Shown piece by piece: positions 1 to 64,000 of a stretch of DNA of 64,000 nucleotides. A program made the position numbers and the translations under genes. The DNA comes from Calothrix sp. NIES-4105 (GTDB lineage Bacteria; Cyanobacteriota; Cyanobacteriia; Cyanobacteriales; Nostocaceae). Within the stretch, counting starts at the first letter, position 1. Each line of letters opens with the position of its first letter. The notes below the pieces were generated by a model. It was given only the letters and a program-made list of their open reading frames with translations. It was not told the DNA's origin and did no database searches. Where the stretch lies: the NCBI RefSeq assembly GCF_002368415.1, contig NZ_AP018290.1, positions 4,353,614-4,417,613 on the forward strand. The letters are read 5' to 3'.

Positions 1-1
1 G

Positions 2-460
2 ATAGCTAAGTTCGTCAGTAATGGCTGGGAGATTTATTTTCACCCGCAATTATTTGGCACTCAGTATCAAGAATTGTTTGACCGTGTTTCTAGTTTGCGT
101 GAAAAATTACCAGAAGCTGAATATAAAACCCACGCAACAGTCAAGTTATTTGCAGCAATTACAGTTGCAATTGAAACCAAAATTTCTTCTGACCCGAAAG
201 CAAGTTCTTTTACGTTAACAGGGGCATTAAAACGATACGGGCGCCTAAAAAAGATGGGTTTACCTTCAAGATACCGTCTGTTTTTTCGAGTGTTTGATAC
301 CCCATTGAAAGCAATTGTCATTTTGTGGCTAGGGTTTCCTCGTAAAGAGGGCGCCAAAGATGATTGTTACGAAGTGTTTACTAAGATGGTAGAGCAAGGA
401 ACATTTCCAAATAGTTTAGATGAATTGGTGCCAGAAACTGATATGACGGAGGATGAATAA
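2..460 (+). CDS. YhaV-family type II toxin, 5' end outside window
   Basis: The frame is open from base 2, so the true start may lie upstream of the window. The visible N-terminus reads SNGWEIYFHPQLF and the C-terminal half carries RYRLFFRVF, then a WLGFPRKEGAKDD stretch and YEVFTKMVEQGTFP. These blocks match the order seen in YhaV toxins, RelE-superfamily ribosome-dependent mRNA interferases that inhibit translation in the cytoplasm. The usual partner, a PrlF/AbrB-type antitoxin, is normally encoded just upstream and would fall outside the window. The visible part is about 153 residues, close to a full YhaV, so little is missing. The family call is fairly firm; activity and the presence of the antitoxin are inferred. 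Confidence 0.8.
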   Translation: MAKFVSNGWEIYFHPQLFGTQYQELFDRVSSLREKLPEAEYKTHATVKLFAAITVAIETKISSDPKASSFTLTGALKRYGRLKKMGLPSRYRLFFRVFDTPLKAIVILWLGFPRKEGAKDDCYEVFTKMVEQGTFPNSLDELVPETDMTEDE

Positions 461-645
461 CAGAATATTCAGAAATATGTTCCTGTGACGCAATTTTCTC
501 AAAATCAAAAGGCATTTGAACTTTTGTACTACAAATAATTTCTCAAAGCTAGCGTTTCACGAGTTATAAAAGTTACATGAGTTTCTGAGTTATAATCAGA
601 AAACTTTAGGTATAATTGTCACTCCAGCTTTGAGGCGCCAACTCT

Positions 646-1218
646 GTGATTGCTATTTATCCCGGAAGCTTTGACCCCGTAACACTGGGGCACCTCGATA
701 TCATCCAGCGCGGTGCTTATTTGTTTGAACGAGTTGTCGTTGCTGTGCTGCGTAACCCGAACAAAACACCTTTGTTTACTGTCCAAGAGCGGATTGAACA
801 AATTCGTAAATCAACTAAGCATCTACCAAACGTTGAAGCTGATAGCTTTGATGGACTAACTGTAAACTATGCTCAAATGAGAAAAGCGCAAGTACTACTG
901 CGAGGATTGCGCGCGATTTCCGATTTTGAGGTTGAACTTCAAATGGCACATACCAACAAAACGCTCTCGACCCAAATAGAGACAGTTTTTTTGGCAACAT
1001 CAAATGAATATAGTTTTTTAAGTAGTAGTGTGGTAAAAGAGATTGCAAAGTTTGGTGGCTCTGTTAATCACCTTGTTCCTCCGCACGTCGCTGACGATAT
1101 ATACCAATGTTACGCCCACAAATACCAATCGAACCAGAGCATAACGGAAAACATCCCGTCTCTCACGAACCCCCCAACCCAAATGTTGGTGGAAAACCAG
1201 AACCCGAGGGATGTTTAA
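646..1218 (+). CDS. coaD: Pantetheine-phosphate adenylyltransferase (CoaD)
   Basis: This enzyme transfers AMP from ATP to 4'-phosphopantetheine, giving dephospho-CoA in the CoA pathway. The nucleotidyltransferase signature is complete: [16 protein letters not shown] at the N-terminus (TxGH-type motif), [18 protein letters not shown] in the middle, and the [18 protein letters not shown] block with the ISSTxxR-like loop in variant form. The start is GTG at 646, chosen because the family begins directly with this strand. Typical CoaD ends near residue 160; here about 30 extra residues follow. That tail lies over the start of the next gene in another frame, so it is probably unconstrained by CoaD function. 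Likely cotranscribed with that gene. Confidence 0.95.
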
Positions 1219-1778
1219 ATATTCAGCAGTCACTTGACCGTTTTGAGGAAATGATTCTTGCTAGTTTCCGCATTCCGTTTACTAAGCGTACCTTAGTGGA
1301 TGAGGAAAAGCTGCTTGACCAGCTTGATTATATTCGTTTGACGTTGCCAACAGCGTTTAATGAGGCAATGGTAATAAATCAACACAGAGAGGAAATTTTG
1401 CTCGAAGCTGAAGAGTACGGACAGCGTATTGTCGATGCTGCTCAAACGAAGCGCGCGCAAATTTTAGAAGAAAGTGATATTATTCGGCAGGCAGAACACG
1501 AAGCTTTGGAGTTAAAGCGTAAGGTTCAGCAAGAGTGTGATTTATTAATGCAGCAAACTCTCGAAGAAATCGACCTTAAACGTCGCCAATGTCAACAAGA
1601 ATTAGAACAAATGCGAGCCGAGGCAATAGAGTCAGCTCAACAAATAGAACAAGGCGCCGATGATTATGCTGATAGTGTTCTCGAACACATCGAGCAAGAT
1701 TTAAATGAAATGACACGTATCATCCGTAATGGGCGCTCATCACTTAATGCTTCGAGATCACCATACAAGGGAAAGTAG
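1107..1778 (+). CDS. Coiled-coil protein encoded behind coaD (DivIVA/AtpF-like)
   Basis: A 223-residue protein that begins inside coaD and overlaps it by 112 bases in a different frame. The first 35 residues are Pro/Asn/Gly-rich. After a short conserved block ([18 protein letters not shown], then [13 protein letters not shown]) the rest is charged coiled coil with heptad spacing ([18 protein letters not shown] and following), resembling the stalk of ATP synthase subunit b or DivIVA-type proteins. It has no membrane segment, so it is not a true AtpF. From memory, cyanobacterial homologues follow coaD and start with a similar MLRP-like N-terminus, which supports this start and the overlap. The function is unknown; a structural role is only an inference from the coiled coil. 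Confidence 0.8.
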
Positions 1779-2073
1779 GGTAAGGTGGGCACTGCCAGCC
1801 CTTGATGGCGCGAACCAATGAACTATGAGCTTAAGCGCTTAAAACCCTTACTAAGTCTGGATTTTAAGTTAAAGCTAAATTTTGAACAGACATTGTGAAT
1901 TAAGGTTTAATTAATCTAAATGTTCTGCTAAAAAGCTAAAATCTATACTTTTTTAGACTAAGCATACTGACTTTTAAATAAGACGACTGCGTAAAAGCTT
2001 GTCGTTTCGTTAAGAGAAAAAAGTAGTATCTGAGTTCGCGCCATCAAGGGCTGGGTGGGTACTGCCCACCTAC
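1775..2073. mobile_element. MITE-like element with 40-base imperfect inverted ends
   Basis: The two ends are inverted copies: a perfect 19-base arm AGCCCTTGATGGCGCGAAC at 1797-1815 and its complement at 2034-2052. The similarity extends outward imperfectly to GTAGG at the left and CCTAC at the right. The roughly 300-base unit has an AT-rich interior with no reading frame. It sits between a gene end and a dead gene tail. The structure suggests a non-autonomous transposon, but I see no clear target-site duplication and no transposase, so it could also be a large transcribed hairpin. Confidence 0.5.
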
Positions 2074-2078
2074 GATTA

Positions 2079-2207
2079 TTACGCGGCAACCATTACCTGA
2101 TTAATTACACCGTACTTTAAAGTTAGCTCGTGAAGCACGCCTACAGTAGCATCTATTTGTTCTACGGTGTGCGCTGCACTTAAGATAAAGCGAATTCTTC
2201 CTTTGTA
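2079..2207 (-). pseudogene. C-terminal remnant of an alpha-oxoamine synthase (BioF/CqsA-like)
   Basis: The minus-strand frame ending in TAA at 2079-2081 reads GRIRFILSAAHTVEQIDATV followed by GVLHELTLKYGVINQ. This is the signature C-terminus of fold-type I PLP enzymes of the 8-amino-7-oxononanoate / 2-amino-3-ketobutyrate synthase family, which condense an acyl-CoA or acyl-ACP with an amino acid. Upstream a stop codon interrupts the frame at once (GGG then TGA), and no further homologous sequence is visible. Only about 42 codons of a gene that is normally about 400 codons survive. The neighbouring KAS III-like and ThDP genes suggest this was the third member of a lost pathway. Confidence 0.65.
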
Positions 2208-2404
2208 CCCTCATCTGATTCTAATTTTAGATTATTTAATCAAACCAAACAAAAACGCTTACTTTACACCATCAACCGCAGAGTGCGCGTTTTGGTATTA
2301 TAAGTAACTTCACTAATTCTTTTATTTGTTTTCCGTAAATACTCTAAAGTATAGCAATTCAATTTAAGTTAACGTAAGGAAACTATACAAAGTCAAGTTT
2401 AATT

Positions 2405-3487
2405 ATGCGTCCTCCAATTGGAATTCGCTCACTCTCGGTTTCGTTCCCAAGCATAATTCGTACAAACGATTACTATAAAGAAAAATATCCGGAGCTATTT
2501 GCTCAAGCCGATAAAAAAAGTTTGGCAAAACTATTTACACCTGCAAATATATCTGCTCCGACCAATGAATATGACTTGGAGATGATGCCGTATCTTCAAG
2601 ACCCATTTCGTGGTGCCGTTCAAAGGCGGGTGCTTGCTCCGAACGAGTCTTCTCTAACGCTAGAATATCAAGCTGCATCAGATGCGCTCAAAGCGGCAAA
2701 TCTTTCTGTAAATGATGTTGACCTATTAATAGTTTGTTCTTTAGCACCTGAATACATTGGCTATGGCAATGCTGCTTTTGTTGCGCGCGAGTTAGGGTTG
2801 AAATGTGGTGCATGGAATTTGGATGCAACCTGTGGCAGCACACTAATCGCATTACAGACAGCCTCTGCCCTAGTGCAAGCAGGAGAGTACAAAAATGTAT
2901 TAGTTGTTGTTTCATGTACTTACTCTCGCGGTGTCGATGAAAGTGATACACTTGCATGGTTTTTCAGCGATGGAGCAGGAGCGTTTGTTGTCAGCGCTTT
3001 GGAAGTTAATCAAGGCATTATAAGTACACATGCAGTTAATACTGGTGTATTGTGCGACCAATTCAAAATCAAAACCTCAAATGATGAGAAAGGAAATACT
3101 CGTCTTCATTTGCGTGTCGCTAGAAACACAAACAAAATGATGGCTGAGACTGCCACAGGACTTTTACGTACATGTTGTGAAGGAGCTATTGAGAAAGCTG
3201 GTCTAACGCTAAATGATATTGACTTTTTTATTTTCAACACCCCTACCGCTTGGTTTTCAAAGTTTTGTATTCGTGTACTGAACATTGACCCAGAGCGTAC
3301 AATTGACGTTTACCCACTTTATTCTAATATTGGTCCAGCATTGACTCTCGCAAATCTTTATCATGCAGCACATATGGGTAAAATTCGGGAGAATGACTTG
3401 ATTTTAATGTATGGTTTTGGCGCCGCTAGTAGTGCTGCTGCAAGCATTATGCGTTGGGGTAACGTTGCTCTAGGTTCTATACCTTAA
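2405..3487 (+). CDS. 3-oxoacyl-ACP synthase III-like protein lacking the His ligand
   Basis: A 360-residue thiolase-fold protein of the KAS III/FabH group. The nucleophile Cys143 lies in NLDATCGSTLIAL and the distal Asn308 in YSNIGPALT, as in FabH. The histidine of the usual PHQAN block is absent: the aligned segment reads FIFNTPTAWF (residues 276-285). Decarboxylating KAS III enzymes use a Cys-His-Asn triad, so this protein may instead transfer an acyl group or use another acceptor; that is inference. It also has a long insertion around residues 45-85. It is not housekeeping fabH by context: it sits between an oxoamine-synthase remnant and a convergent ThDP enzyme gene, which suggests specialised metabolism. 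Confidence 0.75.
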   Translation: MRPPIGIRSLSVSFPSIIRTNDYYKEKYPELFAQADKKSLAKLFTPANISAPTNEYDLEMMPYLQDPFRGAVQRRVLAPNESSLTLEYQAASDALKAANLSVNDVDLLIVCSLAPEYIGYGNAAFVARELGLKCGAWNLDATCGSTLIALQTASALVQAGEYKNVLVVVSCTYSRGVDESDTLAWFFSDGAGAFVVSALEVNQGIISTHAVNTGVLCDQFKIKTSNDEKGNTRLHLRVARNTNKMMAETATGLLRTCCEGAIEKAGLTLNDIDFFIFNTPTAWFSKFCIRVLNIDPERTIDVYPLYSNIGPALTLANLYHAAHMGKIRENDLILMYGFGAASSAAASIMRWGNVALGSIP

Positions 3488-3537
3488 TCTTAATTTGTAG
3501 TTGCGCTTGAGAATAAAGCGCTACTACAAACTTTTAC

Positions 3538-5310
3538 TTATAAATAACAATCACCGCGAAGATTATGAACACGTGGGTTCATTCCAATAACTTGTGTAGC
3601 GTCTATTGGTACCTCAATCAAAATGGATTGAGCAGAGCAGTCATAGCAAGCGTTCATTATTTCCGATAAATTACTTAAGTCTGGCTTCACTTTGTACCCA
3701 TTCCAAGCATGAGCTTTTGCTGCTGCGACAAAATCAATATTTGGTAAATGAGAATGATATAAATCTTTATCAAGTCCTGGAATAATGGACGGCGCCCCTT
3801 GTTCAATTATTCCATAACAATTATTGTTCATAATGAATAAACGTAACCCAAGGCGAGAAGCATCAGCTAACGCACCCCCATATAAACGCCAACACCCATC
3901 GCCGGAAAATACAAACGTATGTAATGATGGGTTTGCCAGCTTGGCACCACAAGCAAGTCCAAAAGCACTACCCATTGCTGAACCATGATACATTGAGTAG
4001 AATTTTATATTCGGGTGGCGACGTTGCATTAAATATGGTCGGTCTTTGTAAGCCATACAGATGTCATCAAAGCCAATGCTATTTGGTTGCCAGTGTTGTT
4101 CTAACTGCTCGTATAAAGATACTAAATCAACTGTATTAGGGTGTACTTGACGAGATATTTTGCGAGTATTTAAACTTTGATAATTAGGTAATAGAAAGTC
4201 TTGATATTTTGGGAAAGGCAGCAGATTTAATATTTCCTGAAGTATTACAGTAATATTACCACGTACTTTACAGTATTTAAAAGCTGTACGATGTTCAAAA
4301 GTTCCATTTTGATGCCCATAAGGATTTTCAAAATCTGTTAAATGCCATACGTACCCAGCTTTGATTTGCTCACAATTAAGTACATACTCATGTGGGTCAA
4401 ACCCAATCATAATCAGCACATCATCTTCATTAATGCTATGCCATAATTCCAACGCACGGTCATTACCACCGAACATGATATGTCCATATCCATAAGGATT
4501 TGTTTCACTGACTGCATTAGCACCATTAGTAGACCAGATAATTGGAGATTTTAGTTTATACGATAATTTATCGATTAATTGGGCAATACCTTCGTACCTT
4601 GCAGCTTCTTCTCCAACATACAGCACAATTCGTTGATTTTTTAATCGAGCTAGGTGGCTAACTAATGCTTCGATATCTAAGTAGTTTACTGAATTATATA
4701 GCTGTGTATGAGAAAATGTTAATTGATTAATATTTATATCTTGTGAAAGTATGTCTGGGTGGAATGCAATCACTACTGGTCGTGACTTTTGCAAAATTTT
4801 ATTAACCATCCGTAGCTTTTCTTCAATAACACTTAAGTCATCAATAACGATACAACCATCACCCAACTCTGCTTTTAATTGTGGAAGCAAGTTCATTCCA
4901 TGCTCTGTGACATCTTGTAATGGAGCTTTATTTTGTACATTGGTAGAATTCAATGCCACTAAAAACACTGCTGGGATGTTATGCAGTTTTGCTTCAGTTA
5001 ATCCGCACAAACCTAACTTAGTCGCGGCGCCTGTTGTTAGGATAGTTCCAGCCAGAGTTCCTGTTGCGAGATAATAGCCAAGGGGAACGAAACCAGCGAT
5101 ATATTCGTTCATAGTCAACATACGTGCGCTTTCATCAACTTGACCAATGTGATTTAATGGCTGTAAATATTGTGCTAGTTTTATAACACCACCACCATTG
5201 ACTCCAGCGTAAGTTTTTATACCTAATGATTGCAGCAGTTTTATTAATGCGAAATTTCCAGATACTAGTTTACTGACATCATTTTTAGCTACATCTTTAG
5301 TTAACAGCAT
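3538..5310 (-). CDS. Thiamine diphosphate-dependent enzyme, acetolactate synthase-like
   Basis: A 590-residue protein with the layout of the acetolactate synthase/benzaldehyde lyase superfamily. The N-terminal Pyr-binding domain has a candidate catalytic Glu60 in QVDESARM, followed by GYYLATGTLAG. The central domain spans about residues 195-350. The C-terminal PP domain has the ThDP signature GDG at about 470-472 through MNNN near 494-497. Such enzymes decarboxylate 2-oxo acids and add the carbanion to a second carbonyl, giving hydroxyketones. It is not the normal IlvB by sequence feel. It is convergent with the KAS III-like gene with only 50 bases between the stops. The substrate is unknown. 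Confidence 0.8.
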   Translation of the reverse strand: MLLTKDVAKNDVSKLVSGNFALIKLLQSLGIKTYAGVNGGGVIKLAQYLQPLNHIGQVDESARMLTMNEYIAGFVPLGYYLATGTLAGTILTTGAATKLGLCGLTEAKLHNIPAVFLVALNSTNVQNKAPLQDVTEHGMNLLPQLKAELGDGCIVIDDLSVIEEKLRMVNKILQKSRPVVIAFHPDILSQDININQLTFSHTQLYNSVNYLDIEALVSHLARLKNQRIVLYVGEEAARYEGIAQLIDKLSYKLKSPIIWSTNGANAVSETNPYGYGHIMFGGNDRALELWHSINEDDVLIMIGFDPHEYVLNCEQIKAGYVWHLTDFENPYGHQNGTFEHRTAFKYCKVRGNITVILQEILNLLPFPKYQDFLLPNYQSLNTRKISRQVHPNTVDLVSLYEQLEQHWQPNSIGFDDICMAYKDRPYLMQRRHPNIKFYSMYHGSAMGSAFGLACGAKLANPSLHTFVFSGDGCWRLYGGALADASRLGLRLFIMNNNCYGIIEQGAPSIIPGLDKDLYHSHLPNIDFVAAAKAHAWNGYKVKPDLSNLSEIMNACYDCSAQSILIEVPIDATQVIGMNPRVHNLRGDCYL

Positions 5311-5743
5311 TTTTTACTCTCTACTTTAACCTAAAATAAGTTTTTTATAAATTAATAATATTTCACTATTTAATACGATTGGTGAAAATTATATAAAAAT
5401 CAAATAGACATTTATAAAAATATTTATATTATTTAAGTTTGTTAGTGCTAAAAATCTTAGTAGTATTACTGATTAAGCAATTAACAATAATCCCAAATTA
5501 AAATATTGTTAACATAAATTTTTAAGTAGAATACTTACGTGAAATATAGTATTCTCGCATTTCTTCCACGCATGTTTGCCTTCAGTTTTCGTAAGTAGGA
5601 ATGACGGGTAAAATCTATTCACTCACGAGTGGTGAGTGCGAAATTCAGGTATTGGATTTTTATGTAGCATTCAGCATTAAAACATAGTGCGTTACGCTGT
5701 CGAATGAGCGCACCTTACGTAATTAAAAAATTAAACAGGATTG
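5311..5743. other. Intergenic region, no gene recognised
   Basis: About 430 AT-rich bases between two minus-strand genes. It holds the promoter of the ThDP gene, which I cannot place. Near 5688-5722 it contains an imperfect palindrome (GTGCGTTACGCTGTCG, then GAGCGCACCTTACG) of a sort commonly scattered between cyanobacterial genes. I see no reading frame or RNA gene. Confidence 0.5.
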
Positions 5744-8700
5744 CTATACAGGAATTGATATTACAAAAGCAGTTCCTTCACCAATAGTTGAATTGACTTC
5801 AATAGTACCTCCATGCTTTTCTTCCACGATTTGACGGACTATTGTTAGTCCTAAACCTGTTCCTTTACCAACACTTTTAGTCGTAAATAGGTGGTCAAAG
5901 ATTTTTGCTTTAACTTCTGGTGTCATTCCTATTCCATTATCTCTAATCGTAATCAAAACGTGACTTTTATCACTATTTAAGCTGGTAAATATTGTGATTT
6001 GCAATGGTGATTGTGTAATCTCATTAAAACTACGTTCGGCATTTGATTCTTCTAATGCGTCAATAGCATTAGCTATTAAATTCATAAAAACTTGGTTTAG
6101 TTGCCCAGGAAAACCCTTAACCTGTGGTAAATCGTCGTAGTTTGTGACTACTTTAATATTTGGACGACCTTCTGATGCTTTTAAACGGTGTTTAAGAAGC
6201 ATTAAAGTGCTATCAATACCTTCATGAATATTAAATAAAACCTTTTTATGAGTATCTGCTCTAGAAAAGGTACGTAAGCTAATGCTTATTTCATAAATTC
6301 GATCAACAGCTTGTTGCATTGATTCAATTACTTTTGGGAAATCTTCTCTTATATAACTGAAGTCTATATCTTTAATCTCTTCAGCAATTTGTGCAACTGG
6401 ATTAGGATAATAATTTTGGTACAAGTCAATTAATTCTAGCAAATTTTGTACATATTCGCGCGCAGGTTGTAAATTACCAGTCAAAAAATTAATTGGGTTA
6501 TTAATTTCATGTCCTATCCCTGCAACTAAATTTCCTAAAGCGGTCATTTTTTCACTTTGGATTAGTTGTAATTGTGCTTGTTTGAGATTTTCAAGTGATA
6601 ACTCTAGCTTTTGAGCATAATCTTGAGATTGTTGATACAACCTTGCATTCTCTAAAGAAATAGCAATTTGAGAACATAGTAGTTTGATAAAATTTAGTCT
6701 GCTTTCTGTAAATACTCCTGTTGCTAGATCATTTTCAAGATATAAAATTGCAACTAATTTTCCTTGGTTTAAAATCGGGTTGCATAATATACTTTGCGGC
6801 TTTTGCTGGAAAACATATTCGTCTTTGTAATTGGTATTTTCAAGTATTGTATTATTGAAAATTACGTGTTCTTTTGATCGTGATACATAATTAATTAAAT
6901 TAACTGGTATTTCTTGACTTTCTTCGATTGGAATTGATTCTAATAATGATTTGACTATTTTTGTAGATAAACCAACAGCTTCAACCACCAGCTTACCAGA
7001 ACTTGGTAAGATTAGCACAGCTTTAGAGGCACCAGCATTTTCTATCAGTACTTGCATCAAACTAACAAGTAATTTTTCTAACTCCATTTCGCTACTAATT
7101 GCTTGGGATGCTTTCACTAAACTTAATAAATCTAAAGAATTAGAGATCCTAGAAGTAGTTTCAGTTATAGTGAAGCTAGTACTATTGCTGATTGCAATAG
7201 TTTCGTAAGAATTAAAGTTTGTTTTGCGCTCTTTAATTGAAGTTAGTAAGTGAGGATATTGTTTTTCTAAATCTTGTAATTTTGCCGACGCACCCCATCT
7301 TGCATAGCAGTAATAAGCGTTAATCAAGTAAGTTTGAGCAATTGTATTTTGATTCCATCCTAAGTAAAATTTTGCTGCAAGCTCTTGAGCTAATGCTTCT
7401 TCCTGAAGATAATCATTTTGTTGAGCAAGTTTTATTGCTTGCTCATAACATTCCATTGCAGCAAGCTTGTTATCTAAAACTCTATGTATCTCAGCTTCTA
7501 CTAAATAGTGTTTGTGCAGGAAATTCATCGGAGCATGATTTGCCCAATGCTGCATTTTTTCTTGATTAGAACGTACTTTTTCCAAAATTTCGTTTTGAAA
7601 CGCTGGAGCCGTATCTAAATATACCGCCAATCTCACTAATGAATCATAATAATAAAAGGCTGGAAAAATTATTAATCCTGTTAATCCACTCAGATATTTC
7701 TCTGCTTTCATAGCATAATCTAAAGCAATATCTGAATTATTGAACAAATAATTAAGTGTACATTTGTTGAAATATACCATGCATATTGCCGTGATATCAT
7801 TCATTTCTTGATGCTGCGGTAACATTACTTGCTCATCATAAGCAGTGCCAACTAAACTACATACATCATCACTTTTATTCATCAAATTTAATATTGTTTG
7901 ATGCCATATTTTAATATAACCAAGACCTGTTTTCTGTTTTAATTGTTTGAGTGTTTCACAGTAAACAGACATTTCCTCTTCAAGCCCAATCAATTCTTGA
8001 CCTGTCAAATATGAACCAAACGAATAATTATGTAGCGCATAGGAAGCAAATTCCAAATCACCAGTTTCCAGACCAATCCGATAAACTTCTTGCAATGGCT
8101 TTAAAAAATCACGTGCATGATTTTTCCAATGTCCTACCAAGCTATTATACAAAAGTAAAGTTTTAGCTTGTAACGAAGCGATGCTAGTTTGGGACAAAAG
8201 ATTTAACGATAGTTGAGCAAATTCGTAACCTGCGTCAATATCACCAATAACACAACACAGTAAAAATCCATAAGTACAGTAACCATTTGCAGAAAGTCCT
8301 GTATTGCCATACTTAATTGATAAGTCAACCATTTTTAAAGTGACTAAAGGCACAAATTCAGGACTGCCAAGATAAGCAGCAGAAAACATACTTGACAAAA
8401 TACGCATAGCTGCTAAGTTCTCAGGGTCAGTCATTTCAGGTAGATTAATTAAATCTGCTATATCCCTACCTATTAACAGTGCTGCTGTTGTTTGAAAAGC
8501 TTGTTGAATATCTAACTCTTTTGGTGTTTTTGGAAATTCTATATTAAGTAGCCTCAACACATCAAGGCTGATATTTAAACCTTCAATTAATTGGTTTTGT
8601 GCAACGCAAGCTTGAATTTTGATTTCATAAACCCTAATTCTATCTATAATTGTCTTTGCTTGGCTAATTACTTGCTGGGCAAACTTCTTCATGTTTTCAA

Positions 8701-11197
8701 AGTCACCGCATAAGTACGCTGCATCACATGCTTCCTCATATAAAGCTAATGCTAACTCATATTGATGCCAGCAGGAGTCACCAAGTATTTCAAGGGCAAC
8801 GTCAAAATATCGAGCTGCCGCAACATGTGCCGTCGAAGCTTTAGCTTTACGTCCAGCATTTAAATTTAACTGTGCTAATTCTAAAAGCTGTTCTGGGATA
8901 GTGATTAAATCAACTCCGTAATTTAATTGATTTACTATATCAAAAATTTTATCTTCTTGTTTATCAATTGGTGTATTATTTAATAATAATTGACCAATAT
9001 TTAAATGAGTTGATTGTTTTTGCTCTTCAGGAATCAGAGAATAAGCAGCTTGCTGTACCCGGTCGTGGATAAATTTGTAAGTAACTACTGAGTGTTTATT
9101 AACAACAGATAATTTCTCCTCATTTGCAAAATTGTCTTGATACAACTTATAAATTTCATTTGTTGGAATTATCAACCCTTCTTGTAATGCTTTCCATAAA
9201 TCAACCGCAGTTTCAGCTTGATTTTTATCGTTTACAATAGCTAAAGTTAATAAATCAAATTGGTTCCCAATACATGCAGCAAGTTTTAAAGCAGACTGTG
9301 TAGCAAGTGGCAATTTTTGTAATTGTAATGCCATAAATTCTACGACATTATCTGTAAATGCTAATTCTTTAATTCTAGAAAAATTGCACTCCCATCCTCC
9401 ACTTTTATGCAAATGATATTCATCTTTGTTGAATGATATTAAGCCGTCATCATACAGTGACTTAAAAAATTGGTTGCTAAAGAAAGGATTACCTTGGGTT
9501 TTTTGATAAATGATATTCGTTAACGCCGCCGCATTTTCAAAACTACAGTTTAACGTATCTCTGACTAAATGCGTTAAATTATCTGTTGACAGAGGCTTTA
9601 GAACTATAGTACTAATGAGGATATTATCTTTCTTTATTTCTTCTAACGTCAATAGTAGTGGATGTGCCGCAGAAACTTCATTATCTCGATAGGCGCCGAT
9701 TAAGAATAAATGTTGAATATCGCTATTTACAAGGGACTGCATCAATTTTAGAGAAGCAGAGTCAGCCCACTGCAAATCATCAAGAAAAATGACTAAAGGA
9801 TGCAGGGAGCAAGCGAAAACCTTAATAAATTTCTGAAAAAGTAAATTAAAACGGTTTGTTGCTGGGCTACCAGAAAGTTTAGTAGATGCTGGCTGTGAAC
9901 CAATAATGCGCTCTAATTCCGGAATAAACTCAATAATCACCTGAGCTTGTGAGCCTAAAGCAGTTAATATCTGAGTCTTCCAATAAGTTAGTTGAGCATC
10001 GCTTTCGCTACTTAATTGTTCCATCAAGTCGCGGAAAGCTTGTAGAAATCCTGAGAAAGGAACATTTCGTTGAAACTGATCGTATTTACCTTTAATGAAA
10101 TAGCCTCGTTGTCGCACTATAGGTTTGTGTACTTCATTAACAACAGCAGTTTTACCAATACCAGAAAACCCTGCGACCATAACTATTTCTAATGCTCTTC
10201 TGGTGTTTGATGTAGAAGGGTGAGGATTTGCCACTCGTTCAAATGCTGCAAGAAGAGTTTTCACTTCAGTTTCTCGACCATAAAGCTTTTCGGGTATTAC
10301 AAAACGGTCAGATGCATCTCGCTGTCCCAACTTAAAGCCTTTATGAATCTGAGTTTCATCTTGATAGATTAAATTCGCTTGCTCTAAGTCATACTTTATT
10401 CCTAAAGCACTTTGATAACGGTCTTCTGCATTTTTCGCCATTAATTTAGCGATGATTTCAGATAGAATAATTGGAATATCTGGATTAATATTATGAACTA
10501 AAGGAGGAAGCTTTGCTATATGTGAGTACACTAACTCCATTGGGTCTTGACTAGTAAAAGGTAATTGCCCAGTCAAAAGTTCAAAAAAAGTCACACCTAA
10601 AGAATAAAAATCACTACGCCAATCTACCAAACGGTTCATACGTCCGGTTTGTTCTGGGGAAATATAGCCGAGGGTACCTTCTAAAAAATTACAGTATTGT
10701 AGAGTTTGTGTTTCTTTGGGTAATTTTGAAGCAATGCTAAAATCTATAAGTTTTACTTGCTTTGTAATTGGATTAACTAAAATATTAGCAGGCTTAATAT
10801 CTTTATGAATAACTCGGTTACGATATAAGTCGTCTAGAGATGTAACTATTTGTATCGCAATGTCAAAAAAATCTTGAAAATAAGCAGAACTTTTTGTCCC
10901 TGCATTGCGTACACTCCAGTCTTTGAGCGAGACACCTCCAAAATCTTCCATCACCAGTGCATAGCTGTTTTGATAAGCTTCTAAGCTATAGGTTTTGATG
11001 ACACCTGGAAGATCAAGACTTTTAGCAATAGCGTATTGGTTGCGAAACTGAACGAGTTCACTAAAGCTGGGGTACTCATGTCGTAATAGCTTGATAACAA
11101 CAGGCTGTTCATCACATTCTCTCACAGCACGGTATACTGAAGTTCTGATACCGGAATATATTTGCTCAAAAGGCTTATAACCAGCAAGTTTAAACAT
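5744..11197 (-). CDS. Hybrid Ser/Thr kinase - AAA ATPase - GAF - histidine kinase
   Basis: A giant cytoplasmic sensor (about 1,817 residues). Counting from the upstream in-frame ATG at 11221, it carries a Ser/Thr kinase domain (residues 15-285: Lys44, catalytic VIHKDIKPANIL with Asp141, DFS in place of DFG, GYISPE), an AAA/NACHT-like ATPase (GFSGIGKT at 351-358; Walker B LVIFLDDLQWAD), a long helical TPR-like region, a GAF domain (about 1,330-1,500) and a histidine kinase with phospho-acceptor His1571 in GIGHEINNP, an N box and GTGLGL. I chose ATG 11197 as start because a GGGGG Shine-Dalgarno-like run sits just before it. Such proteins are typical of heterocystous cyanobacteria and may join kinase and two-component signalling. 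No receiver partner lies nearby. Confidence 0.9.
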   Translation of the reverse strand: MFKLAGYKPFEQIYSGIRTSVYRAVRECDEQPVVIKLLRHEYPSFSELVQFRNQYAIAKSLDLPGVIKTYSLEAYQNSYALVMEDFGGVSLKDWSVRNAGTKSSAYFQDFFDIAIQIVTSLDDLYRNRVIHKDIKPANILVNPITKQVKLIDFSIASKLPKETQTLQYCNFLEGTLGYISPEQTGRMNRLVDWRSDFYSLGVTFFELLTGQLPFTSQDPMELVYSHIAKLPPLVHNINPDIPIILSEIIAKLMAKNAEDRYQSALGIKYDLEQANLIYQDETQIHKGFKLGQRDASDRFVIPEKLYGRETEVKTLLAAFERVANPHPSTSNTRRALEIVMVAGFSGIGKTAVVNEVHKPIVRQRGYFIKGKYDQFQRNVPFSGFLQAFRDLMEQLSSESDAQLTYWKTQILTALGSQAQVIIEFIPELERIIGSQPASTKLSGSPATNRFNLLFQKFIKVFACSLHPLVIFLDDLQWADSASLKLMQSLVNSDIQHLFLIGAYRDNEVSAAHPLLLTLEEIKKDNILISTIVLKPLSTDNLTHLVRDTLNCSFENAAALTNIIYQKTQGNPFFSNQFFKSLYDDGLISFNKDEYHLHKSGGWECNFSRIKELAFTDNVVEFMALQLQKLPLATQSALKLAACIGNQFDLLTLAIVNDKNQAETAVDLWKALQEGLIIPTNEIYKLYQDNFANEEKLSVVNKHSVVTYKFIHDRVQQAAYSLIPEEQKQSTHLNIGQLLLNNTPIDKQEDKIFDIVNQLNYGVDLITIPEQLLELAQLNLNAGRKAKASTAHVAAARYFDVALEILGDSCWHQYELALALYEEACDAAYLCGDFENMKKFAQQVISQAKTIIDRIRVYEIKIQACVAQNQLIEGLNISLDVLRLLNIEFPKTPKELDIQQAFQTTAALLIGRDIADLINLPEMTDPENLAAMRILSSMFSAAYLGSPEFVPLVTLKMVDLSIKYGNTGLSANGYCTYGFLLCCVIGDIDAGYEFAQLSLNLLSQTSIASLQAKTLLLYNSLVGHWKNHARDFLKPLQEVYRIGLETGDLEFASYALHNYSFGSYLTGQELIGLEEEMSVYCETLKQLKQKTGLGYIKIWHQTILNLMNKSDDVCSLVGTAYDEQVMLPQHQEMNDITAICMVYFNKCTLNYLFNNSDIALDYAMKAEKYLSGLTGLIIFPAFYYYDSLVRLAVYLDTAPAFQNEILEKVRSNQEKMQHWANHAPMNFLHKHYLVEAEIHRVLDNKLAAMECYEQAIKLAQQNDYLQEEALAQELAAKFYLGWNQNTIAQTYLINAYYCYARWGASAKLQDLEKQYPHLLTSIKERKTNFNSYETIAISNSTSFTITETTSRISNSLDLLSLVKASQAISSEMELEKLLVSLMQVLIENAGASKAVLILPSSGKLVVEAVGLSTKIVKSLLESIPIEESQEIPVNLINYVSRSKEHVIFNNTILENTNYKDEYVFQQKPQSILCNPILNQGKLVAILYLENDLATGVFTESRLNFIKLLCSQIAISLENARLYQQSQDYAQKLELSLENLKQAQLQLIQSEKMTALGNLVAGIGHEINNPINFLTGNLQPAREYVQNLLELIDLYQNYYPNPVAQIAEEIKDIDFSYIREDFPKVIESMQQAVDRIYEISISLRTFSRADTHKKVLFNIHEGIDSTLMLLKHRLKASEGRPNIKVVTNYDDLPQVKGFPGQLNQVFMNLIANAIDALEESNAERSFNEITQSPLQITIFTSLNSDKSHVLITIRDNGIGMTPEVKAKIFDHLFTTKSVGKGTGLGLTIVRQIVEEKHGGTIEVNSTIGEGTAFVISIPV

Positions 11198-11855
11198 ATT
11201 ACCCCCTGTCGAATTAATCATTTTCTACCTCGTACAGATATTGTTCCCAAAAAAATAGAGTTTATATCACCTGCTGTTTTATTCTCTTGCTGGTAAGGAA
11301 ACTAACCAGTTTATATTTAAGTACACGTGATATTATCATACCCAACGCGAAATGCTGAAACTGGTTGAGTACAGGATGGCATTATCTCAAAATTTATAAA
11401 AAGATGGTTACTTGCTGGTTGATGTTTAACATGGCTTCAAATTTAATTACGTACCTTCTGGTGCTTGCAGTATTAATGCGGTTAGTGTTAGGAGCAGGCG
11501 CCGAATTTTTAATTTAATTACCCTTTATGATTGATTGATGAACAACCCCTATGTCATCTTGTAGTTTAATAAGTTAAGATTTGTAAAGATATAAATTAAT
11601 AATCTTAGGATTGTCAGTAACAATTTACACAAATTCTTTACAACAAAGTAGAAACACTTGAGCGCCAAACAAGACAAAATAAACATTATAAGATGCACCT
11701 CCTTAGTAATGATTAATACTAATTAAACTTCGACTTAAGTATGAACAAAGATTAGTCGTAAAAAATCACCCTAAAAGGGTACCCGTTTCTGACTGAAAGA
11801 TTAACAACACGTTGTTAATTATGTATAGAGGGTATAAGTTCATGAGGGAATCACT
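11198..11855. other. Long intergenic region with a possible 28-residue ORF
   Basis: About 650 bases between divergent genes. On the plus strand ATG at 11431 opens a 28-codon frame ending TAA at 11517 (MASNLITYLLVLAVLMRLVL, then GAGAEFLI). The product would be a single hydrophobic helix. It lacks an obvious ribosome binding site, so I do not call it a gene. Downstream are a short hairpin (ACCCT, AAA, AGGGT at 11768-11780) and the 18-base palindrome listed separately. Confidence 0.35.
11801..11818. promoter_or_regulatory. Palindrome TTAACAACACGTTGTTAA upstream of the FAD gene
   Basis: Two perfect 8-base arms (TTAACAAC and GTTGTTAA) around a 2-base centre, ending 37 bases before the start codon of the FAD oxidoreductase gene. 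The position and dyad symmetry suit an operator for a dimeric regulator. The regulator is unknown. It is not followed by a T run, so a terminator is unlikely. Confidence 0.4.
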
Positions 11856-13418
11856 ATGTATGGAGTAGAGGCATCTGCACCGTCAGGGAATCGTAATTAT
11901 GACATTATTTGTTTTGGTGATGAAGTTCCAGGTGTATTAACGCTGATTTGTTGTGCGCGCGAATATTATCGTCGGACTAATAGCTATCCCCGTAGCTTGT
12001 TACTGGTCAAAAGCAATTCTAAATTGGGGATTGGTGGTCAGATAGTTCGTTCCGGTTTGGCATATCTAGACCGTTCTTCAGTTCCCAATGCAATTCGGCA
12101 AGAGCAGAACTTAGATATATTTGGAGATCCTGCTGCAATTTATAAAGAACTTCTAGTTCGCGCGCGCGTAGAGCAAGTAGCACTCGATCCGAGTAAAACA
12201 GATTGGATATTGCGCGAGATGTTACGTGAAATACATGCTGATATTTTGAGTAGTGTTGAAATCAAATCGGTTGTTAAAGAAGAACAAAAGATACTTGGCA
12301 TTGAGTTAACAAGGGATGAAACTTACTTTGCCAAGCATTTTATCGATAGCACCGTGAATGGAGAATTAGCGCAAGCTGCTGGTGTAAGGAAATTTAAAGG
12401 GTTTGAAACGATAGGTTTGCCAAACTCAGAACTTCCCGTGACACTTGTGTTTGAAACTCAAGGTTTGAGTGTTGAACGACTCCAAAATATTGAGTATCAG
12501 TACCTGCAGCGTTTTACAAATCCCGAAGACAAAGAAGCACAGAATTTAATTAATCTTGCTGCGGGAGGAGATGCGAACTACGCTTCTCAATTAAGAGCAG
12601 ACCTTGTTGATAAAAAAGGCTATCTCAAAACGATGGCTGTAGGCAAAGACTATATAGATATTCGCAGCAAAGCTTTATCAATTGCTTATCATGCATTTCG
12701 CGGTACTAAGCTAGATATAAACGCTCTAACAGGAATTCTTGATAACGGTAATGTTGCTCTGCTGTCACGAGTCAGGATGTCATGGAATGCTTTGTTATTT
12801 GGTGTTACTGCTAACGAAGCAGAAATCCTCACGCGCGCTAAAGCTCAACCAACGCGAAAAATGTTAGATGAAATCTTATTTATCACCAAATGGTTTCAAT
12901 TGCTTGGTGCCAGTGAAGTAAAACCAGCCAAAGAAATTTATATCCCCCATGTAGGTAATATTACTGATGTAATTGACCCACTTACAGGCGCCAAAATGCT
13001 AGGAGGTGGTGTCCCAACCAACGAAGCAATAGGCACTTTTGGCTATGACTTCGATGAACGCGCGATAAATAGAGTTTTTGGTAATATAGCTCTGTTGACA
13101 CCACCTTTATTTAACATTGGCATTCAACACGCACTACTAAAATATATTCCTAACCTAGCTATAGTTAGTCCATGTTCAGGATTTGAAGGTTACGCTTGCT
13201 CTGCAGGTCGAATAGTCGAGTTTAACTGCGGAGTTGGGCAAGGTGTAGGTATTGCCGCAGCTATTGCACTAGTTCAAGAACGCGAACTTCATGAAATCTC
13301 AAACAAAGAAGTGCATGATGTACTTCAAAGCACAGGACAACTTTCCCAAATATACGGTATCACCAACGATATCGATGCCGCACAACTCGATGAGTTTGAG
13401 CATTCTATGACTGCGTAA
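11856..13418 (+). CDS. FAD-dependent oxidoreductase
   Basis: A 520-residue protein whose N-terminus (YDIICFGDEVPGVLTLICCA) has the beta-strand, tight turn and helix of a dinucleotide-binding Rossmann fold in variant form. A further conserved block is GGQIVRSGLAYLDRS, and a C-terminal glycine-rich segment reads CGVGQGVGIAAAIAL, typical of the FAD-binding end of FAD_oxidored-type proteins. There is no signal peptide. The substrate cannot be read from the sequence. It precedes an hli gene by 157 bases, but that gene has its own promoter-like repeats, so an operon is not required. A palindromic operator candidate lies upstream. Light or oxidative-stress regulation is only suggested by this context. 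Confidence 0.75.
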   Translation: MYGVEASAPSGNRNYDIICFGDEVPGVLTLICCAREYYRRTNSYPRSLLLVKSNSKLGIGGQIVRSGLAYLDRSSVPNAIRQEQNLDIFGDPAAIYKELLVRARVEQVALDPSKTDWILREMLREIHADILSSVEIKSVVKEEQKILGIELTRDETYFAKHFIDSTVNGELAQAAGVRKFKGFETIGLPNSELPVTLVFETQGLSVERLQNIEYQYLQRFTNPEDKEAQNLINLAAGGDANYASQLRADLVDKKGYLKTMAVGKDYIDIRSKALSIAYHAFRGTKLDINALTGILDNGNVALLSRVRMSWNALLFGVTANEAEILTRAKAQPTRKMLDEILFITKWFQLLGASEVKPAKEIYIPHVGNITDVIDPLTGAKMLGGGVPTNEAIGTFGYDFDERAINRVFGNIALLTPPLFNIGIQHALLKYIPNLAIVSPCSGFEGYACSAGRIVEFNCGVGQGVGIAAAIALVQERELHEISNKEVHDVLQSTGQLSQIYGITNDIDAAQLDEFEHSMTA

Positions 13419-13423
13419 TAAAG

Positions 13424-13457
13424 TGCTGAGTGTTGAGTGCTGAGTGGTTAGTGCTGA
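13424..13457. repeat. Short tandem TGCTGAG-type heptamer repeat
   Basis: Degenerate copies of the heptamer AGTGCTG/TGCTGAG in tandem (GTGCTGAGTGTTGAGTGCTG and on) directly after the FAD oxidoreductase stop. The same unit occurs at 22334-22440, 33376-33586 and 57985-58102. It belongs to the short tandemly repeated repetitive sequence type known from heterocystous cyanobacteria. Confidence 0.8.
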
Positions 13458-13527
13458 GGGCGGTTTCTTCTACATCTTGGTACGGTTGACAACATCTACT
13501 CACTTTGTCAAATTATTGCAAAAATTG

Positions 13528-13553
13528 TTTACAAAGCTTAACAAATAGTTACA
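13528..13553 (+). promoter_or_regulatory. HLR1-like triple direct repeat before hli
   Basis: TTTACA (13528), TTAACA (13538) and GTTACA (13548) recur at exact 10-base spacing upstream of hli. HLR1, the binding site of the response regulator RpaB, is a pair of (G/T)TTACA hexamers separated by 4 bases and is known on high-light genes including hli. The first two hexamers fit with one mismatch, and the third continues the same helical phase. The last repeat ends 22 bases before the start codon. Confidence 0.55.
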
Positions 13554-13575
13554 AAAAAAGAGAAGGGAGGGTTGA

Positions 13576-13788
13576 ATGACAGGAAAAGGTTTCAGCATAA
13601 ACGAGCGCGCGCAGGTTAACAGCTATGCAATTAAGCCAAAAGTATATGCTGATAAAACTCTAAAGTTTGGCCTTACCGAGTATGCGGAAAAACTGAACGG
13701 TCGTATGGCGATGCTTGGCTTTATCTCGTCGATAGTAGTAGAAATATTAACCGGACAAGGTTTTATTGCATGGTTAAGTAATACATAA
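13576..13788 (+). CDS. High-light-inducible protein (Hlip/SCP)
   Basis: A 70-residue protein with the chlorophyll-binding helix of the CAB/ELIP/HLIP family: EYAEKLNGRMAMLGFISSIV, containing the ExxNGRxAMxGF motif with the Glu, Asn and Arg that ligate chlorophyll and form the helix pair. It has one membrane span and acts in the thylakoid membrane, where Hlips dimerise to bind chlorophyll and carotenoid and quench energy during photosystem assembly or high light. The soluble N-terminus of about 35 residues is typical. A GGGAGGG run close to the ATG is a strong ribosome binding site. Regulation is likely through the HLR1-like repeats upstream. Confidence 0.93.
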   Translation: MTGKGFSINERAQVNSYAIKPKVYADKTLKFGLTEYAEKLNGRMAMLGFISSIVVEILTGQGFIAWLSNT

Positions 13789-13895
13789 GTTGAGATATTA
13801 AGTCAAAAATATTACTAATACATTGATTGCCATTGGAACCGCTAAAGTACTTTGAGGCGCCGGGGATACGAATTTTGTTTAAAAAGTCTGCTCTG

Positions 13896-13920
13896 ACCGG
13901 GTTTATTGAAAAAGCCCGGT
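13896..13920. terminator. Possible hairpin between convergent genes
   Basis: ACCGGG (13896-13901) pairs with CCCGGT (13915-13920), extended by TTT/AAA around one bulged G. It lies between the convergent hli and lipoprotein genes. Neither strand shows a long T run after the stem, so its role as a bidirectional terminator is tentative. Confidence 0.35.
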
Positions 13921-13930
13921 TATATGAATG

Positions 13931-14431
13931 TTAATTTGAGAGTCGCTGAAGAGGATTAATGAAACTCCATGTATTATCAGATTTCTTAATCATCCATCCT
14001 GTAATTTGATACTCTTTATTATCTTTGACGTAAATAATCTCAGTTCTATTCTCGTGTAGAGATGCAGGCAAACCTTCACATTCTTTAACTGTGATTTTTT
14101 CGTATAATTTATTTTTATCTAAAGAAAAGTAGTCAACACCTGCTTTATCACTATTTGACTTAAGAATCTGACCATAATCTTGGTCTACCAGCCTAGATTC
14201 TGTACTAGCCGGAAAGTAATAATAAGAATTTGAAGTAGCGTTTTTGTTTTTATCTTTAGAATATACCTTGCAGGCAAAAAAGCCACCATGTGCTTCAACA
14301 CTCACAGGTTTGAGCGATTGAGGATTTTGAGCAAAGTTAGAATTAACCGAGCCAGAATTTGTCGAACATCCAAATAGGTGTGTGGATATTGATATAAAAA
14401 TTAATAAAAATATCCTATGCCAATTATTCAT
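13931..14431 (-). CDS. Putative lipoprotein of unknown function
   Basis: A 166-residue protein with a lipoprotein signal peptide: MNNWHRIFLLIFISISTHLF followed by the lipidation Cys in the LFGC lipobox at residues 19-22. The mature part has conserved-looking aromatic and charged segments (FFACKVYS, SYYYFPAS, VKECEGLP), an extra Cys pair, and no membrane segment. It is probably anchored in the plasma or outer membrane facing the periplasm. I do not recognise the family. It is the last gene of a minus-strand series that includes the EamA transporter 54 bases upstream, which may mean cotranscription. Confidence 0.65.
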   Translation of the reverse strand: MNNWHRIFLLIFISISTHLFGCSTNSGSVNSNFAQNPQSLKPVSVEAHGGFFACKVYSKDKNKNATSNSYYYFPASTESRLVDQDYGQILKSNSDKAGVDYFSLDKNKLYEKITVKECEGLPASLHENRTEIIYVKDNKEYQITGWMIKKSDNTWSFINPLQRLSN

Positions 14432-14485
14432 AAATTATTGATACAAGCTACAGTACGTTTTGCTTGAAACCCAATGTCTTGGTAA

Positions 14486-15391
14486 TCACTCACCAATGTG
14501 ACGACGTACTATTAAAGCTTGTTTCCCGAAAATTACGCAAGCAATTACGATACAGGTAGCTAATAACATCAGGGATGTAACTTGTTCGCGAAGTCCCCAA
14601 GCAGAGAATAAAATCGTTAAAAACGGTTGTAGTAGCTGTATTTGACTAACTCTAGCTACACCAGCAACCCGCATTCCATGATACCAAGCGAAGAAAGCAA
14701 CAAACTGACTGATAATGCTTACGTATCCAAAACATAGCCAAGCGATAGGGGAAGCTGATAATCCATGTTGAAAAATTGTCAACGCTACAGGGACAATTAA
14801 AACAGGAGCCATAAAAACTAATGCCCAGCAAATAACCTGCCATCCTCCCAATATAGATGCAAGTCTGCCACCCTCAGCATATCCAATCGCTGCCGTAAAG
14901 GAGGCGCCTAAAAGTAAAACATGCGCCGATTGAATATTTCCACCGCTAGAAATTAAAACAAATAAAATAATTGTTGCACTACCTGTTATACTAGCAATCC
15001 AGAATTTCAGCGAAGGACGTTCACCGACTCTAACAGTAGCGACGATAGCAGTAGCCAGAGGTACTAAACCTGTAATAATGGCGCCGTGTGCAGCTGGTAA
15101 TTGCTGCATTGCCAAAGCAGATAATAAAGGAAACCCAATAATTACACCGATTGCAACAACAAATATATTTCCCCAAAGTTTGCGCGGTGGCAAAGGCTGA
15201 CGAGTTAACCATAGTGTCAGCAATGCCGGTACACTAGCAACAACCGCGCGTCCAAGTCCAACAACAACAGGGTTCAAATCTGTAACTGCAACACGAGTAG
15301 CAGGTAAAGTCAGGCTAAAACCTAACACACCCAAAAAACCATAAAATAACCCTAGGGTTTCCGGGTTAATACTAGAAGTAAACTTTTTCAT
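14486..15391 (-). CDS. EamA/DMT-family transporter
   Basis: A 301-residue inner-membrane protein with about ten hydrophobic segments arranged as two EamA repeats. Each repeat begins with a conserved helix (GLFYGFLGVLGFSLTLPATR in the first; LGASFTAAIGYAEGGRLASI in the second), and the second half contains QIQLLQPFLTILFSAW, a typical EamA motif. Members export amino acids or other metabolites; the substrate is not deducible. A small conserved gene ends 10 bases upstream. Beyond that lies a divergent MocR-type regulator cut to 45 codons. MocR regulators often control a neighbouring EamA gene, so this transporter may have lost its regulator. Confidence 0.88.
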   Translation of the reverse strand: MKKFTSSINPETLGLFYGFLGVLGFSLTLPATRVAVTDLNPVVVGLGRAVVASVPALLTLWLTRQPLPPRKLWGNIFVVAIGVIIGFPLLSALAMQQLPAAHGAIITGLVPLATAIVATVRVGERPSLKFWIASITGSATIILFVLISSGGNIQSAHVLLLGASFTAAIGYAEGGRLASILGGWQVICWALVFMAPVLIVPVALTIFQHGLSASPIAWLCFGYVSIISQFVAFFAWYHGMRVAGVARVSQIQLLQPFLTILFSAWGLREQVTSLMLLATCIVIACVIFGKQALIVRRHIGE

Positions 15392-15401
15392 TGCTTTATA
15401 A

Positions 15402-15629
15402 TTAATTTCTACAACTAAAACGCTGTTCTATCCACGCGCGTATGTCATCTTCGGAACCAAAGCAAACATAATGTCTTGTAATAGGGTCGTATGCGTGCCA
15501 AGATAAATCACCATTTCTATCGCGAGTTGACCAAACTTGTAATTCTGAATTTGATGTAAACAATAGTGTTAATTTCTGCCAAACGCTGTCTAACTTAGAT
15601 TTCAGCGCTAAAAATGAATTTATCATCAT
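15402..15629 (-). CDS. Small conserved cyanobacterial protein of unknown function
   Basis: A 75-residue protein. After an N-terminal helix it reads QVWSTRDRNGDLSWHAYDPI, then HYVCFGSEDDIRAWIEQRF. The pattern WxTxDRxGxxxWHAYxPxT with a following F-S-E-x-x-x-R-x-W-x-E-Q-R block recurs, as I remember it, in many small cyanobacterial proteins without known function. There are no membrane segments or metal motifs. It ends 10 bases before the EamA gene and may be translated from the same message. Confidence 0.7.
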   Translation of the reverse strand: MMINSFLALKSKLDSVWQKLTLLFTSNSELQVWSTRDRNGDLSWHAYDPITRHYVCFGSEDDIRAWIEQRFSCRN

Positions 15630-15852
15630 TTTTACAGCCCTGTGTAGATTATTTGCAGGCGCCTACTTTTAGGTTCTTACAAATACAGCTTGACGAGAAG
15701 GTACAAATTTAGCTAGTTTTATCTGGCACAGTTGCAATAATCTCAACTGTTCTAGTTCAATTTGATGTAACTGTACCAACTCAAATCATCAAAAATCACT
15801 TATATTGCCTGTAGTAGCTTTGATTACTTGCATTTTATAAGGGGGTACGCTT

Positions 15853-15990
15853 GTGAATATTCTTTTAAACCGTCATTCTTCGCAGCCAGTTTATCAGCAA
15901 ATTCACAACCACTTCAGCCGTTTGATAAAATCAGGCAAACTTACACCAGGACAAAAGTTACCATCAATTCGCGCTTTATCCCAGCGGTAA
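15853..15990 (+). pseudogene. N-terminal fragment of a MocR (GntR-type) regulator
   Basis: The frame from GTG 15853 encodes QPVYQQIHNHFSRLIKSGKL followed by TPGQKLPSIRALSQR and a stop. This is the first half of the winged-helix domain that starts every MocR/GntR regulator with an aminotransferase-like effector domain. About 45 codons of roughly 470 remain. The break, at about 15985, runs directly into the antisense tail of lysE, so a deletion has joined two genes tail to tail. The intact promoter side still faces the EamA gene. Confidence 0.75.
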
Positions 15991-16474
15991 ACCAAACCAG
16001 TGCTTGCATAACAATAGTTGCTCCATATAGTAATTGTATATTTAAAGGTGTCGCAGGGTGGATAATTTGAGTAAACAGAGCAAGGAAAAATAATGTAGCT
16101 TTTGGATTCAGTATGTTAGCTAATAAGCCAATCCGAAAAGCTGCCCAGTTACTTATATTCCTAACTTGTTTCGTTATAGATTCCTCTTGATGTTTCTTCG
16201 CTTTTAATGATTTTATACCAATGTAAATTAGGTAAGCAGCGCCAACCCATTTAATAATATTGAACAGTAGAATTGAACGCGAAATAATTGCCCCAATCCC
16301 AATTAAACAGTAAGTTGCATGAACAATATTCCCGACAGTGATACCTAAAGCTGTATAAATACCTGTTTTACGGCAATAAAGTAAACTGTTTCGCAACGTT
16401 AAGGCAAAATCTGGGCCAGGACTCATGACTGCGACCATTCCCAAAGAAAAAACAGTTAACCAGTTGGTAGACAT
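15941..16474 (-). pseudogene. LysE-family exporter truncated at its C-terminus
   Basis: The protein begins as a normal LysE/RhtB translocator (VMSPGPDFALTLRNSLLYCR at residues 17-36, the signature block) and continues through five hydrophobic segments to ATIVMQALVWF. From there the frame enters antisense MocR sequence and stops after about 17 foreign residues, giving 177 residues where the family has about 205. The last transmembrane helix is missing. LysE proteins export amino acids or homoserine lactone-like compounds; this one is probably non-functional, though it could still be translated. An AraC-type fragment precedes it and overlaps its start by 19 bases. Confidence 0.75.
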
Positions 16475-16626
16475 AAATTTTTTACCCTAATATGGTTATG
16501 ATTATTATTACAGCAACCTGATACATACTGTCCTGGTGTTACACCAACCAAACGCTTAAAATGGCAATGTAAATGGCTTTGGTCAGTAAAACCAGTATCA
16601 AATGCAACTTGAGAAATTGATATACC
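16456..16626 (-). pseudogene. C-terminal fragment of an AraC-family regulator
   Basis: The minus-strand frame reads [20 protein letters not shown], then [16 protein letters not shown]. This is the second helix-turn-helix of an AraC/XylS DNA-binding domain (VAxxxGFxDQSHFxRxFKRxxGxTPxxY). Everything upstream of this helix is gone, replaced by the 3' side of an ankyrin gene at about 16626. AraC regulators are often placed directly before a LysE exporter gene, as here. The gene cannot make a working regulator. Confidence 0.75.
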
Positions 16627-17044
16627 TCTCATGTCCTTTCTCAATTGCTGTTAACAAAGGAGTTGAAATAGTATTGCTATCATCAACGTCAGCACCAGCA
16701 GCAATTAACACATCAACAATTTCTAAATTACCTTCTCTTGCAGCAGATTGAAGGGGACTGCCCAAACCAACAGATGCCATATTAACATCGGCGCCTTTTT
16801 TAATTAAAGCTTTTACCGTTTCAACTCGACCTGTTCCAACTGCCCAAACAAGCGAGTGTCGAAGTGATGAGTCGTTGGCGCCAGCTTCAATAAGCGCACA
16901 TTTAATATCATCTTTACCGTAAGGCACAAGTTGGTATGCTGTATTATAACCCTTTTTCGCATTCGGATTGGCGCCTGTCTCAAGTAATTCTCTCACACGT
17001 TGAGTATCACCTGACTCAATCGCAGCAATCAGCTGTTCGTCCAT
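16598..17044 (-). CDS. Ankyrin-repeat protein, 3' end cut by a deletion
   Basis: A 148-residue protein of ankyrin repeats: [40 protein letters not shown] and [20 protein letters not shown] are clear repeat cores, with weaker units between. The last repeat begins [11 protein letters not shown] and then breaks into about ten residues read from the AraC fragment in the wrong frame, followed by a stop. The loss removes the end of at least one repeat, but three to four repeats remain and the protein could still fold. Ankyrin repeats bind other proteins; no partner is evident. ATG at 17044 opens directly on the first repeat. Confidence 0.7.
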
Positions 17045-17094
17045 AAAATTTTATACAAGTAGTTTATTCAAGCTATATTCTTATTCTGCCCATT

Positions 17095-18165
17095 TTATTT
17101 TTGTGAATTAACATGAGTTCCAGACTGTATTTGATATAAGCGCAATCCTTTGCGCGCATCTATATTAAATCTCAATCCAACTTCCATTCCAGGTGTTGTT
17201 TGAACTTGTTCTACTGCGTTGTCGTTAATTCTAATACTCTGAATAATTGCTAGCTGACAGTAAAATATTGTCTCATTAGCGAGGAAAAGGTTTTCTCCTA
17301 CTGATAAATTTGTTGCCTCGGTCTTTACAACTCCAGCTTGTTGCTTTTTAAACCATTCTGTAATTTCACCAATTTCTCTTGCTTGACCTACTGATAGTTG
17401 ATATTGAATAACTCGATAAGTTACTAATTCAGTTATAGCTTCGCACAGAATATCTATAAAATCGCATAATTCCAACAGTTTAGGGTAGTCTAAGATAACT
17501 GGAGATGCACCATGTGCTGCTTGATTCCGAAAAATAATCAAATCATTTAATTCTTTTTCTGCTGTTACTTCGTTTTCTCTAACCTCTTCAAGAAACTTGG
17601 TTATATTTCTATGCTTATCTAGCCAACTCCATGCATTTATTATACCTGCATCTGCTAGCAATTTATCTAAAATTTCTCTGCGTAAGTTCTGTTCATGAAA
17701 AAGAAATGCTTCTGGCACTAGCTCATATTCTTGATTCGTAACTCCATAAAATAAGCTACCAACAACTTTCTCAAGACCAAGATTTTCATACCTATTTTTC
17801 TTTAATTCTAGCAGTAATCTTGCTACCCCTGTTTGATGCGTATTTTTAATTCTTTCATCAAGATGTAAATAAAGGGGGAAAAGCTTTGGTATAATTTTCA
17901 ACCAATCTTTAACTAAGTCTTCAACGAAGCGCTCATAAACAGCGTATAAACGTGTTACAACAGAACAGTGGTCATATAGGCGCCAGTCCTGAATGCTAGG
18001 AATATTTTCCTGACTATTAACTAAAAGTTCTGTGCCTTCCTGAGTTACTGGTTTTGTTGCGGCATTTTCTGCAAAAGCAGTTTTTCTTGATACTTCATTT
18101 GTTTTAATAATATAACGAACAGTGGAGGTATTTTTTCGCACTGCTAGTAAATGCTCCTCAAACAT
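17095..18165 (-). CDS. HEPN-domain protein (MAE_28990/MAE_18760-like), putative RNase
   Basis: A 356-residue helical protein. The centre contains IIFRNQAAHGA, in which Arg213 and His218 form the RxxxxH motif that catalyses RNA cleavage in HEPN nucleases. Earlier segments (YDHCSVVTRLYAVYERFVED, residues 64-83) match the start of HEPN domains found in the MAE_28990 and MAE_18760 families, which occur in toxin-antitoxin and defence loci. The C-terminal 100 residues look like a separate beta-rich domain. It starts 6 bases after the stop of the DUF262 gene, so the two are one operon. RNase activity and a defence role are inferred from the family. Confidence 0.72.
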   Translation of the reverse strand: MFEEHLLAVRKNTSTVRYIIKTNEVSRKTAFAENAATKPVTQEGTELLVNSQENIPSIQDWRLYDHCSVVTRLYAVYERFVEDLVKDWLKIIPKLFPLYLHLDERIKNTHQTGVARLLLELKKNRYENLGLEKVVGSLFYGVTNQEYELVPEAFLFHEQNLRREILDKLLADAGIINAWSWLDKHRNITKFLEEVRENEVTAEKELNDLIIFRNQAAHGASPVILDYPKLLELCDFIDILCEAITELVTYRVIQYQLSVGQAREIGEITEWFKKQQAGVVKTEATNLSVGENLFLANETIFYCQLAIIQSIRINDNAVEQVQTTPGMEVGLRFNIDARKGLRLYQIQSGTHVNSQK

Positions 18166-18171
18166 TGCTGT

Positions 18172-19350
18172 CTACTTGACGATAACTGTTGATAGCATAT
18201 CATCAAATAAGCTTATTCTTTCTTGAACAACAGCTTTTTTGTTGCCTTCGTTTTCGAGGAATTTAAAATATCCTTTACTAAACAGTTGTTTTGTGTCTTC
18301 AATGATTTTGTGCTTTTGGCTTAATATTGCTTCTGCATTATCTAAATGTTTACTCAATCCGACCATAACAGCATCATAACATGCTTGATTGGCATGATGC
18401 GCCCAAGTGTTTAACTGTGCGTCATATGGCTTGAATAGATTAGCTTCGTAGATTTTAGAAGCTAAGTTAATAGTCGTGATAAATATATATCTTAAAATCT
18501 TAATATCCTCATCAGAAAACTTCATACTTTTAATCATGTATAAGTCAAGAAAATTTTCTATTTCTGTAGAATAATCATTAATATGACGAAGAGCAAAAAA
18601 ACGAAGTACTAATTCAGTAAATTCGTTACTGTGTAAATTTTTGGTTAATCCATTACTATTATTTATTGATGTATTCCATGCGCTGATAAATATAGGATTT
18701 TCGGAAAGTTCAACTAATAGTTGGTTAAACTTGCCATTGTACAAACAGTTTCTTACTTGTTGCTTAGTTAAGCCTACTCTCGAAGCGTTGGAACGCTCAA
18801 AAGTAATCTGTTTTAAATAAAGCGCTTCTTCTGGTTCAAAGGTGGATTGTGTAAGTAGTGCTATTGATGATATGTAATGATTATCCAAATTTCTTCTAAA
18901 TTCAATAGGAAGCTGTTTATAAGTACATCCTTCAAATTCAGACAAAAATTCAAGTTCTGTCAATTGGTATTTATTATTATAAAAATCACGAATCGCTAAT
19001 ATTCTCTGTTTCCCATCTATCAATTCATAGGAGTCGTATGTTTTTTCAAAAAGAATAATTGGTGGTATTGGAATATTTATTAAGATGGACTCTATAAGTC
19101 TAGATTGCTTCTTAATATCCCAGCAGTAATCAATTTTATTAAAGAGTTCTAAATCTATATAACTACGATTTTTTAATTCTTCTAAAAACCCTGGAACCTG
19201 CTTACGGCTACTTAGTCTAAGTATTCTTCTTTTTGCTTTCAAATAATCTGTAGTAATTTTAACATCACTATACATGTCATCCAGTTCGCTGATACTGTAT
19301 TTTATAGGCTGTTTTTCCCACATCTTTTCTTCGTTCGGTGCAATTAGCAT
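18172..19350 (-). CDS. DUF262 (ParB-like nucleotide-binding) protein
   Basis: A 392-residue protein with the DUF262 hallmark: KKQSRLIESILINIPIPPII (residues 80-99) and then ELIDGKQRILAI (109-120), the DGxQR core of the ParB/Srx-like fold that binds or hydrolyses nucleotides in GmrSD-, BrxU- and SspE-type defence proteins. The rest is helical. There is no C-terminal DUF1524 HNH nuclease domain, so nuclease function, if any, would come from the HEPN partner 6 bases downstream. A strong AAGGAGG ribosome binding site precedes ATG 19350, and the gene begins the operon. The role as sensor or regulator of the HEPN toxin is inference. Confidence 0.78.
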   Translation of the reverse strand: MLIAPNEEKMWEKQPIKYSISELDDMYSDVKITTDYLKAKRRILRLSSRKQVPGFLEELKNRSYIDLELFNKIDYCWDIKKQSRLIESILINIPIPPIILFEKTYDSYELIDGKQRILAIRDFYNNKYQLTELEFLSEFEGCTYKQLPIEFRRNLDNHYISSIALLTQSTFEPEEALYLKQITFERSNASRVGLTKQQVRNCLYNGKFNQLLVELSENPIFISAWNTSINNSNGLTKNLHSNEFTELVLRFFALRHINDYSTEIENFLDLYMIKSMKFSDEDIKILRYIFITTINLASKIYEANLFKPYDAQLNTWAHHANQACYDAVMVGLSKHLDNAEAILSQKHKIIEDTKQLFSKGYFKFLENEGNKKAVVQERISLFDDMLSTVIVK

Positions 19351-19437
19351 AGATTGTAACCTCCTTGTAAAGTTATTATATCGTGCCTGTTATGTTCTAT
19401 AGTACTATTTTTGAGGATGAATCACAGAGAGCGATTA

Positions 19438-20205
19438 TTAAGACCGTAAATAACTGGCGCCATTCACATCGACAATATTACCTGTTAAAAATTCTGAACC
19501 TGGTGAAGCTAAAAATAAAACTGTGTGTGCAATTTCTTCAGGATAGGCAACTCGATTTAATGGGCTTTGTTGTCTAATAAAATCTCCTGCTGGACTTTCT
19601 AAAACTGCGCGCGACATTTCTGTTTCTACATAACCTGGAGCTACTGCCATAACAAATATATTATTCGGCGCCAAGTATTGAGCTAATGATTGACTAAATG
19701 AATTAAGTGCAGCTTTACTGGCGCCATATGCTGTAGCTGTTGGTTCTCCTCTAAATGCACCGCGTGAAGTTATATTAATTATCCTTCCACTGCGTCGGCC
19801 TATCATATGTTTGGCAACACAATACGATACATTTGCGGCGCCGAGCAAGTTAACATTTATTGTTTGCTGCCATATGCTTTGCCAATCTTCATAACTAGTT
19901 TGATTAAGGGGATGTTCTTGATAAATACCTGCATTATTAACCAAAATATCAATTTGACCTAATTCATTTAGCGTCAAAGTCACCATTTCTTCAACTGCCA
20001 CAGGGTTGGCAAGGTCTGCTCCAACTGTTATATGTCCTGTACCTACTAAAGACTTGCATACAGTTTCAGCATCATCACGCTGTTGATGATAGTGAACTGC
20101 GACACGGGCGCCACTAGATGCAAAACTAGTTGCTATTGCTTCGCCTATCCCTCGCGAGGCGCCTGTAACTAACACTGTTTTTCCTTGAAAATCGAAAGTA
20201 ATCAT
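19438..20205 (-). CDS. Short-chain dehydrogenase/reductase (FabG-like)
   Basis: A classical SDR of 255 residues with TGASRGIG (cofactor binding), NNAGIY, the catalytic Ser in NITSRGAF, and YGASKAAL with catalytic Tyr and Lys; a PGYVETEM segment follows. It uses NAD(P)H to reduce a ketone or oxidise an alcohol in the cytoplasm. I start at ATG 20205 (MITFDFQGKTVLVTG), since the 20 residues that an upstream start would add are unlike the family. The Arg after TGAS may point to NADPH. It is similar to FabG, but a lone context gives no pathway, so the physiological substrate is open. It runs minus-strand and is separated from the DUF262 gene by 87 bases. Confidence 0.88.
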   Translation of the reverse strand: MITFDFQGKTVLVTGASRGIGEAIATSFASSGARVAVHYHQQRDDAETVCKSLVGTGHITVGADLANPVAVEEMVTLTLNELGQIDILVNNAGIYQEHPLNQTSYEDWQSIWQQTINVNLLGAANVSYCVAKHMIGRRSGRIINITSRGAFRGEPTATAYGASKAALNSFSQSLAQYLAPNNIFVMAVAPGYVETEMSRAVLESPAGDFIRQQSPLNRVAYPEEIAHTVLFLASPGSEFLTGNIVDVNGASYLRS

Positions 20206-20286
20206 AATATTTATCAGTACTACCTGTTTACTTAACCAGTAGTACCAATAGCATTTTTTGAGCAATCATCTCAAACCAGTAGTACT

Positions 20287-20307
20287 GCACAGGCCAGACG
20301 CCTGTGC
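20287..20307. repeat. Palindromic hairpin GCACAGGC-N5-GCCTGTGC, copy 1
   Basis: Perfect 8-base arms with loop CAGAC, between the SDR start and the end of the hybrid kinase gene. The same arms recur at 42628-42648 and, extended, at 55058-55081. It resembles REP-type intergenic elements. Confidence 0.75.
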
Positions 20308-20382
20308 TACAACCCTTTATTTTTTTCTTGTGGGATCGGCATCCTTGCCCGTCCCTTAATAAATTTAAATATTTAAAGATGA

Positions 20383-23300
20383 TCACTTATGTAAATCAAG
20401 TAATTTACAAATAGCTTCAAGTAATTCTTCTGAGTCTACAGGTTTTGCAATGTGATGTTGAAAACCTGCTGCTAGTGCTTGCTGTTGATTAATTTCACCT
20501 GCATAAGCTGTTAACGCAATTGCTGGTATTTGCTGTATATTTTTATCTTCAAAATTACGTATGCTTTGTATTAACATATACCCATCCATCTCTGGCATTC
20601 CAATATCGCTAAGTATAATATCAGGCCTCGTCTGTGACAAAAATTCCAATGCTTCGCTTCCTGATGCCACTGTTGTAACATTAGCTCCATATTCTTCTAA
20701 GATAAAGCTGAAAAATTCCAGATTGTCTGCATCGTCATCGACGATAAGAATACTTTTACCCGTAAGTGGCGAGGCATTTTGAGGAGTATCTAATAAGTTC
20801 ATCGTTGTTTCTTTCGTTACTATCAAATTCTGTATTATAGGTAATCTAACTATAAAAGTGGCGCCCTGTCCTTCACCTGGACTTTCTGCTTTAACTGTTC
20901 CACCATGCAATTCGACTAAATACTTAACAATTGCTAATCCTAATCCCAAACCGCCAAATTTTCGGGTTGTAGCACTATCTTCTTGGCGAAAGTGTTCAAA
21001 TACATAAGGTAAAAAGTCTGGACTAATACCTTTGCCTGTATCGCTAACTGAAATTTGAGCTTGCTGATGAGCGCACTTTAAACAAATTTTAACTTGTCCA
21101 GATTGAGGTGTAAATTTAACGGCATTTGATAAAAGGTTCCAAATAATTTGTTGTAAACGTCCAGCATCACCTAGAACTTGTGCAATTGAGTCAAACTGTG
21201 TCTGAATCTGAATATTTTTTGCTTCTGCTGCTAAATGCACGGTTTCGAGTGCTGCCTCAATAATTGGTATTAAGTTGACACTAACCATATTTAAGCTGAG
21301 TTTACCTCGTAAAATTCGTGAAACATCAAGCAAGTCTTCAATAAGCTGCGCTTGTAATTTAGCATTACGTTCAATTGTTGAAAGCGCACTCTTTAAACCT
21401 GCTTCGTCAAATTTACGGCTTTGTAATAATTTTGCCCAACCGAGAATTGGGTTAAGAGGAGAGCGCAATTCGTGAGACAGTACTGCTAAAAACTCATCTT
21501 TAATTCTGTTGGCAGTTTCAGCTTCCGCACGCGCTGCTTGCTCTTGTTGTAATAAACGTTCGCGTTCTTGTTCCGCGCGTTTGCGTTCGGTAATATCTCG
21601 ATAAAAAATACTTAGCCCACTTGAGCTTGGATAGGCATGTATTTCTAGCCAGACATCATAAACAGGTGGTAAATAATAATTATGTTCAAAGTGAACTGGA
21701 ACTTGATGTTCCATTGCCCATTTATATTGATGTTCAATATTTGTACCTACTGAAGCAGGCCACTCCTCCCATTGAGTTTTACCAAGAACTTCTGTGCGGG
21801 GTTTACCATTGATACGCTCTGCTGCTGCATTTTGATAGACTATCTGCCAGTCTTGGTCAAGTGCAACGTATGCGTCGGTCATATTTTCTAGAAGTTCAAC
21901 AAGCTGGTTGTAAGTCTCTTCGCTTTGTTGACGTAATGCTTGTTCACGTACCAATGCTTCTTTGCGTAACTGAGCCAGTTTTAAAGTTGCTGCAACGCGC
22001 GCGATTAGTTCACGTGCAGAGAATGGTTTTACTAAATAATCATCTGCTCCTGCTTCCATGCCTTCAACGCGCGACTCTTCACCTGCACGAGCCGATAGCA
22101 TAATAATAGGAATATCTTTGGTATCAGGATTTGCTCGAAGTTCTCGTAATAACCCGAAACCATCCAGCCCTGGCATCATTACATCTGTTAAAACTAAATC
22201 GGGAATTTGTTGACGAATCGCAGCTAAAGCGCTTACTCCATCTCCTACTGCCTCTACTATATAATTTTCTTCTAATAAACGCTTGATATATTCACGCATA
22301 TCTATATTGTCGTCTGCAAGCAATATACGAAGACAGTGCTGAGTATTGAGTGCTGAGTGCTGAGTAGAGATGGTATTTATTGCTGCGTTTTGACTCAGTA
22401 CTTTCAACTCAGCACTTTCTACTGTTTGCGGTAGCCAGCGTAAAGCTTCCTCTACATAAGGTGTGGCGCCGATGGCTGTTGAAACTAGAGTACTAGTTGC
22501 ATCGATACGGTCACCAGGGAGATGGGCATATCCTCTCTTAATTAATACTGTAAAGCAAGTACCTTTACCTACAATGCTTTCTACACTAATATTGCCACCG
22601 TGCAGTTTTACTAATTCTTGTACAAGCGATAAACCAATTCCCGACCCTTCTAAGGAGCGTCCTTTGGCGCCTTCAACACGGTAAAATCGCTCAAATAAAT
22701 GTGGCAGTTCTGTGGGTGAGATACCAATACCAGTATCACGCACTTTTAATTCGATATTGTCGTCAACTATGTGTAGCGATACCTCAATTTCTCCTGTGAA
22801 AGTAAATTTGAAAGCATTAGAAACCAAGTTTAAAACTATTTTCTCCCACATTTGACGGTCTACATACGCAAATTCATATAAATCTGGGCAATTTACTATT
22901 AACTGTAGTCCGGCTTTTTCGATTGCGGAACGAAATACACTTGCTAATTCTCTTGAAAGCGTTGCTAAGTCGGTAGGTTCATAAACAGCTTGTACCCGTC
23001 CTGCTTCGATGCGGGAAAAATCAAGCAGGGAATTAACTAGTTTCAGTAACCGCAAACCGTTACGTTGAATTAATTCTAATGTCTGTCGCTGTTGTTGTGT
23101 AAGTGCCGGATCACACGCCATATCTTCTAGCGGAGATAGCATTAATGTTAGTGGAGTACGAAATTCGTGACTAACATTACTAAAGAAAGTGGTTTTGGCT
23201 TGATCTAATTCTGCTAATGCTTCCGCGCGTCGGCGTTCTGCTTCATATGCCGAAGCGTTAGCTATTGCAGTCGCAACGTTGTTAGCAACTAATTCAAAAA

Positions 23301-24252
23301 ATCTCTGATAGGTATCATCCATACCACGTTGGGGACTAATACCCATGACTAACAATCCAGCTAGCTGCTGTTGTTGCCCTGATTGAGCAATGGGCATTAC
23401 AATACAACTTGTTGGTGGTATACCCCAGACGCTCGAAGGTATTGCATCAAATTTAGATGCCACATCAATAATTACCGCTTCGCAAGTTTGATAAACTTGT
23501 GCAAAGTTCCACACATCATTACTTTGATTTTGCGTTAAATCTACCTGTATTGGACTTGCATCGGTTCCCGCTTCAATTCCTACCGTATCAACAAGACGCG
23601 CGGATGCTACCGAATCTTCCACTAAATACAGTAAAGCAAAAGGAATGTCATAAGGATTGTGAGATAAAGTATTAACAGCAAAGCTGCAAGCTTCTTCAAC
23701 AGTTTTTGCTTTAGATGTGTTGGCGCCAAGTTCGCGTAATGTTCGTAAATGCCGCTCACCAATTACACGCTCGGTAGTTTCAGTAACAGCAGTAAATACT
23801 CCTCCTACTTCTCCTGTCTCTGTAAGAATAGGGCTATAAGAATATGTAAAGTAACACTCTTCAACAAAGCCAAACCTATTAATGGGTAAGTACAAGTCAT
23901 CCGACCATGTTGCTTGCCCTGTATTTAATACACCATTGAGTTGCGCTCCAATAATGTCCCAAGCTTCTTGCCACATCTCGTATCCTGGTCGTCCGAGTGC
24001 TTTTGGATGTTTAATTGGACCAAGAATTGGGCGCCAAGCGTCGTTGTAAATTAAAACTAGTTCTCGTCCCCACCAAATTACCATTGGGAACCGCGAATAC
24101 AAACAAATATCTACAGCAGTTCGCAAACTTTGTGGCCAGTTATCCTTAGAACCAAGTGGTGTTGCAGACCAATCCATATTCTGCACAAGCCCCACCATTT
24201 CACCTTCTTCCGAAAACAGGTTATTAGGATTTACTGGCTTTGCCTCTACCAT
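20383..24252 (-). CDS. Hybrid histidine kinase PAS-GAF-HK-REC-PAS-HK-REC
   Basis: A 1,289-residue cytoplasmic sensor with duplicated kinase cores. Order: PAS-like domain (about 40-165), GAF (175-340), first HisKA with His362 in NVSHEFRTPL plus HATPase (SGIGLSLV), a linker at about 604-639, REC (LADDNIDMREY; Asp in DLVLTDVMMPG), a second PAS (about 775-880), second HisKA (AVLSHELRSPL) with HATPase (LGLGLAIV), and a final REC (IILSDIGMPEMDG). No transmembrane segment is present. This layout allows internal multi-step phosphorelay. The linker before the first REC is encoded by TGCTGAG-type repeats, which is unusual. The input signal is unknown; no cognate regulator is adjacent. Confidence 0.9.
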   Translation of the reverse strand: MVEAKPVNPNNLFSEEGEMVGLVQNMDWSATPLGSKDNWPQSLRTAVDICLYSRFPMVIWWGRELVLIYNDAWRPILGPIKHPKALGRPGYEMWQEAWDIIGAQLNGVLNTGQATWSDDLYLPINRFGFVEECYFTYSYSPILTETGEVGGVFTAVTETTERVIGERHLRTLRELGANTSKAKTVEEACSFAVNTLSHNPYDIPFALLYLVEDSVASARLVDTVGIEAGTDASPIQVDLTQNQSNDVWNFAQVYQTCEAVIIDVASKFDAIPSSVWGIPPTSCIVMPIAQSGQQQQLAGLLVMGISPQRGMDDTYQRFFELVANNVATAIANASAYEAERRRAEALAELDQAKTTFFSNVSHEFRTPLTLMLSPLEDMACDPALTQQQRQTLELIQRNGLRLLKLVNSLLDFSRIEAGRVQAVYEPTDLATLSRELASVFRSAIEKAGLQLIVNCPDLYEFAYVDRQMWEKIVLNLVSNAFKFTFTGEIEVSLHIVDDNIELKVRDTGIGISPTELPHLFERFYRVEGAKGRSLEGSGIGLSLVQELVKLHGGNISVESIVGKGTCFTVLIKRGYAHLPGDRIDATSTLVSTAIGATPYVEEALRWLPQTVESAELKVLSQNAAINTISTQHSALNTQHCLRILLADDNIDMREYIKRLLEENYIVEAVGDGVSALAAIRQQIPDLVLTDVMMPGLDGFGLLRELRANPDTKDIPIIMLSARAGEESRVEGMEAGADDYLVKPFSARELIARVAATLKLAQLRKEALVREQALRQQSEETYNQLVELLENMTDAYVALDQDWQIVYQNAAAERINGKPRTEVLGKTQWEEWPASVGTNIEHQYKWAMEHQVPVHFEHNYYLPPVYDVWLEIHAYPSSSGLSIFYRDITERKRAEQERERLLQQEQAARAEAETANRIKDEFLAVLSHELRSPLNPILGWAKLLQSRKFDEAGLKSALSTIERNAKLQAQLIEDLLDVSRILRGKLSLNMVSVNLIPIIEAALETVHLAAEAKNIQIQTQFDSIAQVLGDAGRLQQIIWNLLSNAVKFTPQSGQVKICLKCAHQQAQISVSDTGKGISPDFLPYVFEHFRQEDSATTRKFGGLGLGLAIVKYLVELHGGTVKAESPGEGQGATFIVRLPIIQNLIVTKETTMNLLDTPQNASPLTGKSILIVDDDADNLEFFSFILEEYGANVTTVASGSEALEFLSQTRPDIILSDIGMPEMDGYMLIQSIRNFEDKNIQQIPAIALTAYAGEINQQQALAAGFQHHIAKPVDSEELLEAICKLLDLHK
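22334..22440. repeat. TGCTGAG-type repeats inside the hybrid kinase gene
   Basis: Heptamer copies (GTGCTGAGTATTGAGTGCTG and on) at the left and their inverted counterparts (CTCAGTACTTTCAACTCAGC) at the right form an imperfect hairpin within the coding region. Read in the gene's frame they encode a stretch beginning VESAELKVLSQ and ending STQHSALNTQH, between the first HATPase and REC domains. No stop or frameshift results. Confidence 0.8.
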
Positions 24253-24371
24253 AAGTTGTACTTCAATCTAATAATAATTAAATATTTTAAGATGCTTTAA
24301 ATGCTATACAATCTATCCCTAGAACTACCGTTTGCAGATAAAAATATATCTAATGACTGAAGACTAATATA

Positions 24372-24485
24372 TTATTTTTTGCATGCTACAAATATGGCGC
24401 CGATTACAAATACAGTTAAACCTAAATATGTAAAAACTGTCGCCCATTCTTCTATGCTGCCTGATACCAGAAAATAATTGTTCAT
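24372..24485 (-). CDS. Candidate 37-residue single-span membrane protein
   Basis: A complete small frame, ATG at 24483-24485 to TAA at 24372-24374. It encodes MNNYFLVSGSIEEWATVFTY and then LGLTVFVIGAIFVACKK: an acidic amphipathic start, a clean hydrophobic helix of about 20 residues and a basic end, the layout of many small thylakoid or plasma-membrane subunits. It resembles none of the known small photosystem or cytochrome b6f subunits that I can recall. No strong ribosome binding site is seen. A palindrome lies just upstream, separating it from the outer-membrane protein gene. The topology is suggestive; expression is unproven. Confidence 0.45.
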   Translation of the reverse strand: MNNYFLVSGSIEEWATVFTYLGLTVFVIGAIFVACKK

Positions 24486-24501
24486 TATAAAACCATTGTA
24501 A

Positions 24502-24521
24502 AGACGTGACATGTCACGTCT
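24502..24521. repeat. Perfect 20-base palindrome (AGACGTGACATGTCACGTCT)
   Basis: Self-complementary along all 20 bases and followed by CTAC. A related palindrome with the same GAGAC and ACATGT core lies at 47993-48020. It could fold in RNA and end transcription of the gene to its right, though T runs are short. Confidence 0.6.
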
Positions 24522-24543
24522 CTACATTTGTGACATTTGTACA

Positions 24544-25029
24544 TTAAAATCGTAAACCAACACCACCTTGTAATGATAGTGCAGTACCACCACCATCACG
24601 GTAAGCATCAAATGCAATAATCGCATTACCAAAAATTACGGTGTTACTGTTGGGAATAACATAATCAACTCCAGGTTGCAGCGCAAAGCTAATTTTATTA
24701 CCAACAGGAGAAGGGTCATTACCACCAGCAAGTACTAACCCGGCGCCAATATAAGCATCAGTTTGCCAGTTTAAAGGAATATCATAAGATACTGTAGGTA
24801 CAATAGCCACACTATGACCTACAAAAGCTTGCGCGCGGAATGATACGGGTACTTCTAAAAGCTTGTAACGTGCTGCTAAAACACCTCCAACTTGAATACC
24901 ATCCGAAAGACCAACAGCAGGACCAATACCTACATAACTTCCATATGCTACTTGTGCAGAAGCTGGTTGAGCAAACTGCATCAACCCCAATACTGAACCA
25001 GCTAATACAAGTGATGCCAAATGCTTCAT
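24544..25029 (-). CDS. Secreted outer-membrane beta-barrel-like protein
   Basis: A 161-residue protein starting MKHLASLVLAGSVLGL with a Sec signal peptide cleaved after an ASA-Q site (QPASAQ). The mature part has alternating polar and hydrophobic strands, many Gly residues and a C-terminal aromatic residue (LSLQGGVGLRF), typical of small outer-membrane beta-barrels. I chose ATG 25029 because the GGAGAAGGG just before it is a good ribosome binding site; an earlier GTG would use those bases as codons. The function is unknown. It is followed on the minus strand by a palindrome and a tiny membrane-protein frame. Confidence 0.65.
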   Translation of the reverse strand: MKHLASLVLAGSVLGLMQFAQPASAQVAYGSYVGIGPAVGLSDGIQVGGVLAARYKLLEVPVSFRAQAFVGHSVAIVPTVSYDIPLNWQTDAYIGAGLVLAGGNDPSPVGNKISFALQPGVDYVIPNSNTVIFGNAIIAFDAYRDGGGTALSLQGGVGLRF

Positions 25030-25105
25030 TGCCCTTCTCCTCACATAATTTCAAATTGGAGTAAAGGGTAGATATTTCCCCCTTTCCCCATTCTTCATTT
25101 ATACA

Positions 25106-27250
25106 CTACGGGCATCTTGGATGAATGCCACCTTGAGTGCAAATGTAGGCTAGTTGCTTGGCATCTAGGTTTTTAGCTTGACTGAAATCAACACCTTTTA
25201 TTAGTGCTGATTGTACTCCGATTTGAGGCTTTTGCACGAATTGCTCCGATGGGTCAGTACCTACTGCTGATAAAATTGCTCCTTGAAAATCGGCGCCTGC
25301 GACGTTTGCACCTTGTAAATCTGCTAGGCTTAAGTCGGCATTCCGCAAACTCGCATTTTCTAAGTTCGCTTTTCGTAATATTACGTTAGTTAACCTAGTT
25401 GCATTCAAATTCGCACTACTTAAATTGGCGTGGTCTAAATAAGCACCTGATAAATCGGCTGCTTGCCAGTTTGTTTTGGTTAAGTTGGCGTATGATAATT
25501 GAGCGCCAATTGCAATTGACCTGCCTAATTGGGCGCCAAACATTTCAGCTTCGTTCAATTTAGCTTCACCAATATCAGCACCCGTAAGGCTAGCATTTTC
25601 GAGAATAGCACCGCGTAAATCGGCACCTACAAGTTGAGCGCTGCTGAGGTTTGCACTTAACAAGCGTGCTTCAGATAAATTTGCTTTGTTGAGAGTGGCG
25701 CCACTTAAATCGCTTTTATTTAACAATACCCGACTCAAGTAAGCTTCGCTCAAATTTGCTTGCTTCATAGACGTAAACCGCAAATCTGCTATCGAATCAT
25801 CATAAGTATCCAAGCGACCATCTGGCCCTGGACCCCGAAAACGACTGTTTTTAAAACTAGCTTGATTTAAGTTGGCACCTCTAAAATTGACACCCCACAA
25901 AGCTGCTCTGTCAAGTACCAAATTAAAGAAAGCAGTTGAACCAGAAACTGTTTGTGATAACCGAGAACGGCTTAAATCAATGTTTTGTAATTGACTTGTA
26001 TAAGTTCCTAAAATTTTGTTAATTGCTTGCTGATTAACTTGTAACTCTTGTTGGTTTTTCAATTGTTCTGAGGAACTACTGCTATCTACTGCTTTTGCAA
26101 GTAACAGATTTTTACGCTTTAGGTAAGGAATTGCATCGGCGCCAACATTAACTAAAGCTTGCTGAATTGTATTTAGAAGAATTGGGTTTGTTTCTTCTGC
26201 CAATAAATCTACCAAAAACTGTGTGGACTGTGAGTAATCTAAAGTACCCATAGCCATAATCGTGCGCTCACGCTCCTCGACACTCGCGTTGGAAGTTGCT
26301 TTTAAACGCTTTTCTAAATCAATAAACTGCTTACGATTACCGGATTCAGTTGTTCGATTATTTTCCTGTGATTGAATATACACTTGTGTGGCTACAAGCG
26401 TTCCTAAAACCACAGTCATACTTACAAGCGCAATGCTAAAAAGGGTAATACTAGGGTTTGAAACCATCCAACGCCATAGTCCTGACTGTCGAATAGTCTC
26501 AGGAGACATTACAACTGAGGCAATAGCAGCTTCTTCATCTGATTCATTCCACTCTTCCCTTGACTGTTTCTTTGTAGCGCTTGGTGGTATAAAGGGTTTA
26601 GTCGCATCAATTGTATAAGTTCCGGCGATTTGGTCGTGGAATGCACGACGATTACGCAAGCGCGAAAATCCCGTTGCTTCACCACATAGCGCAATTGCAG
26701 CCAAACCAGTCAAGATTACCAAATTTGGAAACGCAGGACTATAACGCCATAATATATAAGCAACAGATAGAGGTACACCCCAGCGTCCAACTCCTTCGCG
26801 TACTAAAACAGCTGCTAAACCTGGTGGTGTTCCTTGTTCCGAAACAACCTGTACAGCAAACCAACGCTTAGGAATTGTGCTGCCAGTCTTTGCTAGTAAA
26901 TATAACTGCCAACACGAAAGCGTTAAAGGTGCGAGAGCAGCAAGCGTCCACAATATATTTGTCGGTAATGATACATTACGATTGCCGTAACTTACGGGCA
27001 ATGCTAAAGGACGTGAGACTTCGCGCTCAATTACTGCAATTACAGGATTAAGCGGTACTCTGCTAAATTCACTTCTTGTATTCGCAAAAACCCCGATTCC
27101 ATACGGCACTAACCCACTTACTAACACAATTGCCACTTCTGCTGCCCAAGATAACAGGCGCCTTTTTTTTAAAGATAGTGAATTTGCCTGTCTGTTGGAC
27201 TCAGATGGCTTATTGTGGTTCGTCCCTCTCCTCACAATTGGGGTTGTCAT
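25106..27250 (-). CDS. hglK: RDD-type membrane protein with pentapeptide repeats, HglK-like
   Basis: A 714-residue protein. The N-terminal 300 residues hold an RDD-like domain with about four membrane spans (RLLSWAAEVAIVLVSGLVPY; LLAKTGSTIPKRWFAVQVVS; RRAFHDQIAGTYTID). A soluble segment follows, then about 250 residues of A(D/N)LxX pentapeptide repeats forming a right-handed beta-helix. Length and layout match HglK of Anabaena (about 727 residues, four membrane spans, tandem pentapeptides), needed to deposit the heterocyst glycolipid layer. If correct, it acts at the envelope and implies a heterocyst-forming host. A C-terminal Cys pair (YICTQGGIHPRCP) could form a disulfide. The symbol rests on architecture and remembered similarity. 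Confidence 0.68.
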   Translation of the reverse strand: MTTPIVRRGTNHNKPSESNRQANSLSLKKRRLLSWAAEVAIVLVSGLVPYGIGVFANTRSEFSRVPLNPVIAVIEREVSRPLALPVSYGNRNVSLPTNILWTLAALAPLTLSCWQLYLLAKTGSTIPKRWFAVQVVSEQGTPPGLAAVLVREGVGRWGVPLSVAYILWRYSPAFPNLVILTGLAAIALCGEATGFSRLRNRRAFHDQIAGTYTIDATKPFIPPSATKKQSREEWNESDEEAAIASVVMSPETIRQSGLWRWMVSNPSITLFSIALVSMTVVLGTLVATQVYIQSQENNRTTESGNRKQFIDLEKRLKATSNASVEERERTIMAMGTLDYSQSTQFLVDLLAEETNPILLNTIQQALVNVGADAIPYLKRKNLLLAKAVDSSSSSEQLKNQQELQVNQQAINKILGTYTSQLQNIDLSRSRLSQTVSGSTAFFNLVLDRAALWGVNFRGANLNQASFKNSRFRGPGPDGRLDTYDDSIADLRFTSMKQANLSEAYLSRVLLNKSDLSGATLNKANLSEARLLSANLSSAQLVGADLRGAILENASLTGADIGEAKLNEAEMFGAQLGRSIAIGAQLSYANLTKTNWQAADLSGAYLDHANLSSANLNATRLTNVILRKANLENASLRNADLSLADLQGANVAGADFQGAILSAVGTDPSEQFVQKPQIGVQSALIKGVDFSQAKNLDAKQLAYICTQGGIHPRCP

Positions 27251-27426
27251 GCGGATTTCCTTTACTCTTAAATTATTAATAGTGAACGGGTTAGAACTTA
27301 ATATTTCTCTACATATAACTAATGTTTACGAGGGACGAATGGAACCAAAAATAGTTGCCGCACGTCTATCAAATTAGCTTTAAACTACGCTTTTACAGCG
27401 AGAAATAATTGGCAGGTATTATTAAA

Positions 27427-27858
27427 ATGAAAATAAGTTTACCTTTGAGGCTTGTTGGCGCTACTTTGGCGATGAGTTTATGTCTCACCATTGCTAAAGT
27501 TGCTACAGCAGAGCTAGTAAAAGTCAGTCCTAATTTCAAACCAGACCCTCTTACCTTAACAGGTCAATCAGGAGGTTCTAATAAAAGCAACTGTGGTAAT
27601 ATTTCACCTACACCAAATCAGGTTATCGAAGTCACTGAATCATTGCCGTATCTACGGCTAACAGTCGAGGGTTCTGGAAAACCCACGTTACTAATTGATG
27701 GCCCTGGTGGTCGTTTTTGTGTACTAGCCGATAATTACTCAGGCAAGAAGCCCGAAATTACTGGCTTTTGGCAAGCTGGTAAATACTCCCTACATGTAGG
27801 TGAATTATCTCAGGGACAGTATAACTATACGCTCCGAATTTCGCAACAGAGGAATTAA
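27427..27858 (+). CDS. Secreted protein of unknown function
   Basis: A 143-residue protein with a signal peptide (MKISLPLRLVGATLAMSLCL; cleavage near VATA-E). The mature protein has a Cys pair (SNCGNISPTPNQ, and GRFCVLADNY) likely to form a disulfide, and a compact beta-rich pattern ending YSLHVGELSQGQYNYTLRIS, like a small periplasmic pre-peptidase C-type beta sandwich. I start at ATG 27427 because it gives a normal signal peptide; an upstream TTG would add six residues. It is divergent from the HglK-like gene, with 176 bases between. The role is unknown. Confidence 0.65.
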   Translation: MKISLPLRLVGATLAMSLCLTIAKVATAELVKVSPNFKPDPLTLTGQSGGSNKSNCGNISPTPNQVIEVTESLPYLRLTVEGSGKPTLLIDGPGGRFCVLADNYSGKKPEITGFWQAGKYSLHVGELSQGQYNYTLRISQQRN

Positions 27859-27934
27859 TCAATTGACGACTGTATAATAACCCTCAGCTACGAATTGTTA
27901 AAAATACCTAGAATTATCACAAAATTTTGGTCGG

Positions 27935-28303
27935 CTATTCTTCGAGTAATTTCGTAGGTACTTCGACTGCGGTGACATCGATAGTTCCTTCGGGGGTTAT
28001 GCGATGAAAATGTTTGTTATCCACTGATAAAGGTTCTCCGCAGTTCGGACACTGTAATTGTGTATTATTTAATCCTGTAAATTCTAATTGACATACTGGG
28101 CAGTTATCTGCTACTAAGTTTCGTTTCAGCCACCACTGAAAGCCAAAGAAAGCAATAATTGGCGCCACGAGTAACAATCCAACGATAATTAAGACTGAAT
28201 TAACGAACCAGCCCAAACCAAGTGACCCTAGTAGCCAAGCAATAGCGACTAGAGTAAGTAGTGGGCGGAGCGATAATTGATACTGGGGAGATTTAAAACT
28301 CAT
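27935..28303 (-). CDS. Membrane protein with C-terminal zinc ribbon
   Basis: A 122-residue protein with two hydrophobic segments near the N-terminus (PLLTLVAIAWLLGSLGLGWF and VLIIVGLLLVAPIIAFFGFQ) and a soluble tail holding two Cys pairs, CPVC and CPNC, spaced 18 residues apart, as in a zinc ribbon. The tail ends with an acidic stretch. I start at ATG 28303; a start seven codons earlier is possible. Homologues seem common in cyanobacteria but without function. The topology suggests that the metal-binding tail faces the cytoplasm. It is convergent with the secreted-protein gene. Confidence 0.65.
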   Translation of the reverse strand: MSFKSPQYQLSLRPLLTLVAIAWLLGSLGLGWFVNSVLIIVGLLLVAPIIAFFGFQWWLKRNLVADNCPVCQLEFTGLNNTQLQCPNCGEPLSVDNKHFHRITPEGTIDVTAVEVPTKLLEE

Positions 28304-28390
28304 TTTCAATCTTTTGTAATTCAAATTTCTTTTTTGCTCTCCTTCCTAGGATAGCGATTTTAACCAGTAGTTATAGATAGTTATTTAAAC

Positions 28391-29545
28391 TTACTTAATC
28401 TGTTTTCTGAGCCGCGCGTTAAAAGCATCAAAACCAAAGTGCGATATTACCTGTTCACGTAGCCATTCGCCATTACACCGTTGGTCATCACCTTTGAGTA
28501 TTTCCATAACTGCACAGGCAACCGCTTTAACATCACGATGTGGAACACGCCAACCAAGTCTACCATTTTGAAGTGGGTCAGCGGAACCATCAGCATTCCC
28601 TGCTAAAACCGGGACTCCACAAGCCATTGCTTCTAAATAGACAATTCCAAATCCTTCCTGCGAAGGCATAACATAGGCATCAGCCAAACGATAATGTTCT
28701 ACTAATTCTTCTGAAGCAACAAACCCAGCAAACACTACACGTTCCGAAACACCACAATCTGCTGCTAAAGACGCTAATCTCGGTTGGTCATCACCCCGAC
28801 CAATCACTAAATATTTTACATCTGGAAAAAACTTGACAATTTCAGGTAAAGCTTGAATTGTTATATCTACTCCCTTATATGGGTCACCCGACCATAGTCT
28901 TGCCACCGTCATCAACACTTTGGCTTCATTCAAACCGTAACGTTCTAATAGTGCTGCTGATTTTACTCCCGGTGTAAAATAATTACAATTTACTGCACAA
29001 GGTAATATTTTTATCTTTTCTGGGTCTAGCTGATTGGGGCCATTTACAATTATGTCACGGGTATAATGGCTTACCGTCCAAATCGAGCTAGCTGTTTGTA
29101 AACTTCTAATCGTTAGTCGTCTTAATGGTTGCCAAACTTCTTTACCATGCGTCATGACTGTGTAAGGAATACCCAAAAAATTACAAAATATTCCAATTAA
29201 AGCCGCAAGGTTGACATGCCCACAGTAAACATGCTTTGGTCGATGAAGCAGCAAATGCAAAAATAATGCTGCTGCCATTCGTATCCTATCGATTTTTGGC
29301 GAATTAGTTTTAAAGTAATGAAACCGTAGGTTAGGAGATTCAAAATCATTTACGCAGTCAGGAGCATCTCGCAGCAAAAAAACTTCTGCATGTGCTATTT
29401 CGTCAAGTGTCGCATAAGAACGAAATACGTCTTTTACGTAAGACTGAATACCACCCTCACAAGCAAAAATTTCTAAAAATACAAATACATGACTTGCTGA
29501 AGTTGTTGCAGCTAAATCTTTTACTTTATAATTTGTTTTGAGCAT
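28391..29545 (-). CDS. Glycosyltransferase family 4
   Basis: A GT-B fold glycosyltransferase of about 384 residues. The N-terminal acceptor domain begins FVFLEIFACEGGIQSYVKDV with the GGI loop. The C-terminal donor domain has RLWSGDPYKGVDITIQALPE, FAGFVASEELVEHYRLADAY and PSQEGFGIVYLEAMACGVPV, the E-x7-E motif that binds the sugar nucleotide in GT4. It probably works at the cytoplasmic face of the membrane on exopolysaccharide or glycolipid. No other polysaccharide genes adjoin, so the acceptor is unknown. ATG 29545 is preferred to a GTG 16 codons upstream because the extra residues look unrelated to the family. Confidence 0.87.
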   Translation of the reverse strand: MLKTNYKVKDLAATTSASHVFVFLEIFACEGGIQSYVKDVFRSYATLDEIAHAEVFLLRDAPDCVNDFESPNLRFHYFKTNSPKIDRIRMAAALFLHLLLHRPKHVYCGHVNLAALIGIFCNFLGIPYTVMTHGKEVWQPLRRLTIRSLQTASSIWTVSHYTRDIIVNGPNQLDPEKIKILPCAVNCNYFTPGVKSAALLERYGLNEAKVLMTVARLWSGDPYKGVDITIQALPEIVKFFPDVKYLVIGRGDDQPRLASLAADCGVSERVVFAGFVASEELVEHYRLADAYVMPSQEGFGIVYLEAMACGVPVLAGNADGSADPLQNGRLGWRVPHRDVKAVACAVMEILKGDDQRCNGEWLREQVISHFGFDAFNARLRKQIK

Positions 29546-29676
29546 TTGCTTTACACAAAAAAGGGTTCGCTTGGTAGACAGAACAGTAAGCACCCTAAAC
29601 TTAAGTATTTATCCTTAATATTTTTGAAATTGGGCACAAATTTTACTTGACTTTAACATAATTTTTCAAATCATAT

Positions 29677-29706
29677 CAAAAAAAAACCGCAAGTAGAAAT
29701 GCGGTG
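29677..29706 (-). terminator. Rho-independent terminator of the anti-sigma-type gene
   Basis: On the minus strand the stem ACCGCA pairs with TGCGGT around an 8-base loop and is followed by an unbroken run of nine or more T. It lies about 120 bases after the stop of the anti-sigma-type ATPase gene. Confidence 0.8.
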
Positions 29707-29827
29707 TTTACTTAATTACTGATTTAATTTTATACAAATTTAAAATTAATAAACCGGGTTTTTTGGTCAATAACTTGTAATAAAAACAATGATTTTACTT
29801 AGAAACCCAGTTTCTGTGGGTCAGCTT

Positions 29828-30268
29828 TTACTGACCTTGAAAACCATATTTAACAATAAGCAAACAATTTCGACCATCGAGCGTGCGTTCGTAAACAACA
29901 CGGTCAGCTAAACGTCGCAGTAAAAACCAGCCATATCCCCCAACTTGGAGAGTACCTGGTTCTGGTTCTCTAATCGCATCAGGGTTAAAAGGTTTACCGC
30001 GATCCCAAATTCTAATTTCGAGTCGGTCAACAAACAAAGAAACGTCAATATCAATAGTTGTCTCTGGTGGTAAAGCATGGTGAGCATGACGAACAGCGTT
30101 GGTAAAACCTTCTGCCAACGCGAGATTAAGACGGTAAAGTTGACTTTCTGACCAGCCTCCTGGCGATAGATACTTCAGACAGAATTGTTCAAACCATTGT
30201 TGCACTTGGTTTAAAAGCTTTAGTTCGCTCTTTACCGTCAGATGGTCTCGCTGCTCCATGCCTAGCAT
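29828..30268 (-). CDS. Anti-sigma regulatory factor-type ATPase (RsbW/SpoIIAB-like)
   Basis: A 146-residue GHKL ATPase of the RsbW group. It has the N box (LALAEGFTNAVRHAHHALPP), the G1 box (IRIWDRGKPFNPD) and GGYGWFLLRRLADRV as the G2/lid region. Members phosphorylate anti-anti-sigma proteins or bind sigma factors; in cyanobacteria partners are often encoded elsewhere. ATG 30268 was chosen because the conserved DHLTVKSELKLLNQVQQW follows immediately and AAGG precedes it; an earlier start would add 30 unlike residues. It is transcribed alone and ended by a strong terminator. The target sigma or STAS protein is unknown. Confidence 0.8.
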   Translation of the reverse strand: MLGMEQRDHLTVKSELKLLNQVQQWFEQFCLKYLSPGGWSESQLYRLNLALAEGFTNAVRHAHHALPPETTIDIDVSLFVDRLEIRIWDRGKPFNPDAIREPEPGTLQVGGYGWFLLRRLADRVVYERTLDGRNCLLIVKYGFQGQ

Positions 30269-30514
30269 TGACCTTGACTTAAACACTCTTCGGTATAAGT
30301 TATTTTCTGAATTATTGTAATGTACAGATTCTATACTAATGATTGAAACTAATGTCAAACTTCTTGAGAAAATCTGCCCGGTCTTAATTTTTTTGTTCTA
30401 CAAACGACAATATCTACCCCCTTTAGATTTGACGCCTGTTAAAGTTTCAATTATGGTAGTGCTTTGACCACAATAACGAAACTCACAGGCGTTACTACTT
30501 ATACGGTTACTGGC

Positions 30515-30997
30515 TTAGAATAATCCCAAAGTCAAAGACTTGTCGATTGGGAAGGTGGCGCCAATACCAAGCCATATTGTTACCAAAGTACCAAACAAGA
30601 ATACTGCGGTAGCAACTGGACGACGGAATGGGTTTTGGAATTTGTTAACGTTCTCGATGAAAGGAACGAGGATAAGACCCAGTGGTACTGAAGCCATCAA
30701 GAATACGCCGATAAGTTTGTTAGGAACTGTGCGTAAGATTTGGAATACAGGGTAGAGGTACCACTCTGGTAAAATTTCCAAAGGTGTTGCAAAAGGATTT
30801 GCTGGTTCGCCAGTCATTGCTGGGTCAAGAACTGAGAGTGCTACGATACAAGCAAACGAACCCATGATTACTACTGGGAAAATATACAGTAGGTCATTAG
30901 GCCATGCAGGTTCACCGTAGTAGTTATGACCCATGCCTTTCGCCAGCTTGGCTCTTAGTTGAGGGTCGCTCAGGTCTGGTTTTTTTTGTGTTGCCAT
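30515..30997 (-). CDS. petD: Cytochrome b6-f complex subunit IV (PetD)
   Basis: A 160-residue thylakoid membrane protein with three transmembrane helices. It begins [20 protein letters not shown] and includes [20 protein letters not shown], the PEWY motif that helps form the quinol oxidation (Qo) site. With cytochrome b6 it corresponds to a split mitochondrial cytochrome b, carrying electrons from plastoquinol to plastocyanin. Length and sequence are standard. ATG 30997 is the family start. It lies 107 bases downstream of petB on the same strand, the usual cyanobacterial petBD operon. Confidence 0.97.
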
Positions 30998-31104
30998 GTT
31001 TAAATATGCTCTCCTGCTCAAGTTTAAGTTAAAGCATTTGTTTAGTAATACTAGCTGCAATAAAAGCCCTTACCCTAGTATTACCCTTCAAAAATACGTT
31101 CCAA

Positions 31105-31752
31105 TTACAACGGACCCGAAATACCTTGCTTGCGAATCATTAAGAAGTGGAAAAGCATGAATACCGCAATTAACCAAGGCAATACAAATGTATGCGCGCT
31201 GTAATAACGGGTTAAAGTAGCTTGTCCAACGCTGGCGCCACCACGAAGTAAATCAGCGATTAAAACGCCAACTACGGGGATAGCTTCAGGTACACCGCTA
31301 ACAATTTTCACAGCCCAATAACCAACTTGGTCCCAAGGCAGAGAGTAACCTGTTACACCAAATGAAACAGTGATTACCGCTAAAATTACGCCACTGACCC
31401 AAGTTAATTCGCGGGGCTTTTTGAAACCACCTGTTAAGTAAACTCGGAAAGTGTGGAGAATCATCATCAGCACCATCATGCTGGCAGACCAACGGTGAAT
31501 GGAGCGAATCAACCAACCAAAGTTCACATCGTTCATGATGTGCTGTACAGAAGTATAAGCTTCGGCAACGGTTGGTCTGTAGTAAAAAGTCATCGCAAAT
31601 CCAGTCGCAAACTGGATAAGGAAACATGTCAAGGTAATTCCACCAAGACAGTAAAAAATATTTACGTGAGGAGGTACATATTTGCTGGTTACGTCTTCAG
31701 CAATCGCTTGAATCTCCAAGCGCTCCTCAAACCAGTCGTAAACGTTAGCCAT
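31105..31752 (-). CDS. petB: Cytochrome b6 (PetB)
   Basis: A 215-residue, four-helix haem protein of the b6-f complex. It starts [20 protein letters not shown]. The haem-ligand histidines are visible in [11 protein letters not shown] and [11 protein letters not shown] (helix B) and in [20 protein letters not shown] (helix D). Cys35 in IFYCLGGI is the usual attachment residue for the extra haem ci. The start at ATG 31752 matches the family; an upstream frame extension of 16 residues is not native. First gene of petBD, facing ctpA across a 367-base divergent spacer. Expression is probably high and light-dependent, but no operator is clear. Confidence 0.97.
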
Positions 31753-32119
31753 ACAATCTCTAGTTCCTAAAAATCGATACGCGGTTGATAAAGTTCCCAA
31801 ACATCACTGCATGGGATTTTAGCTTATATGAGGTTCGCTTGCTGTCTTGGCTTTCAATCGTGCTAAGACTCTTAAATAAACTTAACACTCTTCAAAGGTT
31901 TTTCGTATGATGACGTACTTAGTACCCAATCTTGGAAGATAGACACAAAGTAAATTCTAGCGTTTTAAAGCGCGGATGACTTTCATAATTACGGTCGCCC
32001 GTTTAATGAGAGAATGCACCGCTCCTATAAAAAAAGTAACATAGTCGAGAGATATATTTCATCAAATCAGCGCTCAATTAGGATTAATTTAGCAATTCGG
32101 GTTAAATGTGTAGTTAACA
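31753..32119. other. Divergent spacer between petB and ctpA
   Basis: 367 bases that must carry the promoters of petBD and ctpA. I find no reading frame, hairpin of note or clear regulator site. ctpA is preceded by two overlapping in-frame starts (ATGGTAACAATGG). Confidence 0.5.
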
Positions 32120-33373
32120 ATGGTAACAATGGTAAAAATACTTCATAAAACTTTTCGGGTAGTATTATCACTGCTACTGGCATTGGTCGTCACTTCTTTT
32201 AGCTTCAGTCCAAGTGCGGCAGCATTAACAGACGAGCAAAAACTGGTATCAGAGGTTTGGCGAATTGTCAACCGTACTTATCTTGATGATAGCTTTAATC
32301 ATCAGAATTGGGCATCAGTACGGCAGAAAGTGTTGCAAAACCCGCTTCAAAACCAGCAAGCAACATACGCAGCAATTCAAACGATGCTCAAGAGTCTCGA
32401 CGACCCCTTTACCCGTTTTTTAGACCCAGAGCAATATCGTAGCTTACAGGTCAATACTTCAGGTGAGTTAACAGGGGTTGGTTTACAGATTGCGCTCGAC
32501 GCTGAAACTGGTAAATTAGAGGTTGTGGCGCCAATAGCTGGTTCACCGGCAGAAAAAGCTGGCATTCAACCGCGCGACCGTATTGTTAGCATTGAGGGTA
32601 TTTCGACGCAAAAATTAACTCTTGATGAGGCAGCAGCTAGAATGCGCGGGCCAAGCGGTAGTATTGTAACGCTAGAGATTGAGCGTGACAATGAGCTTGT
32701 TCGTGAAATACAGTTAACACGCTCACGCATTGAACTCAATCCAGTAATTGCCCAATTACACCATAACGAGCAAGGAAAGTCTATAGGTTACTTGCGTTTG
32801 ACCCAGTTCAACGCCAATGCTCCAATGGAGTTAGCACACGCTATTGATAATTTAGAGAAAAAAGGCGCCGACTCGTATATACTCGATTTACGAAATAATC
32901 CTGGTGGTTTATTGCAAGCAGGAGTTGAAATCGCGCGTCTTTGGCTTGACAAAGGGACAATTGTACATACAGTAAATCGTCAAGGCATAGTCGGCAGTTT
33001 TGAAGCACTTGGTTCAGCTTTAACTAACGACCCATTAGTTATTTTAGTCAATCAAGGCACAGCTAGCGCCAGTGAAATTTTAGCAGGCGCCTTGCAAGAC
33101 AACGGTCGAGCATTACTTGTAGGTGAAACAACCTTTGGAAAAGGATTAATTCAATCACTATTTGAACTTTCCGACGGTTCCGGGTTAGCAGTAACCATTG
33201 CCAAATACGAAACACCACTGCACCATGACATCAACAAACTTGGTATTAAACCTGATGCATATGTAGCTTCTTCCTTACTAACGCGCGAACAAGTAGCAAC
33301 AAAGGACGATACCCAGTACCAAGCTGCACTAGAACTTCTACAAAAGCAAAACGTAGTCGTAGGAGCAGCGTAA
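32120..33373 (+). CDS. ctpA: Carboxyl-terminal processing protease CtpA (D1 processing)
   Basis: A 417-residue S41 protease that trims the C-terminus of the photosystem II D1 precursor in the thylakoid lumen. It has an N-terminal signal peptide (LSLLLALVVTSFSFSPSAAA), a PDZ domain (TGVGLQIALDAETGKLEVVA through GIQPRDRIVSIEGIS) and the catalytic domain with Ser in GTASASEILAGAL and Lys in GETTFGKGLIQ. Length and order fit cyanobacterial CtpA. Placement divergent from petB is common in cyanobacteria, which supports CtpA over CtpB/CtpC. The ATG two codons in is an equal candidate start. A tandem repeat tract begins right after the stop. Confidence 0.92.
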   Translation: MVTMVKILHKTFRVVLSLLLALVVTSFSFSPSAAALTDEQKLVSEVWRIVNRTYLDDSFNHQNWASVRQKVLQNPLQNQQATYAAIQTMLKSLDDPFTRFLDPEQYRSLQVNTSGELTGVGLQIALDAETGKLEVVAPIAGSPAEKAGIQPRDRIVSIEGISTQKLTLDEAAARMRGPSGSIVTLEIERDNELVREIQLTRSRIELNPVIAQLHHNEQGKSIGYLRLTQFNANAPMELAHAIDNLEKKGADSYILDLRNNPGGLLQAGVEIARLWLDKGTIVHTVNRQGIVGSFEALGSALTNDPLVILVNQGTASASEILAGALQDNGRALLVGETTFGKGLIQSLFELSDGSGLAVTIAKYETPLHHDINKLGIKPDAYVASSLLTREQVATKDDTQYQAALELLQKQNVVVGAA

Positions 33374-33375
33374 GA

Positions 33376-33586
33376 GTGCTGAGTGCTGAGTGCTGAGTAA
33401 ATTAAGAGTTAAGAGTCAAGAGTTAAAAGTTAGAAATTAAAACTCAGCACTCAGCACTTTTGACTCATCACTTCATACTCAGCACTCAGCACTTTTGACT
33501 CATCACTTCATACTCAGCACTCAGCACTTTTGACTCATCACTTCATACTCAGCACTCAGCACTTTCCACTCAGCACTTATTTCGAT
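33376..33586. repeat. TGCTGAG heptamers plus a 35-base tandem repeat
   Basis: The left part is TGCTGAG tandem copies. From about 33443 the inverted form builds a 35-base unit, CTCAGCACTCAGCACTTTTG plus ACTCATCACTTCATA, repeated three times with a partial fourth copy. The tract could fold on itself. Its right end forms the last codons of the MBL-fold gene on the minus strand. Confidence 0.88.
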
Positions 33587-34201
33587 AATTCGCTTACCTC
33601 GAAGAAACCCTGTATTTGCACCAGGACATAAGTATCGCAGTGTATCAGGGGAGAAACGGTCTAGTAGTAACTGTAAGCTTTTGATTTGACGTTTCCAATG
33701 AAAAGTTTTAGCGGTTCGCAATGGCATTGGTTTACCCGAACCGTCAGGGAGTATATGGCGCCCAGAGAATAATATCCCTCCAAAATCGCTATAGTAGAGA
33801 CAAGAGGAACCAGGAGAATGTCCAGGTGTCCAAATCAACTGAAGCTCTGAATTGAGGCTTAACTCTTGATTGAAAGTAGTTAATTCTACTTCAGGTAACA
33901 AATAAGCTTCTTGTTCTTGAATAATAACTTCGCAGTTTAAAGCAAGTTTGAGTTCAGCAGCTTTACCAATAGCTGTGCGGTGAGTAATAAATAGCCAACG
34001 TACCCCACCATGTGCTTTGATAAAATCCTGGTTTGTATCATCCCAGGCTGGACAATCGACTAATATGTTACCTTCATTTCTTACAATGAGATAAGCGGTT
34101 CCTCCTAAAGTGTCTCGATTTGGTGCGAAGGCATAAATCGTATCAAGTACAACCCGTGGTTGCTTGACTATTTGGTTTTTGTCTTGATTAATGAGAGACA
34201 T
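33521..34201 (-). CDS. Metallo-beta-lactamase-fold protein with degenerate metal site
   Basis: A 226-residue MBL-fold protein. Typical strands are present: GGTAYLIVRNEGNILVDCPA, then WLFITHRTAIGKAAEL where active enzymes have HxHxDH, and IWTPGHSPGSSCLYYSDFGG with the usual His, then ILFSGRHILPD. Only the first His of the HxHxDH block remains (THRTAIGK), so a normal two-metal site is unlikely and the protein may bind rather than hydrolyse. The last 18 residues (SAEWKVLSAEYEVMSQKC) are encoded by the TGCTGAG-type repeat tract, showing that the original stop was lost or replaced. It is convergent with ctpA. The role is unknown. Confidence 0.72.
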   Translation of the reverse strand: MSLINQDKNQIVKQPRVVLDTIYAFAPNRDTLGGTAYLIVRNEGNILVDCPAWDDTNQDFIKAHGGVRWLFITHRTAIGKAAELKLALNCEVIIQEQEAYLLPEVELTTFNQELSLNSELQLIWTPGHSPGSSCLYYSDFGGILFSGRHILPDGSGKPMPLRTAKTFHWKRQIKSLQLLLDRFSPDTLRYLCPGANTGFLRGKRIIEISAEWKVLSAEYEVMSQKC

Positions 34202-34268
34202 GGTTTGTTAGTTTATGGGAATAATAAGCCTAGAGCATTACTTGTAATTTAATAAGCGTGCATATGCA

Positions 34269-35798
34269 ATGCGCGTTCAAACTACGGGTTATACCAATTC
34301 AAAATATATAAAAAATAAAATGACATTTTGGTTTCTGCTTTTATTAGGAATAATTACTTATTACATGGTGCAGCGGAGTGTCGCGCAAATCACCAAAACA
34401 CCTGTTTGGCTGTTGTGGTTAGTGCTGATGGCGCCACCACTGATATGGACTGGATGGTCGGCTGTGTATGGAGTAGAAGTTCGTCCACCTAGGGCATTGA
34501 TGATTGCTCCTTTGGTAATTAGCCCGATTTTATACTGGGTATTATTTCAATTAGGGCGCCGTCCGAGTGAAGCGACGCAAGCGATGGAAGCTGTACCTAA
34601 ATCGCAATTGGCTATTAATCCTACCCCAGAAACTGTGGCATCAGCGCGTCCAATTCAACCAAACGAAGAAACCCAATTAAGAAACTGTTTTCCTTGGTCG
34701 TTATATTACCTGCAAGAAATCGAATACCGACCGCAAGCAGTGATTTGTAAAGGTCAACTGCGTACAGATGCAACAGCAGCTTATAAGCAAGTTAAAGAAA
34801 ATATCGAAGCGGAATTTGGCGACCGTTTTATAGTAATGCTTCAAGAAGGTTTCAACGGGAAACCAATATTTGTATTAGTTCCTAACACTCAATTAGCTAA
34901 ATATCAGCAGCGTAGCTCCGAGAAATTAACGCGACCTGGGTTAGCGTTAGCTTTACTTTTTGCGACGCTAATGACAACTACTTTGGTTGGAACGCGAATA
35001 GCTGGTGTTGAAGCGCAACAGTTAAAAGATAATTTAGGTGTATTATCACGAGGATTGCCTTACGCTTTAGCATTATTAACGATTTTAGGAATCCACGAAC
35101 TCGCTCACTACATTACAGCTAGACGCTATAAAATTCGTGCGACACTTCCATACTTTATACCTATACCGCTTTTCTTGGGAACTTTTGGCGCCTTTATTCA
35201 AATGCGAAGTCCTGTTCCTAACCGCAAAGCCTTATTTGATGTCAGTGTAGCAGGTCCCTTGGCTGGATTTATTGCGACTTTACCTATACTCGCGTGGGGA
35301 TTAGCGCATTCAACAATTACTCCCCTAACCGAACAATCTGGATTATTTAACCCAGATTCTCTCAACCCTAGATACTCAATACTGCTAGCATTAATATCAA
35401 AATTAGTTTTGGGAAGTCAATTAATCACCAAAACAGCTATCGATTTACATCCAGTTGCGTTTGCTGGGTTATTAGGTTTAGTAGTAACAGCATTAAATTT
35501 AGTACCAGTAGGTCAACTTGACGGTGGTCATATTATTCATGCCATGTTTGGACAGCGAAACGCTATTTTTATTGGTCAAATCGCACGTTTCTTACTGTTA
35601 TTACTTGCGTTAGTCCAACCAGGTTTTTTACTGTGGGCAATCATGTTAATATTTGTACCATTAATTGACGAACCAGCATTAAACGATGTTACTGAACTTA
35701 ATAACCAGCGCGATATTTTAGGAATTTTGTCAATCGCTTTACTAATACTTATTGTCTTACCATTACCAAACGTATTTGTACGACTTTTGGGTCTTTAA
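34269..35798 (+). CDS. Site-2 protease (M50) family, EGY1-like
   Basis: A 509-residue intramembrane metalloprotease. About eight membrane spans are visible; the zinc motif HELAH lies near residue 276 and the third ligand motif LDGGH near residue 417. An N-terminal domain of about 120 soluble residues (ETQLRNCFPWSLYYLQEIEY and on) precedes the catalytic part, as in the chloroplast EGY proteins and their cyanobacterial relatives. These enzymes cut membrane-bound substrates such as anti-sigma factors, or act in chloroplast and thylakoid development. ATG 34320 (MTFWFLLLLG) is an alternative start. The last 100 bases of the gene have been duplicated downstream with a DUF4058 gene. Confidence 0.85.
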   Translation: MRVQTTGYTNSKYIKNKMTFWFLLLLGIITYYMVQRSVAQITKTPVWLLWLVLMAPPLIWTGWSAVYGVEVRPPRALMIAPLVISPILYWVLFQLGRRPSEATQAMEAVPKSQLAINPTPETVASARPIQPNEETQLRNCFPWSLYYLQEIEYRPQAVICKGQLRTDATAAYKQVKENIEAEFGDRFIVMLQEGFNGKPIFVLVPNTQLAKYQQRSSEKLTRPGLALALLFATLMTTTLVGTRIAGVEAQQLKDNLGVLSRGLPYALALLTILGIHELAHYITARRYKIRATLPYFIPIPLFLGTFGAFIQMRSPVPNRKALFDVSVAGPLAGFIATLPILAWGLAHSTITPLTEQSGLFNPDSLNPRYSILLALISKLVLGSQLITKTAIDLHPVAFAGLLGLVVTALNLVPVGQLDGGHIIHAMFGQRNAIFIGQIARFLLLLLALVQPGFLLWAIMLIFVPLIDEPALNDVTELNNQRDILGILSIALLILIVLPLPNVFVRLLGL

Positions 35799-35873
35799 TA
35801 ATTAAGTAGAACTGCTACTATTGTTTTAATGATGGCGCCTGTCATTCTACATCGTTGATTTTAGGACACCCAT

Positions 35874-36662
35874 ATGCTTTCCCCGTTTCCGGGAATGAAT
35901 CCTTACCTTGAAAACCCCGACCTCTGGGCAGAAGTCCATCATTGGTTAATTACACTCATTGCTAACAGCTTAGTTCCTCATTTACGTCCTAAATATCGCG
36001 TAGCTATAGAAAAGCGTGTTTATCAAACGGTAGGAGAAGAAACAGTTTTAGTTGGAATACCTGATGTATCAGTAGGACGTTCTACAACTGATTCTAATGA
36101 CCCAGTTGCCTCGACCATAGCAGTTGCTTCACCTCCACGATTACCAGTAACTGTAACAATTCCAATGCCAGAGGAAGAACGAGAAGGGTATCTAGAAGTA
36201 CGAGAAGTTGGAACAGGAGCAGTTGTCACAACAATCGAAATTCTCTCTCCAAAGAACAAGCACGCGGGTGAAGGACGAAAATCTTACGAAACCAAACGTC
36301 AAAAAGTATTAAGCAGCGAAACTCATCTTGTTGAAATAGACTTGCTACGAGGTGGAAAACCGATGCCAATAATGGGTAGATTTATTAACACTAGCTACCG
36401 AATTTTGGTAAGTCGTAGTAATTACCGTCCCAAAGCTGAATTATATCCGTTTGAACTAATTGAACCGATACCAACTTTTTCTTTACCTCTACGTCAAGGT
36501 GATACCGAACCATTATTAGATTTACAAGCTTTAGTACAAGAAGTTTACGACCGAGCAGGTTTAGATATGGCTATTAATTATACACACAAGCCAATACCTG
36601 AATTATCTGAGGCTGATGAAATTTGGGCAGATAATTTATTACGTCAGCAAGGTTTGCGCTGA
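35874..36662 (+). CDS. DUF4058 protein, copy 1
   Basis: A 262-residue protein starting MLSPFPGMNPYLENPDLWAE, the near-invariant FPGMNPYLE opening of DUF4058. A central block reads VTTIEILSPKNKHAGEGRKS followed by YETKRQKVLSSETHLVEIDL. The order Glu, SPKNK, then EIDLLR resembles the E-x-D-x-K logic of Uma2/PD-(D/E)XK nuclease folds, but this is my inference. There is no signal peptide. DUF4058 is a cyanobacterial and planctomycete family often present in many paralogues. This is the first of three tandem copies and the parental copy of the duplication, since it follows the intact site-2 protease gene. Confidence 0.82.
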   Translation: MLSPFPGMNPYLENPDLWAEVHHWLITLIANSLVPHLRPKYRVAIEKRVYQTVGEETVLVGIPDVSVGRSTTDSNDPVASTIAVASPPRLPVTVTIPMPEEEREGYLEVREVGTGAVVTTIEILSPKNKHAGEGRKSYETKRQKVLSSETHLVEIDLLRGGKPMPIMGRFINTSYRILVSRSNYRPKAELYPFELIEPIPTFSLPLRQGDTEPLLDLQALVQEVYDRAGLDMAINYTHKPIPELSEADEIWADNLLRQQGLR

Positions 36663-36717
36663 TTAAATTGCAATTGATTTAATAAAAAAGAGCGGAGTTT
36701 ACCTTATTTTTGTGTTG

Positions 36718-36816
36718 AATGATGTAACTGAACTTAATAACCAGCGCGATATTTTAGAAATTCTGTCAATCGATTTGCTAATATTTATTGTCTTGCCTTT
36801 ACCAAACATGTACCTG
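36718..36816 (+). pseudogene. Duplicated 3' tail of the site-2 protease gene
   Basis: About 99 bases align with 35682-35780 at a constant offset of 1,036 bases and encode NDVTELNNQRDILEILSIDL, the last membrane helix region of the upstream protease, with a few substitutions. It runs without its stop almost straight into DUF4058 copy 2. It marks the left edge of a tandem duplication of about 1 kb. Confidence 0.85.
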
Positions 36817-36817
36817 T

Positions 36818-37606
36818 ATGCTTTCTCCATTTCCGGGAATGAATCCCTACCTTGAAAACCCTGACCTTTGGGCAGAAGTCCATCACGGGTTAATTGCACT
36901 CATGGCTTATAGCTTAGTTCCTCATTTACGTCCTAAATATCGCGTAGCTATAGAAAAGCGTGTTTATCAAACGGTTGGAGAAGAAACAGTTTTAGTTGGA
37001 ATACCGGATGTGTCAGTGGGACATTCTAAAACTGATTCTAATGACACAGTTGCTTCGACTGTAGCAGTAGCTTCACCTCCAGCAAAACCCGTAACTGTAA
37101 CTATTCCAATGCCAGAGGAAGAAAGAGAAGGGTATCTAGAAGTACGAGAAGTTGAAACAGGGGAAGTTGTCACAACAATAGAAATACTCTCTCCAAAGAA
37201 CAAGCGCACGGGTGAAGGACGAAAATCTTACGAAACCAAACGTCAAAAAGTATTAAGCAGCGAAACTCATCTCGTCGAAATTGACTTGTTACGAGGTGGA
37301 AAACCGATGCCAATAGTGGGTAGATTTATTAACACTAGCTACCGAATTTTGGTAAGTCGTAGCAATTACCGTCCAAAAGCTGAATTATACCCGTTTGAAC
37401 TAAATGAACCAATACCAACTTTTTCTTTACCTTTACGTCAAGGTGATATCGAACCATTAGTAGATTTACAAACTTTAGTACAAGAAGTTTACGACCGAGC
37501 AGGTTTAGATATGGCTATTAATTATACACGCAAGCCAGTACCTGAATTATCTGAGGCTGATGAAATTTGGGCAGATAATTTATTACGACAGCAAGGTTTA
37601 CGTTGA
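36818..37606 (+). CDS. DUF4058 protein, copy 2
   Basis: A 262-residue paralogue nearly identical to copy 1 over its whole length, with changes such as GLIALMAYSL near the N-terminus and a few substitutions between residues 75 and 90. The core blocks VTTIEILSPKNKRTGEGRKS and HLVEIDLLRGGKPMPI are retained, so the gene looks functional. ATG 36818 matches the family start; a longer frame from TTG 36788 would only read the duplicated protease tail. The 92-base spacer in front of copy 1 is missing here, so promoter elements probably differ. The high identity suggests a recent duplication. Confidence 0.83.
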   Translation: MLSPFPGMNPYLENPDLWAEVHHGLIALMAYSLVPHLRPKYRVAIEKRVYQTVGEETVLVGIPDVSVGHSKTDSNDTVASTVAVASPPAKPVTVTIPMPEEEREGYLEVREVETGEVVTTIEILSPKNKRTGEGRKSYETKRQKVLSSETHLVEIDLLRGGKPMPIVGRFINTSYRILVSRSNYRPKAELYPFELNEPIPTFSLPLRQGDIEPLVDLQTLVQEVYDRAGLDMAINYTRKPVPELSEADEIWADNLLRQQGLR

Positions 37607-37675
37607 TTAAATTAGAATTAATTTAAGAAAAAATTACTTAAAACTCAAATCCAAGATAATTTAAGATAAATACTT

Positions 37676-38467
37676 ATGCCTTCTCCATTTCCTGGAATGA
37701 ATCCTTACCTGGAGAGTAGTGAGCTTTGTCCAGAAGTTCACAGTCGTTTAATAGTGGCAATCTCTGATGCTATTTCTCCACAAGTACTGCCTAAATATCG
37801 AGTTGCCATTGAGAAACGAGTGTACCAAGTAACTGAAGAATCTTTATCAGTAGGAATTCCAGACGTTTTAGTAATTAACTCAAAATCTGATGCTACTGAT
37901 ACAAGCTTAAATGTAGCAGTTGCCGAACCACTGAATAAGCCTATAAATGTAAATATTCCTATGCCCGAAGAAGTAATTGAGGGATATTTAGAGGTTCGGG
38001 AAGTAGGAACTGGCGAAGTAATTACTGTTATTGAGCTTCTTTCACCTAAAAATAAACTGTCTAAAGAAGGACGCAACGCATATGAAACTAAACGGCAGAA
38101 AGTTTTAAGCAGCGCAACTCATCTTGTGGAAATTGATTTGCTGCGAAGCGGAAAGCCAATGCCAATAGTAGGCAAAGAAATTCCTAGTAGTTATCGTATT
38201 TTAGTTAGTCGGAGTAATTACCGTCCCAAAGCTGAGTTATACCCGTTTGAACTCCAAGAAGCTATTCCATCTTTTCCATTACCTCTACGCGCGGGTGATA
38301 TTGAACCGCTGATAGACCTGCAATTACTGATTAATCAAGTCTATGATAGAGCAGGTTTTTATGTAGCAATAGATTATAGTAGTGAGCCTACACCTAAGTT
38401 ATCTAAAACTGATACAGTTTGGGCAGATAATTTATTGCAACAGCAAGGTTTAAGGTCTAGATATTAA
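37676..38467 (+). CDS. DUF4058 protein, copy 3
   Basis: A 263-residue, more divergent paralogue beginning MPSPFPGMNPYLESSELCPE. It keeps the family core (ITVIELLSPKNKLSKEGRNA; THLVEIDLLRSGKPMPIVGK; SYRILVSRSNYRPKAELYPF) but differs from copies 1 and 2 in the variable region around residues 60-95 and near the C-terminus. It therefore predates the recent duplication. The gene follows copy 2 by 69 bases on the same strand. The function is unknown; the conserved Asp/Glu/Lys pattern is compatible with a metal-dependent enzyme, not proof of one. Confidence 0.83.
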   Translation: MPSPFPGMNPYLESSELCPEVHSRLIVAISDAISPQVLPKYRVAIEKRVYQVTEESLSVGIPDVLVINSKSDATDTSLNVAVAEPLNKPINVNIPMPEEVIEGYLEVREVGTGEVITVIELLSPKNKLSKEGRNAYETKRQKVLSSATHLVEIDLLRSGKPMPIVGKEIPSSYRILVSRSNYRPKAELYPFELQEAIPSFPLPLRAGDIEPLIDLQLLINQVYDRAGFYVAIDYSSEPTPKLSKTDTVWADNLLQQQGLRSRY

Positions 38468-38511
38468 TTAATCCCCCCCTCCACGTGCGGGGTTGGGGGG
38501 ATCAAAATATA

Positions 38512-39063
38512 TTAACTTGATGCAGAACTAGCAGTTTCGGATGCTTTAGGAGCAGCAACACCCATACGTATCTCGGTAGTTAAAGAAGTAGTATTTACAC
38601 CACCCGCTTGCTTAATTACATTAACGCGCATCCTGAGATTATCGCTGGCAAACCACAAACGTTCTTCATAAGAGACTGTACCAGATTCAAACGAGAGCGA
38701 TAATGCTTCGTCTTCACCTAGCTTATATTGACCTAATGATGGTTTATCTTCGTTACTAACCTGACGTAAAAGTTTACCTTCGTTAGGATTATTGCTGGCA
38801 ACTAAAACTAATACTGTTGAACCTACGTTTTTTTGATTTAGTTTAGTTGTATCGTTCCAATTCACCTTAGCTGCAACAAGAGAGGAATTTGATGCTACTT
38901 GCAAAACTTCGCAAAGTTTGACTACATCAGGGTGAGTCTCTGGTAATTTCTCTATGATAATTTCTGATTTGGCTTCGTTGGCTTTATTTGCAGCTAAATC
39001 TTGAACGGTACGATGGGCAAACCATTTCCCTGTACTTAATTCAAAAAAGTCTTGAATATTCAT
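38512..39063 (-). CDS. CpcS/CpeS-family phycobiliprotein lyase
   Basis: A 183-residue lipocalin-like bilin lyase. The opening MNIQDFFELSTGKWFAHRTV has the FFxxxxGxWxxxR pattern of the family, and VSYEERLWFASDNLRMRVNV with TTEIRMGV forms the conserved C-terminal half, including EERLWFA. Such lyases attach phycocyanobilin to Cys84-type positions of phycobiliproteins in the cytoplasm before phycobilisome assembly. Which subtype (CpcS, CpcU, CpeS) cannot be settled by eye. The last 15 residues are Ala/Ser-rich and probably disordered. It lies 63 bases after a HEAT-repeat protein gene of the CpcE/NblB type, probably the same operon. Confidence 0.83.
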   Translation of the reverse strand: MNIQDFFELSTGKWFAHRTVQDLAANKANEAKSEIIIEKLPETHPDVVKLCEVLQVASNSSLVAAKVNWNDTTKLNQKNVGSTVLVLVASNNPNEGKLLRQVSNEDKPSLGQYKLGEDEALSLSFESGTVSYEERLWFASDNLRMRVNVIKQAGGVNTTSLTTEIRMGVAAPKASETASSASS

Positions 39064-39126
39064 TGCTTATCAGGCGCCTGTTAATTACTGATGATTTATG
39101 AATTTTAGAGCAGGACAGGGGGTTAG

Positions 39127-39810
39127 CTATCCTACGGGATAACCTGCTTCTTTGAGTCTTTGTAGGGAAATTCTAGCTGACTCAGAAACGTGATGGTGAC
39201 TGTCTTTTTCAAGGTATTTCAATGCTGAAACGCTTTTTGGACTTGGCAAATTTCCTAAAGCTTCTGCTAGTCGTTGACGTACTAACCAATCTTCTGCTTG
39301 GGCAAAGCGGAGAATATGGTCTACTGATGTTACATCTTTTATTTCTCCAAGCGCTGCTATTGCCGCTTGTTGCAATACTACTTCGGGTCCATCTAACGCG
39401 CTAATTAGTGCTTCACGTGCGCGCGGGTCTTTTAAATTTCCAAGTGCGACTGCAGCACTAAATCTTACTAACCAATTCGTCTCTTCATAAAACACACGCA
39501 CCAACACTTCAAACGCGCGTTTATCTTCTAAGTATCCCAAGGCGCCTGCCGCATCAGCGCGAATACTGTAATCAGGGTCGTTTTCAACAATATTAACTAA
39601 AATTGGATACGATTCAGCGGTTTGCTTGATACCAAGTGCAAAAACTGCCATCGCTCGAATTTGCAGCGATTCATCGTTCAACACCTTTTTAATCAAAGGT
39701 ACTGCTTCCTCGGCGGAAACATCGCGCAAAGAAGCAAGGGCAACCATGCGGTCGCGCAGACTAGAGCTTTCTAGCTGGGCAGATAGTTCGTCTAAACGGG
39801 GAGTAGCCAT
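39127..39810 (-). CDS. HEAT-repeat protein, NblB/CpcE-like
   Basis: A 227-residue alpha-solenoid with about six HEAT units: DRMVALASLRDVSAEEAVPL, QIRAMAVFALGIKQ, SIRADAAGALGYLEDKRAFE, LVRFSAAVALGNLKDPRARE and LVRQRLAEALGNLPSPKSVS are clear. Cyanobacterial proteins of this length and type include CpcE/CpcF bilin lyases and NblB, which takes part in phycobilisome degradation. Its place just upstream of a CpcS/CpeS-type lyase gene supports a phycobilisome role. It is not a typical CpcE by length (about 270), so NblB-like is preferred. The binding partner is inferred, not seen. Confidence 0.75.
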   Translation of the reverse strand: MATPRLDELSAQLESSSLRDRMVALASLRDVSAEEAVPLIKKVLNDESLQIRAMAVFALGIKQTAESYPILVNIVENDPDYSIRADAAGALGYLEDKRAFEVLVRVFYEETNWLVRFSAAVALGNLKDPRAREALISALDGPEVVLQQAAIAALGEIKDVTSVDHILRFAQAEDWLVRQRLAEALGNLPSPKSVSALKYLEKDSHHHVSESARISLQRLKEAGYPVG

Positions 39811-39935
39811 CTATTGTTTTAGTGCGCTTTTGCTACTTATATTTCTTATTCTAGTATTCTAGAATATTAAGTATTATTGCTATTTCTTTCATGTTAGGAA
39901 AGGCGTATTTTTGCACTTTCCTTAGAGAGATAACC

Positions 39936-40526
39936 TCACCCCACTGTAAACAACCCTAAATGCTCCTCTCCAGTACGCGATGGCACTGAGTTAACGACTG
40001 GAATTAGAGAATCAACCTTAAAATCAGCTTGGAAATACTGCTTAATTTCTTCTGGTGTGGCGCCATATGGGGGACCACCTGGACGATTATGTGTAAAAAA
40101 TAACCCTATTAATTGACCTTGTGGTTTAAGTATGGAACTTGCTACCTGCACATAAGAAAGGCGCCGTTCTATATCAATGGCGCAAAAACACGTATGCTCA
40201 AGAATATAGTCAAAGTAACCTGTAAAATATGCAGGTAAATCAAAAATATCGCACTGCAAAAACTTAATGTCACAATTTGCTGACCTAGCAATTCTTTCTG
40301 CTTCCACAATTGCTCCAGTCGCAAAGTCAAAACCAATTACTTCAAAACCATGTTTAGCAAAAAGTACTGCATCATACCCGCGACCGCATCCTAGTACTGC
40401 GATACGTCCAGGTGTAGGTGCTTTATTGGAGGATAACAGACTAACAAATGCAGGCGCCGCTTGTCCGATATCCCAACGGGTGTTTTGTTCTTGGTACTTT
40501 TGTTCCCAATATTCTTGGTTTGGCAT
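39936..40526 (-). CDS. SAM-dependent methyltransferase, TPMT-like
   Basis: A 196-residue class I methyltransferase. The N-terminal WEQKYQEQNTRWDIGQAAPA is characteristic of the thiopurine methyltransferase family (RWDxG). Motif I is AVLGCGRGYDAVLFAKHGFE and the acidic loop is GFDFATGAIVEA. It ends with PSRTGEEHLGLFTV. Members methylate thiols, selenium compounds or halides; in bacteria, detoxification or volatile halide release is usual. The start lies 3 bases after the stop of the upstream MFS transporter gene, so the two are translationally linked. The substrate is unknown. Confidence 0.85.
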   Translation of the reverse strand: MPNQEYWEQKYQEQNTRWDIGQAAPAFVSLLSSNKAPTPGRIAVLGCGRGYDAVLFAKHGFEVIGFDFATGAIVEAERIARSANCDIKFLQCDIFDLPAYFTGYFDYILEHTCFCAIDIERRLSYVQVASSILKPQGQLIGLFFTHNRPGGPPYGATPEEIKQYFQADFKVDSLIPVVNSVPSRTGEEHLGLFTVG

Positions 40527-40529
40527 ATT

Positions 40530-41978
40530 TTATCTTATATCTTGTGATTCTTGCCGTTGTTTTAACTTCAATAAGATTTCGGCGTGCATTTCGCGCGTGA
40601 TCGGGTAGAAGTAAGTTAAAACTAAACCTAAAATCAATGAAACCAATGGTAGAGGGCCAACCGCAATACGTATAGCTTGTAATGCTGACTCTGGTTGAAT
40701 TGGTAAGGCGCCACTTCCAGCAGTCGCTGCTCGGAAACCAGACGCTTCGAGTGACAAACCCACAACAAATAAACCTAATGCTAACCCAAATTTTTGCAGT
40801 AGCACCATAAAACCATAGAAAATTCCCTCGCGTCGCTGTCCTGTTTGAAGTTCATCAAGTTCAATCACATCAGGTATCATTGACCAGGGAATAAGGTATG
40901 CTGTGGAAACACCAAATCCTGCCATTACAGCTAGAACGTACATTAACGCGATTTGACCGGGCTTTAGAAAATATAATCCTGCGGCTGCTAATATCCACAA
41001 AGACATCCCCGAAAAGTAAACTATTTTTTTACCTACGCGCTTACTCAAAGCACTCCAAACGAATAACATGAATAAAGCTGTACCCTGTACCCCTATCATT
41101 ACCATTGGCACATCAGAGTCTTTCAAACGCATACAGTCAACAACGAAATAAGGGATAATGCTAGCGGTGATTTGCACGGCAAGCCAAGAAAAAAGATATA
41201 TACCAATTACAAATAAAAAGGGAATATTACTAAAAACTGCTGTTAGCTGTTGTGCAATTGGAATCACTGATTCATCTTCGGTTTGAATACGTTTTGCCTC
41301 AAATGCCAAAACTCTACGCTGTGTTCCAAACACGCACCAATATAAAGATGCTACAGAAATCACTCCGCATATTGCAGCTAGAACAACGTACTGCTGCTGA
41401 CGATCTGGAATGGCGCCAAAAATAATTCTTGCCAATATTAGTGAAAAGATACTACCGCCAATCGAAAAAGTAAATCGAAAACTATTTAAGCTTGTACGCT
41501 CGTCATAATCTTGCGTTAGTTCGGGTGTCATTGCTGTATATGGCAAATTCACAACAGTGTAAAACACCTGCGAAAAGATTCCTATTGCCACGTAATACCA
41601 AAACAAACCCCAAGTATTATTCGCACCACTACCAAATCGTGGTACTATCCATTGTAGAAAGAAAAATATTCCAAATGGAATTGCACCATATAGCAACCAA
41701 GGTAAACGGCGCCCCCAGCGCTTTGATTTAGTTTTATCTGTTAGATATCCAACAAATGGGTCATTTATAGCATCCCAAATTTTCCCTATCATTAAAATAC
41801 TGCCAGCCATCCCCGCTGGTATACCCGCGACGTTGGTGAAAAAAACCAGTAAGAAAAAAACCGACACATTCGCAGTAATCGCGGGTCCCAAATCTCCGGC
41901 GCCGTAAGCTAGCTTAGTACTAAAATTGAGCTTTTCACCAGCCTTGCTCCTGAGATAATCTGAATCAGAATCCTTCAT
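40530..41978 (-). CDS. MFS transporter, GPH (sugar:cation symporter) type
   Basis: A 482-residue, 12-helix inner-membrane protein. The first loop carries GKIWDAINDPFVGYLTDKTK followed by SKRWGRRLPW, the DPxxGxxxDxTxxxxGRRRPW signature of the glycoside-pentoside-hexuronide family. The second half has DELQTGQRREGIFYGFMVLL, also typical. These proteins import sugars or other solutes with Na+ or H+. ATG 41978 is preferred over one four codons earlier. It heads a two-gene operon with the TPMT-like methyltransferase; any functional link between them is not evident. It is divergent from a phosphoribosyltransferase gene. Confidence 0.85.
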   Translation of the reverse strand: MKDSDSDYLRSKAGEKLNFSTKLAYGAGDLGPAITANVSVFFLLVFFTNVAGIPAGMAGSILMIGKIWDAINDPFVGYLTDKTKSKRWGRRLPWLLYGAIPFGIFFFLQWIVPRFGSGANNTWGLFWYYVAIGIFSQVFYTVVNLPYTAMTPELTQDYDERTSLNSFRFTFSIGGSIFSLILARIIFGAIPDRQQQYVVLAAICGVISVASLYWCVFGTQRRVLAFEAKRIQTEDESVIPIAQQLTAVFSNIPFLFVIGIYLFSWLAVQITASIIPYFVVDCMRLKDSDVPMVMIGVQGTALFMLFVWSALSKRVGKKIVYFSGMSLWILAAAGLYFLKPGQIALMYVLAVMAGFGVSTAYLIPWSMIPDVIELDELQTGQRREGIFYGFMVLLQKFGLALGLFVVGLSLEASGFRAATAGSGALPIQPESALQAIRIAVGPLPLVSLILGLVLTYFYPITREMHAEILLKLKQRQESQDIR

Positions 41979-42049
41979 AAATCTTCGCACTCATAATAAG
42001 ATAGTAATCGCTTGCCATTAAGTATTATTAGCTATCAATCAGGTTGTTT

Positions 42050-42577
42050 ATGCCAGACATTTACGTTTCTTGGTCAGATTATCACCAAAAAATCGAGCAA
42101 CTCGCAGCTTCGATATATCAGTCTGGGTGGGAATTCAACCAAATTATTTGTCTAGCGCGCGGAGGACTGCGAGTTGGGGATATCCTCTCACGTATCTACG
42201 ACAAGCCGCTAGCAATTTTCGCTACATCATCTTACAGCGGCGTGGGCAAGCAGGAAAGGGGAGACTTAATCTTTTCTCAGCATTTAGCAATGACAACCGA
42301 TACCCTAGGTTCGCGTATTCTACTAGTTGATGATTTAGTTGACTCAGGCGCCACCCTTAAAGAAACTATCCCCTGGCTAAAACAATATAGCGCAACTTCA
42401 ATCGAAGATATTCGTACTGCAGTACTTTGGTATAAAGCCTGCTCAGTAATAAAACCAGATTATTACGTTGACTATTTAGCTGATAATCCGTGGATTCACC
42501 AACCTTTTGAACCTTACGAAATGATGGCGCCAGCCGATTTAGCTGCTAAATACGTAACAGTTGCTAATGTGACATAA
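42050..42577 (+). CDS. Phosphoribosyltransferase, Gpt-like
   Basis: A 175-residue type I phosphoribosyltransferase. The PRPP loop reads ILLVDDLVDSGATLKETI, with the paired Asp residues and the SGAT turn. Upstream, IICLARGGLRVGDILSRIYD matches the PPi loop of xanthine-guanine phosphoribosyltransferases. The hood region (DYLADNPWIHQPFEPYEM) has the W-I-x-F/Q-P-W/F-E-like pattern of Gpt relatives. It probably salvages a purine base or a related compound in the cytoplasm. ATG 42050 is preferred over TTG 42044. It stands alone, divergent from the MFS gene. Confidence 0.83.
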   Translation: MPDIYVSWSDYHQKIEQLAASIYQSGWEFNQIICLARGGLRVGDILSRIYDKPLAIFATSSYSGVGKQERGDLIFSQHLAMTTDTLGSRILLVDDLVDSGATLKETIPWLKQYSATSIEDIRTAVLWYKACSVIKPDYYVDYLADNPWIHQPFEPYEMMAPADLAAKYVTVANVT

Positions 42578-42627
42578 CTATGAACACAGTGCCAGTAGTC
42601 CATGTCATTAATTTTGAGGGGTTTGTA

Positions 42628-42648
42628 GCACAGGCTTCTAGCCTGTGC
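42628..42648. repeat. Palindromic hairpin GCACAGGC-N5-GCCTGTGC, copy 2
   Basis: Same 8-base arms as at 20287-20307, with loop TTCTA. It lies 50 bases after the phosphoribosyltransferase gene, at the border of the degenerate small-gene region. Confidence 0.75.
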
Positions 42649-42723
42649 AGTAATGTATTTTTTTACCACAGAGGCACTGAGAACACAGAGGGCTAGAGAA
42701 ATTTTTTCAACTCACCAAATTTT

Positions 42724-42975
42724 ATGACACAAACTACTACGACTAATAGTAACTAGCCAGCAACACCTGAAGAATTACAGTATTGGGCAAAATTAGACGA
42801 GTTGGATGCAAGCGCATTTGCTGGTAGAAAAATTCCTGAAGAAGAATATAATCGTATTTTCGATGCAATGATGGATGGTAGCAATTTAATCAAACATTTA
42901 GCAAAAATCAAACAACGTAGGCAGGAATTGATTCAAGAAGCTTACGAACTAGAAAAGTATGAAAAGTGGCTATAA
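42724..42975 (+). pseudogene. Small gene broken by an early in-frame stop
   Basis: An ATG at 42724 opens MTQTTTTNSN and meets TAG at codon 11. The same frame then stays open for 72 more codons (PATPEELQYWAKLDELDASA and on, ending YELEKYEKWL) before TAA. The downstream part is acidic and helical with coding-like composition, so a single nonsense change best explains it. Internal ATGs exist only at codons 49-50. I do not recognise the family; the next genes are also small and damaged. Confidence 0.55.
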
Positions 42976-43055
42976 AATCATATTCATGAAAAGCAAGCTA
43001 CAAAAATTTAAATACAAATCGAATTATATCGTAACGCTCGTTGGAGGTTCTTGCC

Positions 43056-43265
43056 ATGAAGCATGACTTTAATAACATGACAAAAACGGAGCTTAGAGCT
43101 TACGTTGTTGCTCATTCCGATGACCAAGAGGCATTTTATGCTTTTGTAGACAGCTTTACTGAAGAGGCGCCACAAGAAACATTCCCACCGATTACATCCG
43201 AAGCAGAAGTTCAAGAAGTGGCAAAACTAATTCGGCAAAAAGTGGAACAGAGAAAAATAAGCTAG
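43056..43265 (+). CDS. Small conserved protein, DUF6887-like
   Basis: A 69-residue protein beginning MKHDFNNMTKTELRAYVVAH and continuing SDDQEAFYAFVDSF, then an acidic linker and a helical tail (VAKLIRQKVEQRK). The pattern MTxxELRxYVLxHRxDxEAF recalls small cyanobacterial proteins annotated DUF6887, usually followed by a DUF6888 gene. No DUF6888 partner is seen here; the next frame is a damaged unrelated gene. ATG 43056 follows a GGAGG-type site (TTGGAGGTTCTTGCC), better than the longer frame. Some relatives lie in toxin-antitoxin-like pairs, but the function is unknown. Confidence 0.6.
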   Translation: MKHDFNNMTKTELRAYVVAHSDDQEAFYAFVDSFTEEAPQETFPPITSEAEVQEVAKLIRQKVEQRKIS

Positions 43266-43299
43266 CAAAAGAATAATAAAAGTGTGTTAAATCCCATTT

Positions 43300-43492
43300 A
43301 TGGCAGTTCTAAAAAATTTAGACGGAACTAACCTTCACGCACATGTGGTGCCCGAAACAGGAGATAAACTTAAAAAAATTGCTTATATCCTTGGCTATAT
43401 ATACATGGTGAAGAAGGTTAAACTGGGCAACTATTAGATGTAATAGCTGATGAAAAACTAATATTGATTGCCACAACGCTCATCACCTTGTC
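43300..43492 (+). pseudogene. Frameshifted small hypothetical gene
   Basis: ATG 43300 encodes MAVLKNLDGTNLHAHVVPET and GDKLKKIAYILGYIY, then runs out of frame and stops at 43437. In another frame the sense resumes as GEEG, a stop, TGQLLDVIADEKLILIATTL and a final stop near 43490. A frameshift near 43410 and one nonsense codon have broken what was a gene of about 60 codons. The family is not recognised. Confidence 0.55.
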
Positions 43493-43512
43493 CCTAGAGT
43501 AGCCCTCTAGGG
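43492..43512. terminator. Perfect 8-base hairpin after the frameshifted gene
   Basis: CCCTAGAG (43492-43499) pairs with CTCTAGGG (43505-43512) around a 5-base loop. It overlaps the last codons of the broken frame. No T run follows on either strand, so it may be a repeat rather than a terminator. Confidence 0.35.
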
Positions 43513-43557
43513 GCTTCCTCCACTTTAATATTTTGCCAAAAAAACCCAAATAAACAA

Positions 43558-43891
43558 TGTTAGATTCAGATACTACAATCTATTACCCAGTTTACTATCG
43601 AATTGTTGAACGTAGAAGTGATGGTTGGGCTTTTACGTGCATGTAAACCATTCTTAAATTTATTTAACGCACCTTGGTTATCTCATGAAGCCTTACTTAC
43701 TGCTTTTGGTACTTCGACTAAAAAGGTTGCTATTGAATTATTTCGTATTAATGGTGGTAAGCAAGGTTACTATATCGCGAACATTCAAGGGTAAAAAATA
43801 CTATTACTGCGGCACCGAGTGGGAAGATGTAAGAACGAAGTTAAAAGAATTAGGTATATGTAGACCTGACCCAATGGAAGGTGTAACATAA
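43558..43891 (+). pseudogene. Hypothetical gene with several frameshifts
   Basis: ATG 43558 gives MLDSDTTIYYPVYYRIVERR, then SDGWAFTCM and a stop. Sense continues in a second frame (SHEALLTAFGTSTKKVAIEL, FRINGGKQGYYIANIQG) and then in a third (GKKYYYCGTEWEDVRTKLKE, LGICRPDPMEGV, stop). Joined, these give one coherent protein of about 110 residues. At least two frameshifts are present, so it is dead. The ending KKYYYCGxxWxDVxxxLxxLGIxRxDPME is, as I recall, common in small cyanobacterial proteins of unknown function. Confidence 0.65.
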
Positions 43892-44005
43892 ACTACGGTA
43901 ATTTGATTGTAAAGGAGGCGCCAAATTTTCGTTTGCCAAGGAGTGACTTATTCACCACCAGGCAAAAAAATATGGAAAAAGCATCTTAAATTAAATCAAA
44001 TTAAA

Positions 44006-44167
44006 TTAACTGCTAGCACTAATAGCTTGAGCAGATTCTAGCGCTGCTACATGTTTTTTATTTCTAAGTACAGGCATAACTTGGCGACAGTTACGACAAA
44101 ACCAGTAAACTTCAGTTTTTCGCACGTGTCGTAAAAGTCGGTCGGAGCAGCAGGGGCAAGAATTCAT
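44006..44167 (-). CDS. Small zinc-ribbon protein
   Basis: A 53-residue protein beginning MNSCPCCSDRLLRHVRKTEV and continuing YWFCRNCRQVMPVL. Two CxxC knuckles (CPCC and CRNC) make a zinc ribbon, and the aromatic YWFC before the second knuckle is typical of small cyanobacterial proteins of this kind. The tail is a short Ala/Ser-rich helix. ATG 44167 is chosen over a TTG 17 codons upstream because the family core starts here. The protein may bind nucleic acid or a partner protein; this is unproven. It is divergent from the response regulator gene. Confidence 0.65.
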   Translation of the reverse strand: MNSCPCCSDRLLRHVRKTEVYWFCRNCRQVMPVLRNKKHVAALESAQAISASS

Positions 44168-44403
44168 AGTTTTATAGCGGGTGTGTAAATTTTCATCAAT
44201 CAAAATTTCTTTCTTCAAAGCTAACCTCTACTTCTTATCTACCGCACGAAAAAACTTAAAATCTTTAAATTTACGCAATATTTCTACATAATCTTCAAGC
44301 TAAAAGCCCAAAATAGTGTTTATACACGACTATTTTAAATTTTTGGATTACAATGGAACCGCGATTTATGACGCTACGTTGTATCTTCTTGTCTTAAACC
44401 CGA

Positions 44404-45111
44404 ATGGATATTTTAATTGTTGAGGACGAAGCTGAAATTGCTCAGTTAATCCAACTGACTCTCGAAAAAGAAGGATTTTCCTGTCGTGTCAGTCGCGATG
44501 GGATCACCGCGTTAAGGATGTTTACAGAAGTTGCACCCGATTTAATAATTCTCGATTTAATGATTCCTGGACTGGATGGACTTGAGGTTTGCGCGCGTAT
44601 TCGTCAGAAACCCGGTGCCAAAGACCCATACATCATGATGTTGACTGCCAAGGGTGAAGAGATTGACCGTGTTATCGGTTTATCTACAGGTGCCGATGAT
44701 TACATGGCAAAACCGTTTAGCCCTAGAGAACTTGTCGCGCGCGTCAGGGCACTTTTACGTCGCAGTATGCGTCAAACCTCACAGCAACAATTACTCCGCA
44801 CTAACCATTTTGCAGTTGATTTAGAGCAGCGCACTGCTAGCCGTTTGCTAGACTCGAAATCAACTGAGGAGCTAGATTTAACGACTTTAGAATTTAACCT
44901 TTTAAGTACTTTCCTTAGTAACCCTGGCCGCGTTTGGAACCGCAGTCAATTAATTGATAAGCTCTGGGGCGATAATTTTTTTGGAGATGAGCGAGTTGTT
45001 GATACCCATGTCGCGCGCTTGCGAAAGAAAATCGAACCAGACCCAGCAAATCCAACTTTCATCAAAACTGTTGTTGGAGTTGGATATAAATTTGAAGATA
45101 CAGCACCGTAA
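44404..45111 (+). CDS. OmpR/PhoB-family response regulator
   Basis: A 235-residue regulator. The receiver domain has the acidic pair in ILIVEDEAEIAQ, phospho-acceptor Asp52 in DLIILDLMIPGLDGLEVC, and Lys in DDYMAKPFSPREL. The C-terminal winged helix (residues 135-230) has LTTLEFNLLSTFLSNPGRVW and DTHVARLRKKIEPDPANP, typical of OmpR DNA-binding domains. It is followed 34 bases later by a histidine kinase gene, its probable cognate sensor. The pair resembles manganese-sensing ManR/ManS-type systems of cyanobacteria in the receiver sequence, but I cannot confirm this. Target genes are unknown. Confidence 0.9.
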   Translation: MDILIVEDEAEIAQLIQLTLEKEGFSCRVSRDGITALRMFTEVAPDLIILDLMIPGLDGLEVCARIRQKPGAKDPYIMMLTAKGEEIDRVIGLSTGADDYMAKPFSPRELVARVRALLRRSMRQTSQQQLLRTNHFAVDLEQRTASRLLDSKSTEELDLTTLEFNLLSTFLSNPGRVWNRSQLIDKLWGDNFFGDERVVDTHVARLRKKIEPDPANPTFIKTVVGVGYKFEDTAP

Positions 45112-45145
45112 AAAATTTCAAATCTAAAATAAAAATTAAAAATTA

Positions 45146-46249
45146 ATGAAAGTGCGTAAGCGAAAATCTTTACCTTTAGCATCGCGTCTATTTCTATCGC
45201 ACCTTGTAGTCATGATTGTCGGGGTATTAAGTTATGTTGTGATTAGCAAAATTTCATCACCGCGCTTTTTTGGGCAGCATCTTGAAAGGTTAGAGCAACA
45301 AGGAACTAATTTGGACGATATCCGGACTGACTTAGTACATTCTTTTGAGTCTGCTTGGCGAAGCAGCACTTTTTGGTCGGTACTAGTTGGCGCCAGTGCT
45401 GCTGGAGGATTGAGTTATTGGGTTTCACTAAGAATAATGCAACAGCTTACTGAAATGGAGTCGATAACCCAAAAATTCGCAGGCGGACAATTTGATGCTA
45501 GACTGCCTCTGTCAGATATTCCTGAATTTAACCGTTTGGGAGGCAGCTTTAATCGTATGGCTGCTAGTATCCAAGATGTTGAGGTTCGGCGCCGCGACTT
45601 AGTTAGTGATATGACGCATGAACTCAGAACCCCACTCACAGTAGTACGCGGATACTTAGAAGAACTTGCTGATGGACATATGAATTCTTCTCAACAAGTT
45701 TACCAACAGTTGATTAAAGAAACCAGGCGCCTGGAAAGACTAGTCAACGATTTGCAGGAACTCTCAAAAGCAGAAGCTGGTTATTTACCAACTAATATCA
45801 AACCAGTTGATTTATATCCATTACTTGAGTCACTCGTACAACGATTTGAAGACCAGTTGCTCGAAGATGGCCCGGTTCTGCTTTTAGAATCTTCACCGCC
45901 ATTACCGTTTGTACTAGCTGATATCGACCGCACCGAACAAATATTAATCAACTTAATTGGTAATGCTATTCGTTATACTCCGAGCGGTTCAATTTCTATA
46001 CGTACCTGGTGTGATGAACAACTTTGGATTGCTGTAGTAGATACAGGAGTAGGAATTGCACCTGAAGATTTACCTCATGTGTTTGAACGCTTTTGGCGCG
46101 CGGATAAATCACGTAATCGTAACTCAGGTGGAACAGGAATTGGGCTTGCTATTACCCGTCGTTTGGTTGAACTACAAAATGGTAAAATCGAAGTTGATAG
46201 CGAATTAGGCATTGGTACCACATTTCGCTTTTCTTTAGTTCTAGCGTAG
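45146..46249 (+). CDS. Membrane sensor histidine kinase paired with the regulator
   Basis: A 367-residue kinase. It has an N-terminal span (RLFLSHLVVMIVGVLSYVVI), a short outside loop of about 45 residues, a second span (STFWSVLVGASAAGGLSYWV), a HAMP linker, HisKA with the phospho-acceptor His in LVSDMTHELRTPLTVVRGYL, and HATPase with an N box (QILINLIGNAIRYTP), VVDTGVGIAPEDL and GGTGIGLAITRRL. The small periplasmic loop suggests a signal such as a metal ion or a membrane state. It is probably cotranscribed with the response regulator in front. The ligand cannot be named from sequence. Confidence 0.9.
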   Translation: MKVRKRKSLPLASRLFLSHLVVMIVGVLSYVVISKISSPRFFGQHLERLEQQGTNLDDIRTDLVHSFESAWRSSTFWSVLVGASAAGGLSYWVSLRIMQQLTEMESITQKFAGGQFDARLPLSDIPEFNRLGGSFNRMAASIQDVEVRRRDLVSDMTHELRTPLTVVRGYLEELADGHMNSSQQVYQQLIKETRRLERLVNDLQELSKAEAGYLPTNIKPVDLYPLLESLVQRFEDQLLEDGPVLLLESSPPLPFVLADIDRTEQILINLIGNAIRYTPSGSISIRTWCDEQLWIAVVDTGVGIAPEDLPHVFERFWRADKSRNRNSGGTGIGLAITRRLVELQNGKIEVDSELGIGTTFRFSLVLA

Positions 46250-46449
46250 TAGGTGTTGTAGATTACAAGTGTTGTAAATCATAAGTAACGAAATTGTATT
46301 TTTTTCCCAACCTGATCTACAAGTTATTGACATAGACTAGTCATAGCCGCGTCACATTTGATTGTTAGCTTGGAAATATAGTGTCCAAGATAGTTTAAAA
46401 GCTAAACCTTGCACTGATTACCCATACCCTACCTATAAAAGCTTGTCGT

Positions 46450-46551
46450 ATGTTCACTTTATTCCTAGCTGCATTTCTAGTTAGCTTACTAACTGTATCT
46501 GGTTGGGCAGCTCTGGCTTACTTGTTTCCTCACAATAACTCCCAAGACTAA
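46450..46551 (+). CDS. Candidate 33-residue membrane protein
   Basis: ATG 46450 to TAA 46549-46551 encodes MFTLFLAAFLVSLLTVSGWA and then ALAYLFPHNNSQD. It would be a single transmembrane helix with a short polar tail, a shape shared by small photosynthetic complex subunits, although it matches none I can recall. A strong terminator begins 138 bases downstream, which shows that something here is transcribed on this strand and ends independently. No clear Shine-Dalgarno sequence is visible. The alternative is that the transcript is non-coding. Confidence 0.45.
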   Translation: MFTLFLAAFLVSLLTVSGWAALAYLFPHNNSQD

Positions 46552-46688
46552 ATTGGCATATTGGGCACACGCAACTACTTACCTCTAACTTTGTTTGGCT
46601 TCACTTACAAAAAAATTATAGTTTCCATTGATTATTACAAACCCTTTTTCAAGACTGGCTAAAACTTGAACATATGATTATTTTGTAG

Positions 46689-46725
46689 AATACTATCAAG
46701 CTAATAACTTGATAGTATTTTTTTT
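46689..46725 (+). terminator. Strong Rho-independent terminator
   Basis: A perfect 12-base stem, AATACTATCAAG (46689-46700) with CTTGATAGTATT (46708-46719), loop CTAATAA, followed by a T run. It lies in a 1.1-kb gap, 440 bases after the histidine kinase gene and 138 bases after the candidate 33-residue frame. Confidence 0.88.
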
Positions 46726-47344
46726 ACTAAAATAATATCTTACTGGTGTTAGTCGGAAACAAATATCTTACGTATATAAATATTACTAATCATTCTTTAA
46801 CAAGAGAAAACTACCCATAGTCTTTCGTTCAAGCACGAATGTAACATGATTTTTATCCGGGTTAGTTAGTTTATTTACGAATATAATATTCGTTGACTAC
46901 ATATAATTACTATATTTGTCAGGAGAGAATAAAATAAATTATACTGAGTATTTTGAATCCAATATGAAGCTCAGATAAACTGCTATTAGCAACACAAGCG
47001 TTATTAGACAGAACTTTAATGCATTTTTGTATCAAGCTAAACAGATGATACATTTTACACTTTGATCTTGTAAATTTTAGACAAATAATCAGTAAAGTTA
47101 CAAAAAAACTATTGGTATAATTAGTAGTTAATGTATAGTAAAGAAAAAATAAGTGTATTTACTGATTTAGGAGTTTCAAGAGTTCTATTAACATCTATTT
47201 AATATACGCGCTTTGGTTCATACGCCTGAAATTGTCACAAATTCTCACAACGAACATACTTATCTAATATTCAAGTACGATTTCTAGATAACTTACTCTG
47301 CATCATATTTGTGTAAATATAGCTATTCTTAAGGAGATACCACA
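46726..47344. other. AT-rich intergenic region without recognised features
   Basis: About 620 bases between the terminator and the small membrane-protein gene. It is very AT-rich. I see no reading frame of note, tRNA or repeat. The end holds the AAGGAGAT ribosome binding site of the next gene. Confidence 0.5.
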
Positions 47345-47620
47345 GTGAACAAAACTGAACTTATTATGGTTCTTAGCTATGTCCTAGTAACATTCTGCTT
47401 TTTCTTAAATTGGATAATATTTTCATTACGTCACCCTAGTTCGTCACCAGAAGATACTTTCTTATCTTTTGTAATGTGTTGTATTACCACTATTTTGTGG
47501 CCTCTCATTATTCCTATTTCTTTACTTGAGATTATCAAGAAGCGTAAATTAGAGTTTGGCACCGCTGTTCCTGTTGCAGGCGCCATTCTCGCCTTAAGCT
47601 TGTCACTGTACCTAGGTTAG
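47345..47620 (+). CDS. Small membrane protein of unknown function
   Basis: A 91-residue protein with three hydrophobic segments (IMVLSYVLVTFCFFLNWIIF; FVMCCITTILWPLIIPISLL; VPVAGAILALSLSLYLG). It starts with GTG at 47345 behind a good AAGGAGAT ribosome binding site spaced 8 bases away. A basic stretch (EIIKKRKLEF) lies between the second and third segments and probably faces the cytoplasm. I do not recognise a family. It is isolated by long spacers on both sides, so it likely has its own promoter. Confidence 0.6.
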   Translation: MNKTELIMVLSYVLVTFCFFLNWIIFSLRHPSSSPEDTFLSFVMCCITTILWPLIIPISLLEIIKKRKLEFGTAVPVAGAILALSLSLYLG

Positions 47621-48062
47621 CAACTTACTCTCCTGAGCGCGACTAGTCAACAATCTCAACGCCAAGTGCCTATCAGAAATTGTTTCATATGTATGAGTAC
47701 TATCAAAACCAATAAATATATACAAAAAACCTCGATTCGTTTAAACCGAGGCGATTGGGAGAAAACCTAATATCACTAAGCTTTAAGTCTATTTATAATC
47801 CTGCTTACTTCACGAAAGCAGGGACTTTTATATCGTTAATATATAAACTTATATTAAGATATTAAAATTTTTGTAACAAAAGCACAAGAGGGCTTGACAA
47901 TAAAAAACTAATGACACTTATGAGATTTACTTATCTTATTTATTTGGACAGTATGAGATATTATTGGCGCCTTCGGTATTAAACATAACAATGTAGAGAC
48001 TAAACATGTTTAGTCTCTACAGCGTGCGGTGTATATTTATACGATAATGAACTCGAACGTGT
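47621..48062. other. Intergenic region with three hairpins
   Basis: About 440 bases. CCTCG and CGAGG pair across 47730-47751; on the minus strand this stem is followed by six T, as a weak terminator of the HtrA-type gene would be. CCTGCTT (47800-47806) pairs with AAGCAGG (47816-47822), followed by GACTTTT on the plus strand. A 28-base palindrome is listed separately. No gene is seen. Confidence 0.45.
47993..48020. repeat. Perfect 28-base palindrome (GTAGAGACTAAACA arms)
   Basis: Fourteen-base arms GTAGAGACTAAACA and TGTTTAGTCTCTAC meet without a loop. It shares the GAGAC/ACATGT/GTCTCTAC plan with the palindrome at 24502-24521. It lies 43 bases after the HtrA-type gene stop on the minus strand. 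Confidence 0.7.
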
Positions 48063-49307
48063 TTATTGTGTTAGTGCTTGAGTTGGAAAAGCTCCGGGAC
48101 GGACAGAAATAGTTACATTTTGACCGTTGCGGCGTACATCCATACGTAAATCGGCGCCGATTTTGCTATCTTCAACAGCCTTTTGAACACCATCGGCATC
48201 AGCGACAGGTTGACCATTGAGTTTTTCAATAATGTCACCCGCGCGAATTCCTGCTTGCGCTGCGGGAGAGTTGGGAACTACACGACGAATCAAAACACCT
48301 TTGTCACTATCAACGTTTAAGCCACTATTTGGATCAGAGTTAATATTTTCTTTCAACTCTGGGGTTAAAGCTTGCATTTGAATTCCTAAATAAGGATGTT
48401 GAACTTTACCCGTTGAAATCAATTGGCTTGAGATGCGCTGTGCTGTATTAATTGGAATTGCAAACCCTAAACCTTGCGCTCCTTGAATAATAGCGGTGTT
48501 CATACCAACAACTTCACCCCTTGAATTCAGCAAAGGACCGCCTGAGTTACCTGGGTTAATTGCTGCATCGGTTTGAATATAGCTAACACGCTTATCTTGG
48601 GCGCCAATAAGACTACTGCTGCGACCAGTAGCGCTGATAACGCCTGTTGTAACTGTGTTATCAAAACCGAGAGGATTACCAATTGCAATCGCAGACTCAC
48701 CAGACCGCAATTGGTCAGAATTTCCAATCGTCACAGTTGGTAAATTATTTGCCTGAATCTTTATAACAGCAACATCGGTTAACTCATCTCTACCAAGAAC
48801 CTTACCTTGGAAACTACGACCATCTTGGAGTTTAACGGTTACGGTATCAGCACCATCAACTACGTGGGCATTCGTCAAAATGCGACCATCTGCACTAAGA
48901 ATAAACCCTGAACCTGTACCACGCTCGACTCTCTTTTGCTGAGGTTGACCTTGGGCGCCAAAAAAGCGACGGAAGAACGGGTCATTGAATTCATCAGGTA
49001 GCGAAGCTTTAACGGTACGCGAAGAATCAATCCGAACAACTGCTGGCCCAACTTTATTTACAACGTTTGTGACAAAATTCGCTTCTCCAACTAGTGCAGT
49101 AGCAGCTTTGACCGAACCAACAACAAGATTTGATGCGTCTTTTTGTTGATGTCCAGCAATGTAACCACCAGCAAGCGTCATACCTGACCCAACTAACACT
49201 AGGGATAGATTAAAAATAGCTCTACCCCAAAGTCTATTAGGCTTGGAGCTTAGATTTTGCTTATTTGATTCGTTATTATATTGGTCGTTTGGTTGTTTGT
49301 TTAACAT
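48063..49307 (-). CDS. HtrA/Deg-type serine protease (HhoA/HhoB/HtrA group)
   Basis: A 414-residue S1C protease. After a cytoplasmic stretch a signal anchor follows ([20 protein letters not shown]). The trypsin-like domain has catalytic His in [12 protein letters not shown], Asp in [11 protein letters not shown] and Ser in [11 protein letters not shown]. One PDZ domain follows (about 315-405; [20 protein letters not shown]). Cyanobacteria carry three paralogues (HtrA, HhoA, HhoB) that degrade damaged proteins in the periplasm or thylakoid lumen under light or heat stress; I cannot tell which this is. ATG 49307 gives a sensible N-terminus. It is the only gene of its transcription unit. Confidence 0.92.
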
Positions 49308-49482
49308 TTGGTGTAAGTGATATTTTTAGAAGTACTTCCAATCTAGATACCCGTTGTGAAGCTTTTGTTGCACGGGTATTAAGAGTGTATGAACGACGAT
49401 ACATATATTAGCTTTTACCTTAAGCCATATTTGCTCAACTGGAGGCGCCGTTTCATTATTTGAAACAAGCTTACCCTAACTC

Positions 49483-49515
49483 AGATTCCCGACTTCTTTA
49501 AGAAGTCGCGAATCT
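49483..49515. repeat. AGATTCCCGACTTC palindrome, copy 1
   Basis: A 33-base hairpin with arms starting AGATTCCCGACTTCTT, one mismatched pair near the outside (CCC facing GCG). It lies upstream of the PAS kinase gene. A perfect copy is at 59205-59237. Confidence 0.7.
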
Positions 49516-49603
49516 AGGAATCTGAGGTCTGATGTGTATTTTGATTAAAACTTGGGCACTCTATATATAAGCTTCTATAGCAAAAATCTCTGAGTGTGCT
49601 AGT

Positions 49604-51751
49604 ATGTCTACCAAACTGCCTTACGAATTAAATACTCTGCAAGCGCGCATTTGTTACCTAGAAACCGTTGTCTCGCAGCAAGTGCAGTTAGAAGCAGCAC
49701 TACGTCAGAGTGAAAGTACATATCACCAAATATTAGATGCTATAAATGACTTAGTTATAATAAAGGGCGCCGATTCACGAATTATATGGGCGAATAAAGC
49801 ATTTTGTGAATTTTACGGCATTACTAGGGAGGAGCTAGTAGGTTTTACAGATATACCTTTTAATGAACCAGAACACGTAGAAAAATATATAAAAGACGAC
49901 CAGTATGTTTTTGAAACTGGTAAAACTCTAGTTATTCCTAAAGAACGCGCACTAAGACATGATAGAAAGGTTCGCGTTTTAAACACTACTAAATCTGCTG
50001 TACGCAATATAGATGGAGAAGTTATCATGACTTTTGCCATCTCGCGCGATGTTACAGTCGAGATGGCAACAAAAAAAGCACTCGAACAAAAAGCTGTTGA
50101 ATACCGTAACATTTTTGAAGCTGTTACCGATGGAATACTTATTTATGATATAGAGGCAAAAAATTTAGTAGAAGTAAATCCAGCAGCTTGTAAGATGCAT
50201 GGTTATACTTACGAGGAGTTTCTAAAATTGCCACCAACAGTATACATTCATCCCAACTCGCAGAAAAAGTTTGAAGAGCTTGTAGAAGCTGTAAAAAATG
50301 ATAACAATTATAGTTATCAAGCTTTTTATGTGCGTCAAGACGATACAACAATCGAAGTGGAAGTGAAAGCAGGCAGGTGTATTTACAACGGAAAACCACA
50401 TCTATTGACTGTTGTTCGAGATATTAGCGAGCGCAAACAAGTTGAGATTGCTTTAAGGGAAAAGGAACAGCGTCTTTCAAATATTAACAGCTTAGTACCT
50501 GGAGCAATTTATCAATGTGAGATTGACTTAAAGACTGGAGAATCACATTTTAATTATTTAAGTTCCAAAGCTCAAATCATATTTGAGTTAGATTCTTCAG
50601 AGCTTGTAGAAGGCGCCAATCCTATTATACCTTTAATCCATCCAGAAGATTTTACTTCATTAGTATTCTCAATTAATACTGCTGCACATCAAAATGCACC
50701 TTGGTATTGTGAATTTCGGGTTATTACTCGTTCTGGGAAGCAAAAGTGGATTTATGGTCAATCTGAACCAGTTGGAGAAAAATCAAAACGCACGTTGTAC
50801 AATGGAATATTTATTGATATTACCGAGCAAAAACTAGCGCAAGATAAAATTAAACAGCAAGCACAAGAATTAACAGAAGCACTTCAAGAAATACAGCGAA
50901 CGCAAACCCAATTTATTCATAATGAGAAAATGTCGTCTTTAGGACAGCTTGTAGCAGGAATTGCACATGAAATCAATAATCCGATTAGCTTTATATATGG
51001 CAACATTGAACCCGCGCGTCGATATATTCAAGATTTATTTAATTTAATCGCAATTTATCAAGAGAATTCTAATTTAGATAATGAAATTATAGCTCAAATA
51101 GAAGCTATTGAATTAGAATATATTATGGAAGATTTGCCCAAATTACTTCAATCAATGAAAATGGGGGCAGACCGTATCAAAAAAATAGTCCTTTCCCTGC
51201 GTAATTTTTCCCGAATGGACGAAGCAGAATACAAAAAAGTTAATGTTCACGATGGTATTGATAGTTCTCTAATGATTTTAGAACATCGTCTCAAACAAAA
51301 TAATCGTGTTCAGATTGAAATTGTTAAAGAATATGGAGATTTGCCTTTAGTCGAATGTTATGCAGGACAATTAAATCAAGTATTTTTAAATCTCTTAACT
51401 AACGCAATAGATGCTTTTGATAAAACTTTAATTAATAATGAACTCTTAACTAAAAATACTATTAACATTAAACCTACAATACATATTATAACTGAAGCTA
51501 CGACCGATAGTTACATAACTGTCTGTATTTCTGATAATGGAATTGGAATTCCTAAAGAAACACAAGCTAAAATATTCGACCCTTTCTTCACTACTAAACC
51601 AGTAGGTAAAGGTACAGGTATGGGTTTATCTATTTGTTATCAAATAATTACTCAAAAACATAACGGGTTGATACGGTGTCTTTCGGCGCCAGGAGAAGGT
51701 ACTACATTTATTATCAGAATTCCATTATCGCAAGGAAAATTAAATGATTAG
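49604..51751 (+). CDS. PAS-domain sensor histidine kinase
   Basis: A 715-residue soluble kinase. An N-terminal coiled coil is followed by three PAS domains (about 40-160, 165-285 and 290-415; for example LVIIKGADSRIIWANKAFCE and DGILIYDIEAKNLVEVNPAA), then a helix and a kinase core with phospho-acceptor His455 in VAGIAHEINNPISF, an N box (NQVFLNLLTNAIDAF), ISDNGIGIPKETQ and GKGTGMGLSICYQI. The kinase core is the same subclass as in the giant Ser/Thr-histidine kinase near 5.7-11.2 kb. It has no receiver domain and no adjacent regulator, so its partner is elsewhere. PAS ligands are unknown. Confidence 0.88.
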   Translation: MSTKLPYELNTLQARICYLETVVSQQVQLEAALRQSESTYHQILDAINDLVIIKGADSRIIWANKAFCEFYGITREELVGFTDIPFNEPEHVEKYIKDDQYVFETGKTLVIPKERALRHDRKVRVLNTTKSAVRNIDGEVIMTFAISRDVTVEMATKKALEQKAVEYRNIFEAVTDGILIYDIEAKNLVEVNPAACKMHGYTYEEFLKLPPTVYIHPNSQKKFEELVEAVKNDNNYSYQAFYVRQDDTTIEVEVKAGRCIYNGKPHLLTVVRDISERKQVEIALREKEQRLSNINSLVPGAIYQCEIDLKTGESHFNYLSSKAQIIFELDSSELVEGANPIIPLIHPEDFTSLVFSINTAAHQNAPWYCEFRVITRSGKQKWIYGQSEPVGEKSKRTLYNGIFIDITEQKLAQDKIKQQAQELTEALQEIQRTQTQFIHNEKMSSLGQLVAGIAHEINNPISFIYGNIEPARRYIQDLFNLIAIYQENSNLDNEIIAQIEAIELEYIMEDLPKLLQSMKMGADRIKKIVLSLRNFSRMDEAEYKKVNVHDGIDSSLMILEHRLKQNNRVQIEIVKEYGDLPLVECYAGQLNQVFLNLLTNAIDAFDKTLINNELLTKNTINIKPTIHIITEATTDSYITVCISDNGIGIPKETQAKIFDPFFTTKPVGKGTGMGLSICYQIITQKHNGLIRCLSAPGEGTTFIIRIPLSQGKLND

Positions 51752-51790
51752 CTACGTTACAAATTCGTATGTGAGGCATAGCCCCACTTA

Positions 51791-51913
51791 CTATTCTTCA
51801 ACTAAATCAAAATCAAAGTGTGCGTAAATATCTTTGATGGTTATTTGAAAATCTACAGAGTCAAGCTCTAAAATAGCATTTTCTCCTTCGTACTCTTCAA
51901 ATAACGATGTACG
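51791..51913 (-). pseudogene. C-terminal remnant of an unknown gene
   Basis: On the minus strand a frame ending TAG at 51791-51793 reads RTSLFEEYEGENAILELDSV, then DFQITIKDIYAHFDFDLVEE. Composition and acidity look coding, but on its left it dissolves into an intergenic palindrome (GTAGTAGCGCTTCAGCGC). Only about 40 codons remain and I see no start. The family is not recognised. Confidence 0.4.
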
Positions 51914-51975
51914 TAGTAGCGCTTCAGCGCGAAGAGTATTAAAAACATTTAGAGGGCTAAAGCCCAACTACGTAC

Positions 51976-52812
51976 TTACAGAAAGTCTGGGCGCCTTTGT
52001 TGATTAGATTTTAATATATTTTCTAAATGCGTCCAATTTTTTTGCTCGATTAAATCAATTATTTCATCAAACTTGTGGCGATATTGATGCATTGATTTTA
52101 ATAAAGCTTCACGATTATATTTTGCCATCATTACGCCTAATTCAGGATTTCCACCACCAACACGACTTGTATCTTTAAACCCAGAACTCGCTAAATTTTT
52201 TGCTAATTCCAAAACTTCTAAATCCTTTTCTTCCAGACATGATGCTATTAATGAAGCACTGACCATAACAGGTAAATGAGAAATCCAACTGACCGCTCGG
52301 TCATGTTGTTCTGGGGTACAGTAATAAATATTGGAATTCAATTGTTTTATTAATTTAGACACTACCTCTGTAGCTGACGCGGGTGTTGTGGGTGTTGGTG
52401 TTAATACATATGGTTTTTCCACAAATAAATCTTTTAAAGCAGCTTCAATACCGCTTGCTTCAGTTCCAGCCATTGGATGTCCACCGACAAAGTTCTGCCA
52501 TAGTGATAATGATGCTTTCACTATTGGTGTTTTTACTGAACCGACATCAGTAATAACACTAGTTTGCGGCAATACCGTTATCAATTGCTCTATAGTGGGC
52601 ACAATAAGTCCAAGAGGCGTACATATAAATACGACTTCTGCGGCGCCAAGTATATTGATGTCAACCGAAGCTTGATCAACACAACCGATAGCAAGTGCTG
52701 TCTCTATAGTTGAAGCACGGTGGCTGACACCAATTATATGATGTCCGCAAGCTCGTAAATCGAAACCCAAGGAGCCACCTATAAGCCCAAGCCCTAAAAT
52801 ACCAACATTCAT
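51976..52812 (-). CDS. tyrA: Prephenate/arogenate dehydrogenase (TyrA)
   Basis: A 278-residue enzyme of tyrosine synthesis. It begins MNVGILGLGLIGGSLGFDLR with the GxGxxG nucleotide-binding loop, has FVGGHPMAGTEASGIEAALK with the conserved His and the GHPMAGxExxG motif, and SWISHLPVMVSASLI with a second conserved His. Cyanobacterial enzymes of this type usually prefer arogenate and NADP. ATG 52812 matches the family start; the nine residues upstream are not native. It is divergent from the pentapeptide gene and monocistronic. The aromatic-pathway gene aroF lies 5.3 kb away on the same strand. Confidence 0.93.
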   Translation of the reverse strand: MNVGILGLGLIGGSLGFDLRACGHHIIGVSHRASTIETALAIGCVDQASVDINILGAAEVVFICTPLGLIVPTIEQLITVLPQTSVITDVGSVKTPIVKASLSLWQNFVGGHPMAGTEASGIEAALKDLFVEKPYVLTPTPTTPASATEVVSKLIKQLNSNIYYCTPEQHDRAVSWISHLPVMVSASLIASCLEEKDLEVLELAKNLASSGFKDTSRVGGGNPELGVMMAKYNREALLKSMHQYRHKFDEIIDLIEQKNWTHLENILKSNQQRRPDFL

Positions 52813-52868
52813 AATTATGTTAAAACGTTTATTTTCCAATTTACCAAACTGGCACAGGGGTAGCGCGA

Positions 52869-54434
52869 ATGAAGGCTCTTGAGTTTTTAGAGAAATATGC
52901 GATGGGGATACGAGATTTTATCGGTGTTGACCTTGGTGAAGCAAATTTAAGCGGAGCAAAGCTCAATGGTGTTAATCTCGCAAACGCGAACTTGAGCGTA
53001 GTTAATCTATCAGGCGCCAATCTCAATAGTGCTAATTTAAGGTATGCCAAATTAAATGTTGCCAGACTTAGCGGCGCCCATTTAATGGGTGCTGACCTTA
53101 AAGATGCTAGTTTGAATGTTGCAAATTTGATTCGTGCTGACCTCAGTCATGCGATACTTCGCAAAGCTTCGTTAATTCGTACTGAATTAATTCGTGCGAA
53201 TCTTAGTCATGCAGACCTAATGCAAGCGAACCTTAAAAATGCTGACCTCCGCGAAGCAACATTGCGACAAGCTAACCTAAGTGGCGCAAATTTGAGTGAC
53301 GTTAACTTTAGAGGTGGTTTTTTAACAGGTGCTAATTTAGAACAAGCAAATCTTACTAATAGTGATTTATGCCGTACCGACTTCAGTGGCGCCAACCTTC
53401 GTGATGCTGAAATGAAGCAAGCTAACCTGAGTCGAGCGAATATGAGTGGTGCAAATCTTAGTGGCGCTAATCTCCGTTGGGTAGATTTAACGGATACAGA
53501 TTTGCGATGGGCAGATTTGAGCGGTGCAAAATTGAGCGGGGCAAACCTGAGTGGAGCTAATCTGTCTAACGCTAATTTGACAGGCGCCAGTTTGGTTCAT
53601 GCAAATTTAACTCAAGCGAAATTAATTAAAGCCGAATGGGTTGGCGCTGATTTAACTGGTGCAACATTGACAGGCGCGAAACTTTATGCGACACCTAGAT
53701 TTGGATTAAAGACAGATGGCATCATCTGTGAGTGGATTGATTTAAGTCCTACAGGAGACTCTTCGATAATTCAGTATTTTACTCCAGAAGCAGCGCGCGA
53801 CTTCTTTAATGCAACTTCGCCAACTATCCGCATTATCGTTGATAAACCACTCGACCACGAAGCCAACTTTGCGATATCGGGTGCTTATTTTCAAATTGCC
53901 CAGCAGTATTTAAAGCTCAAACAACCACCATGTGTGGAAATTAGTAGGCGCCGGACAGTTTTTACATTCTCCCTTTCCTACGATGAAGCACTGTTACCTA
54001 CAGCCTGCATCGTAATTTTACCATTTCAAGATGCCAGAAGTACCCAGCGAAATCTAGTTAGGGTAGTTGAGATGATGAAAAGTGATGATACATCTAACAA
54101 TGCCTCGATTCCATTTCATCGTATTCAAAGTTTTAATCAACAGCTAGAAGAAGCCAAAGCGCAAGCTGATACAATTAAACAGTTAAAAAATATTCTTGCA
54201 CTTACACAGCGACTCGCTTTCTTTCAGGCACCAACACAGGTAATTTTGACAAATTCGAGTTCGCAAAATCTTATAGTCCACGAACATCCTAATTTTGGTA
54301 AGCGTTTAATCAATCGTTCTGATGTTAGCGATGCTGTTTATGAAGATAAATATGACGAAGCTGTAAAATTTATACCTTTCTCAGTAGGTACAGTGATTGA
54401 TTTTATGAAGGGATTTCATTATATAAGTCAATAG
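52869..54434 (+). CDS. Pentapeptide-repeat protein with C-terminal domain
   Basis: A 521-residue protein. Residues 18-275 are about 50 tandem A(D/N)LxX pentapeptides (GVDLGEANLSGAKLNGVNLA and on), predicted to form one long right-handed beta-helix. The C-terminal 240 residues are different: a strand-rich part (TIRIIVDKPLDHEANFAISG), a coiled coil (QQLEEAKAQADTIKQLKNIL) and a helical end. The N-terminal MKALEFLEKYAMGIRDFIGV is the usual opening of cyanobacterial pentapeptide proteins. There is no signal peptide, so it is probably cytoplasmic. It lies 32 bases before the DUF1517 gene, probably in one operon. The function is unknown. Confidence 0.8.
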   Translation: MKALEFLEKYAMGIRDFIGVDLGEANLSGAKLNGVNLANANLSVVNLSGANLNSANLRYAKLNVARLSGAHLMGADLKDASLNVANLIRADLSHAILRKASLIRTELIRANLSHADLMQANLKNADLREATLRQANLSGANLSDVNFRGGFLTGANLEQANLTNSDLCRTDFSGANLRDAEMKQANLSRANMSGANLSGANLRWVDLTDTDLRWADLSGAKLSGANLSGANLSNANLTGASLVHANLTQAKLIKAEWVGADLTGATLTGAKLYATPRFGLKTDGIICEWIDLSPTGDSSIIQYFTPEAARDFFNATSPTIRIIVDKPLDHEANFAISGAYFQIAQQYLKLKQPPCVEISRRRTVFTFSLSYDEALLPTACIVILPFQDARSTQRNLVRVVEMMKSDDTSNNASIPFHRIQSFNQQLEEAKAQADTIKQLKNILALTQRLAFFQAPTQVILTNSSSQNLIVHEHPNFGKRLINRSDVSDAVYEDKYDEAVKFIPFSVGTVIDFMKGFHYISQ

Positions 54435-54466
54435 ATAGCTAAATTAGAGAGATTAGGAGGCATATT

Positions 54467-55051
54467 ATGTTCAATAGAATGCTGGGCAGAACTCGTTATG
54501 TAGTTTGCCGCTTGTTTATACATTTATCTGGGTCAGACGTGGCGCCTATTCTAGGTACACTAAACAGCGTCGCACGCGATGTGCTAGATGATGAAGGCGA
54601 TATGGAAACAACAGGGGAAGGATTAGCCAGAATTTGCCAAAGTTTACTGCAATACGATGATTTTTGGACATCCGCAGCTAACGAAGGTGATGTTTTCTGG
54701 AGTGAGGGTGAAGCTGGAGATTTCGTTAACGAACTATTTACAGACTCTGCCCAGCGTTACCTAAGCGAACCAGATTTTACCAATGCGAATAATTCTAACC
54801 AACCTTTATCGGCGCCTGCTACACGCAATGTTATTGTCATGTTAACAGCAGCATTTGAAGGAGAAGTACCTGAGCTTGAAACCGACTTGTCTAATATTCA
54901 AGCTTTAAAACAAGGTTTGAAAGCGTTAATTAATGTATGTAACAACAATAAATTACGCGCGGCACAAGTACATTTCTCACCTGCACAATTTGGTGATGAA
55001 CTCACCAGCGACCAAATATTACAGCATTACCCCGAATTAATTCCGCTTTAA
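54467..55051 (+). CDS. DUF1517 protein
   Basis: A 194-residue protein. The strand YVVCRLFIHLSGSDVAPILG near the N-terminus and the following ETTGEGLARICQSLLQYDDF with FWTSAANEGDVFWSEGEAGD fit DUF1517, a family of cyanobacteria and plastids. Many relatives have a TM anchor; this copy lacks one and is probably soluble. A strong TTAGGAGGCATATT ribosome binding site sets the start. It is the second gene of a probable operon with the pentapeptide protein. The function is unknown. Confidence 0.78.
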   Translation: MFNRMLGRTRYVVCRLFIHLSGSDVAPILGTLNSVARDVLDDEGDMETTGEGLARICQSLLQYDDFWTSAANEGDVFWSEGEAGDFVNELFTDSAQRYLSEPDFTNANNSNQPLSAPATRNVIVMLTAAFEGEVPELETDLSNIQALKQGLKALINVCNNNKLRAAQVHFSPAQFGDELTSDQILQHYPELIPL

Positions 55052-55057
55052 CCCGTA

Positions 55058-55081
55058 GCACAGGCGCCTTGGCGCCTGTGC
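55058..55081. repeat. Palindromic hairpin GCACAGGCGCC-TT-GGCGCCTGTGC, copy 3
   Basis: Eleven-base arms around a TT loop just after the DUF1517 stop. It extends the 8-base arms of the copies at 20287 and 42628, and each arm contains one GGCGCC. It may end the pentapeptide-DUF1517 transcript. Confidence 0.78.
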
Positions 55082-55120
55082 AGCCATCTAGAAGATGCTT
55101 CTATGGGTAGAAGGACTGTG

Positions 55121-56857
55121 CTACAGTTTTGTAGTTTTGATACATTCGGCTTTCAGTAAAAACAAGTTCTCAGTTTCGAGCGTAGTACAAGACTTAATTA
55201 ACTTGGGCAAAACAAAATCACTTTCCTGTGAAAGCTTGGAAGAAGCTGTTTTCGCTGCTGGTTGATACTGTTGAATCCATGTATTTTTACTTACATACTC
55301 AGGTTGAAAAGCATTGCGCTCTAAAAGCCAGTATTTAACGCCATATTTATCTATAAAGTTAACTATCTGCCTAATATCTTGATTGTATTGAGCATTTATT
55401 AAGTCAGTCATCCGTTGACTAAACTGAGCATAGTATTTTGTATGGAAAGGTAAAGCATATTCTTTGCCTACTAAAATTGGTTGCTTGGCAAAAGGAGGTA
55501 TATTGTCTGCTTCCTCTGCTAATGATGCCACTAAACTATCTGGTGGTTGAGCAAGTAAAAATTTATATAGCGTTGGTACACTGCCTACTACATATGGAGT
55601 TTTGGGAAAAGTTTTTAAAGTGGTTGGATATAAAATAAGTGCGGCGCCTACTATACTAATAGCCAAGTAAGTCAGAAGTCGTTTTGTATTTTTATTCGAC
55701 TGGGTTTGTTTTAGCCACTTTAAAGCTGCATCTAACAAGGTACTCAGCACAACTCCGGCACCAATTGCAAGTACTATCTTAAAAGTATGATGGGTATACC
55801 GACTGGGAAAGTGCAGCTTGAATGATAAAGCATGAGCAATAAAGAACATCACTGTAGATGCCAAAACTACTTGTAATAATACTTTTACTTTATTGGTTAT
55901 TTTTGACTGGGCAGGAAGTTTTAATCGATATATTAGTACTATTGGTAACAAAAAACCAATTAAAATTTGAACCGGGTTTAGCAAAGCAAAAAGACCGCTG
56001 TCTCTACCATCAAGCCAAAAACTGACAACGTTGTCGTTATAATAACTGACTCTGCCACCTCGAAAGTAGTCTGGCATCGTTCTTGCAACTGCATCAGTAA
56101 TAGTTGGTCCGAACTGTGAGGACTGTAAAGCATAAGGTGTAATTGTAATCAACGCAATAGCTAACACAAACCCAAATAGTACATAATCTTGCTTCTGCTG
56201 CGAAAAGCGAAAACGCATGTTTGAGAAGGAACCTAGTCGCAAAAATAAAATTCCCAGTTCGATAAATGCAATTAATGGGTAAATCAATGCTTGGATGGTA
56301 AACGCTATTATTATTCCCGGCGCCGATCCCCGCATCAAGTAGTACACAAATGCTAAAAACAACGGGTAAGTAAAATCTCTAGGACAAGCTGAGAAAAGGT
56401 CATCATGAATACAAAGGCTTTGATTCAATATTAAAGTTGCCAAAAATCCTGCTATGGGTACTGGCAATATTTGCATACAAACAGCAAAACAATAAGTTGT
56501 TGTAGTTAGTACCAGCAGTATCGGCAAAACTTTACTTAGCACAATTGGGTCAATAGCTATCATCGTCAACCGATAAATGGCGCCATATCCAATTGGTGTA
56601 ACAGATTGAAAATAATCAGCGATTAAATCATTGGGAAATAATTTTGGGTTTGAATAACGGTACATCCAAGATATGTATTCCCGTGCATCATCTCCAATCA
56701 CATATTCGCTACTAAAGCCTTGACGTATCCCTAAAACAATGTAAAAGCAGGCAAAACACAAGCTTAAACTAAACCAAAATATTAGGGAAACTCTATTTTG
56801 TCCATTGTTTTCGCTCTTTGATGATTTTAAAAGTTTTTCTACCTTAGAAACAAACAT
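55121..56857 (-). CDS. Polytopic membrane protein, GT-C-like
   Basis: A 578-residue protein with a cytoplasmic start and about ten to eleven membrane spans. Just after the first span the outside loop reads EYVIGDDAREYISWMYRYSN, where the Asp pair sits where GT-C glycosyltransferases (PMT, ArnT and others) carry their catalytic acidic pair. A soluble C-terminal domain of about 170 residues follows (LVASLAEEADNIPPFAKQPI and YGVKYWLLERNAFQ). Fold class and topology suggest a lipid-linked sugar transferase acting on the periplasmic side; this is inference. It is flanked by unrelated genes. I do not recognise a precise family. Confidence 0.6.
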   Translation of the reverse strand: MFVSKVEKLLKSSKSENNGQNRVSLIFWFSLSLCFACFYIVLGIRQGFSSEYVIGDDAREYISWMYRYSNPKLFPNDLIADYFQSVTPIGYGAIYRLTMIAIDPIVLSKVLPILLVLTTTTYCFAVCMQILPVPIAGFLATLILNQSLCIHDDLFSACPRDFTYPLFLAFVYYLMRGSAPGIIIAFTIQALIYPLIAFIELGILFLRLGSFSNMRFRFSQQKQDYVLFGFVLAIALITITPYALQSSQFGPTITDAVARTMPDYFRGGRVSYYNDNVVSFWLDGRDSGLFALLNPVQILIGFLLPIVLIYRLKLPAQSKITNKVKVLLQVVLASTVMFFIAHALSFKLHFPSRYTHHTFKIVLAIGAGVVLSTLLDAALKWLKQTQSNKNTKRLLTYLAISIVGAALILYPTTLKTFPKTPYVVGSVPTLYKFLLAQPPDSLVASLAEEADNIPPFAKQPILVGKEYALPFHTKYYAQFSQRMTDLINAQYNQDIRQIVNFIDKYGVKYWLLERNAFQPEYVSKNTWIQQYQPAAKTASSKLSQESDFVLPKLIKSCTTLETENLFLLKAECIKTTKL

Positions 56858-57089
56858 GCTCTAAAAGACGTATGTCTATATATATAGATGAAGTTTATTT
56901 TAACCCAACAAAGGTAGTAATAACCCACTTCCGTTTATAATGAGTAACCCTAGAATATAAGTGATTAGCTTAAAATCATGAGCGCAAATCTAAACATATA
57001 ATGTTGTTCGGTAGCCCACACTGAATAAAAAATGTAAAATTTTGTTAATCTTGAAATGGGATGACTTAAATATGCTCATCAATGTAATC

Positions 57090-57974
57090 ATGAAAGTTTT
57101 GCGTAAATTTACAGTCGTTGTTTTAGCGCTGTCGTTGTGTGTTACAACTGTCGGTTGCGGTGGTGGAGCTAACCAAGTTAGTTCGCAGGCAACACCACAA
57201 ACTCGACAAAGTGCAAACCCTGTTTCTCTGTCGGCAACACCTGCTGATGGTCAATACGAAGTACAACAAGCAAGCTATAACGATGCTGATGGTGTGTATA
57301 CGCTGTTTTTACTCGGTAGTAACCCACCTACTTTTAAGACTGAAAATCTACAAATGGCACGCTTGACTGATGAAGAAGTCCAGCAAGGTAAAAAAAGCTA
57401 CCTGAAAGTAGAAAGTGGCAAGCCCGCTTTATACATAACTCCAGATTTCAAAATCGAATACGTTCATAACGTTACTGAAAATAGAGTTAATCCTCAAACT
57501 GGTCAGCAGGAGACTGTTGTTGTTCGTCAGCAAAGTGGTTTTTGGGCGCCGTTTGCTGGAGCGTTAGCAGGTCAAGCGATTGGCAGTTTATTATTTAGAC
57601 CGCAGTATTACGTGCCTCCTGTGTATCAACCGGGCGGGTTAATTACTGGTTATGGTGGTTACGGTCGTACATATGGCGATGCAGTTTCAAGTTACCGCAC
57701 ACGCTATAACGCGCCTCCTGCGGCAGTTAGAAATCGTACAGCATTCCGTACTACTGGTAATCTACGAACAAACTATCCTAATAACCCAACAATTAGAACT
57801 CAACCAAGAGTTAATACTGGTAGCCGCGCGACGGGTTCCGGTTTTGGTAGCAGCACTTTGCGACCATCGGGTAATTCGAGTTCGGTAAGAAGAAACTCTG
57901 GTAGCAGTTTCGGCAGTGGTGGACGTTCGAGAGTTCCTCGTTCAAGCGGTGGTTTTGGTAGTCGAAGAAGATAA
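57090..57974 (+). CDS. Putative lipoprotein with Gly/Ser/Arg-rich tail
   Basis: A 294-residue protein with a lipoprotein signal (MKVLRKFTVVVLALSLCVTT, lipobox VGC followed by GGG). A folded part to about residue 130 is followed by GFWAPFAGALAGQAIGSLLF, a short hydrophobic segment, then a low-complexity region rich in Gly, Tyr, Asn, Ser and Arg (for example PRSSGGFGSRRR at the end). ATG 57090 gives the lipoprotein signal; longer frames add unlikely residues. It is probably anchored at the outer face of a membrane. The basic tail may contact peptidoglycan or polysaccharide. The function is unknown. Confidence 0.68.
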   Translation: MKVLRKFTVVVLALSLCVTTVGCGGGANQVSSQATPQTRQSANPVSLSATPADGQYEVQQASYNDADGVYTLFLLGSNPPTFKTENLQMARLTDEEVQQGKKSYLKVESGKPALYITPDFKIEYVHNVTENRVNPQTGQQETVVVRQQSGFWAPFAGALAGQAIGSLLFRPQYYVPPVYQPGGLITGYGGYGRTYGDAVSSYRTRYNAPPAAVRNRTAFRTTGNLRTNYPNNPTIRTQPRVNTGSRATGSGFGSSTLRPSGNSSSVRRNSGSSFGSGGRSRVPRSSGGFGSRRR

Positions 57975-57984
57975 TATTTAGTTA

Positions 57985-58102
57985 TGAGTGCTGAGTGCTG
58001 AGTGCTGAGTGCTGAGTATTAAGTTATGAATACAGAAATTTAACTTCTAACTCTCAACTCCGCTCCTCCGCTCCTCAGCACTCAGCACTCGATACTCAGC
58101 AC
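57985..58102. repeat. TGCTGAG-type repeats in inverted arrangement
   Basis: Four tandem TGCTGAG copies at the left and CTCAGCA-type copies at the right, separated by about 60 bases, could form a long hairpin between the convergent lipoprotein and aroF genes. A bidirectional terminator role is possible. Confidence 0.82.
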
Positions 58103-58106
58103 TCTT

Positions 58107-59165
58107 CTAAACTGTTGCTGGAACAGGTTGACTCCAGCGTCCGACAGCTTTACCAATAACTGCTAGTTCTTGCATAAGTTGGTCGAAAGCTTCAGGTGTT
58201 AATGATTGTGGACCATCTGATAATGCTTTTTTGGGATTAGGATGGACTTCTATCATTAACGAATCTGTACCAGCTGCTATTGATGCCATTGCCATTGATG
58301 GTACAAATTCTGACCAACCTGTACCATGACTGGGGTCTATCATTATTGGTAGGTGGGTTAGTTTCCGCAATACAGGTACTACTGATATGTCTAATGTATT
58401 ACGGGTGTATTGACGGTCGAAGGTACGAATACCACGTTCGCACAAAATTACGTTTGCGTTTCCTGCTGCCAATATATATTCTGCTGCCATTAACCAATCT
58501 TCTATTGTTGCTGCCATTCCTCGCTTCAATAACACTGGCTTCGGTTGGGCGCCAACTTTTTTGAGCAGTGAGAAATTTTGCATGTTACGTGCGCCAACTT
58601 GGACGACATCGGCAACTTCAACAATTTTATCTAAGTCAGCAGCATCCATCACTTCAGTGATAATACCAAGTCCACTCGCTGCACGCGCGGCTGCAAGTAG
58701 TTCGAGCGCGCTTTCGCCATGTCCTTGAAAAGCATAAGGTGATGTTCTTGGTTTGTAAGCACCACCACGCAAAAACTTGGCGCCTGCTGCTTTCACACGC
58801 AACGCGACATCAATTATCATTTCCTCGTTTTCAACCGAACAAGGCCCCGCTACTACAGATATTGGATGATTCTCACCAACAATAACAGAGCCTTCGGGAG
58901 TATTAACGATTACTTCTGAAGCCTCACCGTGACGGTATTCGCGACTCGCGCGCTTGTAAGGTTGTTCAACCCGCAATACCTGCTCTATCCAAGGACTTAC
59001 TTCTTGTATTTGTAACGGGTCTAAACTAACAGTCTCACCAACTAAACCAATTACAACCTTGTGTTTACCAACAATTTTTTCGGGCGTTAGTCCCCAAGTC
59101 ATTAGTTCCTCGTTGATGCGGTTTATTTCCGCTTCTGGGGAACCAATTTTCATAACTACAATCAT
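58107..59165 (-). CDS. aroF: 3-deoxy-7-phosphoheptulonate synthase (DAHP synthase, AroF)
   Basis: A 352-residue enzyme for the first step of the shikimate pathway, joining phosphoenolpyruvate and erythrose 4-phosphate. The N-terminal 70 residues are a ferredoxin-like (ACT-like) regulatory domain. The TIM-barrel has VVAGPCSVENEEMIIDVALR, AKFLRGGAYKPRTSPYAFQG (KPRTSP motif), VLLKRGMAATIEDWLMAAEY and PIMIDPSHGTGWSEFVPSMA, with the metal and substrate residues typical of the AroF/KdsA-like subfamily of type I. Length fits. The N-terminal domain implies feedback control by an aromatic amino acid. It ends at a repeat tract and has a perfect palindrome upstream. Confidence 0.94.
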   Translation of the reverse strand: MIVVMKIGSPEAEINRINEELMTWGLTPEKIVGKHKVVIGLVGETVSLDPLQIQEVSPWIEQVLRVEQPYKRASREYRHGEASEVIVNTPEGSVIVGENHPISVVAGPCSVENEEMIIDVALRVKAAGAKFLRGGAYKPRTSPYAFQGHGESALELLAAARAASGLGIITEVMDAADLDKIVEVADVVQVGARNMQNFSLLKKVGAQPKPVLLKRGMAATIEDWLMAAEYILAAGNANVILCERGIRTFDRQYTRNTLDISVVPVLRKLTHLPIMIDPSHGTGWSEFVPSMAMASIAAGTDSLMIEVHPNPKKALSDGPQSLTPEAFDQLMQELAVIGKAVGRWSQPVPATV

Positions 59166-59204
59166 GCTTATATTTCCCTGATTTTACTTAGATTCCCTTT
59201 ACTT

Positions 59205-59237
59205 AGATTCCCGACTTCTTAAAGAAGTCGGGAATCT
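59205..59237. repeat. AGATTCCCGACTTC palindrome, copy 2 (perfect)
   Basis: Perfect 16-base arms AGATTCCCGACTTCTT and AAGAAGTCGGGAATCT around one central A, between the end of the PAM68 gene and the start of aroF. A one-mismatch copy lies at 49483-49515. It could separate transcription of these two genes. Confidence 0.78.
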
Positions 59238-59265
59238 GATTCAAATTTTCAAATAATTATGAAAA

Positions 59266-59733
59266 CTAGACCTTTTTTTGCCGAGTCGCGCGCCAACCCT
59301 CTACCATTCGTCCCCAGTTAGTACCAAATTCGCTAAACCCAAATAAACTTCCAGGCTGTTCGGTGTCCCACGAAGCTGAAAGAACACCATAGGTAATACC
59401 TAATACTCCTAGACCAAATAAGCCCATATTTACCAACAAAACCGCAATTGGAGGTAATTTAATATGAGCGTATGCAGCAAGTAGATAGCTTACTACTAAA
59501 CTAGCAATACCCAAGAATGTTGGAATACCACAAAATGCAGCTACACGTTTAACCATACGGTCACTGACTACTTTTGGAATAGCCATCTCCTCTTTGGTAT
59601 AAGGAGTTCTACCCGCTTTTTTCTCAGGCTTAACTACACCTTGCTTAACAGGCTGTTGCTTTGGTTTGTTAGTCTTCTTTTGCTTGCTTTTTGGTTCAAA
59701 TGGCAAGTTGTTACGTTCTGATTCGGCGGTCAT
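59266..59733 (-). CDS. PAM68-family protein
   Basis: A 155-residue protein with a long basic, Lys/Pro-rich N-terminus (about 55 residues), the conserved block AIPKVVSDRMVKRVAAFCGI, two membrane spans and GSLFGFSEFGTNWGRMVEGW at the end. This is the PAM68 (DUF3464) family; relatives in plants and cyanobacteria help assemble photosystem II and insert CP47 in the thylakoid membrane. It lies 17 bases after rpsO, an arrangement usual in cyanobacteria, so it is probably cotranscribed with the ribosomal gene. Length is normal. The function is from the family. Confidence 0.9.
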   Translation of the reverse strand: MTAESERNNLPFEPKSKQKKTNKPKQQPVKQGVVKPEKKAGRTPYTKEEMAIPKVVSDRMVKRVAAFCGIPTFLGIASLVVSYLLAAYAHIKLPPIAVLLVNMGLFGLGVLGITYGVLSASWDTEQPGSLFGFSEFGTNWGRMVEGWRATRQKKV

Positions 59734-59750
59734 AAGGCAAATATTATACT

Positions 59751-60020
59751 TTATCCACGGATACCAAGGCGAGCAATTAAAGCTTGGTAACGTTCACGGT
59801 CTTCTTGCATGATAAACGATAAAAGGCGCTTACGTTGACCGATTAACTTTAATAGACCACGACGGGAAGAGTGATCTTTTTTATTACCTTGCAAGTGTTC
59901 TGATAGACGCGATATGCGCGCTGTCAGCATTGCTACTTGAACGTCAGAAGACCCAGTATCGGTTTCGTGTACTTGGTACTGTGTAATGATTTCTTGTTTT
60001 CGCTGTTGCGTCAGAGCCAT
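59751..60020 (-). CDS. rpsO: Ribosomal protein S15 (RpsO)
   Basis: An 89-residue protein of the 30S subunit that binds 16S rRNA at the central domain. It reads [60 protein letters not shown] and [12 protein letters not shown], the complete S15 pattern. Length is standard. It heads a two-gene unit with the PAM68 gene. In other bacteria S15 represses its own mRNA through a leader structure; I cannot see such a fold by eye in the 300 bases upstream. Confidence 0.97.
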
Positions 60021-60325
60021 GATTTGAATAGTTTTAAACTAACAGTATTGAGTTAATGCAGCAGTTTCTAATTTTATCACAATGTTTCGGTTATGGGATA
60101 AAAGACAGTCAATCGGCGCCATCAATTTTATTATAGTACTTAAAAACTACCCAAAATCAAGCTTTTGTTAACCTTACTTTATTGTCAAACGAGTAATATT
60201 GTTTAGGAGTTAGTGTAAATACGTAGGGTGTGTGAAAGCTATTACAATGAAGGCAATTAACGCTCATATAAACTGCTTTCACGCACCTCACATAGTCGCG
60301 CGTGCCAGGTTAACAAAGTGGAGTT
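60021..60325. other. Divergent spacer between rpsO and the response regulator
   Basis: About 300 bases carrying both promoters. GTGAAAGC at 60233-60240 can pair with GCTTTCAC at 60275-60282. No gene or strong regulatory site is recognised. Confidence 0.45.
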
Positions 60326-62323
60326 ATGAGAATTCTGGTAGTTGAGGATGACGAACTTATTGTTCAATCGCTTGTTGCAACGCTTGCCCAGTCGCATCAT
60401 AGTGTTGATACTGCGTCTGATGGAGTATCCGGTTTGGAATTTACTCAAGCTTGTAATTATGACTTGATTGTTCTAGACGTAATGCTTCCGAAACTCGATG
60501 GAATTAGCTTGTGTCGCGAAATCCGCAACAATGGTACTATTGCACCAATTATTCTGTTGACTGCTCAAGACAGCAGCAGTAATAAAATCATTGGTTTAGA
60601 TGCTGGGGCTGATGATTATATTACAAAACCTTTTGATTTACAAGAATTAACTGCTCGCATCCGCGCGTTGTTACGTCGAGGTGGCACAGTTTTACAAACA
60701 GTGCTGAAGTGGGAGAATTTACAATTAGACCCAAATAGCTGTGAAGTAACCTATAATGACCGATTAATACGTTTGACTCCCAAAGAGTATAGTTTACTTG
60801 AGTTATTTCTTCGTAATCCCGCACGGACGTTTAGCAGTGGCGCCATTATTGACCATTTGTGGTCACTCGAAGAAACACCGGGAGAAGATACGGTCAGAGC
60901 GCATATGAAAGGATTGCGGCAAAAACTACGCTCTACAGGAGTTACAAATGACCCAATCGAAAATGTTTATGGTATTGGTTATCGTTTAAAGTCTCTTCTG
61001 GATGAAAAGAAGAAAAAATCAAAAAAGACAGAGCAAAACACTACTAATAAAACTACCCCCAACATAATTACAACTCCAAACCCCGCATCAATCAAGCAAA
61101 GTCCACAAATCGCGGCGATTTGGCAACGTTCTCAACAAAAGCTTAGTGATCGAGTTACCAACATCGAATTGGCTTCTTCAGCTTTACTTCAAGATTCAAC
61201 CGATAGTGAGATAATTAACAGCGCTTACCAAAACGCTCATAAGCTGGCTGGTTCTCTAGGTATGTTTGGCTTTATGCTTGCTTCAGGCTTGGCAAGTCAA
61301 ATCGAACAGTTATTGCAAGTTGGCGTATCGTTATCTCAAGAGCAAAAGCTACATTTATCAAAATTGGTTGTAGCGTTGCGGCAGGAGTTACAGCAAAGCA
61401 TCGATACCGAAGGTGCCAAGGTAGATAATCAGGTTAATAATCTTGTAGAACCGACCATCGAACCATTAACAACAGAACTTCAACAATCACATAACACAGG
61501 GCGAGTATTAATTGTTGATGACGATACTAATATACTAGAGATGCTTTCAGAGATACTTAAGCCTTGGGGATTAGAAATTACGACTTTACAAGACCCAAGT
61601 CAGTTTTGGGACACTTTAAAGGCTACAGCACCAGATTTACTCGTGCTTGATGTAGAAATGCCATCTATTAGTGGAATTGAATTGTGTCAGCAATTACAAA
61701 ACGACCCAGAATATAGTCGTATACCAGTATTATTTCTAACTGCTCATTCGAGTCCTGATATTATGCGACTTGTGTTTGCCGCAGGCGCCGATGATTATGT
61801 TAAAAAACCAGTAGTTGCTCCTGAAATAGTCGCGCGTATTCTCAACCGTATTGAACGCACTCGTCGTTTGCGAAACTTTGCCCAAATTGACCCTTTAACT
61901 GGGCTTACTAACCGTCAAAAGTCCACTGGAGAAATCAATCAACTTCTTAAAGAAGCCCAAAATTACAACCAACCTCTATGTTTATCTGTTCTCAAAATTA
62001 TTAATCTTCAACAAATAAATAATAACTATGGTCATACTATCGGCGACCAAATATTATCTATAGCTGCAAAAGTAATTAAAGATACATTTAATGGGCAAAT
62101 TGTCAGTCGGTGGGCTGGTGCGGAATTTATATTATGTTTGTATCAACTAGAGCTAGATATTGTTATAAATTTGGTATTCAACTGTATAGAGGAGATTAAA
62201 CAAAAAGTATTAAAGAATAATCAAATCAAAGTCTTAATTAGTACTGGTGCTTCTCAGTGTATAAAAGACGGTACCAACTTAGAAACGCTGTATAACATAG
62301 CTGCGTCGCGATGTAAAGAATGA
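60326..62323 (+). CDS. Multidomain response regulator REC-HTH-HPT-REC-GGDEF
   Basis: A 665-residue regulator. The first REC (1-120) has Asp51 in DLIVLDVMLPKLDG. An OmpR winged helix follows (130-225; RLTPKEYSLLELFLRNP, YGIGYRLKS). After a Lys/Thr-rich linker comes an HPT domain with phospho-acceptor His in NAHKLAGSLGMFGF, then a second REC (about 390-510; LIVDDDTNILEML, LLVLDVEMPSISG), and a C-terminal GGDEF domain starting IDPLTGLTNRQKST. In the last the GGDEF loop reads WAGAEF, so cyclase activity is doubtful. It is likely a phosphorelay hub. Its stop overlaps the start of the next sensor gene by one base. Confidence 0.9.
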   Translation: MRILVVEDDELIVQSLVATLAQSHHSVDTASDGVSGLEFTQACNYDLIVLDVMLPKLDGISLCREIRNNGTIAPIILLTAQDSSSNKIIGLDAGADDYITKPFDLQELTARIRALLRRGGTVLQTVLKWENLQLDPNSCEVTYNDRLIRLTPKEYSLLELFLRNPARTFSSGAIIDHLWSLEETPGEDTVRAHMKGLRQKLRSTGVTNDPIENVYGIGYRLKSLLDEKKKKSKKTEQNTTNKTTPNIITTPNPASIKQSPQIAAIWQRSQQKLSDRVTNIELASSALLQDSTDSEIINSAYQNAHKLAGSLGMFGFMLASGLASQIEQLLQVGVSLSQEQKLHLSKLVVALRQELQQSIDTEGAKVDNQVNNLVEPTIEPLTTELQQSHNTGRVLIVDDDTNILEMLSEILKPWGLEITTLQDPSQFWDTLKATAPDLLVLDVEMPSISGIELCQQLQNDPEYSRIPVLFLTAHSSPDIMRLVFAAGADDYVKKPVVAPEIVARILNRIERTRRLRNFAQIDPLTGLTNRQKSTGEINQLLKEAQNYNQPLCLSVLKIINLQQINNNYGHTIGDQILSIAAKVIKDTFNGQIVSRWAGAEFILCLYQLELDIVINLVFNCIEEIKQKVLKNNQIKVLISTGASQCIKDGTNLETLYNIAASRCKE

Positions 62324-64000
62324 TGAAAAATCGAAGTGCGAGAAACAAAGGCAATGCGCGAAAACTTTGGCTACCGATTTTGGTAGGTGCCTGTGTATTT
62401 ATTATTAATTTATTACTATGGCAGAGTTTTTTATATCAAGAACAACTTCAAATCAAAAGAAATATTAAAATAGTTACAGAAGGGATAAGGGAAAACATTT
62501 CTTCTCAAATTATTACTCGTACTCATGCGCTTGAGCGAATGGCAGAGCGTTGGGAGTTTAGCGGTGGAACTTCTAGAGGACAGTGGGTTTCGGACGCAAT
62601 AAATTATTTACGCGATTATAAAGGGTACCAGGCACTTGAATGGGTAGATAATTTGGGTTTTGTGCGTTGGATAATACCCCAAAAAGGTAATGAAGGAGTA
62701 GAAAATCGCGCTTTGCTGTTTGAACCACAGCGTCAAAATGCGATGAATACAGCGCTCAAAACGGGTAATCCAAGTATGACGGGCGTAGTTTCTCTAATTC
62801 AAGGTGGTAAGGGTTTTTTGATTTATGTACCTTTATTTTTAAAGAATAATACTTTTGTTATTAATCAAATCAACGGTGCTGTTCCACAGAATTTCGACGG
62901 GTATATTGTTGGTGTACTTCAAAGTCAAACTATTCTCGATACGATTATAAATAAAAATTTAATGCACGAGTATGCAATCGCTATTTTTGATCAAGACAAG
63001 GAGTTTTATAGCAACGAACTTTATCGGCGCCTGAATGACAAATTTATTAATAAATGGAGCTATGAAACCTTAGTCGAACAGAACGGTGTAAAGTGGCGCC
63101 TGCGTGTGGCACCAACAAAAGCGCTCCTTGCCAAACAACATTCTCCTCTCACTGATATGATTTTAGTTGGCGGTTCTATAGCAGCCATTCTCATCGCATC
63201 CGTAGTATCTATGACCCTTAGTCTACGACGCTACGCAAGTAGAGTTGAGCAAAGTAACCTTAATTTATCGTGCGAAATTACCGAACGGCAAAAAGTAGAA
63301 GCATCGCTACAGCAATCCACCGCACAACTTGAAGACTTGTATAATAATGCACCTTGTGGTTATCATTCTCTAGATCAAGACGGTATATTTATTCAAATTA
63401 ATGATACCGAACTTAAATGGTTAGGTTACAAACGCGAAGAAGTAATAGGTAGAAAGGTAACAGATTTCTTCACTACCGAGAACCAGCTTGATTTTGAAAC
63501 AAGTTTTTCTGAACTCAAAACGCGCGGTTTTCAAAGAGATTTAGAACTTTTATTAATTCGTGCGGATGGAACAAAGATGCCTGTTCTTGTTAGTGCAACT
63601 GCGATTAAAGATGCAGCAGGAAACTTTGTAATGAGTCGAAGTACGCTTTTTGATATTAGCCAGCGTAAACAAGCTCAAGATGCACTTAAGATCAGCGAAG
63701 AGCGTTTTCGCAGTGCATTTGCAAACGCATCAATTGGAATGGCATTAGTTTCACCTGAAGGTCGCTGGTTACAAGTTAATGAGTCGTTGTGCCAAATGAT
63801 TGGTTATTCTAAGGAAGAATTATTAGCAACAACTTTTCAAGTAATTACGTATCCAGATGATTTAGAGATTGATTTGAAGTATGTGCATCAAATGCTCAAA
63901 GGGGAAATTTCTACTTATCAGATGGAAAAGCGGTATTTCCATAAACTTGGACATATAGTATGGATTTTACTAAGCGTCTCATTAGTCTGGGAAGCAGGCA
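62323..64000 (+). CDS. CHASE-PAS-PAS sensor protein, 3' end outside window
   Basis: The frame opens with ATG 62323, whose A is the last base of the preceding stop (TGATG), and stays open to the window end (559 codons). Order: a transmembrane helix (LWLPILVGACVFIINLLLWQ), an extracellular CHASE-type domain (about 35-255; THALERMAERWEFSGG, FDGYIVGVL), a second helix (DMILVGGSIAAILIASVVSM), a coiled coil, and two PAS domains (LEDLYNNAPCGYHSLDQDGI; EERFRSAFANASIGMALVSP) with PAC-like ends. A histidine kinase or GGDEF output presumably follows beyond the window. Translational coupling suggests that it feeds the multidomain regulator. The CHASE ligand is unknown. Confidence 0.85.
   Translation, partial: MKNRSARNKGNARKLWLPILVGACVFIINLLLWQSFLYQEQLQIKRNIKIVTEGIRENISSQIITRTHALERMAERWEFSGGTSRGQWVSDAINYLRDYKGYQALEWVDNLGFVRWIIPQKGNEGVENRALLFEPQRQNAMNTALKTGNPSMTGVVSLIQGGKGFLIYVPLFLKNNTFVINQINGAVPQNFDGYIVGVLQSQTILDTIINKNLMHEYAIAIFDQDKEFYSNELYRRLNDKFINKWSYETLVEQNGVKWRLRVAPTKALLAKQHSPLTDMILVGGSIAAILIASVVSMTLSLRRYASRVEQSNLNLSCEITERQKVEASLQQSTAQLEDLYNNAPCGYHSLDQDGIFIQINDTELKWLGYKREEVIGRKVTDFFTTENQLDFETSFSELKTRGFQRDLELLLIRADGTKMPVLVSATAIKDAAGNFVMSRSTLFDISQRKQAQDALKISEERFRSAFANASIGMALVSPEGRWLQVNESLCQMIGYSKEELLATTFQVITYPDDLEIDLKYVHQMLKGEISTYQMEKRYFHKLGHIVWILLSVSLVWEAG

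What the first reader, a model, noticed from the sequence alone, without database searches (positions are those of the whole stretch)
1..64000. GGCGCC is a highly iterated palindrome here, and HIP1 seems absent
By eye I count about 90 GGCGCC sites spread evenly over 64 kb, in genes and spacers. If bases were independent at about 40% GC, about four would be expected. GCGATCGC (HIP1), which fills most Nostocales genomes, was not found. CGCGCG-containing strings also look frequent. This suggests a lineage where another palindrome has taken HIP1's place, perhaps tied to a matching DNA methyltransferase, as proposed for HIP1.
Basis: partly seen in the sequence, partly recalled or inferred. Interest (0 to 1): 0.75.

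Follow-up and report, generated by a model that had tools for sequence, protein, structure and literature searches.

The report
GGCGCC palindrome standing in for HIP1
In one genus of filamentous cyanobacteria the short DNA word GGCGCC occurs about every 650 bases in place of the usual cyanobacterial repeat HIP1; this was already reported for one strain, and here it is found in all seven genomes of the genus that are held, alongside a DNA-methylating enzyme predicted to mark an inner C of the word.

Summary
GGCGCC occurs 94 times in the window (5.7 expected by shuffling) and 18,131 times in the 12-Mb genome; HIP1 is absent from the window and near-absent genome-wide (125). New here: all 7 held genomes of that genus carry it (7,475-20,380 copies), the 210 other held genomes of the family do not (at most 1,053), so it is a genus trait, not sporadic. 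All 7 have a BsaHI/HindV-type GRCGYC cytosine methyltransferase without its restriction enzyme, and lack a methyltransferase (probably CGATCG-specific) present in 208 of 210 relatives. Among five close species the inner C (the base M.BsaHI methylates) shows excess C-to-T change (76 observed, 43 expected; in four of the five), the outer bases change 2-4 times less than expected, and at 86% identity sites are shared about twice as often as control hexamers. This fits methylated sites that erode by deamination yet are maintained over the long term. Whether selection or methyl-directed repair maintains them is open; no methylome was available.

The parts
240..63100 (.). 94 isolated GGCGCC sites (first 240-245, last 63095-63100), in ORFs and spacers
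1..64000 (.). GCGATCGC and CGATCG absent (0 each); GATC 28 and GGCC 18 copies, both strongly avoided
910..63526 (.). 48 CGCGCG matches: over-represented, but not conserved like GGCGCC and not protected; taken as a separate background feature
31001..51000 (+). 20 kb used to find the corresponding stretches in the six other genomes of the genus, the anchor for the site-conservation comparison

Best explanation
GGCGCC is an alternate HIP that replaced HIP1 in the ancestor of this genus (my label: the Dulcicalothrix / Calothrix PCC 7103 group). Steps: (1) the lineage lost the near-universal methyltransferase that is probably the CGATCG m5C enzyme tied to HIP1, and HIP1 disappeared [both absences shown; specificity and order inferred]. 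(2) It kept a solitary BsaHI/HindV-type m5C methyltransferase without its endonuclease, at a shared genomic place in six of seven genomes [presence and missing partner shown; GRCGYC specificity inferred from homology and recognition motif]. (3) The enzyme methylates the inner cytosine, GG(m5C)GCC [inferred: shown for M.BsaHI in print; the same base is the C-to-T hotspot here]. (4) Deamination keeps turning GGCGCC into GGTGCC, but such losses do not pile up with divergence, and changes at the outer bases, which GRCGYC recognition needs, are 2-4 times rarer than expected, so the sites are maintained [shown as pattern]. (5) The maintaining force is selection for the methyl mark, or mismatch repair guided by it as Elhai proposed [not resolved]. 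I think a methylation-coupled process is likelier than selection on the bare DNA word.
For: Genome-wide excess and HIP1 absence. 7 of 7 genus members have 7,475-20,380 copies; the other 210 family genomes have at most 1,053. HindV-type enzyme in 7 of 7, HindVP endonuclease in 0 of 7; one copy from each of the seven forms one clade (100/100), six of the seven with shared flanks; same recognition motif as the copy beside a HindVP gene on an E. coli plasmid. Putative CGATCG enzyme A2 absent in 7 of 7, present in 208 of 210. M.BsaHI methylates the central C of GRCGYC (PMC2413257). 213 ancestral sites in five close species: inner C>T 76 v 43.2 expected (p 4e-6); outer C>T 9 v 35.8 (p 1e-7); inner transversions 3 v 12.0 (p 0.002); outer transversions 6 v 13.0 (p 0.03). 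Outer C>T is below expectation in 5 of 5 species, inner C>T above it in 4 of 5. Sharing at about 86% identity 0.72-0.79 v 0.36-0.41 for hexamers with five G/C. Given the same peptide, hexamer identity 0.85/0.91/0.87 v 0.56/0.61/0.19.
Against: No methylome: methylation is inferred. Inner C>T is not in excess in D. desertica PCC 7102 (8 v 11.6) and is strongest in PCC 7103 (24 v 8.7); without PCC 7103 it is 52 v 34.4, p 0.003. Overall terminal-branch loss of GGCGCC is no lower than for controls (0.073 v 0.083 and 0.070 per site-branch); maintenance shows only at greater distance and at the outer bases. The enzyme should also methylate GACGCC, GGCGTC and GACGTC, which are rare here (0.06-0.16x), so specificity alone does not explain why only GGCGCC abounds. 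110 terminal-branch changes away stand against 3 clean gains (of 13 places with GGCGCC in one close species only), so the building-up is not seen. 16 relatives have the enzyme (apparently broken in three) without the endonuclease and no GGCGCC excess (at most 277), so it is not sufficient. Within this family the co-occurrence is one evolutionary event. Four low-HIP1 genomes of the order still have A2.
Confidence: 0.65

Rival explanations
1. Elhai's ratchet as the whole story: mismatch repair directed by G-m5C favours mutations that create GGCGCC; the sites are an epiphenomenon without function.
For: Needs methylation of the inner C (shown for M.BsaHI) and protection of finished sites; outer bases and inner transversions are protected while deamination of the methylated C escapes. 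Second-position C>T, which stays within GRCGYC, looks unprotected (12 v 14.4; differs from outer at p 0.006), but that contrast was chosen after seeing the data and half of the 12 are in PCC 7103 (6 v 10.5 without it).
Against: Gains are almost unseen (3 clean ones v 110 changes away), though saturation could explain that. GGTGCC to GGCGCC is not clearly faster than background (1 of 30 v 13 of 1,743 site-branches, p 0.21).
Confidence: 0.35
2. Purifying selection on the methylated site (chromosome organisation, replication, repair or expression) keeps GGCGCC; recent losses are mildly harmful variants not yet removed.
For: Most GGCGCC/GGTGCC dimorphic sites among close species have a single species changed, and the share of sites with that difference does not grow with divergence (my arithmetic: 0.08-0.33 of sites at about 95% identity, 0.12-0.25 at 86%, 0.14-0.34 at 82%); conservation given the peptide.
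Against: Fast reversal would look the same; spacing is random (CV 1.03) and sites are denser in genes than outside, which suggests no positional role.
Confidence: 0.4
3. Very-short-patch (Vsr-like) repair turns T:G into C:G in GGTGCC and so builds GGCGCC.
For: The commonest one-step difference is GGTGCC/GGCACC (360 of 475 in pairwise counts, which are not independent).
Against: Such repair should deplete GGTGCC; it is 1.56x over-represented (104 loci), and polarised changes run C to T. No Vsr family among ten ORFs scanned at the chromosomal enzyme's locus, three of which matched no family; the genome as a whole was not searched for Vsr.
Confidence: 0.05
4. Codon usage, Gly-Ala dipeptides or CpG-rich composition produce the word.
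For: 136 of 217 framed sites read Gly-Ala.
Against: All three frames and spacers carry it; the reversed word occurs 7 times in the genome; conservation exceeds that of the same peptides otherwise encoded; CGCGCG, 13x over composition, is not conserved likewise.
Confidence: 0.02

Closest known systems
GGCGCC alternate HIP of Calothrix PCC 7103 (Elhai 2015, PMC4390886; abstract, 12 passages and sections 12, 13, 18 part 1 of 2 and 19 read)
   Same: Same word, same genus, HIP1 and CGATCG depressed, GATC avoided, more than one GRCGYC methyltransferase.
   Different: Reported there for one strain (plus 19 kb of Calothrix D253) and as sporadic, not in clades; here 7 of 7 genus members.
HIP1 (GCGATCGC) with orphan GATC and CGATCG methyltransferases
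   Same: A GC-rich palindrome at roughly one per kb, tied to orphan methyltransferases (Elhai 2015).
   Different: Different sequence and enzyme; HIP1 is near-absent here.
BsaHI / HindV / HgiDI GRCGYC restriction-modification systems (PMC2413257; parts 1-3 of 4 read)
   Same: Methyltransferase homologous (54.5% over 90% of its length to a gene annotated hindVM), same type of recognition loop.
   Different: No HindVP endonuclease in any of the seven genomes; GGCGCC is enriched rather than avoided.
rCCGGy alternate HIP of Oscillatoria PCC 10802 (Elhai 2015)
   Same: HIP1 low, methyltransferase target enriched.
   Different: Other motif; not settled on the full palindrome.

Membership tests
Alternate HIP (Elhai 2015) | One GC-rich palindrome grossly over-represented genome-wide | tested here: met
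   18,131 copies; in 364 kb 26.9x composition, 19.0x second-order Markov
Alternate HIP (Elhai 2015) | HIP1 depressed or absent | tested here: met
   125 in 12 Mb; the 17 family members sampled have 1,285-6,655
Alternate HIP (Elhai 2015) | Genome encodes a methyltransferase able to methylate the word | tested here: met
   Three full-length HindV-type genes (and a broken remnant) in this genome, by homology and recognition motif; activity not tested
Alternate HIP (Elhai 2015) | Word is methylated in vivo | not testable with these tools
   No methylome; only the C>T signature at the inner C in relatives
BsaHI/HindV-type GRCGYC m5C methyltransferase | Homology and shared recognition loop | tested here: met
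   54.5% identity to a hindVM-annotated gene; same type of loop (RR or RK, A/G, IFSIDEPSPTI, NRP) in 39 of 40 rows incl. one copy from each of the seven genomes; the 40th is a fragment; E. coli copy the same type
BsaHI/HindV-type GRCGYC m5C methyltransferase | Methylates the central C of GRCGYC | not testable with these tools
   Shown for M.BsaHI in print; mutation spectrum agrees
GRCGYC restriction-modification system | Cognate HindVP-type endonuclease present | tested here: not met
   0 of 7 genus genomes; 43 of the other 210 have a match, 42 over the cut-off
HIP1 | Sequence GCGATCGC at high frequency | tested here: not met
   0 in window, 125 in genome
Product of Vsr-type very-short-patch repair | Depletion of the C-to-T variant of the site | tested here: not met
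   GGTGCC 1.56x over second-order expectation

The most novel reading that the evidence does not exclude
HIP is a replaceable role rather than a sequence: a cyanobacterial lineage can exchange its genome-wide methyl-mark palindrome by losing one orphan methyltransferase and taming another (a GRCGYC enzyme stripped of its endonuclease). The new palindrome is then held through speciation of a whole genus in a balance between deamination of the methylated C and a restoring force tied to the methylation.
Probability: 0.37. Interest if true: 0.72.

Novelty: new member of a known kind. Interest (0 to 1): 0.48.

Why it matters
What HIP sequences do is still open. Elhai argued from their sporadic occurrence that alternate HIPs do not persist and that HIP1 itself is selected. 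A genus in which all seven held genomes keep GGCGCC weakens that argument. It also offers seven genomes, several from culture collections, in which one enzyme, one motif and one mutational signature can be tested against each other.

Tried and rejected
CGCGCG/GCGCGC as a second HIP: over-represented (13x and 8x composition), but shared between this genome and the five close species at 0.34-0.45, like controls, and with no significant protection (29 and 16 sites; small numbers). Against this, they are shared at 0.62 with G299 (n = 32), which I cannot explain. Vsr-type repair: GGTGCC is enriched, not depleted. Enzyme alone as cause: 16 relatives have it without the endonuclease and lack the excess; in three of them (G331, G339, G358) the gene is in two pieces or holds stops. 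An independent GGCGCC switch in G059: its GGCGCC count is high (9,489), but in 72 kb the excess is of GGCGCY and its GC is 54%, so I do not count it as a replicate. Two smaller polarised analyses with 85 and 91 sites were superseded by the 213-site one; the directions at inner and outer bases agree. The second-position contrast weakened when broken down by species; confidence was lowered from 0.68 to 0.65 and the novel case from 0.40 to 0.37 for that and for the uneven inner C>T excess. GGTGCC-to-GGCGCC restoration rate: too few sites. PDB search of the enzyme gave only general C5 methyltransferases, NCBIfam essentially only the general dcm family. Pairwise counts reuse species and are not independent. 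Regular spacing: not found.

Full report
OBSERVATION. The window (64 kb, GC 38.6%) holds 94 GGCGCC, 0 GCGATCGC and 0 CGATCG. Dinucleotide-preserving shuffles give 5.69 GGCGCC on average and at most 12 in 100. The whole genome (G000, 12,037,678 bases, 8 contigs) has 18,131 GGCGCC against 7 of the reversed word and 125 HIP1 against 75 of its reversed word. In 364 kb from this genome (window plus 15 fetched stretches) there are 543 loci, 26.9x the base-composition and 19.0x the second-order Markov expectation; spacing is random (CV 1.03). The other GRCGYC members are scarce (GGCGTC and GACGCC 0.16x, GACGTC 0.06x), GATC is 0.12x and GGCC 0.16x, while GGTGCC is 1.65x composition and 1.56x second-order.

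KNOWN ALREADY. Elhai 2015 (PMC4390886; outline, 12 passages and sections 12, 13, 18 part 1 of 2 and 19 read) describes GGCGCC as an alternate HIP in Calothrix PCC 7103, with two GRCGYC methyltransferases and a broken CGATCG methyltransferase, and proposes G-m5C-directed mismatch repair. He states that exceptional HIPs occur sporadically, not in clades. Searches 'highly iterated palindrom'+'GGCGCC', 'Calothrix'+'GGCGCC' and 'Calothrix'+'HIP1'+'methyltransferase' (from 2015) each returned only that paper, so within that library I found no later work on it; most subscription journals are not held.

WHICH ORGANISM AND HOW WIDE. Contig lengths identify the six other held genomes of the genus: G297 = Calothrix sp. 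PCC 7103 (Elhai's strain), G301 = Calothrix sp. PCC 7716, G296 = Dulcicalothrix desertica PCC 7102, G298 = Calothrix sp. HK-06 NIES-2101, G299 = MAG Calothrix sp. C42_A2020_038, G300 = MAG Calothrix sp. FI2-JRJ7. Of the 217 held genomes of the family, the 7 of this genus have 7,475-20,380 GGCGCC and the other 210 have at most 1,053 (G318, whose reversed control is 1,270). In 20-kb samples HIP1 was 0 in 6 of 6 other members; a 21-kb PCC 7103 locus had one. All 17 other family members drawn have 1,285-6,655 HIP1; HIP1 was not counted in the rest of the family. The switch is therefore a genus trait. In the order sample (243 genomes) 11 genomes have under 250 HIP1, this one included.

METHYLTRANSFERASES. 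This genome has 17 PF00145 matches. Three full-length products (C1:10505816-10506772, one on contig C2, one on C3) form one set, 59-61% identical to the C1 one; a broken fourth lies on C3. The C1 one is 54.5% identical (over 90% of its length) to an E. coli plasmid gene annotated 'modification methylase HindV' beside HindVP (similar plasmid). BsaHI and its HindV-type homologues recognise GRCGYC (PMC2413257 parts 1-3 of 4), and H. influenzae Rd, the HindV host, is listed with a validated GRCGYC motif (PMC8565308, one passage seen). With the three as alignment A1, 62 of 217 family genomes have a relative: 7 of 7 in the genus and 55 of 210 outside. The RE_HindVP family has a match in 43 of 217, 0 of 7 in the genus; 39 of the 55 outside carriers also have it, 16 do not. 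Those 16 have 2-277 GGCGCC (median 61.5), so a lone enzyme is not sufficient, although in three of them (G331, G339, G358) the gene is in two pieces or holds stops. A tree of 40 proteins puts one copy from each of the seven genus genomes in one clade (100/100); six of the seven share flanking DNA, G298's copy sits on a 16.8-kb contig without that flank; the other genus copies form a second group (91/82). The recognition loop is the same type in 39 of 40 rows (the other is a fragment) and in the E. coli copy, so I infer GRCGYC, not a narrowed GGCGCC specificity. Of ten ORFs scanned around the C1 enzyme, seven match families, none of them restriction or Vsr; a BrnT/BrnA pair and a RuBisCO-like gene lie beside it, and three ORFs match nothing.

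THE LOST PARTNER. A second C5 methyltransferase (alignment A2, from three HIP1-family relatives) occurs in 208 of 210 family genomes outside the genus and 0 of 7 inside (Fisher p 9e-12, not corrected for shared ancestry). In the order sample it is missing from 7 of 11 low-HIP1 genomes and 17 of 232 others (p 1e-5). In these searches only the best 7-8 candidates per genome were scored. I take it to be the CGATCG enzyme because it tracks HIP1; its specificity was not tested. Four low-HIP1 genomes (G018, G182, G192, G230) have it, which counts against a strict one-to-one rule.

SITE DYNAMICS. Corresponding DNA of five close species (94-96% identical), this genome and G299 was aligned. GGCGCC is shared at 0.78-0.88 among close species, 0.72-0.79 between them and this genome, and 0.53-0.72 with G299; hexamers with five G/C fall from 0.67-0.75 to 0.36-0.41 to 0.23-0.28. 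Given the same peptide, the hexamer is identical in 0.85/0.91/0.87 of cases in the three frames (259 of 305, 70 of 77, 80 of 92), against 0.56/0.61/0.19 for the same peptides otherwise encoded (available for 305, 51 and 58 cases). CGCGCG plus GCGCGC, also over-represented, are shared at 0.34-0.45 between this genome and the five close species, like controls, but at 0.62 with G299 (n = 32).

MUTATION SPECTRUM. With more sequence and G296 as reference, 108,771 columns were usable and 213 ancestral GGCGCC sites were followed on terminal branches of the five close species, with this genome as outgroup; the window's own genome is thus not among those polarised. Expectations match trinucleotide and codon position. 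Inner C>T: 76 observed, 43.2 expected (p 4e-6). Inner transversions: 3 v 12.0 (p 0.002). Outer C>T: 9 v 35.8 (p 1e-7). Outer transversions: 6 v 13.0 (p 0.03). Second-position C>T, which leaves a GRCGYC site: 12 v 14.4; second-position transversions 4 v 7.1 (neither significant). By species: outer C>T is below expectation in 5 of 5; inner C>T is above it in four (G297 24 v 8.7, G298 21 v 8.5, G301 12 v 7.0, G300 11 v 7.3) and not in G296 (8 v 11.6). Leaving out G297, inner C>T is 52 v 34.4 (p 0.003), outer C>T 7 v 27.7 (p 3e-6), and second-position C>T 6 v 10.5, so the outer/second contrast (p 0.006, chosen after seeing the data) leans on PCC 7103. Four control palindromes (16-64 sites each) reach no significance at inner or outer bases; AAGCTT has 0 v 3.8 second-position T>C, p 0.02. 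M.BsaHI methylates exactly the inner C, the point Elhai listed as unknown for this specificity. Overall terminal-branch loss of GGCGCC is like that of controls (0.073 v 0.083 and 0.070), and 110 changes away stand against 3 clean gains (of 13 places with GGCGCC in one close species only). Yet sharing stays high with distance, so losses seem to be purged or reversed later. One test of reversal was too small to decide (1 of 30 v 13 of 1,743).

READING. Shown: the word, its genus-wide range, the presence and absence of the two enzymes, the spectrum, the conservation. Inferred: GRCGYC specificity, in vivo methylation of the inner C, A2 as the CGATCG enzyme, order of events. Open: whether selection or methyl-directed repair maintains the sites, and why GGCGCC rather than the other GRCGYC members is kept; Elhai's G-m5C idea is the only explanation I know for that last point.

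Noticed in passing
G059 (order sample): loci L059, L147, L161-L163: A cyanobacterium of another family with HIP1 nearly absent (74) and A2 missing has a different HIP-like word, GGCGCY (GGCGCC 139 loci, GGCGCT/AGCGCC 308, AGCGCT not enriched; CGGCGCCG 15x) in 72 kb, and a diverged HindV-type methyltransferase with no HindVP match in five neighbouring ORFs scanned.
   Followed up: partly
G136: loci L064, L148: HIP1 low (81), A2 missing, RCCGGY members enriched (GCCGGT 4.8x, GCCGGC 3.0x in 30 kb), and two adjacent C5 methyltransferase genes, one HindV-type; resembles Elhai's Oscillatoria PCC 10802 case.
   Followed up: partly
window, 48 places from 910 to 63526: CGCGCG is 13x over composition in this genome and among the top words in 5 of 6 other genus samples; not conserved among close species but shared at 0.62 with G299 (with GCGCGC, n = 32); cause unknown.
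   Followed up: partly
G297 (PCC 7103) stretches, alignment: PCC 7103 has the largest excess of inner C>T loss at GGCGCC (24 v 8.7 expected) and D. desertica PCC 7102 none (8 v 11.6), as if methylation or repair differed between close species.
   Followed up: no
L164 (G301:C2) and AP025019.1: The plasmid copy of the HindV-type methyltransferase in Calothrix PCC 7716 is split into two ORFs, annotated as hypothetical proteins.
   Followed up: no
window and 300 kb more of G000: GATC (0.12x) and GGCC (0.16x) are strongly avoided, and several six-base palindromes (e.g. CCGCGG, CCATGG, GTCGAC) were absent from 364 kb, suggesting past or present restriction.
   Followed up: no
G182, G192, G230: Three 2.8-3.1 Mb genomes of one genus have few HIP1 (103-142), no clear replacement palindrome in 20-kb samples, and still carry the A2 methyltransferase.
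   Followed up: no
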